Assembly: GCA_026545225.1 (NCBI GenBank)
Contig: CM048845.1
Coordinates: forward strand, 64,297,033 to 64,361,032
Origin: Cornus controversa
Taxonomy: Eukaryota; Streptophyta; Magnoliopsida; Cornales; Cornaceae
Length of the DNA stretch: 64,000 nt
Reading direction: 5' to 3'
Part shown: positions 1-64,000 of the stretch, in pieces
Position numbering within the stretch: the stretch's first letter is position 1
How the letters are laid out: the number at the start of each line of letters is the position of its first letter
The notes under the pieces: model-generated
What the model saw: the letters and a program-made list of their open reading frames with translations, nothing else
Database searches by the model: none
What the model was told of the DNA's origin: nothing
Made by a program: the position numbers and the translations under genes

Positions 1-590
1 GACAAAAACTCAGAACCCAAAGACCAGAACAAGTGTGTGCTATGTTACATAGCAACTCTGCTCAAAACAACTTAAAACAGTTTATTTATTTATTTATGTA
101 TGTGTGTATTTAATAGTGTCTAATTACATCTATTATGATATGCATATATTTTTTTCCAATAAACCAAATAATTCATGGTTTTGCAAGCTTTACTCCGAAT
201 AAAACATGCCCATCAACGAGTCTTGCACTCTTTTTCAATAATTTTCAAATAATTCCCCGTGTACCGTTTGATCAAATACCTCATTCTTGTTTGGATGATA
301 AATTGCATATAAATATGTTTTATGAATGTCATTATCTATTGGAACTCACACATATAGCTATGGACCCCACCACAACAACTCTGATGATTGCCGAGCAAAG
401 CAACAATAGTGGGGTCCACAGTTATGTGAGACGCCCAACTACTTAGATGTCGTTAAAAACATGTTATGAAGATGGGACATCAAACTGAAAATTAGTAGTA
501 CTTCTGATTTCATTGTTAACTTCAACTTTTCTTTTTCCTTTTACTTGCATTTTCGGTTTATGTTTTGATCATACTTTGTTACATTTAAAG
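1..590 (+). other. Probable intron of the GT77-type gene (no coding support)
   Basis: The stretch is AT-rich. Its open frames have no family resemblance and no plausible exon borders. It ends in a pyrimidine-rich tract and an AG at 589-590, directly before sequence that codes for a conserved glycosyltransferase domain. I read it as the intron between an out-of-window first exon and the second exon. Confidence 0.6.
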
Positions 591-1175
591 GACGCGGGAG
601 ATTCAGAGTTGAAGAGGGTTCTAAAAAATGCTTCCATGGCGGACAAAACTGTAATTATAACAACTCTAAATGATGCATGGGCGGAGCCAAATTCTATACT
701 TGATGTGTTTCTTGAGAGCTTTAGAATTGGGGATGAAACTAGTAGGCTTTTGAACCATTTGGTGATTATAGCTCTTGACCAGAAGGCATACAATCGTTGC
801 TTAGCTTCACACCCTCATTGTTATGCTCTCAGTTCTCAAGGCAATAATTTTTCGAGTGAGGCATATTTCATGAGCAAGGACTACTTGAAGATGATGTGGA
901 GAAGGATTGCTTTTTTGCAATCTGTTCTTCATTTGGGATACAACTTTGTTTTCACGGTATTGATCTCTTTTCTCTCCTTCTCTATGAATTTAATTAGGTA
1001 TCTTTTTCTATTAGTTAGGAGCACACACAGTTCGGTTTCATCCGATTTTGAATGAACTAGAATCAAATTCATCATAATGGTTCTAGAAATATTAGAACCG
1101 AACCAAACCACTAAAATTAGTGGAACCGAATCGGGTTGGTTCTATAATTTTGGACTTTCTTTTATACATACATAC

Positions 1176-1225
<50 letters not shown>

Positions 1226-2433
1226 TCAAATTAATCAAATGAAAAACCAAAATTTGAAACTTACCCCAAAAAAAATTTTGAAAACATAAATATTTATATA
1301 TGATTATCCTAGGTATTATGGTGTATGAGAAGTTATATTCTCCACAAATAAAAATTGAATACCACAAATAAAAATCGAATATTTGCATTATATATAATAT
1401 ATTTATTACTCATGGTTGGGTTTGGTTCTTTTTGACTCCAAATCAAAACCGAACTATTATTAACGATTCTTTATCTTTTAGAACCGGAACTAAACCATTC
1501 TATCAAACAACCAAATCAAATTGTACGATTTGACTGGATTCTAACGATTTTTTGTGCACCCTATCTATTAAGACATATTATGATTAGTGTTCAATTGCCT
1601 TTAGTCCTTAATTATCATTTAATTTACTCAAATAATTACTTGAGTGGGTAGTTAGGAAGTTTTATGAACTCCATAGATGATATGCCTCAACACTCAAGGC
1701 TAGACAGAAAAATTATATAATTTTGCATTTTTTTAATCCTTGGTTTAGACACCTTATATACATATAAAAACAAAAATAAAAAGCTAAGATTGGTAAATTT
1801 AGACCCTAAATACAATATCAGAAGCTCTTTCTAAATGAGATGAAATATTTTTTTTCTTGATTTCCCAGGATGCTGATATAATGTGGTTTCGAGATCCATT
1901 TCCTCGTTTTTATTCCGATGCTGATTTCCAGATTGCTTGTGACAATTATAGATTCAAACCTAATGATTTACGTAACCTACCAAATGGAGGTTTTACGTAT
2001 GTAAAATCCAACAAAAGGACCATCCAATTCTACAAGTTTTGGTACTCTTCGAAAGAGACTTATCCGGGGAAGCATGATCAAGATGTGCTCAATAAGATTA
2101 AATTCGATCCTTTCATCAAAAAAATTGGACTCCAGATTAAGTTTCTGGACACTGCTTACTTCGGTGGATTTTGTGAACCAAGCAAAAATTTGAATGTTGT
2201 ATGCACAATGCATGCAAATTGTTGTTATGGTTTAGAAAGCAAAGTTCATGACCTTAGAATAATGCTTCAAGACTGGACAAAATTTATGGCATTGTCAACT
2301 CATCAAAGAGCTTCAAAACCATCATCTTGGACTGTTCCACAAAACTGCAGGTATATATCAACTATATAAGAGGACTGAATTAATGCTTAGTTAGCCATTT
2401 GAATTGGTTAATAGTACACAAATTAAACAAATT

Positions 2434-2482
<49 letters not shown>

Positions 2483-2566
2483 TGAAATAAGTTCATTGCA
2501 TGCTAATGTTCTTTTGTTTTGTGGTGATTTGCTTCCAGTCTTTCACATTTTCGTCCTCGTGATTGA
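591..2566 (+). CDS. Nucleotide-diphospho-sugar transferase, GT77/DUF271 type (At4g15970-like), 5' end outside window
   Basis: Three exons can be read: 591-956, 1869-2350 and 2539-2566. The first junction is phase 0 (ACG before GT, then GAT after CAG). The second splits one serine codon (AG then T). Together they give about 291 residues and a TGA stop; the family is usually about 360-370 residues, so the N-terminal membrane anchor should lie upstream. Visible family landmarks, in order, are VIITTLNDAWA, LLNHLVIIALD, the DxD metal-binding motif in DADIMWFRDPFPR, the NGGF loop, IQFYKFWYSS, HDQDVLN, and FLDTAYFGGFCEP followed by CTMHANCC. Proteins of this family (Pfam Nucleotid_trans) are Golgi type II membrane proteins that move sugars onto wall glycans or glycoproteins; the exact substrate of this clade is not known to me. 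The second intron (957-1868) holds a hAT MITE, and the third is largely TA repeat. No break is seen in the visible exons. Confidence 0.92.
1015..1563. mobile_element. hAT-type non-autonomous element in intron of the glycosyltransferase gene
   Basis: The element opens with TTAGGAGCACACACAG and closes with TTTGTGCACCCTA, imperfect terminal inverted repeats of the AGGG-TGCAC type. It is flanked by TCTATTAG (1007-1014) and TCTATTAA (1564-1571), an 8-bp duplication with one mismatch, the length made by hAT transposases. The interior repeats GGTTC/GAACC-rich words and a TA tract and has no transposase. A related element lies at 54827-56488. Confidence 0.75.
1175..1226. repeat. (TA)n microsatellite with CA interruptions
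   Basis: About 50 bp of alternating TA with spaced CATA units, inside the hAT element of the intron. Confidence 0.9.
2436..2480. repeat. (AT)n microsatellite in the last intron of the glycosyltransferase gene
   Basis: Uninterrupted AT dinucleotides fill a quarter of the 188-bp intron that precedes the 28-bp terminal exon. Confidence 0.95.
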
Positions 2567-3315
2567 AGAATGAACAAGAAGGAAGCAACAATTTAGAAAA
2601 TGATTGGTTATACACTTAAAAGGTAAACATTTTTTTTTTTTTTTAGTTACAATTTAGAGTTTTTAATTTGTCTTTTTTTAGGAACAACTACAAAATGCTT
2701 TGGTGTAATTGTTTGGATATGTCACTTTATTGCATTTTAGATAAACTCAAAAAAAAACTTGACCTCATTTCCTTTTTCTTGACCTTGTTTATATAGTTGT
2801 ACTTGATTCTAACAACCCTAGCCTGCAGCTCAATTAATAAAAAAAAATAATTTAATTTGATAGTATATAAGTGCATTAAAATTGGTACCGGTTAAAATAT
2901 ATATATATATATATCAGCTTTTTATTCTCCACGTAAGAAATTCACGCATCTACTTTGCCTTTGTATAAAGCCTTGAACCCTCGACTTCCACTTTATAAAA
3001 TGAAAAAATATCACTAAATTACAAGCTACAGTCCTTTAATTTTGATTCTTCACATGAGATTGTAGTTTTTTGGACAATTAAATTGTCGATGTCCTCCTTT
3101 CCACTATGTCGCGTACTCGTTCTTTCGTGCTATCAATTTATTGATAGGGACATGCTAAATGAGTAGTACTTTTCGACATTGAAAAGACTTCACAAAGAAG
3201 TTGCAAGGAGAAAGAGGGATGGAATTTGGGTTGGCTAACCAAACTCACCTGAGTTCGATTTAATTTTTCATAAATTTGAGTAATTATTTTTACAATTAAG
3301 GTTAGACTTGAGTTG
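2567..3315. other. 3' flank of glycosyltransferase gene; hAT-like remnant at 3220-3315
   Basis: No gene is seen. The first part is probably 3' untranslated sequence and terminator. Positions about 3225-3315 share words such as GGGTTGG, TTTTTACAATTA and TGAGTTG with the left part of the hAT MITE at 36908-37540. They look like a worn fragment of the same family, cut by the TRIM-like element that follows. Confidence 0.5.
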
Positions 3316-4332
3316 TGTTAAAAATATAAAAAAATTGTATTGTATTGAATTTCTATGAATAATATACAAAAATCTATTTATAAACACATAATCTTGAAAA
3401 CTAAGTAATTAAACTTAGAAGACAAAATCCTAGATAGTTTAGGAGAGGTTATAAGAAATTTATGTGGTTTAGGAATGGATATAATAGGGATATATAATCT
3501 AACAGCCTCCGCAAACTCAAATTAAATTATATAAAGCCAACTTGAATTTGGAGCAAAATCTTAAATGCATATGACTTGACAAAAGTCAATCAATCTAAAT
3601 CTTTTTAGTTAAGATGGCAAACAAAAGATGATAATGACAAAGTCCAACCAACAACAACAATCATTTAATCCAGTCTAGAACAAACAACAAGAGAGCAAGT
3701 GATTCACGATCAATTCACAGTGGCCAATCAAGAACTCAACAAAGAAAAGTGTCATGCGTCACGTGCCAAAAAAATGGCCAAAAAATCTCTGGTGAACAAA
3801 ACTCCTGAAGAATAAATTGGCAGATAACAACAGTCTATTCGCAAGAAAACATAATTTCTTCGTGATGACGCGTGTGGTGTTGGAGACGTCTCGTGAAACT
3901 AGCGAGAGAATATACACCGAAGCCGACGGACTGGTGAAATGACCTTGTTTTAGACATAGCCGTTGAGGAAGAGTTACATAATGAAGTTGGTGGTTGTGAA
4001 ACGCATATGGAAACTTGTTTATTTGTGTATATATAAGGCGAAATTTATTTTATATAATTGATCGTCGGGGATGAAACCGATAGTGACATCCGAAGACGAC
4101 GAGGGATTGAAAAACTCTACCAACGATTAGTTAGCTCTAATACCATGGTCAAAACATAGGAAAATTGTATTGAATTGAATTTCTATGAATAATACACAAA
4201 GATCTATTTATAAGCACATAATTTTTAAAACTAAGTAAACTTAAGAAATAAGAAATCTTAAATAGTTTAGGAAATGATATAAAAAATCTATGCAGTTTAG
4301 GAAAAGGTATAATAAAAATATATAATCTAACT
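3316..4332 (-). mobile_element. TRIM-like LTR element, about 1 kb, minus orientation
   Basis: Two direct repeats, 3316-3504 and 4146-4332, are clearly alike (roughly 80-85% by eye) and bound a 641-bp interior without coding sequence. The complement of an initiator-Met tRNA primer site, GCTCTAATACCA (4134-4145), abuts the right repeat, and a purine tract (on the minus strand) abuts the left. That fixes the orientation and the LTR nature. The target duplication is not clear (AGTTG against AGTAA). It is an old, non-coding fossil. Confidence 0.75.
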
Positions 4333-5712
4333 AGTAACTAGTTGAAAAACTCTAATCCTAAGTTGCCAACACGTGCTGAGGTGGAAGGTTTTATATCTTG
4401 TGTTGAGCTTGAATTAAAATATTTATTATCAAAAAATTATGATTAACCGAAACACAAAGACAATAAACAAGAATAAATAGATAAGCGATTGAGGTTAATA
4501 CCGAGAGTTTAATTTGTAGGGTTAAGAAAAGGAATAGATATAAGTTTTGTCAATATTGTACAAGTATATGTACAAATGTTGCCGATCAAAAAAAAAAAAA
4601 AAAAGTATAAATATTATGGTTTGAATCAAGTTTTTTTAATTTTGTTATTGTTTTTGTTCCTAATTTGTAAACTAACTCGATTCTAACAGTCTATTATTTT
4701 TTGAACAGGGATCGAATTGTGAATCTCTAAAATTGAATCAAACCATACAATTTGAATTGGTTCAAATCGTTTTTGACCGATTGAACAGATTCATGTGAAC
4801 CCCTAAATTTAGCCCGCCTAACTATTATTTGTTTTCTTTTTAAACCCCCTTGAATCATATTGTATTTGCAAAGAACCCCCAAAACCTAAAAAAAATCTCA
4901 ATTTTTAAATACTTGCAAATAAACTTCCCAATGTTCCCATCAATTAGCCATCACCAGAGTGGTAAAATTATATCACTACCCTACGAAATAAAAATGAAAA
5001 GAATTATAAAAAAATAAAGTTATTGAGTTAAAATGTCTCACTTACATATAAAAATTGCACTCAATAAATTGAATTGACGCATTTTCATTGATGGGACATT
5101 TCAATGACGTGGTATACCCGACTCACCGAATATTTACGCCATGAAAAAATGCAATTACACTCTTTAGGTTAATTAATTCTTTAAGTAGTAATGTTTTTTT
5201 GCTTACGTCACAATAAGATATGAATAGTCAATATGAAGTTAATTGTATTTAGGCCAAATTCCAAACAATTAATCACCACAATTTAATTCCCTAGACTGCG
5301 TGATGAAGATTGAATTTAATTTGGATTTTTTTCTTTAGCTTGATCTCAATAACAATCAATTATTATTTTTTATTTTTTTACCAAGAAAAAACATAAATAA
5401 TTAAATATCATGTAATTGTTACAGGTTCTTACACGAAGCTCAATGTTCTTCTATCTCGGAGCACTTGCATCCTCCAAAATGTGAATTCATTGGTTTATTC
5501 GAAACTTTTTATGGGTACACCATGGGGATGAACATAATGTGAATTAATTATTATTTTTATCTTACTTCTTTTAAACTAATAATCAGACAGTATTTTGCAA
5601 CTCCGAGTGTAAAAGAATTTCATTCCAACTTACTTTTTTGTTACAATATGTGAACTAAAGTTCTTCCGGTTTCAATTTCAAGACCCGATATTTATTTTTG
5701 CTCCCGGAAAAG

Positions 5713-5754
<42 letters not shown>

Positions 5755-6362
5755 CATACCACTGAACATTTATCCCAAGTAGTATTTCCTCGGATTCCTC
5801 CTCCTCCTTCAGTATGAGAGGTTGAGGGTGTTAGGAATTTTATTGAAAAAATTATATGTAAAGTTGCACAAATGATTACAAGTTTAATAATAACAATTGA
5901 GAGAAAAAAAATCAAGATTAAATCACAAAGCTATTCTCTAAAACACAATTAATAAAACCCTAAAATTATCGAACAATAATGAAACATATACTTAAACAAA
6001 ATAAAGAAACCAAAAGAAATAGCCTAAGGACAATATTATGGGCATGTGTGCATTTGCTTACGAGAGGCACGCAAATTGTGTTAAGAATGTCCTCCTTATT
6101 GTGCAAGTACAATTGCATTCCTAATTTTCCAAGATATTGTCCAATCTCATAGTAATTCTTTGCGCCGGGAGTTTATGGGTGTTAGAAGATGCTCAGAAAA
6201 AACTCCAAAATGTATGAAGAAAATAGAGATAATAGGTTGAATGCTTGTGAAAGCTCAAGAGAAAGAGAGATAAAAAACGTGAGAGTGAGAGTGAGAGTGA
6301 GAGGGGGAGAGAGAGAGAAATGAAAGAAGTAAGATTCTGTGTGTTAAAATTTCAAAGATTAG
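4333..6362. other. Gene-free interval with simple repeats
   Basis: I find no supported gene. It holds an A-run near 4590, a long (TA)n tract at 5716-5752, and GAGAGT/GAGA repeats at 6280-6325. The region 5840-6360 has LTR-like composition but no pair was found. Confidence 0.6.
5716..5752. repeat. (TA)n microsatellite
   Basis: Uninterrupted TA dinucleotides. Confidence 0.95.
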
Positions 6363-8990
6363 TGTTGATGCAAAAAATTTGCTCAACCAAAAGTTAACAA
6401 TTAATGCACTAATGAATACTCAAGAAAAATAAAGAGAAGCATAATTGAGCACAAGATTTACATGGCTCGGCACAATTCGACCTACCTCCATGAATGAAAG
6501 AGAGTTTCTTATATTTCTTCTGAGATATTACAGCTCGTATATTTTTTATCCCCTTTCTGTTGCCCTAAGGCTTATATTTATATACAACAAAATCACTCTT
6601 TCTTTTGTATTTGTCCTCTTTCGCATGTAAGATTTTTCTTTCCTTTTTCAATTTGATTTTCACAAAACTTTTATTGACTTGGGAGACAAGTTGTTGAGTC
6701 TCTACCACGTGTGCTGTCACATATGCTTCCCTTTTGCTGACTTGGACCATGCCATATAAAATATTTGACTTTTCTTCTGTACAAATATCCTTTTCTTATT
6801 GGTGGAAAAAAAATTTCCTCCACACATAGCCCCCAATTCTCTTTAGTTGGATGTAACAATCTCAACTGGAGAGAATATATACAAACTCGTACTTTTAATC
6901 GCTAATAGAGGCAAGACAACATTGGGTAGCTAGAAGTTCTGTTTTTATGGTGGAGTGCTAAAGCCTTTCAATATGAATTTTTGCGGGCTCTGCTTCTTGA
7001 ATCCAAATGAAAGACTGATTAGTTTAACTTGTGCAACAAAATTGAGGCATTGGGCAAATATAATGATTCAAAACTGTTTGAAGTTGAACGAGTTTTCATG
7101 GAAAGATTTCTTCACCACTGTCAATGATTTTCTAACTGAAATACTTCCTTCTAATGACATTATTGATTTAGTTTAGCCTTCTTCTAAATCTTCCACTCCT
7201 TAGGCTCGTTAGCCTTAGTTTATTCTTGAACATTTAATGAAGTGACCATTTTTGGATTTCTGCTTCGGACGTTAGAAAGCTTTGTTTGCTTAGCTTGACT
7301 TCTATGGAAATGTAATGATGTGGCTCTTTTGAAGTTGATTTTTGTACATGTTCCTTTTTGGGATTTATCAATTTTGTTTAGCTTCAGTGATTTTGATGTT
7401 AATTGATGTTGCGATGGCGTTCAACCTTCATTAGCTATTGGCCATTCGATCGATGATCCGTCTTTTGCTGATTTTCCCCACTTCACTATTTTTTTTGATG
7501 TGACTCATTCTTCCCACTTTGTTAGTGAGTGCCTATAATCACCCCTTTGGTTGTTCAACCCCCTATTTTTCTGTTTGGTGATCGAATTTTCTTTGGCTAC
7601 TTGTTATCTTATCTAGCATTCAACTTCCTGCGTTATTTGCAATTTTATTTTTTACAGTGTTCAGCCTTCTTTGTTTTGTTGTGATTAGCCCCCTTTGGCT
7701 AGTTGAATTTTTTATAAGCGATTGGCACTTAAGGACTTAGCTTTTTTTGTAAGCGATCGACACTTAGGGCCTTCGTTTTATTTTGTAATCAATCTGCACT
7801 TAGGGCCTTAGCTTTATTTTGTAAGCGATCGACACTTAGGGCCTTAGCTTTATTGTAAGAGATCGCCACTTAGGGCTTTATCTTTATTTTGTAAGCGATC
7901 GGCACTTGAGGCTTTAGCTTGATTTTGTAAGCGATCGACACTTGAGGCTTTACCTTTATTTTGTAAGTGATCAGCACTTAGGGCCTTAGCTTTATTTTGT
8001 AAGCGATCAACACTTAGGCCTTGGCTTGATTTTGTAAGCGATCATCATTTAAGGCCTTAGCTTTATTTTGTAAGCGATCGGCACTTAGGGCCTTAGCTTT
8101 ATTATAAGCGATCTACACTTAGGGCCTTATTTTTATTTTGTAAGCCATCGACACTTAGTGCTTTGAGGTGCGGCTCAGGCTAATTTAGCCTAAAAATTGC
8201 ACTTGGTCACACCTTGAGGCACGACCCGTAGTTTTCCAGGCTAATTTAGCCTACTTGCCTTTTCTGTCTCATTTGGACATAAGGCGACGTACAAGTTCAA
8301 TGTTTTTTGGTTTGTGCCTAAACTTGACATGGAAAATTATTTCATGTTAGTTCATTTTTAAGTCAACCTTATCTTGAAGTGAATCAAATGATATTTTTGC
8401 AAAATGACCATTTTGCCCTTAAACTAGATTGAGAATCTAGAGTTCGTTTTTGAGCTTGAACTAAAGCCTACCCCAATGTTTTTAACCCATTTTTACCTTT
8501 CTAAACATTATGGTAAAGTCAAAATTTTAATCCAGTGGCTGGCTTTGGCCCGAGACAAAATTACAATTTTAACCCTTGGGTGGTTGAAAAATTCAAAGCC
8601 ATGGTCTACCTAAGGTTTTGGGGTATGCCAAGCATTATGGTGAGGTCAAATTTTTGATTCAATGGTTGGATTATTTCGTGGAAAAATTACCTGGTGAGAT
8701 TGGAGGTCCGAAGTCACATTACGATGTGATACCAGATGTTCCTACAGTTTTGACATGCTACAGATGTGATGGTGAGATTGGATTTTTGATCTGATGTCAG
8801 GTGTAAAATGATATTTTTACCCTTGTGATGATCAGATAGTTGGGATCGCTTTTCGAAGGCGATTTTAGGTTTTTCTAAGGTTTTAAAATATTTCAAACAA
8901 GATGGTAGCGTTTGATCGCTGATCGAACGTTTAGATTTTATTAGATATGAGATTGTAATTTTTTTTCTTTGATCGTTAAGCAACCTCACC
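6363..8990 (-). mobile_element. Part of a minus-strand non-coding LTR element (one LTR, polypurine tract, tandem array)
   Basis: A candidate LTR (6363-6824, TG to CA) ends where the minus strand shows a G-rich polypurine tract (GAATTGGGGGCTATG, 6825-6840). That is the layout of a 3' LTR in minus orientation. The interior to 8990 has no gag or pol and contains a 13-copy 36-bp array. At 8990 it abuts the integrase end of the chromovirus. No partner LTR was recognised, so the element is incomplete. Confidence 0.5.
7711..8166. repeat. 13-copy tandem array, 36-bp unit with GATCG core
   Basis: Units of about 36 bp start at roughly 7711, 7751, 7786, 7822, 7855, 7891, 7927, 7963, 7999, 8034, 8070, 8104 and 8140. 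The shared words are GTAAGCGATCG, CACTTAGGG and CCTTAGCTTTATTTT. Copies differ by scattered substitutions and 1-2 bp length changes. The units are head to tail with no spacers, so this is a satellite-like array and not a CRISPR. Confidence 0.9.
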
Positions 8991-10823
8991 AACTCTGTCT
9001 AAGATCTCAAACGGTCTAATAAATCTTGGAGCCAATTTTCCCCTTTTACCAAAATATAAGATATCGCGCATAGAAGAGACCTTGAAGAAGACATAGTCCC
9101 CAACTTCAAATTCAAGTTCCCTTCTTCTTCTATTATCATATCTTTTCTGCTAACTTCGTACCATGCATAACTATTCACGAATTAGTTTGACCTTTTCAGT
9201 CGTCTCTAATAAGAGATCAAGCCCCAAAATACTACTTTCACGTACCACAGTCTAACATATTGGTGATCTACAAGGTATATAAAGCCTCGTATGGTGCCAC
9301 CCCAATACTGGAATGATAATTGTTATTTTACAAAAACTTAATAAGTGGAAATTGATCATCCCAATTTCCTATAAATTTTAACACATAGGCTCTCAACATA
9401 TCCTCTAGAATTTGATTCACCTATTTTGTTTGCCCATCTATCTGTGGGTGGAAGGCAATACTGAAATCTAAACGAGTCCCAAGGGTATTATAAATGATCT
9501 TCCAGCTCATATCTCTATCAATTTAAAGTTTATATAGGTATAACATGTAATCGCACTCCCTCTTCAATATAAAGTTTACATAGCTCGTCCATGGTGTTAG
9601 TAGCTCGAATAGGTAAAAAATGAGCAGACTTGGTCAACCTATCCATAATAACCCTAATGGTATCATGACTACTGCGAGTTGATGCTCTGCCTTCACTTGT
9701 TGGAAAGTTATACACCGAGCTACACCATTGTGCAATCTCCCTCTTCATATAATTTCACCAATTTGAGTTCGGCATCATTAAGTACACATAGTTTCCCTTG
9801 ATACCTGATACTGCCATCTGGGCACATCTCCCATGATACTCTAGCTAGTTGTGTCTGTTGCCATGCTCTGTAACCAAGAATCTTGTTGTTGAACTATAAT
9901 GATTTAGTTAAGGAGTGTAGGCCTAATAGCTATATTAGAGAGGACAACACATGGTAGTCCATCACTCAACATATCAAAATCAATTAGGGACTCCAAAAGT
10001 TTCAACTTTTGTACTAAAAGGTGTGCCAAGAGACTCTTTGGTTTCTGATTGAACGCATATGCTACTACATTAGCTTTTCCCGAATGATATTTCAATGTAA
10101 AATCATAATCATTAACCAACTCCATCCAGCACCTCTATCGCATGTCTAAATACTTCTGAGAAAAAAAAATGCTTTAAGTTCTTATGGTTTGAGAAGAGCC
10201 GAAATCTCTCTCTATAAAGATAATATCTCTAAATTTTCAATGCAAAGACAACAAATAACTATTGACTCTAAATAATTAGTTGGATAGTTCTGCTCATGCA
10301 TTTTCAATTGTCTTGAAGCATAAGCCACCGCCTTCCTATCCTGAATTAATACACACTCTAGGCCTTACAATGATATATTAGTGTATATAATTAATATAAC
10401 ACCACTACAGGAAAGACTCAGAATCGGTGTTGTAGTCAATCTGAACCTCATTAGGCGCATTGGTGGATACCACATGTCTTAGAAATTAGATCTCCAACTT
10501 CCAAAAATCACATTTCTCAAGCTTAGCATACAATTTATGCTCCCTCAATGTTTGTAAAACAATTCAAATATGTTGCTCATGTTTCTCTCTCAAACATAAA
10601 TAGATAAGAATGTCATCTACGAAGATAACAACAAGTCTATCCAAATAGGGACGATAAACCCTATGCATCAAATCCATAAAAGTAGTAGGCACATTGGTCA
10701 ACCCAAATGGTAAGACCACAAACTCGCAGTGTCTGTACCTAGTTCTGAAGGTGGTCTTTGGTATGTCCTTCTCCCTGATTCGCATTTGATGGTACTTTGA
10801 CCTCAAATCGACTTTAGAGAAGT
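8991..10823 (-). mobile_element. Chromovirus-type Ty3/gypsy element, 3' part of pol (RT to integrase)
   Basis: Read on the minus strand, the order is reverse transcriptase ([29 protein letters not shown]), RNase H (DFTLKYHSGKANVVA), integrase (IMDRLTKSAHFLPI) and an integrase tail (APRFIRPFEILDRVGEVA). These words are typical of plant chromoviruses such as Tekay/Del. The frame is broken at several points, so it is an inactive fossil. It is the left half of one element whose right half is 40149-43151; an LTR element sits between. Its own 3' LTR was not recognised. Confidence 0.85.
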
Positions 10824-10828
10824 ACTCA

Positions 10829-11139
10829 TCAGGTGGTAGTATTCAATAACAAATCATCAAAAAAAGTTCCTTTCACAATCTATTAGCCCACATATTTATA
10901 AGTATCTATGAAAATCCTAATCAAATCCTACAACCAAAAATAAATCCCTAAAATACTAAATTACTGAAATATAAAAAATCAAGACATTACTAAAATAATA
11001 ATAATAATATTATTATTATTAATACTAATAATAAATAAACAATCAAAAATTTATAAGTCTATCTATCTTTTGCACATCTCAATAGTAAGTGCATTTCATG
11101 TGCACTTCAAGTTGTTGAGTCACGTCCGGTTCTCCATCA
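10829..11139 (-). repeat. Left (3') LTR of the PDS5-carrying element
   Basis: It matches 39739-40143 from AATAA-rich sequence through TTCAAGTT to CTCCATCA. It is shorter than its partner. The polypurine tract follows at 11140. Confidence 0.8.
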
Positions 11140-11596
11140 ATCCTCCCCGGTTGAAAAGAACTCTCCTCCAGAGAATAAATGCATATGTATTACTCTAAAG
11201 CATCATGGGAAAACTTAATTTTTTCAAATTCATCCTCTCCAAAAGGCTTGTAGTCAAAAACAAACTTGCACTTCCTTCTAGTATTCTTAGAACAAAAATA
11301 ACTCATATTATGCAGCAAACTACCAATAAATTAATTCATTGTCATCAGTGCAATTTTTCCATCTTCATTAACCATCAAAGGCACAACTCTCCCATTTACT
11401 TCAGCTTAAACAAGTATGTAGTCAACATGATTAATGTAATAGTTGTCAAGGGCAACTGTTGTCTAAAGAACACAATGACCAATTTCTTCATAAGACACCA
11501 TACATCTCATAAAAGTGTCAAGATCATGAGATGATTCGTTTGCTTCTTCCAACTCAATAGAGACGTGACTGCTTCCAAAATACTCATTTTCAAATG

Positions 11597-11823
11597 CATC
11601 TTAACAAATAGAAGTGACTACCTTTGCAAAATCAGTGAACAAAAGGTTCATAGATTGCACAACCTTCAAAATACATGGCTTAAGAATTATAGTACAGTTG
11701 TTCAATACCTTTTCTCCTAACTTGTGAGATTGGCGTAGAATAGTATGATTTCCCTTCTTAATACTAGTTAGAAAATGACGAAGTAGCTTCACCGAAACAT
11801 GGTCATTTTCCTCCAGTACTAGA
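11597..11823 (-). pseudogene. PDS5-like segment 3 (downstream of Copia insertion)
   Basis: The minus strand reads LVLEENDHVSVKLLRHFL at the Copia junction, then KLGEKVLNNC and AKVVTSIC. This follows the plant PDS5 HEAT-repeat region (family: LVLEESEDVS, RKLGEKV, KVVASIC). It continues directly from segment 2, the Copia element having entered between them. Beyond about 11597, toward the LTR, similarity fades and I cannot assign 11140-11596. PDS5 binds cohesin and helps hold sister chromatids together; this copy is a non-functional fragment. Confidence 0.8.
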
Positions 11824-12599
11824 TGTTGGATTTAAATTAATAATCTAACATGTAGAAATCAAGAATACAATAATTAATTAAATAGAGTAATTGGGCAATC
11901 GTACCTGATTGATGATATAACCTTAGAATACCTTTATGTTTCATGCAAGAGATCCTTAAAGAGCTCTGCATCCTCTCTGAGAGTTGTCATCCAATCGGGT
12001 TGAATAAGGGTTTTGAAACCCTTATATATAACAACCAGGGGGGGTGACTTCTTTACAAATAAACATACCCAAGTCTCTTTTCCTATCGTGAAAAATTGGA
12101 TATCAACGGCTAGGATTAAATCCCACCAAATAAAGTTGGTAAACCATAATACAACGGTGTAAATATTATATTGTCAATTATACCACAATTGACAAGTATA
12201 ACCCCAACCCATCTAGTAATGATAATCACATTGCAAACCAATTTTAGAAAACATAGTGCCACAAAATAATTTTTATTTATATTAAAAATTTCAACAATCT
12301 CCCACTTGGTCGATGTACTTTAAGTTTTATAAAAATGACATTATGGATTGCAATACTTTAGAAAAGTCGAGTGGCCACTCATTTTAATTTTTAGAAAAAC
12401 ACAATTATCAAAATAGGTGAATTGAAAATTTAAAACACTCTCTTCCATAGACTTTCTCAATAGTGGATCATGAATGCATAGACAAGTAATATATTAGTCT
12501 AAATAGTTCCATGGTCTCAAAATTGATTCCATCTAAGATTTGAGCAAATATAATGATTTTTAATACATTTTCATGAGATGTGCAAATTGCATGTGGTTT

Positions 12600-13150
12600 A
12601 AAGACACATCTCATTATCCGTCCTTCTTCATACCATCATAGTATGTCACCTGAATATATTACGACAAATCGCCAACCTCCTGTCCAGTGTGAGGGTTTAC
12701 CGATGTGGAGTCAATTTCATATCTAGCCCAAGCTATCCATAGGCTGTTTCATACCATCATGGTATGTCACCTGAACATGTTACGACAAACCGTCAACCTT
12801 TTGTCCAGTGTGAGAGTTTATTGATATGGAGTCAATCTCATATCTAGCCCAAGTTATCCTCATGAATTATGAAACGCTCCCACAAGAATTTTAATAATTA
12901 TGTTTGGATTTACTGATATGGTGTCAATTCCACATTTAGCCCAAACAATCTCATGGAGTATAATACCACTCCCTAGGCAAAACTAAATAATTATGTTTAG
13001 ATTTATCGATGTGGTGTCAATCCCACATCTAACCTAAATAATCTCACGGAGTGTAATACCACTCCCCAGGCAAATATGAATAATTATGTTTGGATTTATC
13101 AATGTGGTATCAATCTCACATCTAGTTTAAACAAATTTATGAGTGCAATA
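12600..13150. repeat. Tandem repeats in the 3' non-coding part of the Copia element
   Basis: A block with CATACCATCATRGTATGTCACCTGAA and GTCCAGTGTGAG occurs twice, about 120 bp apart. It is followed by three or four copies of an 80-100-bp unit containing TTATGTTTGGATTT, TGGTGTCAAT, and CTCATGGAGT or CTCACGGAGT. They lie between the RNase H region and the polypurine tract. Confidence 0.75.
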
Positions 13151-16100
13151 TCACTCTTAGACAAACATAATGACAGACACATAAATCATATATATCATAA
13201 TAATAATAATGATACATCATAACTTCATTTTGCATACAAATAACTGTCACCACAAGGTGTAAATAAACTGAAAAAAATTACTGTCACCATAAGGCGTAAA
13301 TAAGTTGAAAGCTAATAAATATAACATGATATAAAAGAAATATCATACATCATAACACAATGACTCTCGAACACCTATTCAGATCACGTGCTCTTTAAAT
13401 ACTTTCGAACGAAAACCTTTAATGAGAGAATCTATAATCATATTTTCTACTCTATATTGGGAACCTCAATAACATATTCCTTAACCTTTTCGTACAAGGA
13501 CATGTACTTTATGTCTATGTGCTTATTACACTTGGTCAACTTTTTATTTTAACATACCTTGTTAATACTTCATTGTCACAAAAAACCACCAAAGGCTTGT
13601 GGATATAGTCTTTCCAACCAAAAGACATGTTTGATTACTTCATAATAACATATTAACTATGTATATATAGTGGAATCTGTGATAATAGACTACTTAGAGC
13701 CTTTCCATAAACCGCTCCATGAGCTAACATAAAAATAAATTAAGAAGTAGACTTCCTACTACTTGAGCAACCTGCATAGTCAGCATCAGAATAACCCTTT
13801 ATCTCTAAACAGTTTGATTTCATATAGACCAACATGAACTCTTTGTTTTTATGGAGATACCTCAAAAAAAATTTCACTACCTTCCAATAAACAATGCGTA
13901 GATTTTGCTAAAATCAACTTCACTTCTCACAAAATCATTATTGGGACACTTTATTCTTACAATATATTCCCTTTAACACCTAGAACCTCACTCGATGCAC
14001 AATTTTTCATCTCAAAAGTTTTTAATATTTTATCAATACATGCCTTTTGAGAAAGTTCAATTTTTCCTGTAGTGCATGTATCACATGGATGTCATTACTA
14101 ACTAACAAAATATCATCAACATTTAGGACAAGGATAACAAATTAATTCCCACTAAACTTGAGGTATATGCATTAGACCACGACAATCTTTAGGTTGAGAT
14201 GTGTAAATCACTTCCTTAATGTTTCCATTGAGGAACATTATTTAGATATCTATCTAATGCAACTCAAGATCATAATGTGTGACAATGACAAAATGACTCT
14301 CAAAGAGTCATTTGATCAAACTAGAGATATTTTTTTAGAAAAATCAACACCTCTTATATCTATCATACACCTCCAAGTCCTATAAAATCTCCTAAGCTAA
14401 ACGGGCTTAGGAATTGGATTAAAAAATAAAAGAAGAGGTTGTGAAGGAATAACTAAATGAGTGGGAATAAGAGCTCTGATTGATACCACTAAAGAAAGTG
14501 AAATGAAATATGAAGTAAATGGAATGGGCACTAAAGATTGCTCCTCTGCTAAATAAAAACTACAAAGCTCTAGACTCCCACTGAATTCACACATCCTTAA
14601 TAAATTTTATAATGACATGTTTCAACAATCTTCATAAGTTTAGAGGGATAATAAAAATCATGAAAAAAAAACTCTCAAGATACCCAATGAAATAGCAAGT
14701 GATAGTGTAAGAATAAAGCTTCTTGATATTTAGATTGTATAACCTTACCTTTATAAGACATCTCTACATATGTCTAAGACTAGGTGTACGACCCGTCCAT
14801 AGCTCGAATGGTGTTTCAGGAACTGCTTTATATGGTACTCTATTAAGAATATAAATAGTTGTTTTAAGAGCTTCTCTCCCAAAAACTCTCAGGTAGTGAA
14901 GAACGACTCAAAATGTTGCGAACAACAACCACCTAAAAGGTATAGTTTCTTATTCTGTAACTTCATTATGCTCAAGAGAACTAGGAGTGGTGTACTATGA
15001 CATAATGCCCTGTTCCATGAGGTATGTATTGAAAATACCATGATTCACACCATCCTTATCCATTCTCCCATAATACTCACTACCTCAATCTGGTCTTAAA
15101 ACCTTAAATATTTCTACCCAATTATTTTTCAACTCTAACCTGATAAACTTTAAACACATCAAGTGCTTCAAACTGTTGATGGATTAAGGGCATATAAGCA
15201 TACCTTAAAAAACCATCAATGAAGGTACTGAAATACTTTTGACCACCACGACCAGTAATAGGGTGACCACAAATGTCGATATAAACCAAAAGACCATAAG
15301 ACTGACCAGCCTCAAAATTATGTTTCTTCTACATCTTTCCCTTGACACAATCAATGCATAAATCATAATCTAAAAAATTTAATAATCCATTAATCCCATC
15401 ATTAATGAAGCGTTCATGTCTCTTTCAAGAGACATGCCCCAATATCATGTCATAGCATAAATGAATCCCCTCTAACAAAAGCATGATTTTATCCAAAAGG
15501 TATAGAGTATATAGAAAAATAAGAGGCATGTATGATCACACCTGAATCAATCCTCATCTATGTTTAGGCATGTTTATAGAATATAGCTCAAATATTACCA
15601 TGACAATTTCACACTTAATTTATTTATTTTAACCAAGCCTTGTAACCATAACAAATTTCTTTTGATGTCCTTTCATTTTGTAGAACCAAAATTCATATTT
15701 TCTATGATCATGCATTTTCCTTTATTGTTCTGTTTTTAACTTTTTTGTCTGCCTAATTTCCTTTTTTGCTGCTTATTTTCTTTTAGAAAATATTCTTACT
15801 GCTATCATTTACGACAAGATGAGCTGACTCAATTTTAATGCCCTTGAATTGTTCTTCCTCAATCACACAAAGTGCTAATATTTGGTTAATATCTTATTTT
15901 TGTCACATGTGAATTATAATTCATCCTGAAATTTTTAAAAAACTTAAGCAGAGAATACATCACCATGTGAATTAATAACTCATCATCAAATGCGATTCTC
16001 TGCTCCCTCATATTATTAACTAGCTTACACATCTTATAGATGTGCTCCCTCACTGAACTATTGTCATCATATCTAGATATGGCTGACATAAGTTGTGTGA

Positions 16101-17238
16101 GTCAATAATAATAAATTTATTTTTTAGAGGCCCGTGAACTGCTTCTTGATTATATAAAAAACTCTTTGGCAGTATCAAATAAAAGAATACCACCCGGAAT
16201 AGTTTTGCTAATATATAGAAACATAAATTAACCTAATGGCTATGGTATTTCTTTTAGTGTACTTAAAATGCAACAATTCTACCTCAGAAGACTCTACAAT
16301 GGGCATAGGGAGTTTCTCCTTAATAAAACACAGACTCATAGTCTAAGAAACCCAACACAAACTCAATACTCATTTTTTAAGCAATATAATTTGAACCATC
16401 TAGTGGTTTAATCTCTATAAACTATCTCTGAATTGCGGAAGAATCTTTAACCTTAATACATGTTATATTAAATAACACCACATAAACAATATATAAAATA
16501 ATATGTTACAACTTTAGGGATTATCACTTTAATTTGTACTTAGAGTTTTAAGCTGAATTTGTTATGATGTTTTACTATGTGCAAAACCTTCCACCCTGAG
16601 GGAACAAGTAAGATGTCATCTAAAAATCACATTTGGACAGAATTTTAAATACATTTACCTCCCAAATATGCAATTAAATTGCACATAAACCTAGTTGATT
16701 ATGCTTGAATTATATAGATATACATTGGTGAATTTATTAAACATGCTGAAAAAATAATTATTTCACAAAGTAATTAAATCAAGTCTCAACATGTAAATAT
16801 AAATTCACCACCATTGTACTGGCCTCCTATTGAAATGCAATCCCAAACAGTCCCACTGGAACTTCGACAACAAATATGGTGGCAAGCATATGCCACAGGT
16901 TTATCGGTTTTAAAAAAAGGGACAAACTTCACACTGTTACTAATATTTACCCATGTTTGGAGTAAAAAATACTATGAAAATAACATGCATGTTGTGCAAC
17001 TCACAACCTGATGAAACTTGGTTTGCAAAGAAACCAAAAACTCATATACATATACATTCTTTAATTGTACAAGTCTCACCAATAACCGCCACTTGGCAAT
17101 CAAACAAGTTTGGCCCAAATCAATTGTAAAACTAGTTCCCTGATCCACCACTTGTAAACAAAATGCAGTAGTCTGTCCATTTGAATTTTGAAAACCAATG
17201 ACCAATATATAGAAAACAAACATCATGTGTGAAGCAAC

Positions 17239-17264
17239 TTATATATATATATATATATATATAT
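17239..17264. repeat. (TA)n microsatellite inside the Copia element
   Basis: Alternating TA, about 26 bp. Confidence 0.9.
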
Positions 17265-17963
17265 AATACTTTCAGTACATATCTCAAAGGAACAACAAAC
17301 TTTACATGAAATAAATTATAAAAGGCAATCAGTTCAACACAGTGGAAATAATGAAAAAAAAAACACTTCATCTGTTTTTGATTCGGTTCCAAAATGTCTT
17401 TCATTCAAAAAAGATCACTGATTATACGAAATCAAAATGGACAAACAGTGCAAAAATCTCTTACACAAAAAATAATTCTTTCATCTTGATTTCTACAATA
17501 AAATCCTAGTCTCGCTCTAATACCAATTGTTGGATTTAAATTAATAATCTAACATGTAGAAATCAAGAATACAATAATTAATTAAAGAGGCTAATTGGGC
17601 AATTGTACCTGATTGATGATATAACTTTAGAGTACCTTTATGTTTCCTGTAAGAGATCCTTAGAGAGCTCTACTCCCCTTTTTGAGAGTTGTATTTCTAT
17701 TGGGACGACTTCTCTACAGATAAACATACCTAAGTCTTCCTTCCTATCATGAAAACTTAGATATCAATGGTTAGGATTAAATCTCACCAAAAAAAGTTGG
17801 AAACCGCAATCCAACGGTGTAAATATTATACTGTTAATTAGACCACAACTGGCAAGTATAACCCCAACCCATCAAGTAACGATAATCACATTGCAGACCA
17901 ATTTTAGAAAACAAAATACATAGGACCACAAAATAATTTTTATTTATATTAAAAATTCCAACA

Positions 17964-18385
17964 CTAAAGTCATAATTTTCTCCATAAATTTAAAGATATT
18001 GTCAGGATGATAATCTTTTATATATGTTAAAAGGTACTGAAACATCTGGACAACCAACTCTTCACATTCCAAATCTAGCATTGTCAAACATGACTTGATA
18101 TTTTCAAATGTATCAAGAATTTTGACCCACCTATTATAGGAAAGATTAAATCTATCAGATAGATTTTCAAAGGATGACACAATCACCTGTAATACTTTCT
18201 TCATCTCATCGTCATTATAGGGAAGACATGGTGCTATAATCCTTGTTATCTCACTAAGGCATGAAGTAAATGCAATTTTAACATCACATTTTGAACGCTT
18301 TAAAAATCCTTTATTATTACAGAAAGTGCAGCTTGTATTGAAACGTATGGGTCTTGTTATACCTTTGAAAGAAAGTGATCAACTT
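17964..18385 (-). pseudogene. PDS5-like segment 2 (between Copia and hAT insertions)
   Basis: The minus strand gives a 420-bp stretch whose best part reads PYNDDEMKKVLQVIVSSFENL, then KILDTFENIKSCLTMLDLECEEL, then MFQYLLTYIKDYHP and MEKIMTLVLE. Plant PDS5 proteins have the same order (PYDDDQMKEVFQLIVSSFE, MLDLECD, MFQHFL, HPENVF, METIMTLVLEE). Upstream of this, AALSV and a cysteine/lysine-rich piece match the preceding PDS5 region, with the frame disturbed. There is no intron within the matched stretch, although plant PDS5 genes are cut into many short exons. That suggests capture through RNA. Confidence 0.85.
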
Positions 18386-18744
18386 TAGGGATGGCAATAG
18401 GGGCGGATGTGGGTGCACCCGCCCTCATTTAATTTTCCTAAACCCAAACCCACCCAAAACTGATTACAATTTCTCCCGCCCACCCTGTCCCCGCCCTATT
18501 TAATTTTCTCCCACCCCTCCCCCACCTATACCTCCCCGTTTAACTCCCACTCAACTCTTTCATAAATTTTTTTTTTTAAAAAGCAAGTGTTAAATCATCA
18601 ATCAATTAACAAGAAAAAGTGGGGAAAATATAAAAATAAAATCAAGATTATTCAGTTTTAAATTTTCTACCACTCAGTAATTGAAAAAGTTCACACATTT
18701 GCTGTTAATGTAATTAATTGGCATCACTAGGTGATTTTTTTTTT

Positions 18745-21057
18745 TGTAAAGATCGGAATTTTTTTATTTTTTCAAAAAAGGATTATAAATCAATTTTCAT
18801 ATGTTTTAAACATAAATTACATATGCGGGAAATACTTTTGGGGTTCAGGGAAGTTTCCGAGCTATTTGGCTCAATTTGAGATTTTTGGGTTGGCGGGGCT
18901 TGAGACACGAGTTGAGTGGGCCCGGAGAAACTGAAAAAAAAATTAAAAAATTTATTTTTGGTTTTGGGCTAGTTAAGGCATTAGAAGAGATGTAGAATGA
19001 ATTTTAGACTCGTAGCCGCTTCTGGAATAGAAAATGAAGGTCGAAAAGGTACATTAAGTAACCTAGGGACATTTTGGTCATTGTGCACTCTAGTTATTAT
19101 AAATATCAAGGAGTTGGGATTTTTTCATTTCTCACAGACCATAAGGGCCAACTACTCTCGTCTCCCTTTCTCTTCATCTCTTCTTCCTTCTTTCTTCATT
19201 TCAAAGCCCTAAAGGTGGGATTTGAAAGGTGTCAGTCAAGAACGGATTGTTCTGCACGGTGAGGGTAATGTTTTGACTCGAACAAAGTATGATTTTGGTG
19301 AATTTAAAGCTTGAGGATTTTTAGGATTTTGCTAGAAAATTTTGTAAACTTGAGGTAGAAGTGTTCTCTCATTCCTAACTTTGATTCCTTAGATTTCTTT
19401 GTGGTTTATGGTTATATTAGCATGTTTAAGAGAAGTAAAAAGTGAGTCTTTGAGTTCTCTTCTTGTATATGCATACTAGATGTGTTCGTATAAAATATAT
19501 GATATATGTGATGTATATTGGTGTTATACATACTAAATTTGAGTTTTGTGTGGTCTTCATATGAAATATATGATGCATGTGATGTATGTGGGTGTTATAC
19601 ATGATAAATGATAGTTTTGGCATGTTAATATTTGCCTAAGTGTGTGTTACACTTGTTGTTTGAACATACATGTTGTATATATTGGCATGAGAGTGCATAA
19701 AGTTTGTTAGGATCACCTATTGACCATGAACATGGTGTGTGGGCCTGTAGGGCACCATAAAAGTGATGATGTGCATATTTTAGCATAGATATAATTAGCT
19801 TATGATGCACGTGGAATGGAATAGATTAATTCTTGATAAGGTTGAATCGATATGTTGTAATTGTACATGTGGTACAGTGGAATTGTGTCCTCAATTGACA
19901 GATTTCAATTGGCTGTGACTCACTTTTGTTTCCACTAATTAACAGATTTTATTTGGTGTTAACTCATATTTGATTTTTTCCAATTGACAGATTTCAATTG
20001 GTGACAAATCGTTTTGGTGTATGAAATTGACAACTTCATCTTGATATACTCCCAAAAATTAGTAGAGTTTAAACATTTGACTTGGTGGTTCAATTTATGT
20101 TGAAGAGTTTAATTTGAGATTGTTGTGGTGAATGTTGTATTACATATGGTGGTTTAAGCATTGTTGAATGTTGAAACTTGTTTATTTATATTATCAATAA
20201 CATGAGCATTGTGAGTATGTCATGTAGTTGATAGGGATGCCATGATTGCATTTTATATACGTCGCGTCGAGTCGGTGCTTAAGTTGGTTTGTGCATTTCT
20301 ACTGAGTCCGTGATCGCTCACCCCTTTCCCCAAACCACTTTTACAGATAAGACACCAGCTATGGATGAGGCTTAGATATAGTAAGGTTGGAGCACTCAGT
20401 GACATTTTAGTCTATGTATAATTATGCTTGTATGTGTCATGTTTGACGCTTAGAAAGGAAGTGCAATGGGACATGAAAATGTGTATGTTATGGATGGATA
20501 ACTAGTACTTTTGGTTTTCATGTATCTATGTCAGATGAGAGTCTGTTTTTAGTGATGTACTTATGATGTTGATGTCGTATACACATGCCATGTATGATAT
20601 TAGAGGTGTATGTAATTATTGAAAATGTATGTATGTTAAAAGATAAGTCTTGGCCATGATATCGATCAAGAAAGAAATTAAAAATTTATGTTAAAAAGAA
20701 TTATGATTGACTGTAATCCTAATTATGATAGATCGTATTATTACGATCAATCGTAGTATAAAATATGATAGATCGTGATTTTTTTTTAGGTTTTAGAGCC
20801 AAAAATTGAATAATTTGGTCCCCAAACTGGTGGGTTACGATACTTCGTGCGATACATTAGCGATCAATTGTTAATTGTTAATACGATTGATTGTTATGCC
20901 ATTTACGATTGATCGTAGTTATTATTCACAGCAGAATCAGAATTTTGCCCAAACTTCAAACAGACATAACTCATTCGTTTTAAACTATAATCAAGTGTGG
21001 TTTTTTTTTTATTTTTTAAATTGAGTATTTTTAAATCATATATCCAATGGAATAAGT
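18745..21057 (+). mobile_element. Tekay/Del-like Ty3/gypsy LTR (left part, solo or partial element)
   Basis: It starts TGTAAAGATCGGAATTTTT, a start seen in plant Tekay LTRs. A TATA box (TTATAAATAT, about 19096) is followed by a pyrimidine-rich leader (CTCGTCTCCCTTTCTC). Further on is a GAGTCCGTGATCGCTCACCCC segment characteristic of this group (near 20305). The sequence is cut at 21057 by the fold-back Athila element and may resume at 35456. The far end was not fixed, and no gag or pol was found. Confidence 0.6.
20690..20930. repeat. Clustered short inverted motif GATYGATCGTA in the LTR
   Basis: At least eight near-copies of ATGATAGATCGT or its complement ACGATCAATCGT occur in 240 bp, several as head-to-head pairs. 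They could be protein-binding palindromes within LTR sequence or drift of a short tandem repeat. Confidence 0.6.
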
Positions 21058-21827
21058 TGACGAGTGTAGATTAATGGATGTTTGTCGTTGCTTTTCTACA
21101 CTTCGTACAAAAAATAATAAAACCTGCAAAAACTTTACTAAAAACTGTATAGTAGTAAGCAGGGTCGAACCACTCTCAAGTGAGAATCAATAACAAGTCT
21201 AAACTTCAAAACCTAATTCTCTTGAGATGAAAAATGAATATTTAAAAAAATAAAATTCTGATTTTTTTATTTAATAATAAAAACTAATATTAAATGTCTT
21301 AGATCAAATGATGAAAAAAAAAATCTCAAGGAAAGAGAATTCACCACCATGGATCCATATAAATAAAGTTTTTTTTTATATTCTTATTTAGTTTTTCCTC
21401 CAATAACCAATACACTTCACCAATCCAATTAGAACTTGGAAAGATGAAGGAAAATATGGAATAAAAAAAATGACTTGATTATATATGAGAGAGACATTCT
21501 TTACTTAATCTGATGCACATTGGCTAGGTAAACAGAGGTAGGCATTGTTCGAATTACCATTATTTGGCAAACACGAAAAATCCTTCCTCTAATTTTAGAA
21601 AATAAAATCCAGAATAGAAGAGTAGAAGAATGCTCTTGGAAGAAAAAAGTAGACAAAAAAATAAAACAACTTACCTATACTTCAGCCATGGTGGCTTCAT
21701 CACTTCCTTGAGAAGGATGTTTACGCTTGCATATTAATAGAAAACAAATAAATAGAAATGAAACTACTGCTCATCATTGAATCAATAAAATAAATACAAT
21801 ATTTTTTTCTATAATTTCTCTACAATT
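21058..21827 (-). repeat. Left outer arm of inverted repeat (pairs with 22266-23033)
   Basis: The 770 bp are a near-perfect reverse complement of 22266-23033. Landmarks are TTCTCTTGAGATG, GGATCCAT and CATTGGCTAGGTAAAC on this strand, and their complements in the other arm. Confidence 0.95.
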
Positions 21828-22265
21828 TTGTTTGTGCATTTTTTTTCTTCCTTTTTAGATTAAGAAAACATAGTTTTTTTAGGTTGATAACTTTAGCATG
21901 TGAACTCTAGGATAGAATAACTTAGAAATCTCCCAAGGGTCACACTTTCTTCAATATAAGAAGAATTGTAGGAGAGATGGTATTCTGTGCAATCTACTTC
22001 ACAAGAGGTCTCAAGTTCAAAACTTTGCCAAATATTTTATACACGGCCACGTCTGCAGTCCAGAATTGAAATTAAAGATATGGAAATCAAATTTTAGATA
22101 TTCAAATTCAAAATTTTGTATTTTGAATTTTTTTTTTTTTTTTTGAATTTTGAATTTGGTATTTCAAATTTGTATTTTGAATTTTGTATTTTAAATTTTT
22201 CCCACCTAAACCATTCCCCTCTAACTCTATAAATAGGGGGTCTTAGGAGATGGTGAAGGGGTTAG

Positions 22266-23033
22266 AAATTGTAGAGAAATTATAGAAAAAAATATTGTAT
22301 TTATTTTATTGATTCAATGATGAGCAGTAGTTTCATTTCTATTTGTTTGTTTTCTATTAATATGCAAGCGTAAACATCCTTCTCAAGGGAGTGATGAAGC
22401 CACCATGGCTGAAGTATAGGTAAGTTGTTTTATTTTCTTATCTACTTTTTCCTCCCAAGAGCATTCTTCTACTCTTCTATTCTGGATTTTATTTTCTAAA
22501 ATTAGAGGAAGGATTTTTCGTGTTTGCCAAATAATGGTAATTCGAACAATGCCTACCTCTGTTTACCTAGCCAATGTGCATCAGATTAAGTAAAGAATGT
22601 CTCTCTCATATATAATCAAGTCATTTTTTTTATTTCATATTTTCCTTCATCTTTCCAAGTTTTAATTGGATTGGTGAAGTGTATTGGTTATTGGAGGAAA
22701 AACTAAATAAGAATATAAAAAAAACTTTATTTATATGGATCCATGGTGGTGAATTCTCTTTCCTTGAGATTTTTTTTTCATCATTTGATCTAAGACATTT
22801 AATATTAGTTTTTATTATTAAATAAAAAATCAAAATTTTATTTTTTTAAATATTCATTTTTCATCTCAAGAGAATTAGGTTTTGAAGTTTAGACTTGTTA
22901 TTGATTCTCACTTGAGAGTGGTTCGACCCTGCTTACTACTATACAATTTTTAGTAAAGTTTTTGCAGGTTTTATTATTTTTTGTACGAAGTGTAGAAAAG
23001 CAACGACAAACATCTATTAATCTACACTCGTCA
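22266..23033 (+). repeat. Left inner arm of inverted repeat, adjoining the primer-binding site
   Basis: It ends in CTACACTCGTCA two bases before the primer-site sequence, so this copy is in the orientation of an LTR 3' end. A TATA box, CTATAAATAG, lies just upstream at about 22228-22237. Confidence 0.95.
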
Positions 23034-23055
23034 AATGGCGCCGTTGCCGAATTAA
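23034..23055 (+). promoter_or_regulatory. tRNA-Asp-type primer-binding site
   Basis: TGGCGCCGTTGCCGA starts at 23036, two bases after the LTR-like CTCGTCA end. This is the primer site used by Athila-group elements. Confidence 0.85.
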
Positions 23056-23349
23056 GTTTGAGAATTCGAAGCCCAAATATTCAAGACTACAATTTTTTTT
23101 GGGAGCCCACCCTAACTTTCTTTCCCTCCCTTATATTTTTATTTATTATAGTTTTTGTTTCTTTTATTATTATTATTTTTTTCTTCTTGAAAAAAAAAAA
23201 AAAGAAAGAAAAAATATAATATTTTTATATATATATTTTTCCATGACAGGTTCTTATGATGCACTTATTCTATAGATGCCACCATCCGTTGCTCTTCCAA
23301 AGGAAATAATAGCGTCATCCAGGTAAGTACCTAATTCTTTTACATCAAA

Positions 23350-23467
23350 TTTTTTTTTTCCTTTTTAGATTAAGAAAACATAGTTTTTTTTTTAGGTTGA
23401 TAACTTTAGCATGTGAACTCTAGGATAGAATAACTTAGAAATCTCCCTAAGGTCACACTTTCTTCAA
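23350..23467 (+). repeat. Leader segment repeated at 21842-21954
   Basis: The block from CCTTTTTAGATTAAG through GATAACTTTAGCATG to TCACACTTTCTTCAA occurs here and, in the same orientation, between the two left arms of the element. Confidence 0.9.
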
Positions 23468-24218
23468 CTTTATTTTATTTTTTATTATTATTTTTTTTGT
23501 TATTCTTTTTATTTCAAAAAAAAAAAAAAAAGAAGAAAGACCACACACTCACTCATTTTTCTTTATTATTTTTATTGCTTATTTTGTTTGTGCATTTTTA
23601 AATTAGCATTTGCATAAGATACTTAAGGGCAAGCACCCCAACAAGATACGGTCGGGATTTCATCACCCGTTTCCATGGCCCACAAATCATAAAATTCGAG
23701 CATTTGTCAAAGCCCAAGCCTAATTTAATTTAAAATCAATTAGACATTGGCCATAGGGTGTACACAAAGCTTGTAGGACCCTCTTGGAAAGAGTTAACTC
23801 TTGGTAACTCCAGTGAGTACCTTTCAACTTTACAATGTTTAGGAAAATTTCTGTCTAAGGAGTGTGGACGTACCGTCATTAAGCAGGCCACGTGCCTCTC
23901 CACAGTTTCCTGGGAACTCTCCTCGTTGTGTTGTTGGTAGGCCTTAACTGGTAATCTTCTAGTTACTCTGAAAGAGAGTAGAAGCTGTCTAATTAGGAGA
24001 GAATTAATTTTGGAGACCATCCAATTAATTTTCTACAATATTAGATTTAAAAATTCATCACCCTTGAATTTAAGCTCAAGATAAAAGGCCAAATTTTTTG
24101 TGTGGTTTGTGTGTTCAATCCTGTGTCTAGCCCATCTTCTAGGATCTAATTAGTTAGGTTTTTCTTCCCTTAAAAAAAAAAACAAAATAAAAAATAAAAA
24201 TTAGTTGTGTATTAGTTT

Positions 24219-25337
24219 ATGCCCAAGTGGTTGCGGGTTAACAAACGGTTAGTTCGGTCTTCTAGTGATCCATCAATTCTTGATTTAGAGAAGACTCCTC
24301 TCACTCTCTCACTTTCTTCAACCACCACTCATAATCCAATGGCTGCACCTCGGACTTTAAATGACTACTTTGCACCCATCACAGCCAACCCACCTAATTG
24401 TATTGTTCTCCCAGAGAACAATGCGGCCCAATTTGAGATTAGGCCCGCTACAATCAATTTGTTACCCAAATTTCATGGGTTTGAAAGTGAGCAACCTTAT
24501 ATCCATTTAAGCAAATTTTTAACAATTTGCAACACTTTCAAAAATCAGAATTTGGATGCCGAGGGTATCAAATTGCGTCTTTTTCCTCTATCCCTAGAAG
24601 ATAAGGCTGCCTTATGGCTAAACTCCATTCTTCCAAATTCAATTGAATCATGGGATGCACTTGCAAAGAAGTTTATGAACAAATTTTATCCTATGCAAAA
24701 GACCGAGTCAATGAGAGATGCCATAAGCACTTTTAGAGGAAAAAATGAGGAACAATTCCACCACACTTGGGAGCGTTTTCATGATTTTCTTCTCAAATGC
24801 CCACACCATGGCTTTGATAAAGCACAATTAGTTCAATTTTTCTATAAGGGGCTTTTACCTATGAACCGAACCATGCTCGAGTCTATGCACCAAGGTAAGT
24901 TCAAGAACCAAATCCCTGATCAAGCCTATCAATTTTTAGAAGAACTAGCTGAGAATGCCCAAAATTGGAATTGGAATAATTGTGATGATGAATTTTCTAG
25001 GAATGACCAATCCCATAGATAATCTGGTATGTATGAGATCAAGCTTGAAAATGAACTCAAATCTGTGATGCAAAGTCTAGCCGATGGTGTGAAAAACTTG
25101 AGTCGAAAGTTCGATGCTTTTACACTCATGTCCACAAGTGCACAATGTAATATGTGTTCTAGTTCATCCCATCCCACTGAGGCGTGTCCGGTCTATTGTA
25201 CATCTGAACCTTCGGATACACAAGTGTGTGCTTTTAATACCTATAAAAGACCGACAGCTAATACCTTCAGCCAGACTTACCATCCTGATACTCGAAATCA
25301 TCCTAACTTTTCATACCGACAAAATTTTTCTGCATAA
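24219..25337 (+). other. gag region of the fold-back Athila element
   Basis: The sequence shows a Retrotrans_gag-type domain: YIHLSKFLTICNTFK, LRLFPLSLEDKAALWLNSI, FMNKFYPMQKTESMRDAI, HTWERFHDFLLKCPHHG. A zinc-knuckle-like cysteine cluster (CNMCSSSSHPTEACP) follows at about 25140-25190. This is the order and wording of Athila/Tat gag proteins, which form the virus-like particle. It is a fossil and is not expected to make a working protein. Confidence 0.9.
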
Positions 25338-25609
25338 TACTTAGGTGGTCAACCTAGTTCTCAAGGTAACTCCAATAGGCCACCACAACCTCAAGGACCT
25401 CTTATTCCTCAAGGTCAATTCCCATTGACCAATCAGTTCAGTCACAATAAAGATCTCGCATTTGATCCCATGAGCAATTATGTTGTTCCTGTCTCACAAA
25501 ACCAACATATTTCCAACTATGATGACACTCTGAAAATGCTTGCCCTTAATCTAGATCAAACTAATAAGCAATCCAATTAGAGATTTCAAAAGTTAGAGAG
25601 TAACTTTGA

Positions 25610-27723
25610 CCTATTGACTCAGAACCAATTGCAATTTCAACAATCAATCCAAAATCAATTGAGTCAACTTACTTCTGTTCTAACTGAAAGACAGAGGGGT
25701 ACTTTGCCTAGCCAACCTGAAATCAATCCTAAAAACAAAGGGGTTAATCTCATAGAATCTTCTTCTGCCACTGACCAATCAAATGGCCATGTGAATTCAT
25801 CACAACACTTCGGTCAGGAAAGCAAATAGATAATAAGGTTGAGCTACTCACTCAAGATGAGACTGCACCATTTGAGTCTCCCCTATCCAACTCTCCCAGA
25901 GCCAAGAAAGCCCATAGTCCTCAGACTGACACTACCACTCTTAAGCCGTATGCTCCACCTGCATCCTTTCCTTCTAGACTAGTCAATAATAAAAAGGATT
26001 CGCAATACAGTGAGATCTTAGAGATTTTTCAGAATCTCCAGATTAATATTCCATTTCTCACTGCCATTAAGCAAATCCCTTCTTATGCAAAGTTTATTAA
26101 GGACTTAGTCAAGAGGAAAACCAATATCCCAAAGGAAGCCTTCATAGCCCAACATTGCTCTTCTTTCCTACAAAACCAAGTCGTGGTCAAACATAAAGAT
26201 CCTGGCAGTCCGACTGTCCTTTGTAGGATAGGAAAAAATTTTGCTGATCAGGCCTTGTTGGATCTAGGTGCTAGTGTGAACTTGTTACTTTATTTAGTCT
26301 ACCAAGAGTTAGGGTTGAATAATTTGAGGAAAACTGATGTTAGAATTCAATTAGCTGATCGATCAGTTAAGATTCCAAGGGGTATAATTGAGGATGTAAT
26401 TGTTAAAGTGGCTGATTTTTATTACCCTGTAGATTTCATCGTGCTAGATACCCAACCCACTCAAGGTAAACAAATTCCAATCATTTTAGGTCGACCATTC
26501 TTAGCTACAGCCAATGCATTGATCAATTGTAGGAATGGTAACATGACCTTGACCTTTGGTAACATGAAAGTGGAAGTCAATGTGTTTAGTTTGATGAAAC
26601 AACCCCCCGACTCAGATTCTTTTGAAGATGTTTGTCTTATTGAGTCGTTTACCACACACGCTTTTGAGCATTCCTACCCTGAGGATCCACTCCAACAGTG
26701 TTTAGCCCATTTTAGTGCTGATTTCGATGAAGATAACTATATTAGTGAAGTCAATGCTTTGCTAGATTCCACTCCAATCTCTGACACACCAAAATATAGG
26801 TCCCAATTTGAACCATTGTCTTTGTCGAATGCCACTGCATCTGAAAATGTCAGGAAGCCTCCTAGAGTCGAATTAAAGCCTCTACCTGCGACTTTAAAAT
26901 ATTTATACCTAGGTGAGTCTGAAACATTTCCCGTGGTGATAGCTTCTGATTTAACTGAGGATCAGGAAAACCAACTAATTGAGGTTCTTAGGGCGAATAA
27001 GGAAGTAATAGGTTGGTCAATTGACGACATCAAAGGTATTAGTCCTTTCGTGGTCCAACATCACATTCACTTAGAGGACGATGCTAAAACCTGTCGACAA
27101 CCTCAGAGGAGACTTAACCCCAATTTAAAGAAAGTTATTCGTGCTGAAGTTATCAAACTTCTAGATGCCAATATCATCTATCCCATCTCTGATAGCCAAT
27201 GGGTAAGTCCAATCCAAGTTGTCCCTAAGAAGTCTGGCATCACTGTTGTTGCCAATGACAATAATGAGTTGGTTCCTACTCGTGTCCAAACTGGATGGCG
27301 AGTTTGTATAGACTATAGGAAGCTTAACAGTGTGACTAGGAAGGATCATTTCCCTCTACCTTTTGTTGACCAAATGTTAGAGAAATTAACTGGTCAGACA
27401 TACTATTGCTTTTTAGATGGTTACTCTGGCTATAACCAGATTCCCGTCCACCCCGATGACCAAGACAAGACAACTTTCACCTGTCCATTTGGCACATTTG
27501 CTTATCGTCGCATGCCCTTTGGGTTATACAATACACCAGCCATATTTCAGAGGTGCATGATGAGTATCTTTCAGGACATGGTTGACAAATTTCTAAAAAT
27601 CTTTATGGATGACTTCTCTGTCTTTGGTTCATCTTTTAAGCAATGCCTACACCATCTTACTCTAGTGCTTCAACGTTGTCGTGACACTAACCTAGTTCTT
27701 AACTGGGAAAAATGTCACTTGAT
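25610..27723 (+). other. Protease and reverse transcriptase region of the fold-back Athila element
   Basis: From 26183 the frame shows a retropepsin-like motif (LLDLGASVNLL, with LGAS in place of the usual TGAS, a common variant in this group), then ILGRPFLATANALI. Reverse transcriptase follows: WRVCIDYRKLNSVT, DGYSGYNQIPVHP, FGTFAYRRMPFGL and the catalytic FMDDFSVFG. A linker with glutamine-rich words precedes it from 25610. The match stops where another LTR begins at 27734. Confidence 0.9.
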
Positions 27724-27733
27724 AGGCGTTGAA

Positions 27734-30700
27734 TGTTACGCATTCTAGCCTCTTAACTTATGTATTTTATTCTCTTAGTGATAGATTATTTTGTGATTTT
27801 ACTTTGTTTTAGTGTTTTCTGTATTTTCAGGGCCTTAATGATTATTTCAGTTAAAACCAGGATTTTGGACTTTTAAAGAAGACATCCAAGATGGTGAGAT
27901 GAAGCTTACATCAAGGAGATTCACTCAACCATTTATTTCAACTCAAATCAGCCCAAGAAAGAGGTCCAAGAGATTTACAAATGCTTAAGAAGGTTTCGGG
28001 CCTGAAGCCCAAATCTGCGCATAATACAGTCTTAATCCCGTTTTGGAAAATGGACCAGAAGTATTATTTTTGAGCCTCAAATCGACATTATTTTTTCATA
28101 AAGTTGAACGAAATTTGATTCTGCACACTTTTGTATTTCACGAAAATTTCGTAAATCGGACTTCTAGTGGGTCAAAAGTTGGGCCGAAGTTAGCAGGAAA
28201 AACCCACCTGATTAGTGCTGCGGGAAACCCTAATTTATTCCTAATTGGATTAGGACTTTAGTGTATTCTCTTGGGGGAATAAAGTGAAGACTTGGAGGCT
28301 GGATTGAGGGAGAGATTAGACAGAGAGAACAGAGCTTGGAGAGTCTGAGAGGGCTGAGAAGAGAACAGAAACATATTGCAGAGCCATTGGAGAACAAAGT
28401 CATACGCGTAATTCAGAAAGATGATGTTTTCTTCCTCAACAGTTGAAGCTTCATCTTCTACCATGAGCGGCTAGTTCATCCACTAGGGTTTTGATGTAGC
28501 CCTAACAAAGCATCAATGGTTTGATTGTTTTAATTATTGGGGACCTTTATATACATGCATAGATTGTGTAATTCAGAGGATTCTTATTATAGAATTGAGC
28601 AATAAAAGTCTTGTAAATTCAGTTTCAATGATTTCTTATCTTGTCTTAGATATTTAGTTGTTATTATTGAACTCAATCTCTCTTGTTTTCTGTGATCATG
28701 AGAGAGATTATTACACAATGGTAATCACTGAATATATTGTTATGAGCTTTGATGGATTATGCCTAGAGAAGATGAACCATACTGCACCCTAGATTAGAGT
28801 AGTTAGGCAGATGGCCCATGCCAATCGAAGATAGTCCATGGCTTAGCCTTAATCATATGTTATCTTCTTGACGGATGAAGGTGAGCTTGTAGCCACCGAC
28901 ACCACTTATGCATGATGTAATTCCCTATAGTTGATTCAATTGACCATTGATTGTGGAGTTAGTGGTGAAGTCAAACACCCTAGATTTCTCTCCTATTATC
29001 TTCACTATCTTATTTATCTTTGATTTATTTTATTTTACTTTTTAATTAATTTAGTTTAAAAATCAGAATTCTTCTCTTATAAATTTAATTAAAGTTAATT
29101 CCGTATTCCAACTCATCAGACCATAATCCCTGAGGTACGATACCCCTTTCGATAGCCCTATTCTGCAAGGAATTCGTTCTATTGCGAAGTGTGAAAATTT
29201 TTAATTGATATATTTTTGAGTCACACTCACACACGAATCAATTTTTGGCGCCGTTGCCGGGGATTATCTATTTGATTGACTGGATTTTACAGAATTAGTT
29301 TTAATTGAATTTTTAATTTAGGAAATTTTTATATTTTATTTTTAATTTCGTTTTTGTTTTCTTTTCAGGTGCTTTTGGCTACTATATGCAAGGTCGTCGT
29401 TCTGTAGCTGATCCTTTGATACCTCTTGATCTTGAGCCTGAACGTACTCTGAGACAACAGAGGAACATCCTTGTTGATACCATTGAGCAAGAGGAAGAAA
29501 CAATTGAAGACATGGCAGAAGAGAGGAATAACAACCTTATTCCTAATGCTGATGGAGAAAGAGCTAGATTGCTTAGGGACTACTATATTCCTGAGACATA
29601 TACCTCGCCAGCAGGTTTTCAACTGCCCAATGTCACAGCACAGAATTATGAGATCAAGTCCAGCATTATTCAGATGCTACCATCTTATTTTGGGCTGACT
29701 CAAGAAGACCCTTACAAGCATCTGGATGACTTCATTGAAGTGTGCTCAACTACAAAAATTCACAACTTCTCTGAAGATGCTTTCAAAATGAGACTTTTTC
29801 CATTCTCTCTGAAAGACAAAGCAAAGTATTGGTTCAATTCTCTACCGGCTGGTTCTATCACGACTTGGACTCAGATGCAACATGAGTTTCTCAAGAAATA
29901 TTTTCCGATAGGGAAGACCAATCAGTTCAGACGTGCTATCACTGGTTTCTCCCAACATGAGGGGGAATAATTTTATGAGACATGGGAAAGATTCAAGGAC
30001 CTTCTTAGGAAGTGTCCCCATCATCAAGTTCCTAAGTGGCAACTAGTGCAGAGTTTTCATGAAGGGCTCACAAAAGCCAACAGACAGATGGTTGATGCGT
30101 CGTGTGGAGGTACTTTTATGTTGAAGAGTGAAGAAGAGGCATGGACCTTATTTGAAAATCTTAGTGAGAACTCTCTGTAACATGTGTCCTCTACTCGTTC
30201 TAACAGACCTTCCACTACAAGGAAGACTGATGGAATTTATGAGGTTGGTGCTTCAGAAGCTATGCCAACTGACATTGATTTAATTACACAGAAGGTAGCA
30301 GCAATTATGGCTGCCAATCAAACTCCTTCTGCTTCAAATTCTACATTGCTAGGCCCTTGTGAGTTTTGCTCTAGTCCTATGCATAATGTGAGCAATTGTC
30401 CTTCAATGGGGCAATTTTCTGATGTTCAACAAGAGCAAGTTCAATTCAAGTCCTACATCATCCGAAAGATTATTTTCTTCAATTGGTGATTATTAAACAA
30501 GAATTGAACATTGATCATCATCAACTTCAACATCAAATTGGATCAAAAATTACTAGTTTTCAAAGGAAGTTCTCACTTTTTCAAGTTCAACATCAAAGTA
30601 AGTGAAGATTTTCTTTGAAGAAATTGTTCAATTCTTTTTGAGGGCTTTTGAAGACCAAGTTTGGGGGATCAATTTGGTGCATTCACTTGTTCAATTTGGG

Positions 30701-32420
30701 TGGAAAAATTGCCGAAAAAAGGAGGTTGAAGGTTACAAAAGAATTGTGCACGCCAAGTGTTCAATTTAATTCTTCAACCACACTTTTTCTACTTCTATGG
30801 CACCAAAGAGAGCAAGTCACCGAGGTGCTTCAAGTTCACGTAATCCTCGCCGAGCGAGGCATGATCCGACCACAGGTTCTTCACGATCTCGCCGAGAAGG
30901 TATTCAAGAGAGATGGCATCCAAGGGCATTGAACTTTGAAACCACGTTTGACATAGCCGAACTTTATGGTATGTTTCCCGAGACACGATGGGGGATTTCC
31001 GACATCCGTCGTCGTCGGTCGGCATCCATTTTTGTTCCACTCTCATCTACTATTTACCCGAGGCTTGTCAAGGTATTTTATCAGAACTTAATGCCGACAC
31101 CTGATGAGCGGGATGTGCTTACTTCTTCCGTAGATGGAACAATAGTTCGAGTGGACATGTCATCCATTGCCATTGCCATGGGTTGTCCTCATGAGTGACC
31201 AGATGATTTATCTCATATCTATACTCCTCTACCCGACAAGTTATCAGTGGGCAATGTGGTTGCACGTTTGTGTGCCAACCAATTTTTTGGGCCGAAAAGG
31301 AATGCAGCTTCTAAGTCTTCAATGCCAAATCATTTATGGTTCCTTGACGCTGTTCTACTCAAGAATGTATGTCCAATTGGACATAAAACCGAAAGACGTC
31401 AAGAGTTCCTCAGAGCCTTATATGCCATACATTTTGGGCATTGGCTGTCATTTCCACAGAATGTCTGGGGCCAGATGGAGAAGTTCTATTCCAAGGTTGT
31501 AGCCAAGGCACCAGACAGTGCAAGTGACTGGGAGTTTTCATTCCTTACTATTATTCACCAGTTGCTTGTGGCACAGGGGTATGCAATCCATGAGGATGAG
31601 CTTGCCTCTCCACGTGATCATCATTATGGCACGCATGACTGGAATTTGAGCCGATCACATATGCATCAGAGAGTCATAGCGGCGCCTGGTGAGGTATCTC
31701 GTTTGGCCCAGGGAGAAGAGAATATAGATATACCACAACCGGTGGAAGATCCAGAGGAGATGGAGGCTGAGGAAGAGGAGGTGCATGCACAGGCTGGTGG
31801 CCATGATTCAATATTTAGAGGGGCAGATTGCTGGGTTAACAGCCCAGTTTGGCACCCTACAGACAGAGGTATCCACACAGTTTGGTGCAATGAGAACTGA
31901 GATGGCAGATCACTTTCGTGACACTCGCCAAGAGCAACTAGAGATGAGGAGGATGATGCGTGCACTGATGCGTCAAGCAAACTTGGATCCGGATGCTCAG
32001 TCACCACCACATCCTTGACAGGAAGGTAACCATCTTTTGTATTTTATTTTATTCTTAATTTTTATTTTTCTTTTTAATTTTATTTTTCTTTCTGTAGTTA
32101 GATTTTTATTATAAAAAAAAAAAAAAATTTAATTTTTTTTAGGATTTTTCTCTTTCATATTTATTTTCACCCATACTATTTCACTTGATCTTTGGGGTAT
32201 AGTGGTTTGGTTTGTTTTGACAGGTTCTAACATCCAAATTTGGGGGAGTGCTTTCATTGCCTTCATGCTCGTGGTGTACTCTATTTTCTTTCCACTACTC
32301 TGGATTTCTGGTAACATCGTTCTTACTCTTCTCTATGCTTTAATTGGGTGTCCATTGAGGACAATGTACAGTTTAAGTTTGGGGGTGAGGCGATGCCTAT
32401 TTTTATGCTTTATTGGGTGT
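27734..32420 (+). mobile_element. Second Athila-type element, partial, inside the first
   Basis: A candidate LTR (27734-29240, TGTTACGCA to ACGAATCA) is followed by the primer site TGGCGCCGTTGCCGGGG (29246-29262). Next is a gag with DPYKHLDDFIEVC, MRLFPFSLKDKAKYWFNSL and FLKKYFPIGKTNQFRRAI (29386-30180). Then comes an extra coding region and two polypurine-like tracts (TTTGGGGGAG near 32240, TTTGGGGGTG near 32380). No pol and no second LTR were recognised. The right border is placed where the host element's integrase words resume (about 32420). It is incomplete and inactive. Confidence 0.75.
30797..31950 (+). other. Athila-associated extra ORF region (putative plant transposon protein domain)
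   Basis: The frames read FETTFDIAELYGMFPETRWG, then CANQFFGPKRN, PNHLWFLDAVLLKN, GHKTERRQEFLRALYAIHFGHWL and a glutamate-rich tail. This matches my memory of the domain annotated in plants as 'putative plant transposon protein' (Transposase_32), often found in the env position downstream of pol in Athila elements. Its role is unknown. The region is broken. Confidence 0.75.
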
Positions 32421-33239
32421 CCATGGGTAGAAGCATTAGCCACTAAGACAGCCGACCATAGAATTGTGGTGAATTTTTTGAAAGACTTAATTTTGCCTAG
32501 ATTTGGTGTACCTCGAGCCATAATTAGTGATAATGGTTCCTATTTTTGCAACAAAGTCTTTGCAAGTTTAATGTCTAAATATGAGATCACCCACAAAGTG
32601 GCCCTATCTTATCACCCACAAACCAATGGTCAGGCTGAGGTATCCAATAGGGAGATCAAACATATCTTAGAAAAAATGGTTAACCCCACAAGGAAGGACT
32701 GGAGTCTCCGCCTCCAAGATGCTTTGTGGGCATATCGTACTGCTTATAAGACTCCTATAGGAATGTCTCCATATCGCTTAGTCCATGGCAAAGCATGTCA
32801 CTTACCTGTCGAACTTGAACACCGTGCTTATTGGGCTATCAAGGCCATGAATTTTAACTATGATAAAGTCGGAGAGCGTAGGTCACTTCAACTCGATGAG
32901 TTGGAGGAAATCAGAAATGATGCCTACGAGAGTTCGAAGATTTATAAAGCTAAGACCAAATTGGAACATGACAAACAAATTCTGAGAAAAGATTTCTCCC
33001 CAGGCCAGAAGGTTCTTCTGTATAACTCTCGTCTTGAATTGTTTCCTGGGAAGTTGAGGTCACGATGGTCTGGTCCATACTATGTCCACCAAGTAGCTAG
33101 TCATGGTGCTATTGAGGTTCAAGATCCTAAAAATGGAAAGTTATTCAAAGTTAATGCTCAACGTATAAAGCCTTTTCTTGAGTTGGAGGCTCGTGAAATT
33201 GAAAATGTTTTCCTTGTCGATCCAATCTATCTCGATTGA
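32400..33239 (+). other. Integrase region of the fold-back Athila element
   Basis: [19 protein letters not shown] is followed by [17 protein letters not shown] (core aspartate), [17 protein letters not shown] (core glutamate context), [19 protein letters not shown], and a C-terminal [29 protein letters not shown] segment. It continues the pol of the element whose reverse transcriptase ends near 27723. Confidence 0.9.
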
Positions 33240-34145
33240 TCTTTTTGGGGTACTATCTCTTTTGCGTCTGGCTGAAGACGTTAAACTTAGCGCTCTTGGG
33301 AGGCAACCCTGCCGGTTGATTTTAGAGTTTTGTAACTGTTTAGTTGTGTTGCTACTTAGTTTAGGATTTTTTGTAAACTCTATTTGGATATGTTTATATT
33401 CTATTTGGGGTACGGTCTTTGATTAATATGGTTCTAAATCATTTAGTCTATATTATTATGCATTGCATATTTGTAGGGATTGTACTTCTACCACACCAGA
33501 ACAATTAAGGTAATTTGTTCCAATATTTTTCTATCTGTCTTCAGCGATACATTGTTACTATACTTTTAACACTAGGGACAGTGTTGTATTTTGTTTGGGG
33601 ATGGGGTAGATTTATCAAAATGCATTTTTTTTTTAAATCTTTTGATCCAAAATAGAGTCATTTTTAAAAAAAAAAAAAAAAATTTTTGGCAGTATAGTTC
33701 CTTTATAATGATGATATTGGATTAACTTATGATCCGTTTCATGAAATCCAAAGAGATGTTAATGTTTTGATCTAAATTGAACTTGTTATTAGGGTAATAT
33801 AATGATAGACATTATTGCATCACAGGCATTTAAAAGCAGAAATATTTTTTGCACAAAAGTCGAACTTTGCAATTCGAATTGAAAAGTGAGTAATCTCCTG
33901 ATAATCTGGAAGATCTAATAGTAGAGACTTAGACCGTGTGAGCTTTCGTGCCTTTCACTTTTGTAGAGAATTTTTATGCTAACTCCAAGTCACAAGATGA
34001 CTCAATTTTCTTGGATACCGTATAAAAAATCGTTGGTAGTCTCATTATCTTTCATTTTGGTTGATCATTGAGAATGAAATCACTTCGAGTTAAGAGAAAC
34101 ATAGGCCAAAAAAAAAAAAAACCATCATATTTTTTTTTCAATGAA

Positions 34146-34178
<33 letters not shown>

Positions 34179-35045
34179 AAGAAGAAAAAGAAAAAAAGAA
34201 ATGAAGAAGACAAGTTTTCCCTTTGAGATATTTTGAAGACTCATCACTTCCAAAAACATTCACCTACAGCCCAATACTAATCACCACCTGTAAGATTTAT
34301 GGAAAGATATGATAGTGGGTAATAAGTAAGCAGGCGCTATGGTGGGTAACTCGACATTCTCCCAAAAGTGATCAACATTCCTATCATGAGACTTTTCTAT
34401 TTATATGTATCGGTTTTTCATATTAGTATGTGAGCTTGCTTTTACTTTGGAAACAAAGTTTCTACTCACATACAACTGAGAGAAACAGTTAGCCAAATCT
34501 CCGAAAGTTGTTCTTTTAGAGAGATATTTACCTGTGAGATTTGAAGTCAAAACGTCTTTTTCTTCTAGTGACTTGGGAATTACATTACTTGAATTTGAGG
34601 ATGGCTTTTTGTCGACTTCACACACATTCACTCTGCTTCTAGGTTACTTGTGGATGATTTTTCCTTGATTTTTATTGTTATAACACCCTAGTAGCTTGTT
34701 GTATATGAGGAACTTATCAATTTCATTTCTTATTTTTCATGTTTCATGGATATACAGGAGATTCTCTGAACAATAGGGGAAATTACTGCCTTAAAACAAC
34801 TCTTCTTTGTAATAGTTAGAAAGTTTGTGGGTACCTTCACTGCAAACCCTCACGAGACTATAGCTCGTCCACTAGGGGTAACCTAGGGGTTTAAGGCCTT
34901 ATTGCATATGGTAAATGCAATCGAGAACAGCCTACGAAAGTGGCACATCTTTAGTTAGGAGTTAAATAAAAGTAACAGTTTTGTACACTAATTTCTTTTG
35001 CTTGTATTTGCTAGAGGACTAGCAAAAGCTCGTTTGGGGGTAATT
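33240..35045 (+). other. 3' non-coding part of the fold-back Athila element, with A-rich tract
   Basis: No gene is seen. It contains TTTGGGGATGGGG near 33590, an extremely A-rich segment at 34105-34200, and the final polypurine tract before 35046. Several short open frames here have no family resemblance. Confidence 0.7.
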
Positions 35046-35450
35046 TGATAAGTGCACAAAACTTGCTATTTTATATTCTAAAATAAGTTTTTAATTCATC
35101 TTTTATTTTATTTAAAGGTTCTTATCTTTGCATTTTATGTTTTATAGGGGTTGATTTCCAAATAAGAAGAAAAGCAGCAAAAGATGACTAAAAAGGATAT
35201 ATATAGCCAAAGATGAACATAAGAAGAATTGTAGGAGAGATGGTATTCTGTGCAATCTACTTCACAAGAGGTCTCAAGTTCATCTTTGGCTATATATATC
35301 ATTTTTAGCCCTCTTTTGCTGTTTTTCTTCTTATTTGGAAATCAACATCTATAAAACATAAAATGCAAAGATAAGAACCTTTAAATAAAATAAAAGATGA
35401 ATTAAAAACTTATTTTAGGATATAAAATAGCAAGTTTTGTGCACTTATCA
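35046..35450. repeat. Right fold-back end: inverted arms around a 58-bp spacer
   Basis: 35046-35219 and 35278-35450 are near-perfect reverse complements, starting TGATAAGTGCAC and ending GTGCACTTATCA. The spacer with GAATTGTAGGAGAGATGG also occurs between the left arms at about 21957-22018. Confidence 0.95.
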
Positions 35451-35455
35451 TAAGT

Positions 35456-36034
35456 CTCAGTTTGAGATTGAACTGGTACGAAGAGTTAGATGTTTGAACT
35501 TGAGAGGCCCATGAGTGTGAGCCAGTTAATCTTTCACTATTCACCCCATTTCCCTCGCTCTTAAGTGGGTGTTGGAAAGCAAGGCTTGACAATTTTAGAA
35601 CATAGCAACAGATTACATGAAGCTCAAAATCCCTCATTTTTTTCTTTTCTTGCATTTCTAGTGAACCAAACAAAGGATACAAAAAAGTAATAGGAAATCA
35701 AATGAGCTTCTTTACCAATAATTTTTAACTTTTTAAGGGAAAAGAAAAGAAAAGAAACAAAAGACATAATGAGAATAAATAAAACCTCAAACCTCTTAAA
35801 ACCAAATCAACCAAGGTGAAGAAGAAAACATAAGTTCATGAGATTAGATATGTCAAATAGAGTTCATGAATCAAAGAAGAAGAATAGAGAGAGTGCGCTA
35901 ATTGGAGCGCGTGGTGGATGGTAGGTTCGTAAGATTGTCTTGCCGTCTTGCAATTCTTGGTTGGGTCTCTAACGGCTAAAGAGTGAGTAGTGAGAATGTG
36001 AGATTAAGATTTAGGGCTAGGGTTTCATTACATG

Positions 36035-36068
<34 letters not shown>

Positions 36069-36229
36069 CTTATGTATATAAGGGTATGTTAGTAATTTTG
36101 CTATCTAAATAGGGGCGGTACGACCTTCCCCGTCCCGAACCCGTGTGGGTTTTTTTCACTAAAACCCATCCCCGCCCAAATCTCATAAACGAGCCCTCAA
36201 AACCGAGATGGGGAAAATTTTTATCCCTA
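35456..36229. other. Right part of the Tekay-like LTR and right end of the hAT element
   Basis: No gene is seen. The first 150 bp may finish the LTR interrupted at 21057. From about 36100 the GGGGCGG/CCCCGTCCCG words belong to the hAT end. A (TA)n tract lies at 36041-36064. Confidence 0.5.
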
Positions 36230-36331
36230 ATTAGCCTTGCTAAATATCTAAAGCAGCTCATTGATTGAAGTTGAAGGTTGAATAAGCCTATTTTTAATTT
36301 CCAAAATTAGTTGTTCTATCTGCCTTTGCAT
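36230..36331 (-). pseudogene. PDS5-like segment 1 (N-terminus, next to hAT end)
   Basis: From an ATG at 36331 (minus) the 34 codons read with IEQLILEIKNRLIQPSTSINELL, against EEQLxEAGNKLLxPPSSxDELL at the start of plant PDS5A-like proteins. The stretch ends at the hAT insertion, and segment 2 resumes on the other side (KVDHFL). One in-frame TAG occurs in this host-derived piece, near the hAT junction. The similarity is short but lies in the right order, spacing and strand relative to segments 2 and 3. Confidence 0.7.
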
Positions 36332-38292
36332 ATTTATTTTTGTTTCCCTTTCATCTTCACACCAATGATGATCATCCTTAATAGGAATTTTAAGTGATGG
36401 ATAGATTAGTGTGTATTCGACAACGTTAGTCTTTAGCTTAACATGAAGCCACTAGGGAGAGAGACAAATATTGCTAATCATCCTTGCAATATAATCAAGA
36501 ACTAATTTTCTTTTCACTCTGGTTCACTGGTTGTGTTCTGTACTATGGACATCATAGATGAACCTTATGTGGATGAAGTTTAGCAGCATCAGCTGGTCAA
36601 TAGATAATCTGGGCTAGGTATAGGTTTCTAAGAAAATGAACTAAATTGGCCTAGCAATGTGGAATAAATGGGTCATGGGTTGTTTGGGCCGAACTGATGG
36701 TAAAGTTTTGCTCTTTAGTCTGGGCTAAGTATAGACTTGGGTCAAATTTAATCAAACAAAGGGTGGGTCGGCTGATCTTGGGTTTACTTAATAAAGGTAT
36801 TTGGCTAGGCTTAAATTAAATAGGTGGTGGGATTATGTTAGTTGCCTTTGTGAAGGTCTAAGTAAAAATAAAAGACTAGATCGGCTAGGAATAAAATAAG
36901 TTCTGGGTAGGGGTGCAACTTGGGTTGGGCAACCCGAGCCTAGCTCGATTTTTTATCAGCTTGGGCAACTATTTTTACAATTAGGGTTGAGATTGAGTTA
37001 AAAAAACCTTAACCCAAACTTAATTAAGTTTGGGCTTAGGTTGAGGTGCCAACAACCTAAGCCCAACCCGAACCCAAATTGTAATATTATTTTTATGCAT
37101 ATTTTTTTATTTTAAATATATTATATATAATATTCAAATTACGATAACCTTTTTCTTTTCAACTTCCTTTATTTAAATCTTAATTTATTGTATGTTAACA
37201 CTTTGGATAATTAATTTCCTAAAAAAATATTTGTAATTTTTTAGAAATATGCATTAAGTTCTTAATTTTTTGTGTGTTTAGGAGTAATCTAATGTAAAAC
37301 TTATTAAATATCACTTTAAATTTTCAACATGGAGATTGGTGATATAGATAATTGGAATTAACCCGACTTTCTAACCCAAAATCTCAACCCGAGTTGCAAA
37401 CCTGAGTTTAAAAATTTAAGGATGGGTTAGGCGAGGGTTGGAAGTAGGGTTAGAGTTGAGTTAGGGTTGAACATTTCATATGTAGGGTTAAGCCTGAGTT
37501 GTACCTCTAACTTGCCCAACTTGCCCGAGTTACAGCCCTAGTTCTGGGTACTAACATTTTAATGGGCTGATTTCAAGACTAGTCTTAAACTCATAACCAA
37601 GCAGGGTTCTGGGTTTTTAATCAGGGTTGTTGCTGTTTTCTTTCGGGACAAGGTTGGGTTCAAAAGGTTTTGGCCTCAAATAGTTTTGGGCCTGTGTTTA
37701 GAGGTTTAGGAGATCTGGACTCAATTGATAATTTGAAAATGTTGGGTCAAAGTATTGTGTTGGTCCATATGAGATTACGATGGTTTTGAGAGATAGGTCA
37801 AAATAGATTAAGTATGGGATTCTATGGATAAGAAATTTGGGCTAGGCTCAGTTTGGTGTAAATTATATTTTTTAAACAGATTCGGGTTGAACCAGTTGGT
37901 GGGTGGGTTAGTTTTGGGTTATCAAACACCCAATGGATTGCATTTCCCAAATCATTCTCTATAGAGGATTGGCTCTAAGACCACCTCGCGATGGCGATAA
38001 CAAACTTTTTGATGACCAAATTCAAACAACAACAATTGTCAACGAGGCGATGAGATCCCGGCGACAGAGACTTGACTTTGTGACGGTTATGGAAGACTCA
38101 GATGATGATGAGGCCTCCTTCTGTTATTCTTCCCTTTCTTTCTATTTTTCTTTCTATTGATTGGATCCTGAATTGGGTTTGATATGGGGTGTCAGTTTCG
38201 ATCGATTATTGGTGAGATATGATTGCAGTGATGGGTTTGAATCTTTGATAATGGTTTTGGGTTGTTCTATTGTGGTGATGATGAGTGGCAAC
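36332..38292 (-). other. 5' interior of the PDS5-carrying element (no assigned gene)
   Basis: Apart from a hAT MITE (36908-37540), this is the leader between the primer site and the PDS5 piece. A 228-bp open frame on the plus strand (37933-38160) and its complement look coding-like in composition (RSRRQRLDF, SDDDEAS), but I cannot place either in a family. Confidence 0.5.
36908..37540. mobile_element. hAT MITE, 633 bp, with exact 8-bp duplication
   Basis: The termini are TAGGGGTGCAACTTGGG and its imperfect inverse GTTACAGCCCTA. The duplication GTTCTGGG is exact at 36900-36907 and 37541-37548. The interior is AT-rich between two GGGTTGGG-type flanks. No transposase. Confidence 0.92.
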
Positions 38293-39586
38293 TGATGAGT
38301 GCCAAATATTTTACATTCAATCCCTCATAATTGTATATTTTAATCTCTTAGTAATGCTTCTTTTATTCTTTTAATATTGAAATATGTTTTATTTGATTTT
38401 CATGATTTTGTCGGTAATTTCTTTCAAATTAATACAAATTAGACTTTAATTGAAGAAGTTTATTGAAGAGAGTTGGGTTCCACATATTAAGCAAATCAAT
38501 TTGAAGATCTAAAGCTAAAAAGGCCCAGAAAAGGTCCAAATGATTTAGAAAAGGTCCAAAAGGGTCAGAAGGTTCAAAAGGAAGTTAAAAGAATCAGGGA
38601 AGGGTGACGGGTCACTCTTCCACCCAACAAACACCTTAAAACCTCTCTCTCTCTTTATTTGGGATTTAAACTTCATATCTCTCAATTTGGTTTTCTTGGA
38701 GCAATTTTGGGCAATTTTGGGTACTTTTGGAGGAAGAGAAAGCCATGAAAAATGAAGGAAACCTCTTGAGGATGCATCTCCAATCATCTATGAAAGGCTT
38801 GACACCTCTTCTAAGGATGTTGCAACATTCTTTCTCTCTCTTCTATTGATCCATTTGTATTGAAATTGAAAATTTTGCATTCAAGTTGAATTGCATGATT
38901 AGATCTAGTAATTTATAGTTGTACTTGAATTATTGTGCTCAATTCTACAAATATAATCTCAATTGAATGTTAGTCTTCTATTAGATGCAATTAATTATGG
39001 TTCTTCTTCATTTTCTAGTTGTTATTGTAGTTCAATTGGGAGAAAATCATGCAATTAGGGTTTGAATTGAACATTCTAATTGGGGGTTTGATAATTTATG
39101 CCAATGAGAGATGATTTGTGTTGCAATTTAGATTAGCTTAGTGTTAATTAGTGTAAGTAGACAAGTCATGCCCTTTAAAGATGAGTTACACTTAGCTTAA
39201 TTGGAATATATGCTTCTAATTTCATTGTTTGAGCTTGTAGACATTCAATGATGTGTCCTTGAATTGAAATTCTCCAATTTTAATGTTAATTGGCCAATAG
39301 ACCCAATAATGAGGAGATTGTGGTGAAGCAATATCCCTATAACCATTTCTCATTCAAATTCACTACTTTAGTTCATTTGTCTTTCTATTTTTAGTTCATT
39401 TTAATTCTAAACAATATCAAAACCTTATCACTCAAATCAATCTCGAATTAATTTAGAATTAGTACTTAAATCAATCAATTTTCCCAATCCTTGAGGACGA
39501 TAACCTGTTCTAATAACTTTATACTATAAGGATCCGTCCTATTGTGGAACGTGGATTTTAAATTGAACATAAAATTCTAATGATCA
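38293..39586 (+). mobile_element. Solo LTR, Athila-like, 1294 bp
   Basis: It runs from TGATGAGTGCC to AATGATCA. The flanks GCAAC (38288-38292) and GCGAC (39587-39591) fit a 5-bp duplication with one change. The layout (CTCTTAGTAAT near the start, a GAGGACGATA block near the end) resembles the LTR at 27734-29240 without being the same family copy. Confidence 0.75.
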
Positions 39587-39738
39587 GCGACGGTTAGGGC
39601 TCTTGTGATGGGTTTTGATTAATGAACAGTAACGTGGGAATCACTATGAACAGTGAAAAAAATTCTTGCTCTCTTTGCTCAAAACTTCTCCTTTTATTCT
39701 AAATAAACTTGATTATGTTGCTCTGATACCAAAACTAA

Positions 39739-40143
39739 TGCAGAATGGGTGGGAGTGTTTCGAAACCAAAATTGGTTGAGAATTAGAGAAAGAATCAAAG
39801 AGGAAAAAAAGAGAGAAGAAGATTAGGAGAGGAGGAGAAGAAGAAATAGGGGGAAGAAGTCTGTAATTTCAATGTATTCAATAATCAATCATAAAAAAAA
39901 GTTCCTTTCACAATCTAGCTATCAACCCACATATTTATAAGTATTAGGAAAACCCTAATCAAATCCTACTACCAAAAATAATGTCCTAAAATACTAAATT
40001 TACTAAAATATCCTAAATTAAGGCATTACTAAAATAATAATAATAATAATAAATCATAATTATATCTATCTTTTCCATGTCTCTAGTAATTGGTGCATGT
40101 CATGCGTACTTCAAGTTATCGGGCCATGTCCAGTTCTCCATCA
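39739..40143 (-). repeat. Right (5') LTR of the PDS5-carrying element
   Basis: TGCAGAATGGG to CTCCATCA, matching 10829-11139. The primer-site complement is immediately to its left. Confidence 0.85.
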
Positions 40144-40757
40144 ACACAGTGCCTCTCAATTGGTCGAACAAGTTATCAATTCAACATAGAGGTATTTATT
40201 CTTTATGGTAACTCGATTCAACTGTCCGTGATCAACACACAATCGCAATGACCCAATCTTCTTCTTCTTCATATAAAGGGCAGGTGCACCCCATGGAGAT
40301 GAACTCAACCTCACAAAACCTAACTTCAACAGCCCTGCTAGTTATTCCTTGAACTCAGTGGGATCCATACAATATGTTTGCAAGGAGATGGGTGTAATTC
40401 TAGGTACCATATCAATACAAAACTCTTATCTCCTTCCTAGTTGGCAACCAAAGAATCTCCTGAAATACATCTATATACTCTCTTACAATCGAAATTCATT
40501 TGATTGCTTGATCTTCCTGTATCTCCAGTGAATTAAGAAGTTCTGAGGAAAATGAATCTGATTGAGATGTCTAGTATACAACCAATGGTCCATCTATAAC
40601 ATGAAATGCCACTGTTTTAGTATAACAGTCCACCTTGGCATGGTAGGATGCAACCCAATCCATTCCTAAGATGACGTCATACTCTCTCATAGAAATGACT
40701 ATTAGATCAGCAAGCATAATAGTCTCACCAACTTCCACCACACATCCCTTGCACACT

Positions 40758-42475
40758 TGTTAACACCTAAATTATAGCCAAAGTTATTAGGACACGTGGC
40801 CAAAAATTTTGAGTTCTTAGGCCTTATGCTAGAGAATGGTCGCCTAAGAATCTCGACGACTAGTTGTTAAAGACTCTCGACGACTTGTCGCCTAAGAGTT
40901 CTTGATCAAGTCGCCTAAGAGACTCTCGACCTCATCGTCTAAAAGTCTCAACGACTAGTTGCCAGAGACTCTCGAAGACCAGTCTCCTAAGACTCTCGAC
41001 GAGAGTTGCCTAAGAGACTTTCGATCTCATCGCTTAAGACTCTCGACGATTAGTCGCCTAAGAGCATTTTGATCAAGTCACCTGAAAAGTCTCGGCCAAC
41101 CATGGCCTAAGAGCATTTCGAGAGTCGCCTAAGAGATTCTTGATCAAGTCGTCTAAGGAGAGAGTTGCCTAATCGAGTCTCAATCACTCCTCGCCTAAAG
41201 ATTTTGGCCAATCATGGCATAAGAATATTTCGACCATTTCCCACCTAAGAGAATGACCTAAGGAAAGAGTTGCCTAAAACTCTCGACAAGAGTTGCCTAA
41301 GAGCATTTCGATCAAGTCGCCTAAGAGACTCTCGACCTCATCGCCTAAGAACTTTTCGGCTACTCATGGCCTAGAAGTTTTGATCAAGCCTAAAAGGACT
41401 AAGTTTGGGCAAAATAGAATCAACTTCATTTTAGGCCTTGGAAACTAATGAAGATTTGATCCGAGTCAAAGTAGATCTAGCTGCGAATTTCAAGGGCTCA
41501 AAAATCCAGAAGTCAGGTCTAGAGACTATGAAAGCTAAAAGTAGAAAGATATCTTGATCGATTTCTAAGGTTCAAATACTCAAAGCTTCAAATGGGAGAA
41601 TCTCACCCACTTCTGATGAAAGAATCAGAATGGTCAGATGACTCTAGAGTCAGAGTCAGAGTCAGGCTTGGTGGTTGAGGAGAGCTGGAAATAGAGAGCA
41701 ACCTAAGTCAACAACTTGAAAGATTTCACAAGCCAAAGCCAAAAATGTGTGCTAGATATATATCTCTATCTGTCTATGGAGATGTGTGCTAATATGCCAA
41801 CATAAGCTCAGCAATGTAGTTGGGAGGTCACCTTCAACTTGCACCCATTTATTGTCTAGAAGGATGGACTGAAAGGGACATGATCTGTCCAATGGCCTCT
41901 ATAAATACTGATGCAAATTCTACAAAGAAGAGATCCACGACCATCAGATCTCTAAGTCATATATCACTTAGCAATTTTCTTCGTTCAGCTTTCTTTGCTT
42001 TCATACTCAGCTTAGCATTTACTTGTTTGCTTAGCATTAGAATCTTTAGTTTCTCTTCCAAACCAGTAACTTAGATTCTCAATTTCAGTTCCTAGTATTG
42101 TTCTATCTTTAGTTTTTATCGTTAGAAATCAATCATTTCCTTTCAATCAAAGTGTGCAATTCATTCATCATTGTAATCGTTCCTAAAGATTAATGAAGAA
42201 GGTGTTACAGACTCAGGTATAATTGCTGTCCATTTACATTATTTGTAAATCTTATCAAAGAACTTCTAAAGTCCTTTCTTCAAAGGCAATAGCAATCTCA
42301 AGGAGAGGTTCGTTCCTACTCTCCAACTTTCGCCTGAACCAGCTGAGGTCGACGACTCGACCCGATAGGAATAGTTTGGTACAAAAATCGTTGAGTCCAT
42401 TCGGACTCTGGCACGGCCGCGTTTTAGATCAACCATTTATTGGTCAACGACCTCAGACCACTTGTGAGCCAAACA
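40758..42475 (+). mobile_element. Solo LTR, 1718 bp, with internal tandem repeats
   Basis: It runs from TGTTAACACC to GCCAAACA with an exact duplication ACACT (40753-40757, 42476-42480). It entered the chromovirus protease, whose reading continues on both sides. A TATA box, TCTATAAATACTG, at about 41897 gives the plus orientation. The upstream half is the repeat array below. Gypsy/Tat-like by appearance; no internal region. Confidence 0.9.
40835..41370. repeat. Degenerate short tandem repeats in solo LTR (TCGCCTAAGAGACTCTCGAC type)
   Basis: Words TCGCCTAAGA, CTCTCGAC, GACCTCATCG and TTTCGATCAAGTCGCC recur more than fifteen times with a loose 20-40-bp period. They sit upstream of the TATA box, where LTR enhancers usually lie. 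Confidence 0.85.
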
Positions 42476-43151
42476 ACACTTTACTCAGTGTTGTTGATCC
42501 TTCAATAGGATTCTCAACCACTAAAGATTTTCTCAGCAACTCAGGTACTAAATCCAATGAAGTAACAAATGATGATGCTATGAAAGAATGAGATGCACCA
42601 GAATCAAACAATACTTTAACATGTGTTTTAAATACTAAAAGAGTACCTTCCACTACTGCATAAGTCTCTAATCGCCGAGCCACCAATCTTAATCTGATTT
42701 TTAGCCTCAATCCACTTTCAAACTTGGCGCCTTATGTGACTCTTCAACGATGACATGAGGAGCAAATCTGTATATGTCATCCAACTTTGAGCTTCAATGG
42801 GATCAGTGGAACCCCTGAATGAAGGAGGTGTGAGCTTCTTGAATTGCTCTAGCAATGTCCCTGAATATATAGTCCTAATCTCTTGACTCACCTGCCTCAT
42901 CTCCCTTTCCTGCTGTAACATATCAATCATGTGACCAAGGGCATGATAAACATCAGCTAATGCGGTTACAACCCTATATGAGCTAACATCTTCAACCTGA
43001 CTCCTAGTGATTGGCATCTGTTAATAAGTAATGGACAAGAGCTTTATCTAAGTCATTTGTAATAAATTGCATGCTATATTCATATAGAATTTGAATTAAA
43101 CAAATTTAACCAAAATTAAATTTTTCGGGATCTAGGACTCTGATACCAAAC

Positions 43152-43690
43152 TGTAATACCCCAAAATCCACGTGACAAAATGTTAAGTTTGCACACACAG
43201 ATTTAATTGCACCTTAGCTATCCTATCAACATTTATATCAAGTCAAACAAAAAATTAATTTGCAAAATCCCATAATAAATAAAACATTAACACCATTCGA
43301 AAAACACAAGTTATTTCTAACATTTTGTAAAGACAATATAAAAGCAAAGTGGTTTATACTACCCTAATATTAAATTACATATCAATGTCTCAACATAAAA
43401 ACATACTGACACTAAATATAACTTAATAAAAATATTATTAATTTCAAAGATTCCAAATTTTAGTTGCAAGACATGGAAGCACAAAGTCCTTTACAACTCT
43501 ACCTCTTTCACCTGAAAATATTAATAAAAGGGTGAGCTCAACTGCCCACTAAGTAATTATATAAACCCTTAGACTAAAATTCAACATCCCAATAAGTAAT
43601 TACATAAATTCTTAGACCAAGGTTCAACACTAAATTTACATGTTAATACATCTATTATTTCTTATTTTACTTATTTATCAAACTTGTAAT

Positions 43691-43727
<37 letters not shown>

Positions 43728-45100
43728 TCAAAAACATAAGACAAGCAAATAAAAACAATAATATGACAATCAAATAAAAGTTTATATTCTGATGCATGCA
43801 CACATTACCAGACGCTAGTGTACCCATATTCCCCTAAAGCTGGCACTGACAGAAGATGTGCAGTAGGACAATCCAACCTGAAACTAGCATTGAAAGAACC
43901 GTTTTCAATTCACAATGTCCAACAAGAAGCTGGCACCGGATGGACGTATGGAATATTGAATATTGTCTTCAATATTACATACATTTGTATATTTTATTCA
44001 AAATATATCACACAATACATAGAGAACTTAACATTTAATAAAATGACAATAAAAGATTGAATTTTACAGCATGATACAAATGACAAAGTATATAAATCTA
44101 CAATGATGAAATGAACAATACAACAATTTGGATAATTAAAATGAATTCGAGATAGTTGTACAATGACGAGATGAATAAAACAACTTGACTTATTAAAATA
44201 AGTAAGTATTAATCAATTATATATTTTTTTCTCGAATCAATTATAATCATATACATAAAAATAAAAATAGAATAAATTAGATAAAAGTTAAAATACTAGT
44301 CTTTCAGATTGAGAGGCGTGCTAGGCATTCTCCAAATTTGGACTTTAAATAATGGAAAATAAATGGAAAAATGAGTAAGAGACTAAATATCTAATTAAAT
44401 GCAAAAGATAAGAGAAATTACCTAAAATCCTTTCTTTTCAATCTTCTCTTCCTTCTTGCTCCCTTTTCAATATATATATCAAATTTGACCCATTTAATAT
44501 ATATATATATTACCAATTGTGCTTTGGGAAGGCTCTCCTATGGACTTTGGACCTCATCTTGTTGTTAAGACTTGAAATTTCGAGAGAGTGAATGATGGTC
44601 AAGGGTAAATGGGTGTGTCGAATCCAAATTTCCATGTGTCGAATTCAAATGTGATGTTGTTTCAAAGAGTTAATTAAATGGGTCAAATTTGCAGCAAAAG
44701 GTGAAAGTCAAGGTTTGACTGTAGAATTTGGAGAATTCCCGTTCATGGATCTAATTAACATGGAAAGACAATGTTCAAGTTTTATTTTACAATTGGGTCA
44801 TATTAGTTCGTGCGAATTCATGGTCAAAAATGAAAATTAGGGCTAATTGACTATCCTTTTATTTTGGTAATATGATGTACTTGGGGTTTTAAATTTGATT
44901 TGGAGGTGACTAAGATTGATTATGTTCTTCATGCATTTTGGTTTTGGATTGTCTAAGTTTTGATTGAAATTTCTAGTGGGGTAGTTGAAAATTGAAAAAA
45001 TTATTACATGGTTTAGGATCACGTGGCATCAGCCAATCATACAGTAATTCATAAGCAAATGTGTCAATTCTATATCATTTTGAGGAGTGCTAGCAGCAGT
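43152..45100 (-). mobile_element. Probable 5' LTR of the chromovirus (right border not fixed)
   Basis: TGTAATACCCC starts three bases from the primer-site complement, so an LTR of a minus-strand element must extend rightward from here. A (TA)n tract lies at 43697-43725. I could not find a matching left LTR, so the right border is a guess. No host gene is seen in this interval. Confidence 0.55.
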
Positions 45101-45219
45101 CGCTCAAGCGAATGTCCGCTCCACTGATTTATGAAAATCAATCCCAAAAATTAAATGCTTTCCTGCAATATGTCCTACTTTTTCATCAATCAATATACCC
45201 TTCCAGTTCTGGTGCCATC

Positions 45220-45422
45220 AACAAACAAATAAAATTATAAACATAAAGTATTAAAATATTTTTATTAATATTTTTTTTACGTTATCCTACTTTTAAATAT
45301 TTTTAATAATCTATATACTTATTATAATCATTTCCTATATAATTTTTAAAAGTAGGACAATATAAAAAAAATATTAATAAAAATATTTTAATACTTTATG
45401 TTTATAATTTTATTTGTTTGTT
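45220..45422. mobile_element. Palindromic AT-rich MITE, about 200 bp
   Basis: Arms of about 76 bp (45220-45296 and 45347-45422) are near-perfect inverses beginning AACAAACAAATAAAATTATAA. No clear target duplication was found, so the superfamily is open. The flanks (about 45015-45075 and 45425-45485) share a diverged direct repeat, GGATCAYRTGG. Confidence 0.7.
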
Positions 45423-47200
45423 GTATAATCAAGGATCATATGGTTTCAGTCAATCACATGCTGACACGCAAGTAAATGTATTGAGTGTCTAAATTTAGCT
45501 AAATTTTGAAATGCTGACTTTTGACCTTATATTCTCTTCAATATTCCATACAAAAAATGTTGCCCCTTAAATGCATCAGACCTATTTTTTTTTTATATTT
45601 GGAAATCATAAGGTTCTAAAATTTTGGTAAAAGTTGAAAATTGGAGAGTTGACTGTTTATTGTAAGGTTGATTTAAACAAGATTTGAGGGAAATGCTTAA
45701 CAATCTCAGAAACAACCACTAATTTTGATTTAAATCCAATTAGGATACTACCAAATAAACGAATTTGATTCCACTTATAGGAAATCTGGAATGTTAGTGT
45801 ATTATGTGAAGTTGTGTGAATATTAAAGGTCTTATTAATAGGATAAGGTAAAATGGGGTGTGGCTTTGCCTAGTAATAGTTGGCAAAGTTATGTAGATTA
45901 CAGTCATGAAAAAAAGTTACGGTGATATTTTTGTTAGAGTTAGGTATTGTTTGATAAAACAAAAAATTAAATGTTAAGAATATTAAGAGCTAAATTTTAA
46001 GTTATTATTATCGTTATCATTTTTACATTAATCCCACGTGAATCAAGTTGGCCATGTGAGTTTTTTTGTCCCCGACCTTTTTATTGTATGTCATTCCACT
46101 TACTAAGTTTAACTTTTTAAAGTTATTTTTAATGATCTCATACCATGTTATTTTTAGTCTACGCCTTCGCTTCTTACCTTCTATGCTACTAGTCTTTGTC
46201 TAACGTGTCTCTAGGTTTCTGATGTGTTAAGGCCAATGGAACCGCAATCACAAGCACATATGGAGATTCCATTATGAAACAAAACAAACAATACAACGAA
46301 AACATAAGATGTGTGGTTCGGCCACACTCGGCTGGAGAGAAAAAATTTTACTAGTATTAAGAATGAAGATATACACAACTGTAAAGTACAAACACTCAAC
46401 CCTGCCTATGAGAAGTCACACAACTGTAGAAAATGTTTACTCATTTATTGCATCTCACTACTTTTACGACTGAACTCTCTAATGAGACTGTCATTGGGGT
46501 ACATCTTTCTATTCTTCTACGAACTCACTCTCTTTTTTTCTCCCTCACTCCTTTATTCTTTTCTCTTCTTCGAGTCTCAACTCATGACTTGTGTATCTAT
46601 TTATAGAGTCTCAAACATAATTTCTTATTAGACAAAAATTACAATTGCTTGTAGTTCAAGACTTGTCTAACAAGAAATAACCTACAAGACACAACTCTAT
46701 AATAATAAAAATGTAGCAAACATGAAATATGAGGGAGAATACCATTTAAGTCTATTCTTCGTAATTTTCTCGCTAATGAGTGTTGCTTCTAATTTTTCTC
46801 TTCCACATTTATTAGTGACCTTATCTCTTCTAGTCCCTTCAATCATTTACCTTAGTATTCTCATTTTCACTGCATGAACATGTTTTTCTTGTTTCTTTTT
46901 TTGGGTCCAACACTCCAGTTACATATAACATATTTGGTCTAATAATCTTTTGATTTTGAAGTATCATCATTATATTATTAATATCAGAGTCTTTATTAAA
47001 TTTACATTAGATGTACTCGATTTTTATTTGACTAATTTTTATTCATTTCGATTCTAAAGTATTTCTTCACATTTTTAGTTTTATTGTTAAGTTATCTCAA
47101 CATCATACACTGTGTAGTATTGTTTTGAAATTATTTCATTTAAAATTATTATAAATAAGCACCAAACAAGTGCTAAAGTTTTAAATGATAATTGTAAATT

Positions 47201-47242
<42 letters not shown>

Positions 47243-47400
47243 AGGATTTCATCTATTCAATATTCAGTGACAAGTAACTTAAAATTTTATCTTATTTTCA
47301 CATTTTCTTCGAGTATACTGGCATTAGAAAAAAAACTGAAATATCATGTTTGCCCCTTAAAATTTTTTAACCAAATAACGTACTAGAAAAATATTTTAAA
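45423..47400. other. Gene-free interval with LTR-like sequence at about 46218-46913
   Basis: No gene is seen. The part from TGATGTGTTAAGG to GGGTCCAACA contains GTGTGGTTCGGCCACACTC, a word set common in plant LTRs. I found no partner and no convincing duplication. A (TA)n tract lies at 47203-47240. Confidence 0.45.
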
Positions 47401-47640
47401 CGCCCCTATTCTCTCTTTCCACCCACCGCACGCGGCACGCCCGCCACCTCTCTCTCTCTCTCTCTCTCTGAGGAACGAACAGATCATTCTCAGGCATTCG
47501 AGCTTCTTCGCGCGCTTCTCGACGAAGGTGGTGAGGCTCAGGCCATTCGCCTCAAGGGGTTCTTCTCCGATCCCTCTCAGTTCCTACCCGATCAAATCTC
47601 TTGCTTCATTTCCTTCCGAGGTTCCCCTTCTTTCTCTCTC
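47401..47640 (+). other. GC-rich, CT-repeat stretch with coding-like frame (candidate exon or 5' UTR)
   Basis: A GC-rich island (CACGCGGCACGCCCGCC) leads into a (CT)n run and then about 165 bp open in frame. That frame reads HSQAFELLRALLDEGGEAQA and LKGFFSDPSQFLPDQ, which looks like real protein. No ATG lies upstream in frame, and a weak donor (GAG before GTTCCC) follows. It could be a first exon or a gene fragment next to SDHAF1; I do not recognise the family. Confidence 0.4.
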
Positions 47641-48364
47641 TCTCTCTATATATATATATAAATACACACATACATAGATATACATATCGGTATATGCGCA
47701 AGTATATGTACTCTTTGCGAACCTTGATTCCTTAAATTCTGTATTGGAATTTTTTTGGAGCAGCTGTACATGTGGTGTTTGCTTTATTATCCTCATTGAT
47801 GATTGATTCAAGTTTTGTGAATTATTTTCTAAAATTGAATTTCGTTTCTTGAATTGTGTCGATATTCTGATCTGGTGTTGAATTTTATTAGAAGAAATTT
47901 GGATCTCAACGACATGCTGTAGTATTGCCAAGGAGTTAGAGATATTCATGAATGTCTGATGTTAAGTTTGAATTGTAAGCCCTACCACAATCGTAATGTA
48001 ATGTGTGGGTATGCAGTGGCTCCTTAGAGAATTGAATCATTTCAAGCTTTGGGTTGGGGAATTTTTTTTTGCTTTACTTTTCATTATCAATTTTAGCTTC
48101 AAAAGAGAAAAAAAAAATCAATTTTCAAAGTTGAAGTATTGGACAGTTATGTAGACAATTCCTTACATAGGCTAGATTCATCCCATGTAATAGTTTCTTG
48201 TAGGACACATCATACGTTTCCTTTGTAGTTTTTTTTCTTTTTTTCTTTTATGCTCTCTCTCTTCTCTAAAAGGGTCTGGAGGCAACTGAAAACCCTTTTT
48301 ATTTTTTTACCTGACCAAAGTTCCTTTGGTTTATACTTACTTTATAAACTCAAGCTCCAATTCC

Positions 48365-48618
48365 CTATATATACATGTACTCTCTCCAATTCTTTAGAGA
48401 AGCATCCACCCTTGAGATTACGCTTATTCTTCTTCTCTCTTTCACGCACGATATCTTACTTTATCTTCTTGTTTCAGATTTCAACTTTCAAGCCAGTCTT
48501 CCGTTTTCATTCACACACATAGTCTATTGAATCTCATTCAGTCAAGATTTGCAAAGGATTTCAGAAGGGTTTCGGAAAGATTCTCACAAATCAGGCTTAT
48601 CTTTTTCATTCTCTGAAG
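48365..48618 (+). promoter_or_regulatory. Putative TATA promoter and untranslated first exon of SDHAF1
   Basis: CTATATATA at 48365-48372 is followed about 25-30 bp later by a pyrimidine-rich leader with no long frame. The leader ends at a good donor (CTGAAG before GTAATA, 48618/48619). The nearest downstream gene on this strand is SDHAF1, with an acceptor at 53211-53218 (GTCTACAG). This is inferred from signals only. Confidence 0.5.
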
Positions 48619-48886
48619 GTAATATTTCTCTCATTATTTGATTTGCTTCATAAATCTGCTTGAGAGATTTCAGTGTTTTGCATTTTTTCTCTTGCTCTAA
48701 GTTTAATTCCATTTTTTATTTTTTATACTTCGGAAAAGGTTAAATTTCATTGTAGTTCCCATAACGGTACCAAATCGTTGTAACATATCAGTAGTTTTTA
48801 TGACAAGAGGATCAATTTTATATTTGGATAGAATTCCCATATGGTATTGGTCCTAAAAGAAATGTGAGACCTTTGTTAGTAGTTAA

Positions 48887-49456
48887 TGTAATACCCCGCT
48901 TCAACACATGGTATGATATTGTCTGCTTTGGGTCTGAGCTCACACGGTTTTGCTCTTGGGTTTTACCCCAAAAGGCCTCATACCATTTGAAGAGAACATA
49001 CTACATATAAGCACATTCCCTTTTCCACACCCAAGCGATGTGGGATTGAGCACCTCGTACCCTGTCAGTGTGGTAGCTCAGCCCAGTGTCTGTCTTCGCA
49101 CCCGCCCACTCACACCTGTCCACAAGGGTTACTACAATCCACCCCCTTATGAGGCCCGACGCCCTCGCCGGCACACTTCCGGCTGGGTTCAAGTTCTGAT
49201 ACCAATTGTAATACCCCGCTCCAACACATGATATGATATTATCCGCTTTGGGCCTGAGGCCGCACGGTTTTGCTCTTGGGTTTTACCCCAAAAGGTCTCA
49301 TACCATTTGAAGAGAATATATTACATATAAGCACATCCCCTTTTCCACACCCAGGCGATGTGGGATTGAGCACCTCGTACCCTGTCAGTGTGGTAGCTCA
49401 GCCCAGTGTCTGTCTTCGCACCTGCCCACTCACACCCGTCCACAAGGGTTACTACA
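48887..49456 (-). mobile_element. Complete 570-bp TRIM, minus orientation
   Basis: Two 250-bp LTRs (48887-49136, 49207-49456; TGTAATACCCC to GGTTACTACA; about 94% alike by eye) enclose a 70-bp interior. That interior is little more than a polypurine tract (complement of TCCACCCCCTTA) and a Met-tRNA primer-site complement (TTCTGATACCAA). The duplication GTTAA is exact (48882-48886, 49457-49461). It lies in the inferred leader intron of SDHAF1, opposite to the gene. A second copy is at 61969. Confidence 0.95.
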
Positions 49457-49461
49457 GTTAA

Positions 49462-52400
49462 ACAACTTGACATTCAGAAGTATTCAACTATTATTATATA
49501 TTTGGATAAAATTTCAATTATCGATTTGAAAGTCGAGTCTATTAGGTAAAAATAATAATAAAAATTGATTCTTTGAATTTGACTTTAAAATAATCAAATT
49601 AAGATTTAGTTTTATATATTTCCGCTGAGGATTAACATATTGAATTAGGAAAAAATTATTAAAATATGGATAATTTAGTTGAAATTCAAAAAAAATATTC
49701 ATTTTATTTTTAGTGCGAGAGAGAAACTTCTCAGGCGAAAAGGTGGTGAGATAGAAGAGGGAGGATGGAGACATGGAGAGTAGAGGAAGAGATACACTTT
49801 GTGTCCATATATATAGAGAAAGAGAGAGGAGGGCATTGTTGTGAAAAGGAACCTTTTAATAGGGTTGTAAATGAACTAAGCTTTTCATGACTACCTTAAG
49901 AATCAAGCTCATTTTTTAAACTAATGTATGAGCTTGAGTTTTTTTTTTTTGCCCGGTAAATATGAGTTTGAGTTGATTACTTTAAGCTCATATGATAAAC
50001 AATTCAAGTCCAAACATACCTGGCTTGATTCATCTAGTTTTGTCAACAAGGGGTATGCACATTTTTCAAAGAATTAGTACTTTCTTTCATTCCAAGTCAA
50101 AAAAATACTTTTCAGTATGTTTAATGTTGATCAGCGTCTACTAAGGTCATTTAAATTAATCTTAAACCAGTTTTGTCCTAGGATCCACTCGGTTAAATTT
50201 ATAATCACCTAATGTGTTCATCATATGACTAACTAACCTAGGGATGTTTTAATATCCAAAAGCCCACACATTGACACTAAGTTCGAAGACTAAGATGTTG
50301 TTTGATAACTCAATTCAGAACTTAATTCTGAATAAATTTAAGTATTTATTCAATAAAATGTGTTTGGTAACACAATACGGGTGCCTTTTAAAAGAATAAG
50401 TGCCACTTAAAATGGGTAAAATTTTAAGCGAGTGAGACTTCGCTTATCATTGAACGTTGACACTTCAAATTTTAGCACTTGAATTCAGATCTTAAAATTT
50501 TCAATGCTTAATTTTCAGTTTATTAAATAGCACCTAAGTAAATATTTTATCCTCTTTTCAATTAAAATAATAATGGATTTTAATTTTTGAGTTTTTTGTG
50601 CTATTTGATATATTTTTACCTTACGAAATGAATTTAATACTGATCTTGTTAAATGTTTGAGAAAATGGACTTATTTATGCCAAATTGGTATGAGAAAATG
50701 AAAATTTGAAAATTGTGAGATGTTGAATTGATTGGTGAAATGCGTAAAGATGGTGGAATGACAAACATTACGTGATACTCAACACTAAGGGGCACTAGTC
50801 TCCTTTTAAGGTAATTGAGGTAATAAAATTCCTATGGTTAAAGCACTTGAAATAGAGCAAAGTGAATCTATTCTCCTCATTCAATTGTCCTGACAAGTAG
50901 GTGATTGAGCCCTACAACATTGTTAGCTGACTAGCATAACTTTCTGTTGCACATTTGTTGAAGGACTTGTGTGCCTTAGTAGAATGAACCAGTTTCTTTG
51001 TTTCGGTGGGCTATTTAATGACAGTCACCAATTCAAATAGATCTAGGACAAGATGCTATTTGTCAGTTCTTAATATTGTGGTTCTAGGTGCTATTGCTAG
51101 ATTGAGGTCTACAGGGTATTGTTAGATTAAGATTTGTAGGGTGGTAGGGAATTTGACTACCTTATATCAAGTGAAGAGAGCGGAGTGGTGGGCTTAGTAG
51201 CTCTCATAACTACAATTTATGTTAATGGACTCTTCAAAAGTAGGTGAAGAACTTGTGTCGGACCCACATTACACAGACATGGGTATGGGTTATGTATCCA
51301 ACACTTTTGTTGGACATGCACCTAAAAAGTATATCATATATTCAATTTCATATTATTCTTGTTTCAAAATGAGTGAAGATATGATTTAACCAATTAAATA
51401 AGTCCCTATAAATCTCTAAATGCATTTTGTTCACTTTGAAAAGAGCGAACTGAAAGAGGTGGCCTTCTCCCTGTTAATTTCTTCCTTTTCCCGAGAACTA
51501 ACAGTTGGATAAAAGAATGATTTACTTTATAGATATATTATATTTTTTCTTATTGTTGATAGATAGATATAGACAATCCGACAGAGTATCGGCATGTTGA
51601 GGCAGAAGCTACTGGTTCAAGCCCAGTAAGTCCTGAGAAATTTAATAAATACATCAATACATGGTGTCCTAAATTTTTGTAATAGGCAGAGTGTGGTATC
51701 ATGTCTATTTGATAATTGGCATAGTTGTTATTGAAATTGGGGAAACTTGGCACTATGTTTGACATGTAAAATTGATTTCGGAAAATAACTTGTTATTTGT
51801 TGGGACTTGCTTTATTATGAATGAAATTTTGTGCCATGAATGTCTTATTACAAGCTTATAAAAAGCTGCATTTCCTATTCGTCTGTCAAGCTCATTTATG
51901 TAAATTTCTAGTTATGATGTTGAAGGAACATGGATGGCAAATAATAGATTTGGCATTTAAGATTATTAGTTTCTACTATTTAAAACTTCAATAATTGGCT
52001 GATATAGTGGGATATGTGAAACATCAATTGATTCTTTATGTACTTGACTTGCCTCCAAAACAATTTTGTGAGGATTGAATATTTATTTGATGCAACGGGC
52101 ATATTATTCTTAAAATTTATTGGGGCTTTTTAGAGATTGTTAGTTTAATATTTTTATTATCACACCCAAAATGCTTGGGTGAATGTTGGGTTTTCGGATT
52201 GCGGAGTTGGAGTGTGAAGGAAACATTCTTATCAACTAAAAGTGAAAACCTAAACAATACCAAGGGGCCATTAGTACCTCCCTCAAAGGGAAGGTGAGGG
52301 GTTTGAGTTCCGTAGTGGGCAATTTGTGAAATGTGTGTGTGAGTACTTACCTAACCAAAAAAAAAACTTAAACCTAAACAATTCAGGATAGGAAACTTGC

Positions 52401-53218
52401 TATGGATGTGCACCACACCACTAATCTTCCTATGATCTAATCCCGTAATCTATCTTTGCTAAGAAATGGGTATATTTGGAGAAGACTTCCCTCTCTCTTC
52501 TAAATACCCTTTCACTATCTCCCCCTGTAAGAAGTGTAACCTAAAAAATAGTCCAATCTTTCCCTCCAATCCCCATATTGAGTGGCCACCACTCTTTTCT
52601 GAAAGCTATTATGGCTGACTAATCTTTACTACCAATTTTCCAGCAATGGCTAACTAAATCCCTTTAATCTTCTTGCTCATAAATCACCCTGAATTTGAGA
52701 ATACACAGTCTGCCATCCACTTTGATGGAAACACCTTAAGGCTTAAGCATAAGATTACGGTCATGTGGTTTTCTTATTCGCACCTTAGCTTGTATAGATA
52801 ATTCAAGAAGGGACTCTATTGGTCAATGAAGTTCTTTGACTGTACATCGATTCAGCAATGCAACCTATATGCTCATAAACCTGAATTTATTTCCTCCTTT
52901 TAGGTAATTTGCTGCATTAAACATTGTTAGGTTGTTCTAAGCTCAAGAAGAGAGTTCTAAATTGGTTTCAACATTTGGTTTGGTTGTTGTGGATTCAACT
53001 GTATACTGTGTTTTTCTTTCATGAGGTATTTTTGGACTTGTGTTAAACCCTTTGGTTCACAAAAGTTCAGAACTTCTGTCATTTTATTCCTCTTCGATTC
53101 CTTAAAAGAAATGAAAAGTGAGATTTCTTAAATTACAAAGTAATTTTCTGCCTCTCTCCTTTACATTCTTTTGGCGGTAGAATTGATTTTTGACATACTT
53201 CCTTGTGTGGGTCTACAG
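49462..53218. other. Rest of inferred SDHAF1 leader intron; no gene supported
   Basis: AT-rich sequence without a supported frame. A tRNA-like promoter word (GGTTCAAGCCC, near 51618) and a possible SINE-like piece at 52260-52365 (GGGTTTGAGTTCCG then an A-run) are noted but weak. Confidence 0.5.
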
Positions 53219-53299
53219 TAGAAGGCTAAAAGCAATGCTTCTATTGCTGTTCAAGAGTATTTGAAAAGTATCTAGGTAAGAATAAAACGAGAAGATGCC

Positions 53300-53590
53300 A
53301 TGGGAGCCTCCAGTGGACCAAAGCTCTCGGGGATGCAGAAGCAAGTGCTTGGTCTATACAGAGGGTTTTTGCGAGCAGCGCGCTCCAAATCCCCTGAGGA
53401 ACGACAGCGAATTGAGTCAATCGTGTCAACTGAGTTCCGTCACAATTCCAAAATAGTTGATCGCAAGAATTTCATCTATATCGAGTACTTGCTTCGCCGT
53501 GGTAAGAAACAGCTTGATCAGCTCAGCAGCCCTGGCACTGTTGGAATATCATCCTTGAATGTAGATCTCACCCAATCCAAAAAATCATAA
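53300..53590 (+). CDS. SDHAF1: Succinate dehydrogenase assembly factor 1, mitochondrial (LYR protein)
   Basis: The frame gives 96 residues. The LYR motif is in VLGLYRGFLRAAR (about residues 17-29). It is followed by a conserved helix, ERQRIESIVSTEFRHNSKIVDRKNFIYIEYLLRRGKKQLDQL, and a plant-type tail (GISSLNVDLT). Family members (Complex1_LYR) are small matrix proteins that help insert iron-sulphur clusters into SDHB of complex II, partly by contacting the HSC20/ISCU chaperones. Length and motif spacing are normal, and no break is seen. The chosen start (GCCATGGGAG, 53300) has good plant context; another ATG at 53295 is in a different frame and overlaps it. The coding part is one exon, as I recall for Arabidopsis. 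An acceptor at 53218 suggests a leader intron. Confidence 0.96.
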   Translation: MGASSGPKLSGMQKQVLGLYRGFLRAARSKSPEERQRIESIVSTEFRHNSKIVDRKNFIYIEYLLRRGKKQLDQLSSPGTVGISSLNVDLTQSKKS

Positions 53591-54826
53591 GGCGAAAAAT
53601 AGTGTCATGACTTTTTCTTTATCTTCTTTCCTCGGCTGGAATTGATTTGTTTCAATCAGTCGATTATTAGAGGAAAATAATGTTTTATGTCTAATCTCTA
53701 ACATTGTAAACTTGTGAACTGGTAATTACAATAATTAGAGGAGACATTTTGATTTTCTTTTCTTTCTTTTGGTACGTAGAAATTTTGAATTTTTCATGAA
53801 GTAAATACTCACTTCATTGGCGTACGATTTTTAACCGGACCACTTAAAGTAATTACATTTTACACTACGATTTGTAACACTATAAGATACAATGTGTAAA
53901 AACATTGTAAGTTGATGAACAGTGTCATTCAGACTCCGATTATGCCCAAATATGTGTACATTAAGTTATAACAAATTTTATTAAATATTGTGATATCATT
54001 CATAAATTTAAAGTGTACCAAGTAGTATGCACTATGCTAAGTTAGATTAAGTTCATGATCATATTATACACAATATAAACATGTAATTTTTGAACCAGCT
54101 CACTGTTATTATATACACATTTTAATAGATAGAGAGATGTTCTTATATACACATTTTAATAGATAGAGAGATGTTCTTAAAATTGAAAACCCATAAACCA
54201 AAAAGAAAGTAGGAAAAAAAAAGTAAATGAAAAGTAGGGTAAGGAATCAAATGGAGCTAAGATTAGATATTCCACACAATTCCATGAGCATGAAATTGTC
54301 TAGAGAGGTAAGAAAGGTAAAAAAAAAACCATATTGAAAAGATAAAACATATAACCTTATTGAATCAAAATTCATTTTAATATTATTAAAATATATTAGA
54401 TAGTGAGTGGGGGAGTCATAGAACAAAAAGAAGCCTAGATTGTAAAAACCAGAGATGACATTGACAAATCAATGAAAACCTATATTGTCTAAGTGATCAA
54501 TTTACCGGTAATCAAAACAATATGGTGTTTGATGATGGGACTAGATGGTTTATATCTTTGGAAAAACTCAATTCTTTTCTTTTAATGAAATTTGATTTCA
54601 GGAGCGAAGAGTAAATGGCTTAGCGATGGTGGTCTCTCACTGCAAGTGTGTGTATACGGTTTGTTTTTGTTTGAAGACGTGGAGCAGAAATCAACAAGTC
54701 GTGTGACAATTTTGGTGCCCTCGCCCTCTCACGTTTGAAACTAAAAACAAATATCAATTTTTGAAAGTGCGGCATGTGAGAAAATGAAGAGGAGGAAAGA
54801 GAAATAAACATATGTATAGCCTCATT
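53591..54826. other. 3' flank of SDHAF1; no gene seen
   Basis: Probable 3' untranslated sequence, then AT-rich DNA. A 36-bp segment with TTCTTATATACACATTTTAATAG is tandemly doubled at about 54106-54177. Confidence 0.6.
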
Positions 54827-56488
54827 CAGGGTGCAAACGGTTTGATTTTTTACAATTCTTGATAGAATCGAAACCGAAATTATTTTTAACAATTCTTTAA
54901 TTTTGGAACCAGAACCACTGAGTTTGGTTCGGTTCGGTTCAGTTTAGGTTCTTTACGGTTCCGGTTTTGATTTTCTAACGATTCTTTGTCAACTTTTTAT
55001 TTTTTAAAACAAAAACATTGACAAGATATAAATTTATACTTGTGCACTTCTAGTTATAACAATAAATTATAAGTTATTAGTATTTATTTATATATTATAT
55101 AAATATATAGAACTTAGAAGCCACTAGTATTTATCTATATATTATATATTTTAGACAAAAGTGCAAAATACCCCCTGAAGTTTCGCCATATGAATACAAT
55201 ACCCTCTTGAACTATAAAAGCGAACAAGTTACCCCTTATAGTTTCAAAAGTAAGCAACTTACCCCCCTCTAGACATTGTAGTACCAAAAATACCCTTTAA
55301 TATGACCATTATACCCCTTCACTCTTATAAAAATATTTTTGTAACCAAATCAAATCCATTATACCACCAAAATTTAATTTTTTTTCTTTGATTTTTTTTT
55401 TTTGTACTTTTGCCGAACAAAATTTAAATAGAATAATAAATATTAGAAAAAAATTAAAGAAAAAATGTATTGCACGAAATTTCTCAAATAATTTAAATAT
55501 TAGAGAAAACTTTATTTCATGAAAATTCCTTAAAAATAAATGAGAAAATAATATATAGACTACATGATAAATTAATTATTCTTTTGCTAGTTTTTTTTTT
55601 AAAAAAATTTCTAAATATAGTAATGTGTATTTCTTTTTGTTTAAACTTCTGAATAATTTCAATATACCATACTTTATTTATCAATTCGTTGAAAACCTAT
55701 TTATTCCATAAAAAATCCTACCAAGAAGCACAAGACAAAAATACACACATGCATGCCAATGGTTTAAATTTTGTTCAGTAAAAGTACTACAACAAATTAA
55801 ATTTTGGTGGTATAATGGATTTGATTTGGCTACAAAAATATTTTTATAAGAGTGAAGGGGTATAATGGTCATATTGGGGGTATTTTTGGTACTACAATGT
55901 TTGGAGGGGGGTAAGTTGCTCGCTTTTGAAACTATAAGGGTTAACTTGTTCACTTTTATAGTTTAGGGGGGTATTGTGTTCATATGGCAAAACTTCAGGG
56001 GGTATTTTGCATTTTTTTCCTATATTTTATACCTGATATATAAATAGAATACTAGAATTTAGAAGTTATACGTGGATACGATATTATAAAAAAAAATTAT
56101 TGGATTGAATCATTTTAGGGGTGTGAGGGTAGGTGGATGTGTATGTGAATTTAGGTGTGAATGTAGTAGGCAAATCGTGACCGTTAAATCAACGATGGAG
56201 AGAGTTATTTTAGATCATAGATAGGCATAGATATTTTGAACCATAAGATTGATTTTTTAAGCATTTTTTACTATTAGATTGTGATTTTTTTTGGAGGGAG
56301 ATTCAAACATAATGCTTAAATGTTATATATATATATTAACGATTTCGGTTCCAGTTTCTTGACTTGAAATCGAAACCAGAACCGTAGTGAACAGTTTCTA
56401 AAATTTGGAATCGGAACTAGAACTGTAATGAATGGTTCAACTACACTTCTTTACGGATCCAATTCCACCGGTTCTTTGTGCACCCCTA
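54827..56488. mobile_element. hAT-type non-autonomous element (GGTTCGGTTC family)
   Basis: It opens CAGGGTGCAAACGG and closes GTTCTTTGTGCACCCCTA, and both flanks are rich in GGTTC/GAACC words, as in the element at 1015-1563. The flanks GCCTCATT and GCCCCGTA agree at 5 of 8. A Mutator-like MITE fills the middle. No transposase. Confidence 0.7.
55154..56020. mobile_element. Mutator-like MITE with long terminal inverted repeats, 867 bp
   Basis: Inverted repeats of about 230 bp start GACAAAAGTGCAAAATACC and end GGTATTTTGCATTTTTTTCC. The 9-bp duplication TATATTTTA is exact (55145-55153, 56021-56029). Long inverted repeats plus a 9-bp duplication indicate the Mutator superfamily. The core is AT-rich and non-coding. 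Confidence 0.92.
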
Positions 56489-57271
56489 GCCCCGTAGGAG
56501 AAAAATTATTTAATACCACATGGATACCATGTATTGGAGGAATTTCATCCAATACATACATTAGCTTTTCCATGATAATAGAAAAAACTCATACATTTAT
56601 AATTAGTGGTGGTGATATTTCTATTTTCATAGTATCTCCGAAGTACTGAATACATTATCTATAAATCTTTCTCTAAAGTTATGACCAATGCCACCATCGA
56701 TTTGTGACCAAACCCATTCCGGTTACCCGCATTAAGATCCATCAACATCGGCTGAAAGTTAAAAAAATTAAAGAATTAGAGCCCAATGAAGAGGAAGATG
56801 CATATATAATTAAGGGAATCTTTTCATTGGAGATTTGATTAACGGGAAAGAGGAAGATGTATATATATACATACATATTATATAAATTATATAATGTTCT
56901 TAACAAATACTCCATTAATATGTATATAGCATTTTCAATAGCCATCAACTATGGAAGGAAAAAAAAAGAATCAATTTTGTATGCACATATAAAAACTAAG
57001 CAATTTAAAGAATGCTAAGAAGAAGAATTCACCATCTTCGTGAACAGTTGTAGGAAAGGGAGAAAAGAAACACCTGATAAAAACATGGACATAATTGAAA
57101 ATTAAAATAAAAGGCACAAATTTTGCGGGAAACAAAAGTTTTCATGCGTTTTATGTAAGATCAATGATTTGTAGGAATCATAATTCCTTTTCATCATATC
57201 CAACTCATAAAATATTTAAATAATTTTCATTTATTTTCCTTTCCTGGTACTTTTATCTATCAAAAATAATC
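56489..57271. other. Gene-free interval
   Basis: AT-rich, with short TA runs near 56860. I see no gene or element borders. Confidence 0.6.
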
Positions 57272-57599
57272 CAAAGTGATCAAACGAAAATCCACCCCTA
57301 GACTGGTCAAATGCCAACCTGTAAAAATGACAAGAGAAGGGTAATCAAAAGGGCACCAACGTGGTGCCGACCGACTACACTCCAACGATCAAGTTAGATA
57401 TCGAAAAGGCTTGATAAAGCAATAAAGGCCCTTTAGACGGTATTAATTGCATACCTTGGTATATGGACCGTCTCTATATATATAGCAGCAACATGGGAAC
57501 ATGTCCTAGTAGAAGACTGACTCCTCAGCTTTCCAAACTTATCCAGAGATAGAAAAGTCTTGGTCAAAGCATACTTCTTGTCCACATCACCTTGCTCTC

Positions 57600-57718
57600 A
57601 ACCTCCAAATCATACGTTTCACAATTAGAGTCAAATACTCTATCAGAGGTATGTCAACATCACCTTGCTCTCAACCTCCAAAGTATACGTTTCACAATTA
57701 GAGTCAAATACTTTATCA
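57600..57718. repeat. Short tandem duplication inside the left LTR of the gag-only element
   Basis: A unit of about 68 bp, from CACCTTGCTCTCAACC to CAAATACTCTATCAGA, appears twice in a row here and once in the right LTR. Confidence 0.85.
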
Positions 57719-57839
57719 GATGCCCCCTGTTTATGAGAGTCGCTCATTAATCCTTAGGAACACCCTAGCTGGCCCATTAGGCTGTAAAAATGAACCTCGG
57801 GCCCATTAGCACGGTCGATTAATGGCCCACATTTTTTTT

Positions 57840-58075
57840 ATTGGACCTGGCCTTGGTCGTGTCCAGGATCCGGCCAAGCCTTGGCCGGATCCTTGGGACC
57901 GACCTTAGGCCGGGCTACTCTTGGGCCCGCCCTTTGGTCGGGCCAGTTTTTTCTTGGGCTCGGCCTTTGGCCGAGCTCCTCTTGGGCCGATCACTTGGTC
58001 GAGCCAATTTTTTCTTGGGCCCAGCCCTTAGCCGGGCTCCTCTTGGGCCGGTCGCTTGGTTGGCCTTAGGTTGGT
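57840..58075. repeat. GC-rich tandem array, about 60-bp unit
   Basis: About four diverged copies contain CTTGGGC, CGGCCTTTGGCCGAGC or similar inverted words and TTTTTTCTTGGG. The GC content is far above the surroundings. The half-unit palindromes (GGCCGAGC type) could form hairpins. Confidence 0.85.
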
Positions 58076-58254
58076 ATATAAGAACTCAATTTATATATAT
58101 ATAAATTGATTGTTGCTCTGAAGAAATGAACCTTAGCTAATAAGCTCTAACAGTCTCACCCTAACCATTATGTTAATGACTCACTTGGTTAAGAAACCTT
58201 AATTAATAAACTTCATAGCACAGCTCTTGATAGAGCCATGCGACAACCTTTGCG

Positions 58255-58835
58255 GGACTTACCCGCTATTTGCTAAAATTTCTTTTAATGGGTTGTGCCC
58301 CCATAGGGTCAGTTGACAATATTTTCGGGATTATCCTATCTTTTTCATTAAAGGCCCTCTGCAGAAGTGTGTCCCCGTAGGGCTGTTTGACAATGTTCTC
58401 GGAATTAATTCATCCTACATTTTTCATTAAAGGCCCTCTAGTGAGGTATGTCCCCATAGGGTTGTGCCCCCATAGGGCTATTTGACAATGTTCTCGAAAT
58501 TAATTCATTCCGCCTTTTTCATTAAAGGCCCTTTGTAGAGGTGTGTCCCCGTAAGGCCATTTGAGAATATTCTCGGAATTAATTCATCCCGCCTTTTTCA
58601 TTAAACACTTTCTATTGAGGTGTGTCCCCGTAAGGCTGTGCCCCTGTAGGGCTGTTTGACATTGTTCTCAGAATTAATTCATCCCGCCTTTTTCATTAAA
58701 GGCTCTCTGGCGAGGTGTGTCCCTATAGGGCTGTGCCCCCGTAGAGCTGTTTGATAATATTTTTGGAATTAATTCATTCCGCCTTTTTCATTAAAGGCCC
58801 TCAGTTAGAGTTGTGTTCCCGTAGGACTGTTCATT
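58255..58835. repeat. Tandem array, about 75-115-bp unit, six to seven copies
   Basis: Each unit has GTCCCCGTAGGGCTGTTTGACAATG, then CTCGGAATTAATTCATCC, then GCCTTTTTCATTAAAGGCCCTCT, with small changes. It lies in the 3' non-coding part of the gag-only element. Confidence 0.9.
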
Positions 58836-59601
58836 CACTTTTTAGTTATAACAACATATTTTGAAGCAAAAAGGACTACTATTAACAAATAGAGAGTTAT
58901 TTGAGAAAAACCTCGGAGCTATTGTCCTAAGGCTCAATATTAAACTAAGTTTCAATTGGAACTATTAAAGTAAATGCAACTTTTTCAAAGAAAGTCTTAC
59001 TGGTGGCACTTTCTCAAATGCTCAGTATTCCAATGAGGGGCCAATTGCCTCCCTTCCAATGTCTCTAGTCAATATGCCCCCTGTCGCCTCCAAGTCCACC
59101 GGAGATAACTCTATTTCCCCCAATAAAGGATTTCTTTAAGTGTTGCCATCTTTACCATCCCCTTCCCATGGGCGGTTCCATGTTCCCCTCTCATCTCCGG
59201 CCACAAATCTATGCAATTGGCCCTTACGAATCAAATTTTTAATCGAACTTTTCAAGTCTATGCACTCATCTGTATAGTGCACATGGTCGCGATGGAACCT
59301 ACAATACTTGTCGTGGGACCTCTTGGAAAGATCGGTTCTTAGTTTTAAGGGTCATACCATAGCCAGGTCATCTTGGATGTAGATGAGGATTTGGTTTATT
59401 GACGTGTTTAAGGGAGTAAAGGTGTTGAATCCCTTATCACGATGCAATGCTTCATCGGTCTGCTCCCGTGACATTATGTTATACTTGGGGTCTCTATCTT
59501 CCTCACTAGAATGCCCCCCCTTTCATGTCTACCTTTCTCACATCAAGGACATCCTCTGCTTTCATGTACTTTTGGGCCTTCATGAGTAGGTCGGACATAG
59601 T

Positions 59602-59901
59602 TTATGGTGGGTGTTTGGAAATTGAATACAAGAACTTTGAAGGGAGCAAGCCCCTAATAAATACAGTAAATGTCACCTTGTCATCTAGAGTATCGACCTG
59701 CAATATCTCCCTGTTAAACCGGTTAATGTAGTCTCGTAATGACTCCCCCTTAGTTTGTCTTACATTTAGGAGATAGGTGGCGGGCTTTCTGTACCTTCGG
59801 GTGGCAATAAAATTGCCTACGAATAATTGGCTCAATTCTTTGAAGGAACGTACAGATGCCGGCTTCAGGTTGTTAAACCATGACTGGGCAGAACCCTTCA
59901 A
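59602..59901 (-). other. gag domain of the gag-only element
   Basis: Retrotrans_gag-type words: AQSWFNNLKPASVRSF, LFVGNFIATRRYRKPA, LRDYINRFNREILQV, FIRGLLPSKF. A flanking stretch upstream (to about 60480) is proline- and arginine-rich, as in Tat-group gag N-termini. A fossil coding region. Confidence 0.85.
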
Positions 59902-61235
59902 TGTAGTAGGAAAGGCTCTACACAGGATTTCATCCTGTACTTCTTAGAGGTACATCAGAGCCTTGTAGGTCTCTAGATAATCTAGCAGGTCTTTGGTCCC
60001 ATCAAAGCTTTCAAAGGTGGACATCTTGAACTTGTTGGACAAAGGACAGTTCATTACCCCAGCGGAGAAATGGAGGTGGGTTTGTTGAACCAGATCCTAT
60101 ACTGTCGCAGGGCATTTCCCCTTCATGGCCTTAGCCATGCTCTCTACCTTGGCTCTAAGGTCCTGCATCTCTATATCATAATATGTAGCCTCCCCTGGAT
60201 GCCCTGATTTTCTATGAGTACAGGTCCTAAACCCCGATTCCCCTTGGCAAGAGCTCTTTCTAGTGGGACTACGTGAATTAGATTCATCCCTTCTCGATCG
60301 TTTCTCACTTGGCTCTGGGCCGCATCATCTGCCAAAACTCCACTATCTTGCCCTGTGTCATTCCCTTCTAGATCAACTAGCCTGAGGTGTCTCCGTGATG
60401 GCACTGGTGCCACAGGAGGAAGGCACTGCAGGATTACCACATTTTGCTGGAGTACCTGGGCCAAACTCTGATTCAAGTTCTAAACATGGTTTTCCAATGC
60501 TGCAACTCGTTCCTGGTCATTTGGGATTCTGGGGCGTGCTCCAGGGAAGTCCCCTTGACCAGGGAGTTGCATGCCTCCTTCTCCTGTTGTCAACAAGTTG
60601 TGATCGGTAGGGTTTGGAACGACAAGCAGATTGTGGCCGGCAGGGGGATCTTGTCCAACTAGAGGAGTGTGATCGGTAGGGGGATCCTGTCTGACTGGAG
60701 GACTGTGTCGACAGGGGGATCTTGTCTGACTGGATAACTGTGATCGGTAGGAAGATTTTGTATGGTCGTAGTCTCTAGCCCAGATTGTAAGTGCATTATG
60801 CTTCGTATATGATTCGTGTAGAACAATCAAGTTTGTGATCATTCCCACAGATGGTGCCAACTGATCAAGCAGAAATCCACCCCAGGACTGGTCAAATGCT
60901 AACCTATAAAAAAGGACAAGAGAAGGGTAATCGAAAGGGCACCGGCGTGGTGTCGGCCGACTACGCTTCGATGATCAAGTTAGATATCGAAAAGGTTTGA
61001 TAAATTTAGAAAGACATTTTATAGGGTATTAATTGTGTACCTTGGTTATAGACCGTCTCTATATTTATAGCAGCAACATAGGAACGTGTCCTAGTAGAAG
61101 ACTAGCTCCTCAGCTCTCCAGACTTATCTAGAGATAGAAAAGTCCTGGTCAAAGCATACCTCTTGTCCACTTCACCTTGCTCGCAACCTCCACATCATAC
61201 GTTTCATAATTGGAGTCAAATACTCTATCACAAAG

Positions 61236-61702
61236 TGTTTAAAAAAATTTCATTTCCTTTTCTTTCTTCCTATTTCCATCTAATCAAATATAACTTATGA
61301 GTAGGGTATGCATAGAAAGTTCAAATGGATACAAAAGGCAAAATGGTTTTTTGGCATTTTGAAATTTTCATTAATGCCTCTAACGGAACCCAAAACAGCT
61401 TGGATCTAAATGTATTTTTATCCAAACTACAGGGGATGTTAAGCATAATTTTGACTAAAGTTTAACATGATAATGCACGGTGCAAACCTGAGGGGATATA
61501 AGGGTAATTAACCCTAAAGTGAAAGATGAAATATATAAGTTAAAATAAAAGTCACATCAAAAAAATCTCTTCCAATAAAAAAATATATAATAGCAACTTA
61601 TGATTCAATAAAATCAACTATAAAAAATTAGGAACAATGTTAATTTTGTGTCGTACTAGAAATGGTATAATAATGCATTAAAAGTAATATGTTAATGTAC
61701 CA
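61236..61702. other. Gene-free interval
   Basis: AT-rich, with no supported feature. Confidence 0.6.
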
Positions 61703-61898
61703 CAAACTCCAAGGGGATAGCCTAGTGGAAAGGCTCTCATCTCACATTCTAGAGGTTAAGAATTCGAATTCCCTTAATACCATTCCTAGAGAATTTTTTA
61801 GTAATTTCTAAGTACATATAGGATGATAACAGTAGTGCTTGGTGGTGGATTATGGAGTGGTCTAAGAGGCCCGACACCATTATTATTGACAAAAAAGG
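61703..61898 (+). mobile_element. Candidate tRNA-derived SINE
   Basis: A box A-like TAGCCTAGTGGAAAGG (61718-61733) and a box B-like AATTCGAATTCCC (61761-61773) are about 30 bp apart, as in RNA polymerase III promoters. A further 120 bp ends in an A-run (GACAAAAAA). No clear target duplication was found. Confidence 0.55.
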
Positions 61899-61968
61899 TG
61901 CCAAAAGTGATGTAAAAATTTATCACACAAAATACTCCAACAAAATCATTTTTTATTCAAACATAAAC

Positions 61969-64000
61969 TGTAATACCCCGCTCCAACACATGGTATGATA
62001 TTGTCCGCTATGGGCCTGAGCCCGCACGGTTTTGCTCTTGGATTTTACCCCAAAATGCCTCATACCATTTGAAGAGAACATACTACATATAAGCACATCC
62101 CCTTTTCCACACCCAGGCGATGTGGGATTGAGCACCTTGTACCCTGTCAATGTGGTAGCTCAGCCCAGTGTCTGTCTTCGCACCCGCTGTTCGACGTGCA
62201 AAACACAGATAAAATAATATGGAATAATGTCGTTGTTGTTTTACACCTCGACAAAAAAAAGAATTTATAAAACCCTACAAATACTCTACTAAAATTAGTA
62301 AAGTGGTGAGTAGGGGTCGAACCCACAGAGACTGCATTGGTTGTGTTGTTAAGCTATCAAGATCTTGTCTAATTTAATTGAAAGAGAATTTGTTTTGTTT
62401 TTAAATTAAGTTGATGAAATTAAATAACATAAATAAATGATGGATACTGGAGATAGAGGGTCCTGGGAATTGACTTCACCACTAACCTTCTGACAATGAC
62501 AATTGTACTAATTTGGGACGTTTAATCTATGCATTCAGAAAAGAATGGCTACAAGCCAAATTCAATTCTATCAAGAGAATTCATTCAACATACAATTAAG
62601 CATAACTCGTCTTCGCTTAGCATGGCCTATACATCTGATTAACTAATGATATGATAACCCATCTTCGCTTAGTACGAATTATAAAAACTCTAAATTGAAT
62701 GATATGTGAAAACTATTGTATAACCTGTCTTAACAAAATCACAGAAGTTGAAAAGACTAAACCCTAATCACTGCAAACTTGCATTCATTCTACAAGAACA
62801 AAATTAAATATGCAATAAATTCATTCAAATTAAAACTAACAGCACAGCTGTTGTTTATGTCTTGGTTATACAATCAATGCACAAAATAAATAATTCCCAA
62901 ATTAATATACAAGCTAATACATTGAAAGATAGGTTAGGGTTACATCACTTCCCCGGAATGGTGTTTAGTTGTTCATGATCGGAGGTTCAAGCTTGAACGA
63001 TGATGAAGTCGTCGTCGTCTTGCCCGTATCGTCACGAATCGCCTCTATATATCTCTCTCTGCTTCCCCCCTCCAGAATACCCTAGTTTTTCTTCGTTTCC
63101 TCCTTTTTACTTTGCGAAAACAAACCAATGGGACACCTCGCCTACCCAAAGTGGCAAGTGCGCATAATAAAATGGCACTTGCTCCTCACAAAGTGGCATT
63201 TGCGCCCAAAAAGTGGCAGCTGCGCAAATAGGGCAGAAAGTTGATGAAAACGTCCGTTTTAGGAAATTTTCGTGAAATATGAAATTGTGCAGAATTGAAT
63301 TTCCTTCAACCCATGCTGAGTTTGGGTCATTTTGACAATCGTGTACGGAGTTATGGTCTGAATACCAACACGGGTCCAGGACTTTTTAGGCCTGAATTGG
63401 CCCAATCTTCTATGCGAATGGGCCCGTGCTCCTTTTCTTCATTTAAATTCATTTTCAGCCCATTTCTTTAGTCCATTTAGTTTGGATCTTCAATATAAAC
63501 ATATCTCTAATGGGCCAAGCTTCAGTGATAACTAAATGAGCACCATTTGTAGCCCGATTTCACCATTCCTAATCAGAATTACCCTTAATCACCTACAATC
63601 ATAAAAACATTAAAATTATTAATAAAAAATATGAAATAAATATTACTAAGACACTAATTCATATAATTTTAAGGGCATTGAATATGCAATATTCATTACT
63701 TATCACCCGCCCACTCACACTCATCCACAAGGGTTACTACAATCCACCTCCCTACGAGGCCCGACGTCCTCGTCGGCACACTTCCGGCTAGGTTTAGGCT
63801 CTGATACCATCTGTAATACCCCGCTCTAACACATGGTATGATATTGTCTGCTATGGGCCTGAGCCCGCACGATTTTGCTCTTGAATTTTACCCCAAAAAG
63901 CCTCATACCATTTGAAGAGAATATACTACATATAAGCACATTCCCTTTTCCACACCCAAGCGATGTGGGATTGAGCACCTTGTACCCTATCAATGTGGTA
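61969..64000 (-). mobile_element. Second TRIM copy, split by a solo LTR, running off the window
   Basis: LTR 1 is 61969-62187 continued at 63711-63741, the 70-bp interior is 63742-63811, and LTR 2 starts at 63812 and continues past 64000. The sequence is the same family as 48887-49456, including CTCTGATACCAT next to LTR 2. The interruption is a solo LTR with its own exact duplication. Confidence 0.92.
62188..63705 (-). mobile_element. Solo LTR, 1518 bp, Athila/Tat-like, inside the TRIM
   Basis: It runs from TGTTCGACG to TACTTATCA, flanked by the exact duplication CCCGC (62183-62187, 63706-63710). On the minus strand it begins TGATAAGTAATG, the start style of Athila-group LTRs. It carries the word pair GGTCGAACCC and GAGTAGG near its minus-strand end (about 62310-62325). 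Confidence 0.9.

Follow-up and report, generated by a model that had tools for sequence, protein, structure and literature searches.

A broken LTR element of Cornus controversa with PDS5C- and PDS5D-like segments, and a possible decoy role for its family's fusion protein

Results

An old LTR element carrying a dispersed PDS5 piece

On the minus strand of a 64,000-nt stretch of Cornus controversa DNA (the window), positions 10829-40143 constitute an old, broken LTR element inside the reverse transcriptase (RT) gene of a gypsy element (Table 1). We read it as a damaged copy of an LTR family that has captured parts of the host genes PDS5C and PDS5D, and whose fusion protein may well be a decoy that makes the element's silencing less effective, a reading to which we give a probability of roughly 0.4. 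Gene capture by LTR elements is already known, and captured pieces are mostly viewed as debris; the present one stems from a chromatin and silencing gene, is multi-copy, recently active as judged by its LTRs, apparently under purifying selection and traceable to two paralogs. In the open-licence papers searched, we found no description of a PDS5-carrying plant LTR element.

Paired repeats with TG...CA ends, a target duplication, a primer binding site (PBS) and a polypurine tract (PPT) mark the window element as an LTR retrotransposon. Its end repeats align (10839-11140 with 39874-40144) with 231 of 310 columns alike, 47 of the columns being gaps, and its 5′ LTR matches those of the sibling copies fetched from the genome (20 of type 1 and five of type 2, L033-L037; see below) at 70-80%. 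The two copies of the target duplication, TGTGT and TGAGT, agree at four of five bases, and we take the primer binding site, TGGTATCAGAGC, to be the complement of the 3′ end of the initiator tRNA-Met. Both outer flanks belong to one gypsy pol gene on the minus strand, the RT start of which breaks off at the element's 5′ end; the PDS5 match ends inside the LTRs. The initial annotation had placed three consecutive PDS5 segments between one LTR pair, sense to the primer binding site and the polypurine tract: this arrangement was confirmed in the window, and the order is repeated in the siblings.

That the segments are consecutive parts of PDS5 is borne out by Pfam for segment 2 and by the sibling reading frame for segments 1 and 3. 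Segment 2 matches PF20168 (PDS5; E = 1.5e-26, profile positions 37-152) and human PDS5B (5hdt; E = 2.2e-10). Segments 1 and 3, each with its in-frame neighbour, had no Pfam match, and segment 3 with the adjoining linker Y (stops read as X, X-padded) gave 252 candidates among proteins, none at E ≤ 1. In TBLASTN, residues 6-76 of the ORF of sibling L010 align with 36251-36472 (43% identity, E = 1.3e-12), and the segment 3 region aligns with sibling frame residues 226-350 (58.5% identity, E = 2e-46).

Two intervening sequences part the segments. The 17.8-kb one is flanked by AGGCTAAT and AAGTTGAT, which by eye agree in 5 of 8 bases; it is absent in L033, L036 and L037, where segments 1 and 2 are contiguous, and in L035, where they are contiguous within 3 bases, i.e., the two adjoin in four of the five type-2 siblings, L034 being without a segment-1 match. 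The other is an LTR element with LTRs (11811-12296 and 17515-17963) that are 79% alike; it is absent in 24 of the 25 siblings fetched, while L033 is without a segment 3 to judge by, and in 18 of the 20 type-1 copies segments 2 and 3 adjoin precisely to the base. The view that the segments are parted by later insertions only is thus upheld by siblings that lack both interruptions; as judged by eye, the target duplications ascribed to the two inserts are present, but degenerate, with 5 of 8 bases agreeing in one and 4 of 5 in the other.

Table 1. Features of the PDS5-carrying element and its insertion site in the window (.: strand not assigned).
Feature	Positions	Strand	Basis or remark
Same gypsy RT, continuation	10300..10823	-	RVT_1 profile 68-201, E = 8.5e-23
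Target duplication copy TGAGT, 3′ side	10824..10828	-	Sequence
3′ LTR	10829..11139	-	By eye and alignment; ~125 bp deleted near its end
Polypurine tract AACCGGGGAGGAT	11140..11152	-	Sequence; directly ahead of 3′ LTR start at 11139
Linker Y and shortened 3′ end of ORF	11141..11596	-	Siblings' integrase-derived part missing in window copy
PDS5 segment 3 (PDS5b part), assigned to the PDS5D paralog	11597..11823	-	Genome matches, bit scores
Later LTR-element insertion, target repeat TTTAG/TCTAG	11824..17963	.	LTRs and siblings
PDS5 segment 2 (PDS5a part), assigned to the PDS5C paralog	17964..18385	-	Pfam, identity, pS, tree
17.8-kb later insertion, hAT-like ends (TAGGGAT...CCCTA), nested retroelements	18386..36229	.	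Class by eye
PDS5 segment 1, part of host exon 1, to exon 1/2 border	36230..36331	-	
ORF start: ~44-residue X part, then PDS5 segment 1	36251..36472	-	TBLASTN, sibling L010 ORF
Primer binding site TGGTATCAGAGC	39720..39731	-	Sequence; TTAGTTT between 5′ LTR and site
5′ LTR (TGATGG...TGCA, 405 bp)	39739..40143	-	Ends read by eye
Target duplication copy TGTGT, 5′ side	40144..40148	-	Sequence
Gypsy pol, protease and RT start, broken by element	40149..40738	-	RVP_2 E = 2.9e-12; RT by eye

A multi-copy family with a PDS5-integrase fusion frame

In the 772-Mb genome of C. controversa, segment 3 occurs at at least 40 places, its own copy included (41 match rows; best 40 of 63 candidates scored), and is 81-85% similar to at least 39 others; segment 2 gave at least 40 match rows (best 40 of 69 candidates scored). 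Copies with the LTR as well as the PDS5 piece, for which a genome search had been suggested, were indeed found: the order LTR - X - PDS5 - Y - LTR is repeated at separate sibling loci. Among the 20 type-1 copies, an LTR pair was found in 15, an exact primer binding site motif no further than 40 nt from the 5′ LTR in 8 and exact, readable 5-bp target duplications in 8. Five of the 20 have LTR pairs that are 99.75-100% identical together with a 714-codon open frame, and a sixth such frame is located at C2:95676893. The family is multi-copy and, by its LTRs, recently active; the LTRs of the window copy, at assumed substitution rates, put its age at an estimated millions of years.

The young copies contain a single frame of 694 amino acids, consisting of the N-terminal HEAT part of PDS5 (PF20168 at residues 74-278, E = 1.5e-43) and then a degenerate integrase tail. 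The tail itself has no Pfam match at E ≤ 10; it is called integrase-derived because gypsy frames were matched in two sibling flanks, that of L015 by frame residues 373-446 (38%, E = 2e-11) and that of L017 by residues 415-574 (22%, E = 1e-6), both E values being those of a small set. In these two gypsy frames, Pfam recognises SH3_Tf2-1 in both and rve in that of L015 only, one bit under the cut-off. By eye, the tail is without the N-terminal half of integrase, including the first catalytic aspartate. No Pfam match was obtained in the three sense frames of the 2.3-kb L010 leader or, at E ≤ 0.01, in those of window positions 36332-39738; over these regions and the ORF, the integrase remnant in the latter is all that was found of gag-pol. 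The description of the element as being without gag or pol, therefore, stands for the window copy, which has no Pfam match, but not for its siblings, which keep the integrase-derived tail.

Compared with proteins, the full frame finds host PDS5: among the best 120 of the 198 proteins scored, each has the domain of host PDS5 and not one is named as a transposon. One Populus protein (P0022), 34% identical, spans 74% of the frame.

Probable capture from spliced RNA

The comparison with host exon borders, proposed at the outset, found host PDS5C and PDS5D interrupted at four positions within the captured stretch and the element uninterrupted at all of them. PDS5C (L039) has introns at the four positions, and PDS5D (L038) has three complete GT-AG introns at matching positions plus, at the first, an acceptor site only, exon 1 not having been located. 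With the host introns absent from the element at four sites, spliced RNA was very likely the source, and the PDS5 piece was likely taken up inside an LTR element; the Bs1-like route first suggested remains the simplest reading of absent introns in LTR-bounded copies. In the window alone, where the three segments are decayed and widely spaced, one might picture an ordinary processed pseudogene or PDS5 remnant lying by chance between two unrelated LTRs, but the siblings repeat LTR - X - PDS5 - Y - LTR with young LTR pairs, target duplications, PBS and PPT, which leaves that explanation with practically no weight. A processed pseudogene in the usual sense (solitary, with poly-A, without LTRs) was rejected; the piece is LTR-bounded in the window and in the siblings.

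Two paralogous sources

Among protein matches to the PDS5 piece, 68 of 77 have 48-58% identity (candidates of 825-2625 amino acids); the best, at 57-58%, are C/D-type PDS5, and two exceed 1,300 amino acids, from Senna (1363 amino acids, 53%) and Wolffia (1433 amino acids, with PF12717, 37%). By these matches, the piece is closest to the PDS5C/PDS5D (Tudor) branch, in what is a one-sided comparison, other canonical PDS5A/B being absent among the matches.

Judged from identities, silent sites and trees, the piece derives from two paralogs, PDS5C and PDS5D. The source is PDS5D in all 20 type-1 copies; the window copy and four of the five type-2 copies are PDS5C-PDS5D mosaics. Segment 2 of the window is 58% identical to its own PDS5C versus 50% to its own PDS5D (pS 0.60 versus 0.78), while segment 3 scores 74.3 bits with PDS5D versus 64.7 bits with PDS5C. 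Across the PDS5a part, pS in the window and four type-2 copies is 0.53-0.62 to the own PDS5C and 0.74-0.80 to the own PDS5D, and in three type-1 copies it is 0.61-0.67 to PDS5D and 0.70-0.73 to PDS5C. Between the types, dS reaches 1.6-3.2 in PDS5a and is 0.11-0.49 in linker, integrase part and tail. In PDS5b, the window together with L035, L036 and L037 lies at 0.11-0.37; L034, whose match is out of frame (dN 0.93), has 1.36, and L033, where this part is PDS5C-type, has 1.64. For the X part, four copies stand at 0.38-0.47, the window at 0.88 and L033 at 1.39. In trees, both element types fall among the C/D hosts, and the AU test favours two paralog sources (p = 0.013, on 148 columns and with long branches, the tree groups having been named after the identities were seen).

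A single capture of one PDS5 gene, with convergent or fast evolution behind the PDS5C-like look of the window type, could appeal to those branches (0.5 and 0.65 changes per column), to the mere 17 columns that cleanly separate C and D hosts and to the D residues that type-2 rows have at 2-3 of the 8-11 separating columns they cover (within the first 148 columns). Against it, the silent-site differences side with the amino acids on the C/D assignment, the dS between types is so much higher in PDS5a than in linker, integrase part and tail, and the L033 PDS5b part has no PDS5D match; together with the AU test, these make a single capture improbable.

Selection on the fusion frame

We compared amino-acid-changing (stops included) with silent changes among those private to one copy and those shared between copies, in 19 of the 20 type-1 copies (L014 was dropped as too divergent, and the set holds type-1 copies exclusively). 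The ratio is 288:82 for private changes versus 53:41 for changes shared by at least four copies (odds ratio 2.7, p = 4e-5), and 290:80 versus 53:41 in a rerun with a slightly different filling rule. A reduced set of 17 copies, from which the flank-sharing L012 and L015 were also dropped, gave an odds ratio of 3.4 (p = 1e-6); p is 2e-5 when transitions alone are counted and 0.047 for transversions alone. For the PDS5 part of the frame, the odds ratio is 3.6 (p = 0.005), and for the part behind it (linker plus integrase-derived tail) 2.4 (p = 0.006). Stops amount to 26 of 370 private versus 1 of 94 shared changes (p = 0.015). Changes shared by two or three copies are intermediate (94:37) and not different from private ones (p = 0.10). 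That widely shared changes are far less often amino-acid changing than private ones indicates purifying selection, under which the fusion frame was kept as working code.

Raw dN/dS was dropped as proof of selection after a neutral simulation with the leader's substitution spectrum, which gave 0.70 (2.5% bound: 0.47 at 7.5% divergence and 0.52 at 12%), so that the 0.38-0.52 seen in 13 of 15 older copies (0.67-0.69 in L014 and L021) reflects selection only in part; the comparison of private with shared changes took its place. The leader (2,250 bases) is a weak neutral yardstick as well: of the 13 old copies, ten have 357-552 alignable bases, L019 has 57, L018 716 and L027 1,322, and since the alignable part diverges by 5-7% in 8 of the 13, a level not above that of codon positions 1 and 2, it is itself conserved.

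A proposed silencing decoy and its alternatives

The decoy reading starts from RDM15 (AT4G31880), which we take to be PDS5C. The available part of PMC11519323 agrees with this identity, and that of PMC8184781 describes RDM15 as needed for RNA-directed DNA methylation (RdDM) at a subset of loci in Arabidopsis, as binding NRPE3B and as combining an N-terminal ARM repeat with a C-terminal, H3K4me1-reading Tudor domain. A silencing role in Arabidopsis is reported for PDS5C and PDS5E (PMC8184781, PMC12859917), the loss of which de-represses transposable elements near genes (meeting report PMC12859917, citing Takei 2024; excerpt). In the literature searched, there was nothing on a silencing role for PDS5D and no mapping of the RDM15 surface that binds NRPE3B.

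Spliced PDS5 mRNA would have been captured by reverse transcription via RNA template switching, the element would be mobilised by the gag-pol of another element, and PDS5C-type and PDS5D-type pieces could be exchanged by recombination between co-packaged RNAs. As the ARM/HEAT binding part is kept and the Tudor reader is absent, the fusion protein could occupy the partners of PDS5C/E (the Pol V subunit NRPE3B, AGO1) and so blunt RdDM. In its full extent, i.e., a lineage that twice captured N-terminal parts of PDS5C/PDS5D, swaps the pieces and uses the product as an RdDM decoy, the account strikes us as rather unlikely. The integrase-derived tail is also constrained, which is not required of a pure decoy.

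Were the PDS5 piece a passenger that entered from spliced RNA by chance and yields a product without function, one would readily understand the stops of the old copies (the 15 without a fully open frame have 1 to 12 each) and a neutral dN/dS of 0.70, not 1, by this method; captured fragments in DNA elements are, moreover, usually non-functional pseudogenes (PMC13317346, available part). The strong contrast of changes shared by at least four copies with private ones, seen in the PDS5 part and the part behind it alike, the near absence of stops among the former, a 714-codon frame that is open in the youngest copies though the family is probably millions of years old, and the occupation of the same place by PDS5 pieces of two paralogs nevertheless appear to have already largely refuted this explanation, which we regard as very improbable. 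More weight attaches to the idea that the fusion aids replication otherwise, as a chromatin tether that steers integration or, in the manner of gag, as a factor for packaging or import: linker and tail are constrained along with the PDS5 part, and PDS5 proteins belong to the chromatin and cohesin factors. Host PDS5 has an APDAP motif with a role in cohesin-partner binding; this motif is changed in all nine element rows that cover it, which makes ordinary binding of cohesin partners doubtful and counts in favour of this idea. Against such an aid stand the tail's loss, as seen by eye, of the integrase half with the first catalytic aspartate and the failure to capture the Tudor reader, PDS5C's chromatin-binding part, and we consider it possible, though doubtful.

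The decoy reading makes a specific prediction, loss of siRNA and methylation at the family copies, and Arabidopsis mutants exist for the proposed target pathway. If true, a transposon would have directly turned one of its host's silencing factors on the host, with an anti-silencing weapon built from the silencing machinery itself; should the product disturb methylation that depends on PDS5C/E, VANC would have its counterpart among retroelements.

Relation to known systems

The host segments of maize Bs1 are without introns, and the PDS5 piece is likewise a piece of host gene between LTRs, in sense orientation and intronless. Bs1 too is an LTR element, in which the host gene segments form a chimeric gene (PMC13317346, available part). 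It differs in that its segments come from three metabolic genes (ATPase, xylan endohydrolase and glucanase), whereas the PDS5 element has segments of two paralogs of one chromatin and silencing family, is multi-copy, retains an integrase remnant and shows signs of purifying selection on shared changes. Host PDS5C/PDS5D, the presumed source, are genes with introns whose proteins end in a Tudor region, and the element is without both.

VANDALs are DNA transposons. Like the VANDAL/VANC system of Arabidopsis, in which a transposon family has an extra anti-silencing protein with RdDM as the opponent (PMC10398659, excerpt), the present family would encode such a protein, its decoy role being a prediction. 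VANCs, in contrast, are sequence-specific, of demonstrated effect and encoded by VANDAL DNA transposons; the PDS5 fusion comes from a host silencing cofactor, its role is predicted, and it is carried by an LTR element with 5-bp duplications. The Kaonashi (KIU) Ulp1 MULEs also keep a captured host domain as a gene in a plant transposon family (PMC13317346, available part), but they are DNA elements and another host gene is involved. Retand LTR elements, whose extra genes lie between pol and the 3′ LTR, resemble the PDS5 family in having an extra coding region ahead of the 3′ LTR; the available text on them (PMC11963269) contains no match for "pds5" or "cohesi". Most of them, unlike the PDS5 element, still have the usual set of protein domains, at least one being absent in 10 of 63 clusters (PMC11963269).

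A broken member of a multi-copy LTR family

The two LTRs of the element in the window agree at 231 of 310 aligned columns, 47 of which are gaps; identity at ungapped sites is 87.8% (K = 0.133), and Pfam recognises the element's second segment as PDS5 (E = 1.5e-26), which bears out the initial annotation of PDS5 sequence within one LTR pair. Under the plant rates that we assume, this K would correspond to an age of about 5-9.5 million years. A target duplication (4 of 5 positions), the PBS and the PPT are legible in the sequence. The element is inserted inside a gypsy pol gene: its 5′ flank contains a protease (RVP_2) followed by the start of the reverse transcriptase (RT), which picks up again in the 3′ flank at position 68 of the RVT_1 profile.

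Features of the window element and of the sequences nested in it
Feature	Position in window	Strand	Remark
LTR-bounded element	40143 -> 10829	minus	
PDS5 segment 1	36331-36230	minus	
PDS5 segment 2	18385-17964	minus	
PDS5 segment 3	11823-11597	minus	
17.8-kb insert	~36230 / 18386		at host exon 1/2 border
Inverted repeats	21057-23034		98% alike over 772 columns
Inverted repeats	35046-35450		90% alike over 407 columns
snoR71 (Rfam)	29924-30029	minus	48.3 bits, E = 9.7e-7
gag-like ORF	29386-29970	plus	by eye

Segment 3 matches at least 40 places in the 772-Mb host genome, the window included (41 rows; best 40 of 63 candidates scored), and segment 2 gives at least 40 rows, from 69 candidates. For study, we took 20 copies from the segment-3 list (type 1) and five from the segment-2 list (L033-L037; type 2, as is the window element). 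Of the 20 type-1 copies, 15 have an LTR pair, which is partial in two; the pairs of L010, L011, L013, L022 and L023 are 99.75-100% identical. Exact 5-bp target duplications flank eight of the 20. The junction between segments 2 and 3 is base-exact in 18 type-1 copies, with 39 unaligned bases in L016 and 3 in L028; in type 2, this gap is at most 10 bases in L034-L037, and segment 3 is not matched in L033. No bases separate segments 1 and 2 in L033, L036 and L037, and at most 3 do so in L035. Since the segments are contiguous in the siblings, the 17.8-kb and 6.1-kb interruptions in the window are later insertions, as had been proposed. The window copy is a member of a divergent subfamily; it lacks the integrase part, as do L033 and L037, while L034-L036 of the same subfamily have it.

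The match of the larger insert with a host exon border looks coincidental, because the siblings are uninterrupted there. The inverted repeats inside this insert are nested fold-back or MITE-like insertions. The snoR71 match lies within a nested retroelement region, that is, a snoRNA inside a transposon, and partly overlaps the gag-like ORF on the opposite strand. One 5′ flank (AAATTCGT) is common to three type-1 copies (L012, L015 and L024; C1 35.5-37.8 Mb), two of which, L015 and L024, also agree in their duplication, TTCGT, for which reason the three look like one insertion multiplied by segmental duplication.

Origin of the PDS5 piece

The host PDS5D gene, on C1 near 85.03 Mb, has exon junctions equivalent to residues ~41, 109, 170, 212 and 269 of Cornus PDS5D. 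A complete GT-AG intron follows each of residues 109, 170 and 212; at residue 41, only the acceptor is visible, exon 1 being not located. In the host's PDS5C, on C2 near 60.05 Mb, introns occupy the corresponding places, and exon 1 is accounted for too. The element is without interruption at the first four of these joins and, because both host genes have introns where it is uninterrupted, the simplest reading is that its PDS5 piece was taken from spliced RNA; the same proposal, made earlier from the intron-free match, thus agrees with the exon borders. Capture may have proceeded by template switching, a route that we infer from a review (PMC13317346).

Of 77 protein matches to the PDS5 part, 68 are at 48-58% identity, the top ones being PDS5 homolog D of Cornus florida (57%, with the best E) and a Cephalotus protein (58%); a canonical-looking Wolffia protein (1433 aa) is at 37%. 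For phylogenies, the part was divided at host residue 148 into PDS5a and PDS5b. Type-1 PDS5a groups with the host's own PDS5D and Cornus PDS5D (95/75) inside the D clade (98/100), whereas type-2 PDS5a, the window included, falls inside the C clade (95/98); a single clade of both types is rejected (p = 0.013). PDS5b of both types goes with PDS5D: a C-clade placement is rejected (p = 0.001) and a D-clade placement is not (p = 0.22), in a test in which the L034 branch is very long and L033 is outside the tested group. For PDS5a, silent differences from the host's PDS5C are 0.53-0.62, and from PDS5D 0.74-0.80, in the window element and four other type-2 copies; three type-1 copies are at 0.61-0.67 from PDS5D and 0.70-0.73 from PDS5C. 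By bit score, PDS5a and PDS5b are D-D in all 20 type-1 copies and C-D in L034-L037 and the window, with PDS5C matched by both parts in L033. Between the types, dS is ~1.6-3.2 in PDS5a and 0.11-0.49 in the linker, integrase part and tail; PDS5b and the first residues of the frame have exceptions, such as L033 with 1.64 and 1.39, respectively. From the trees, silent differences, bit scores and between-type dS, pieces of two paralogs hence probably entered one family and were swapped between subfamilies. Against this two-paralog reading stand the short alignment, the long branches and the type-2 rows themselves, which cover 8-11 diagnostic columns and have D residues at 2-3 of them.

The middle part of the PDS5C protein (residues ~301-599) has six more matches in the genome, at 46-56% identity, which cluster on two chromosomes (C6:14.29-14.50 Mb, C9:13.38-13.65 Mb; also C1:68450905); two of them also match residues 704-742. 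These represent a second multi-copy PDS5C-derived sequence, apparently separate from the LTR family.

A fused reading frame probably under selection

In the five youngest copies, a single frame stays open for 714 codons and reaches into the 3′ LTR; counted from its first ATG, it encodes 694 aa. A sixth such frame occurs at C2:95676893. The frame comprises, in order, ~44 residues of unknown origin, the N-terminal part of PDS5 (PF20168 at residues 74-278, E = 1.5e-43), a linker, the degenerate C-terminal half of a gypsy integrase and an SH3-like end. A Pfam search of the integrase-like tail itself gave no match. A frame flanking L015, in which Pfam finds SH3_Tf2-1, with rve one bit under the cut-off, matches residues 373-446 at 38% identity, and another with SH3_Tf2-1, flanking L017, matches residues 415-574 at 22%. 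Of the three catalytic acidic residues, two are kept, as judged by eye, the first being missing. The 2.3-kb leader between 5′ LTR and ORF, in which no Pfam domains were found in the young copy L010, turns over fast, while LTR and ORF remain alike: in 10 of 13 older copies, 357-552 of its 2,250 bases can be aligned to L010.

Relative to L010, dN/dS is 0.38-0.52 in 13 of 15 older copies (L014, 0.69; L021, 0.67), which on its own is weak evidence of selection because neutral simulation already gives 0.70. The comparison of private with shared changes is stronger. Taking changes private to one copy as decay after insertion and those in at least four copies as evolution of the source copies, we counted 288 amino-acid changing or stop versus 82 silent changes among the former and 53 versus 41 among the latter (odds ratio 2.7, p = 4e-5; 19 of the 20 type-1 copies); changes common to two or three copies are intermediate (94:37, p = 0.10). 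The contrast is also seen when the frame is divided, with p = 0.005 for the PDS5 part and p = 0.006 for the remainder. Leaving out two flank-sharing copies raises the odds ratio to 3.4 (p = 1e-6); in this reduced set, it is 3.3 for transitions only (p = 2e-5) and 3.2 for transversions only (p = 0.047). As shared changes are less often amino-acid changing than private ones, the frame has likely been retained through selection on its product.

Proposed function of the fusion protein

Gene-carrying LTR elements, such as Bs1, and anti-silencing proteins of transposable elements (TEs), such as VANC, are known already; our literature search of open-licence papers found no report of an LTR element carrying PDS5. 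Like Bs1, the family carries a host gene piece; it differs, and is new, in that this piece is of a silencing factor, probably comes from two paralogs and is probably kept under selection.

We take Arabidopsis RDM15 to be PDS5C. The element retains the binding part of PDS5C/D and lacks the Tudor domain. According to PMC8184781, some RdDM loci depend on RDM15 for their siRNA and methylation; the protein binds the Pol V subunit NRPE3B and has a protein-binding ARM repeat at its N terminus and, at its C terminus, a Tudor domain that reads H3K4me1. TEs near genes are de-repressed on loss of PDS5C and PDS5E, as stated in a meeting report (PMC12859917, citing Takei 2024). Because RDM15 acts in RdDM and the element keeps the binding part without the Tudor domain, we favour a fusion product that would serve as a decoy and weaken RdDM on the element; the main rival is a fusion acting as a chromatin tether or packaging factor.

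The APDAP motif of host PDS5, which presumably has a role in WAPL binding, is altered in all nine element rows that cover it (L010, L020, L021, L022, L024, L033, L034, L037 and window segment 2), reading APNEP in type 1 and AP(N/D/C)(L/I)P in type 2; APDAP or APEAP is kept in 25 of 28 host rows.
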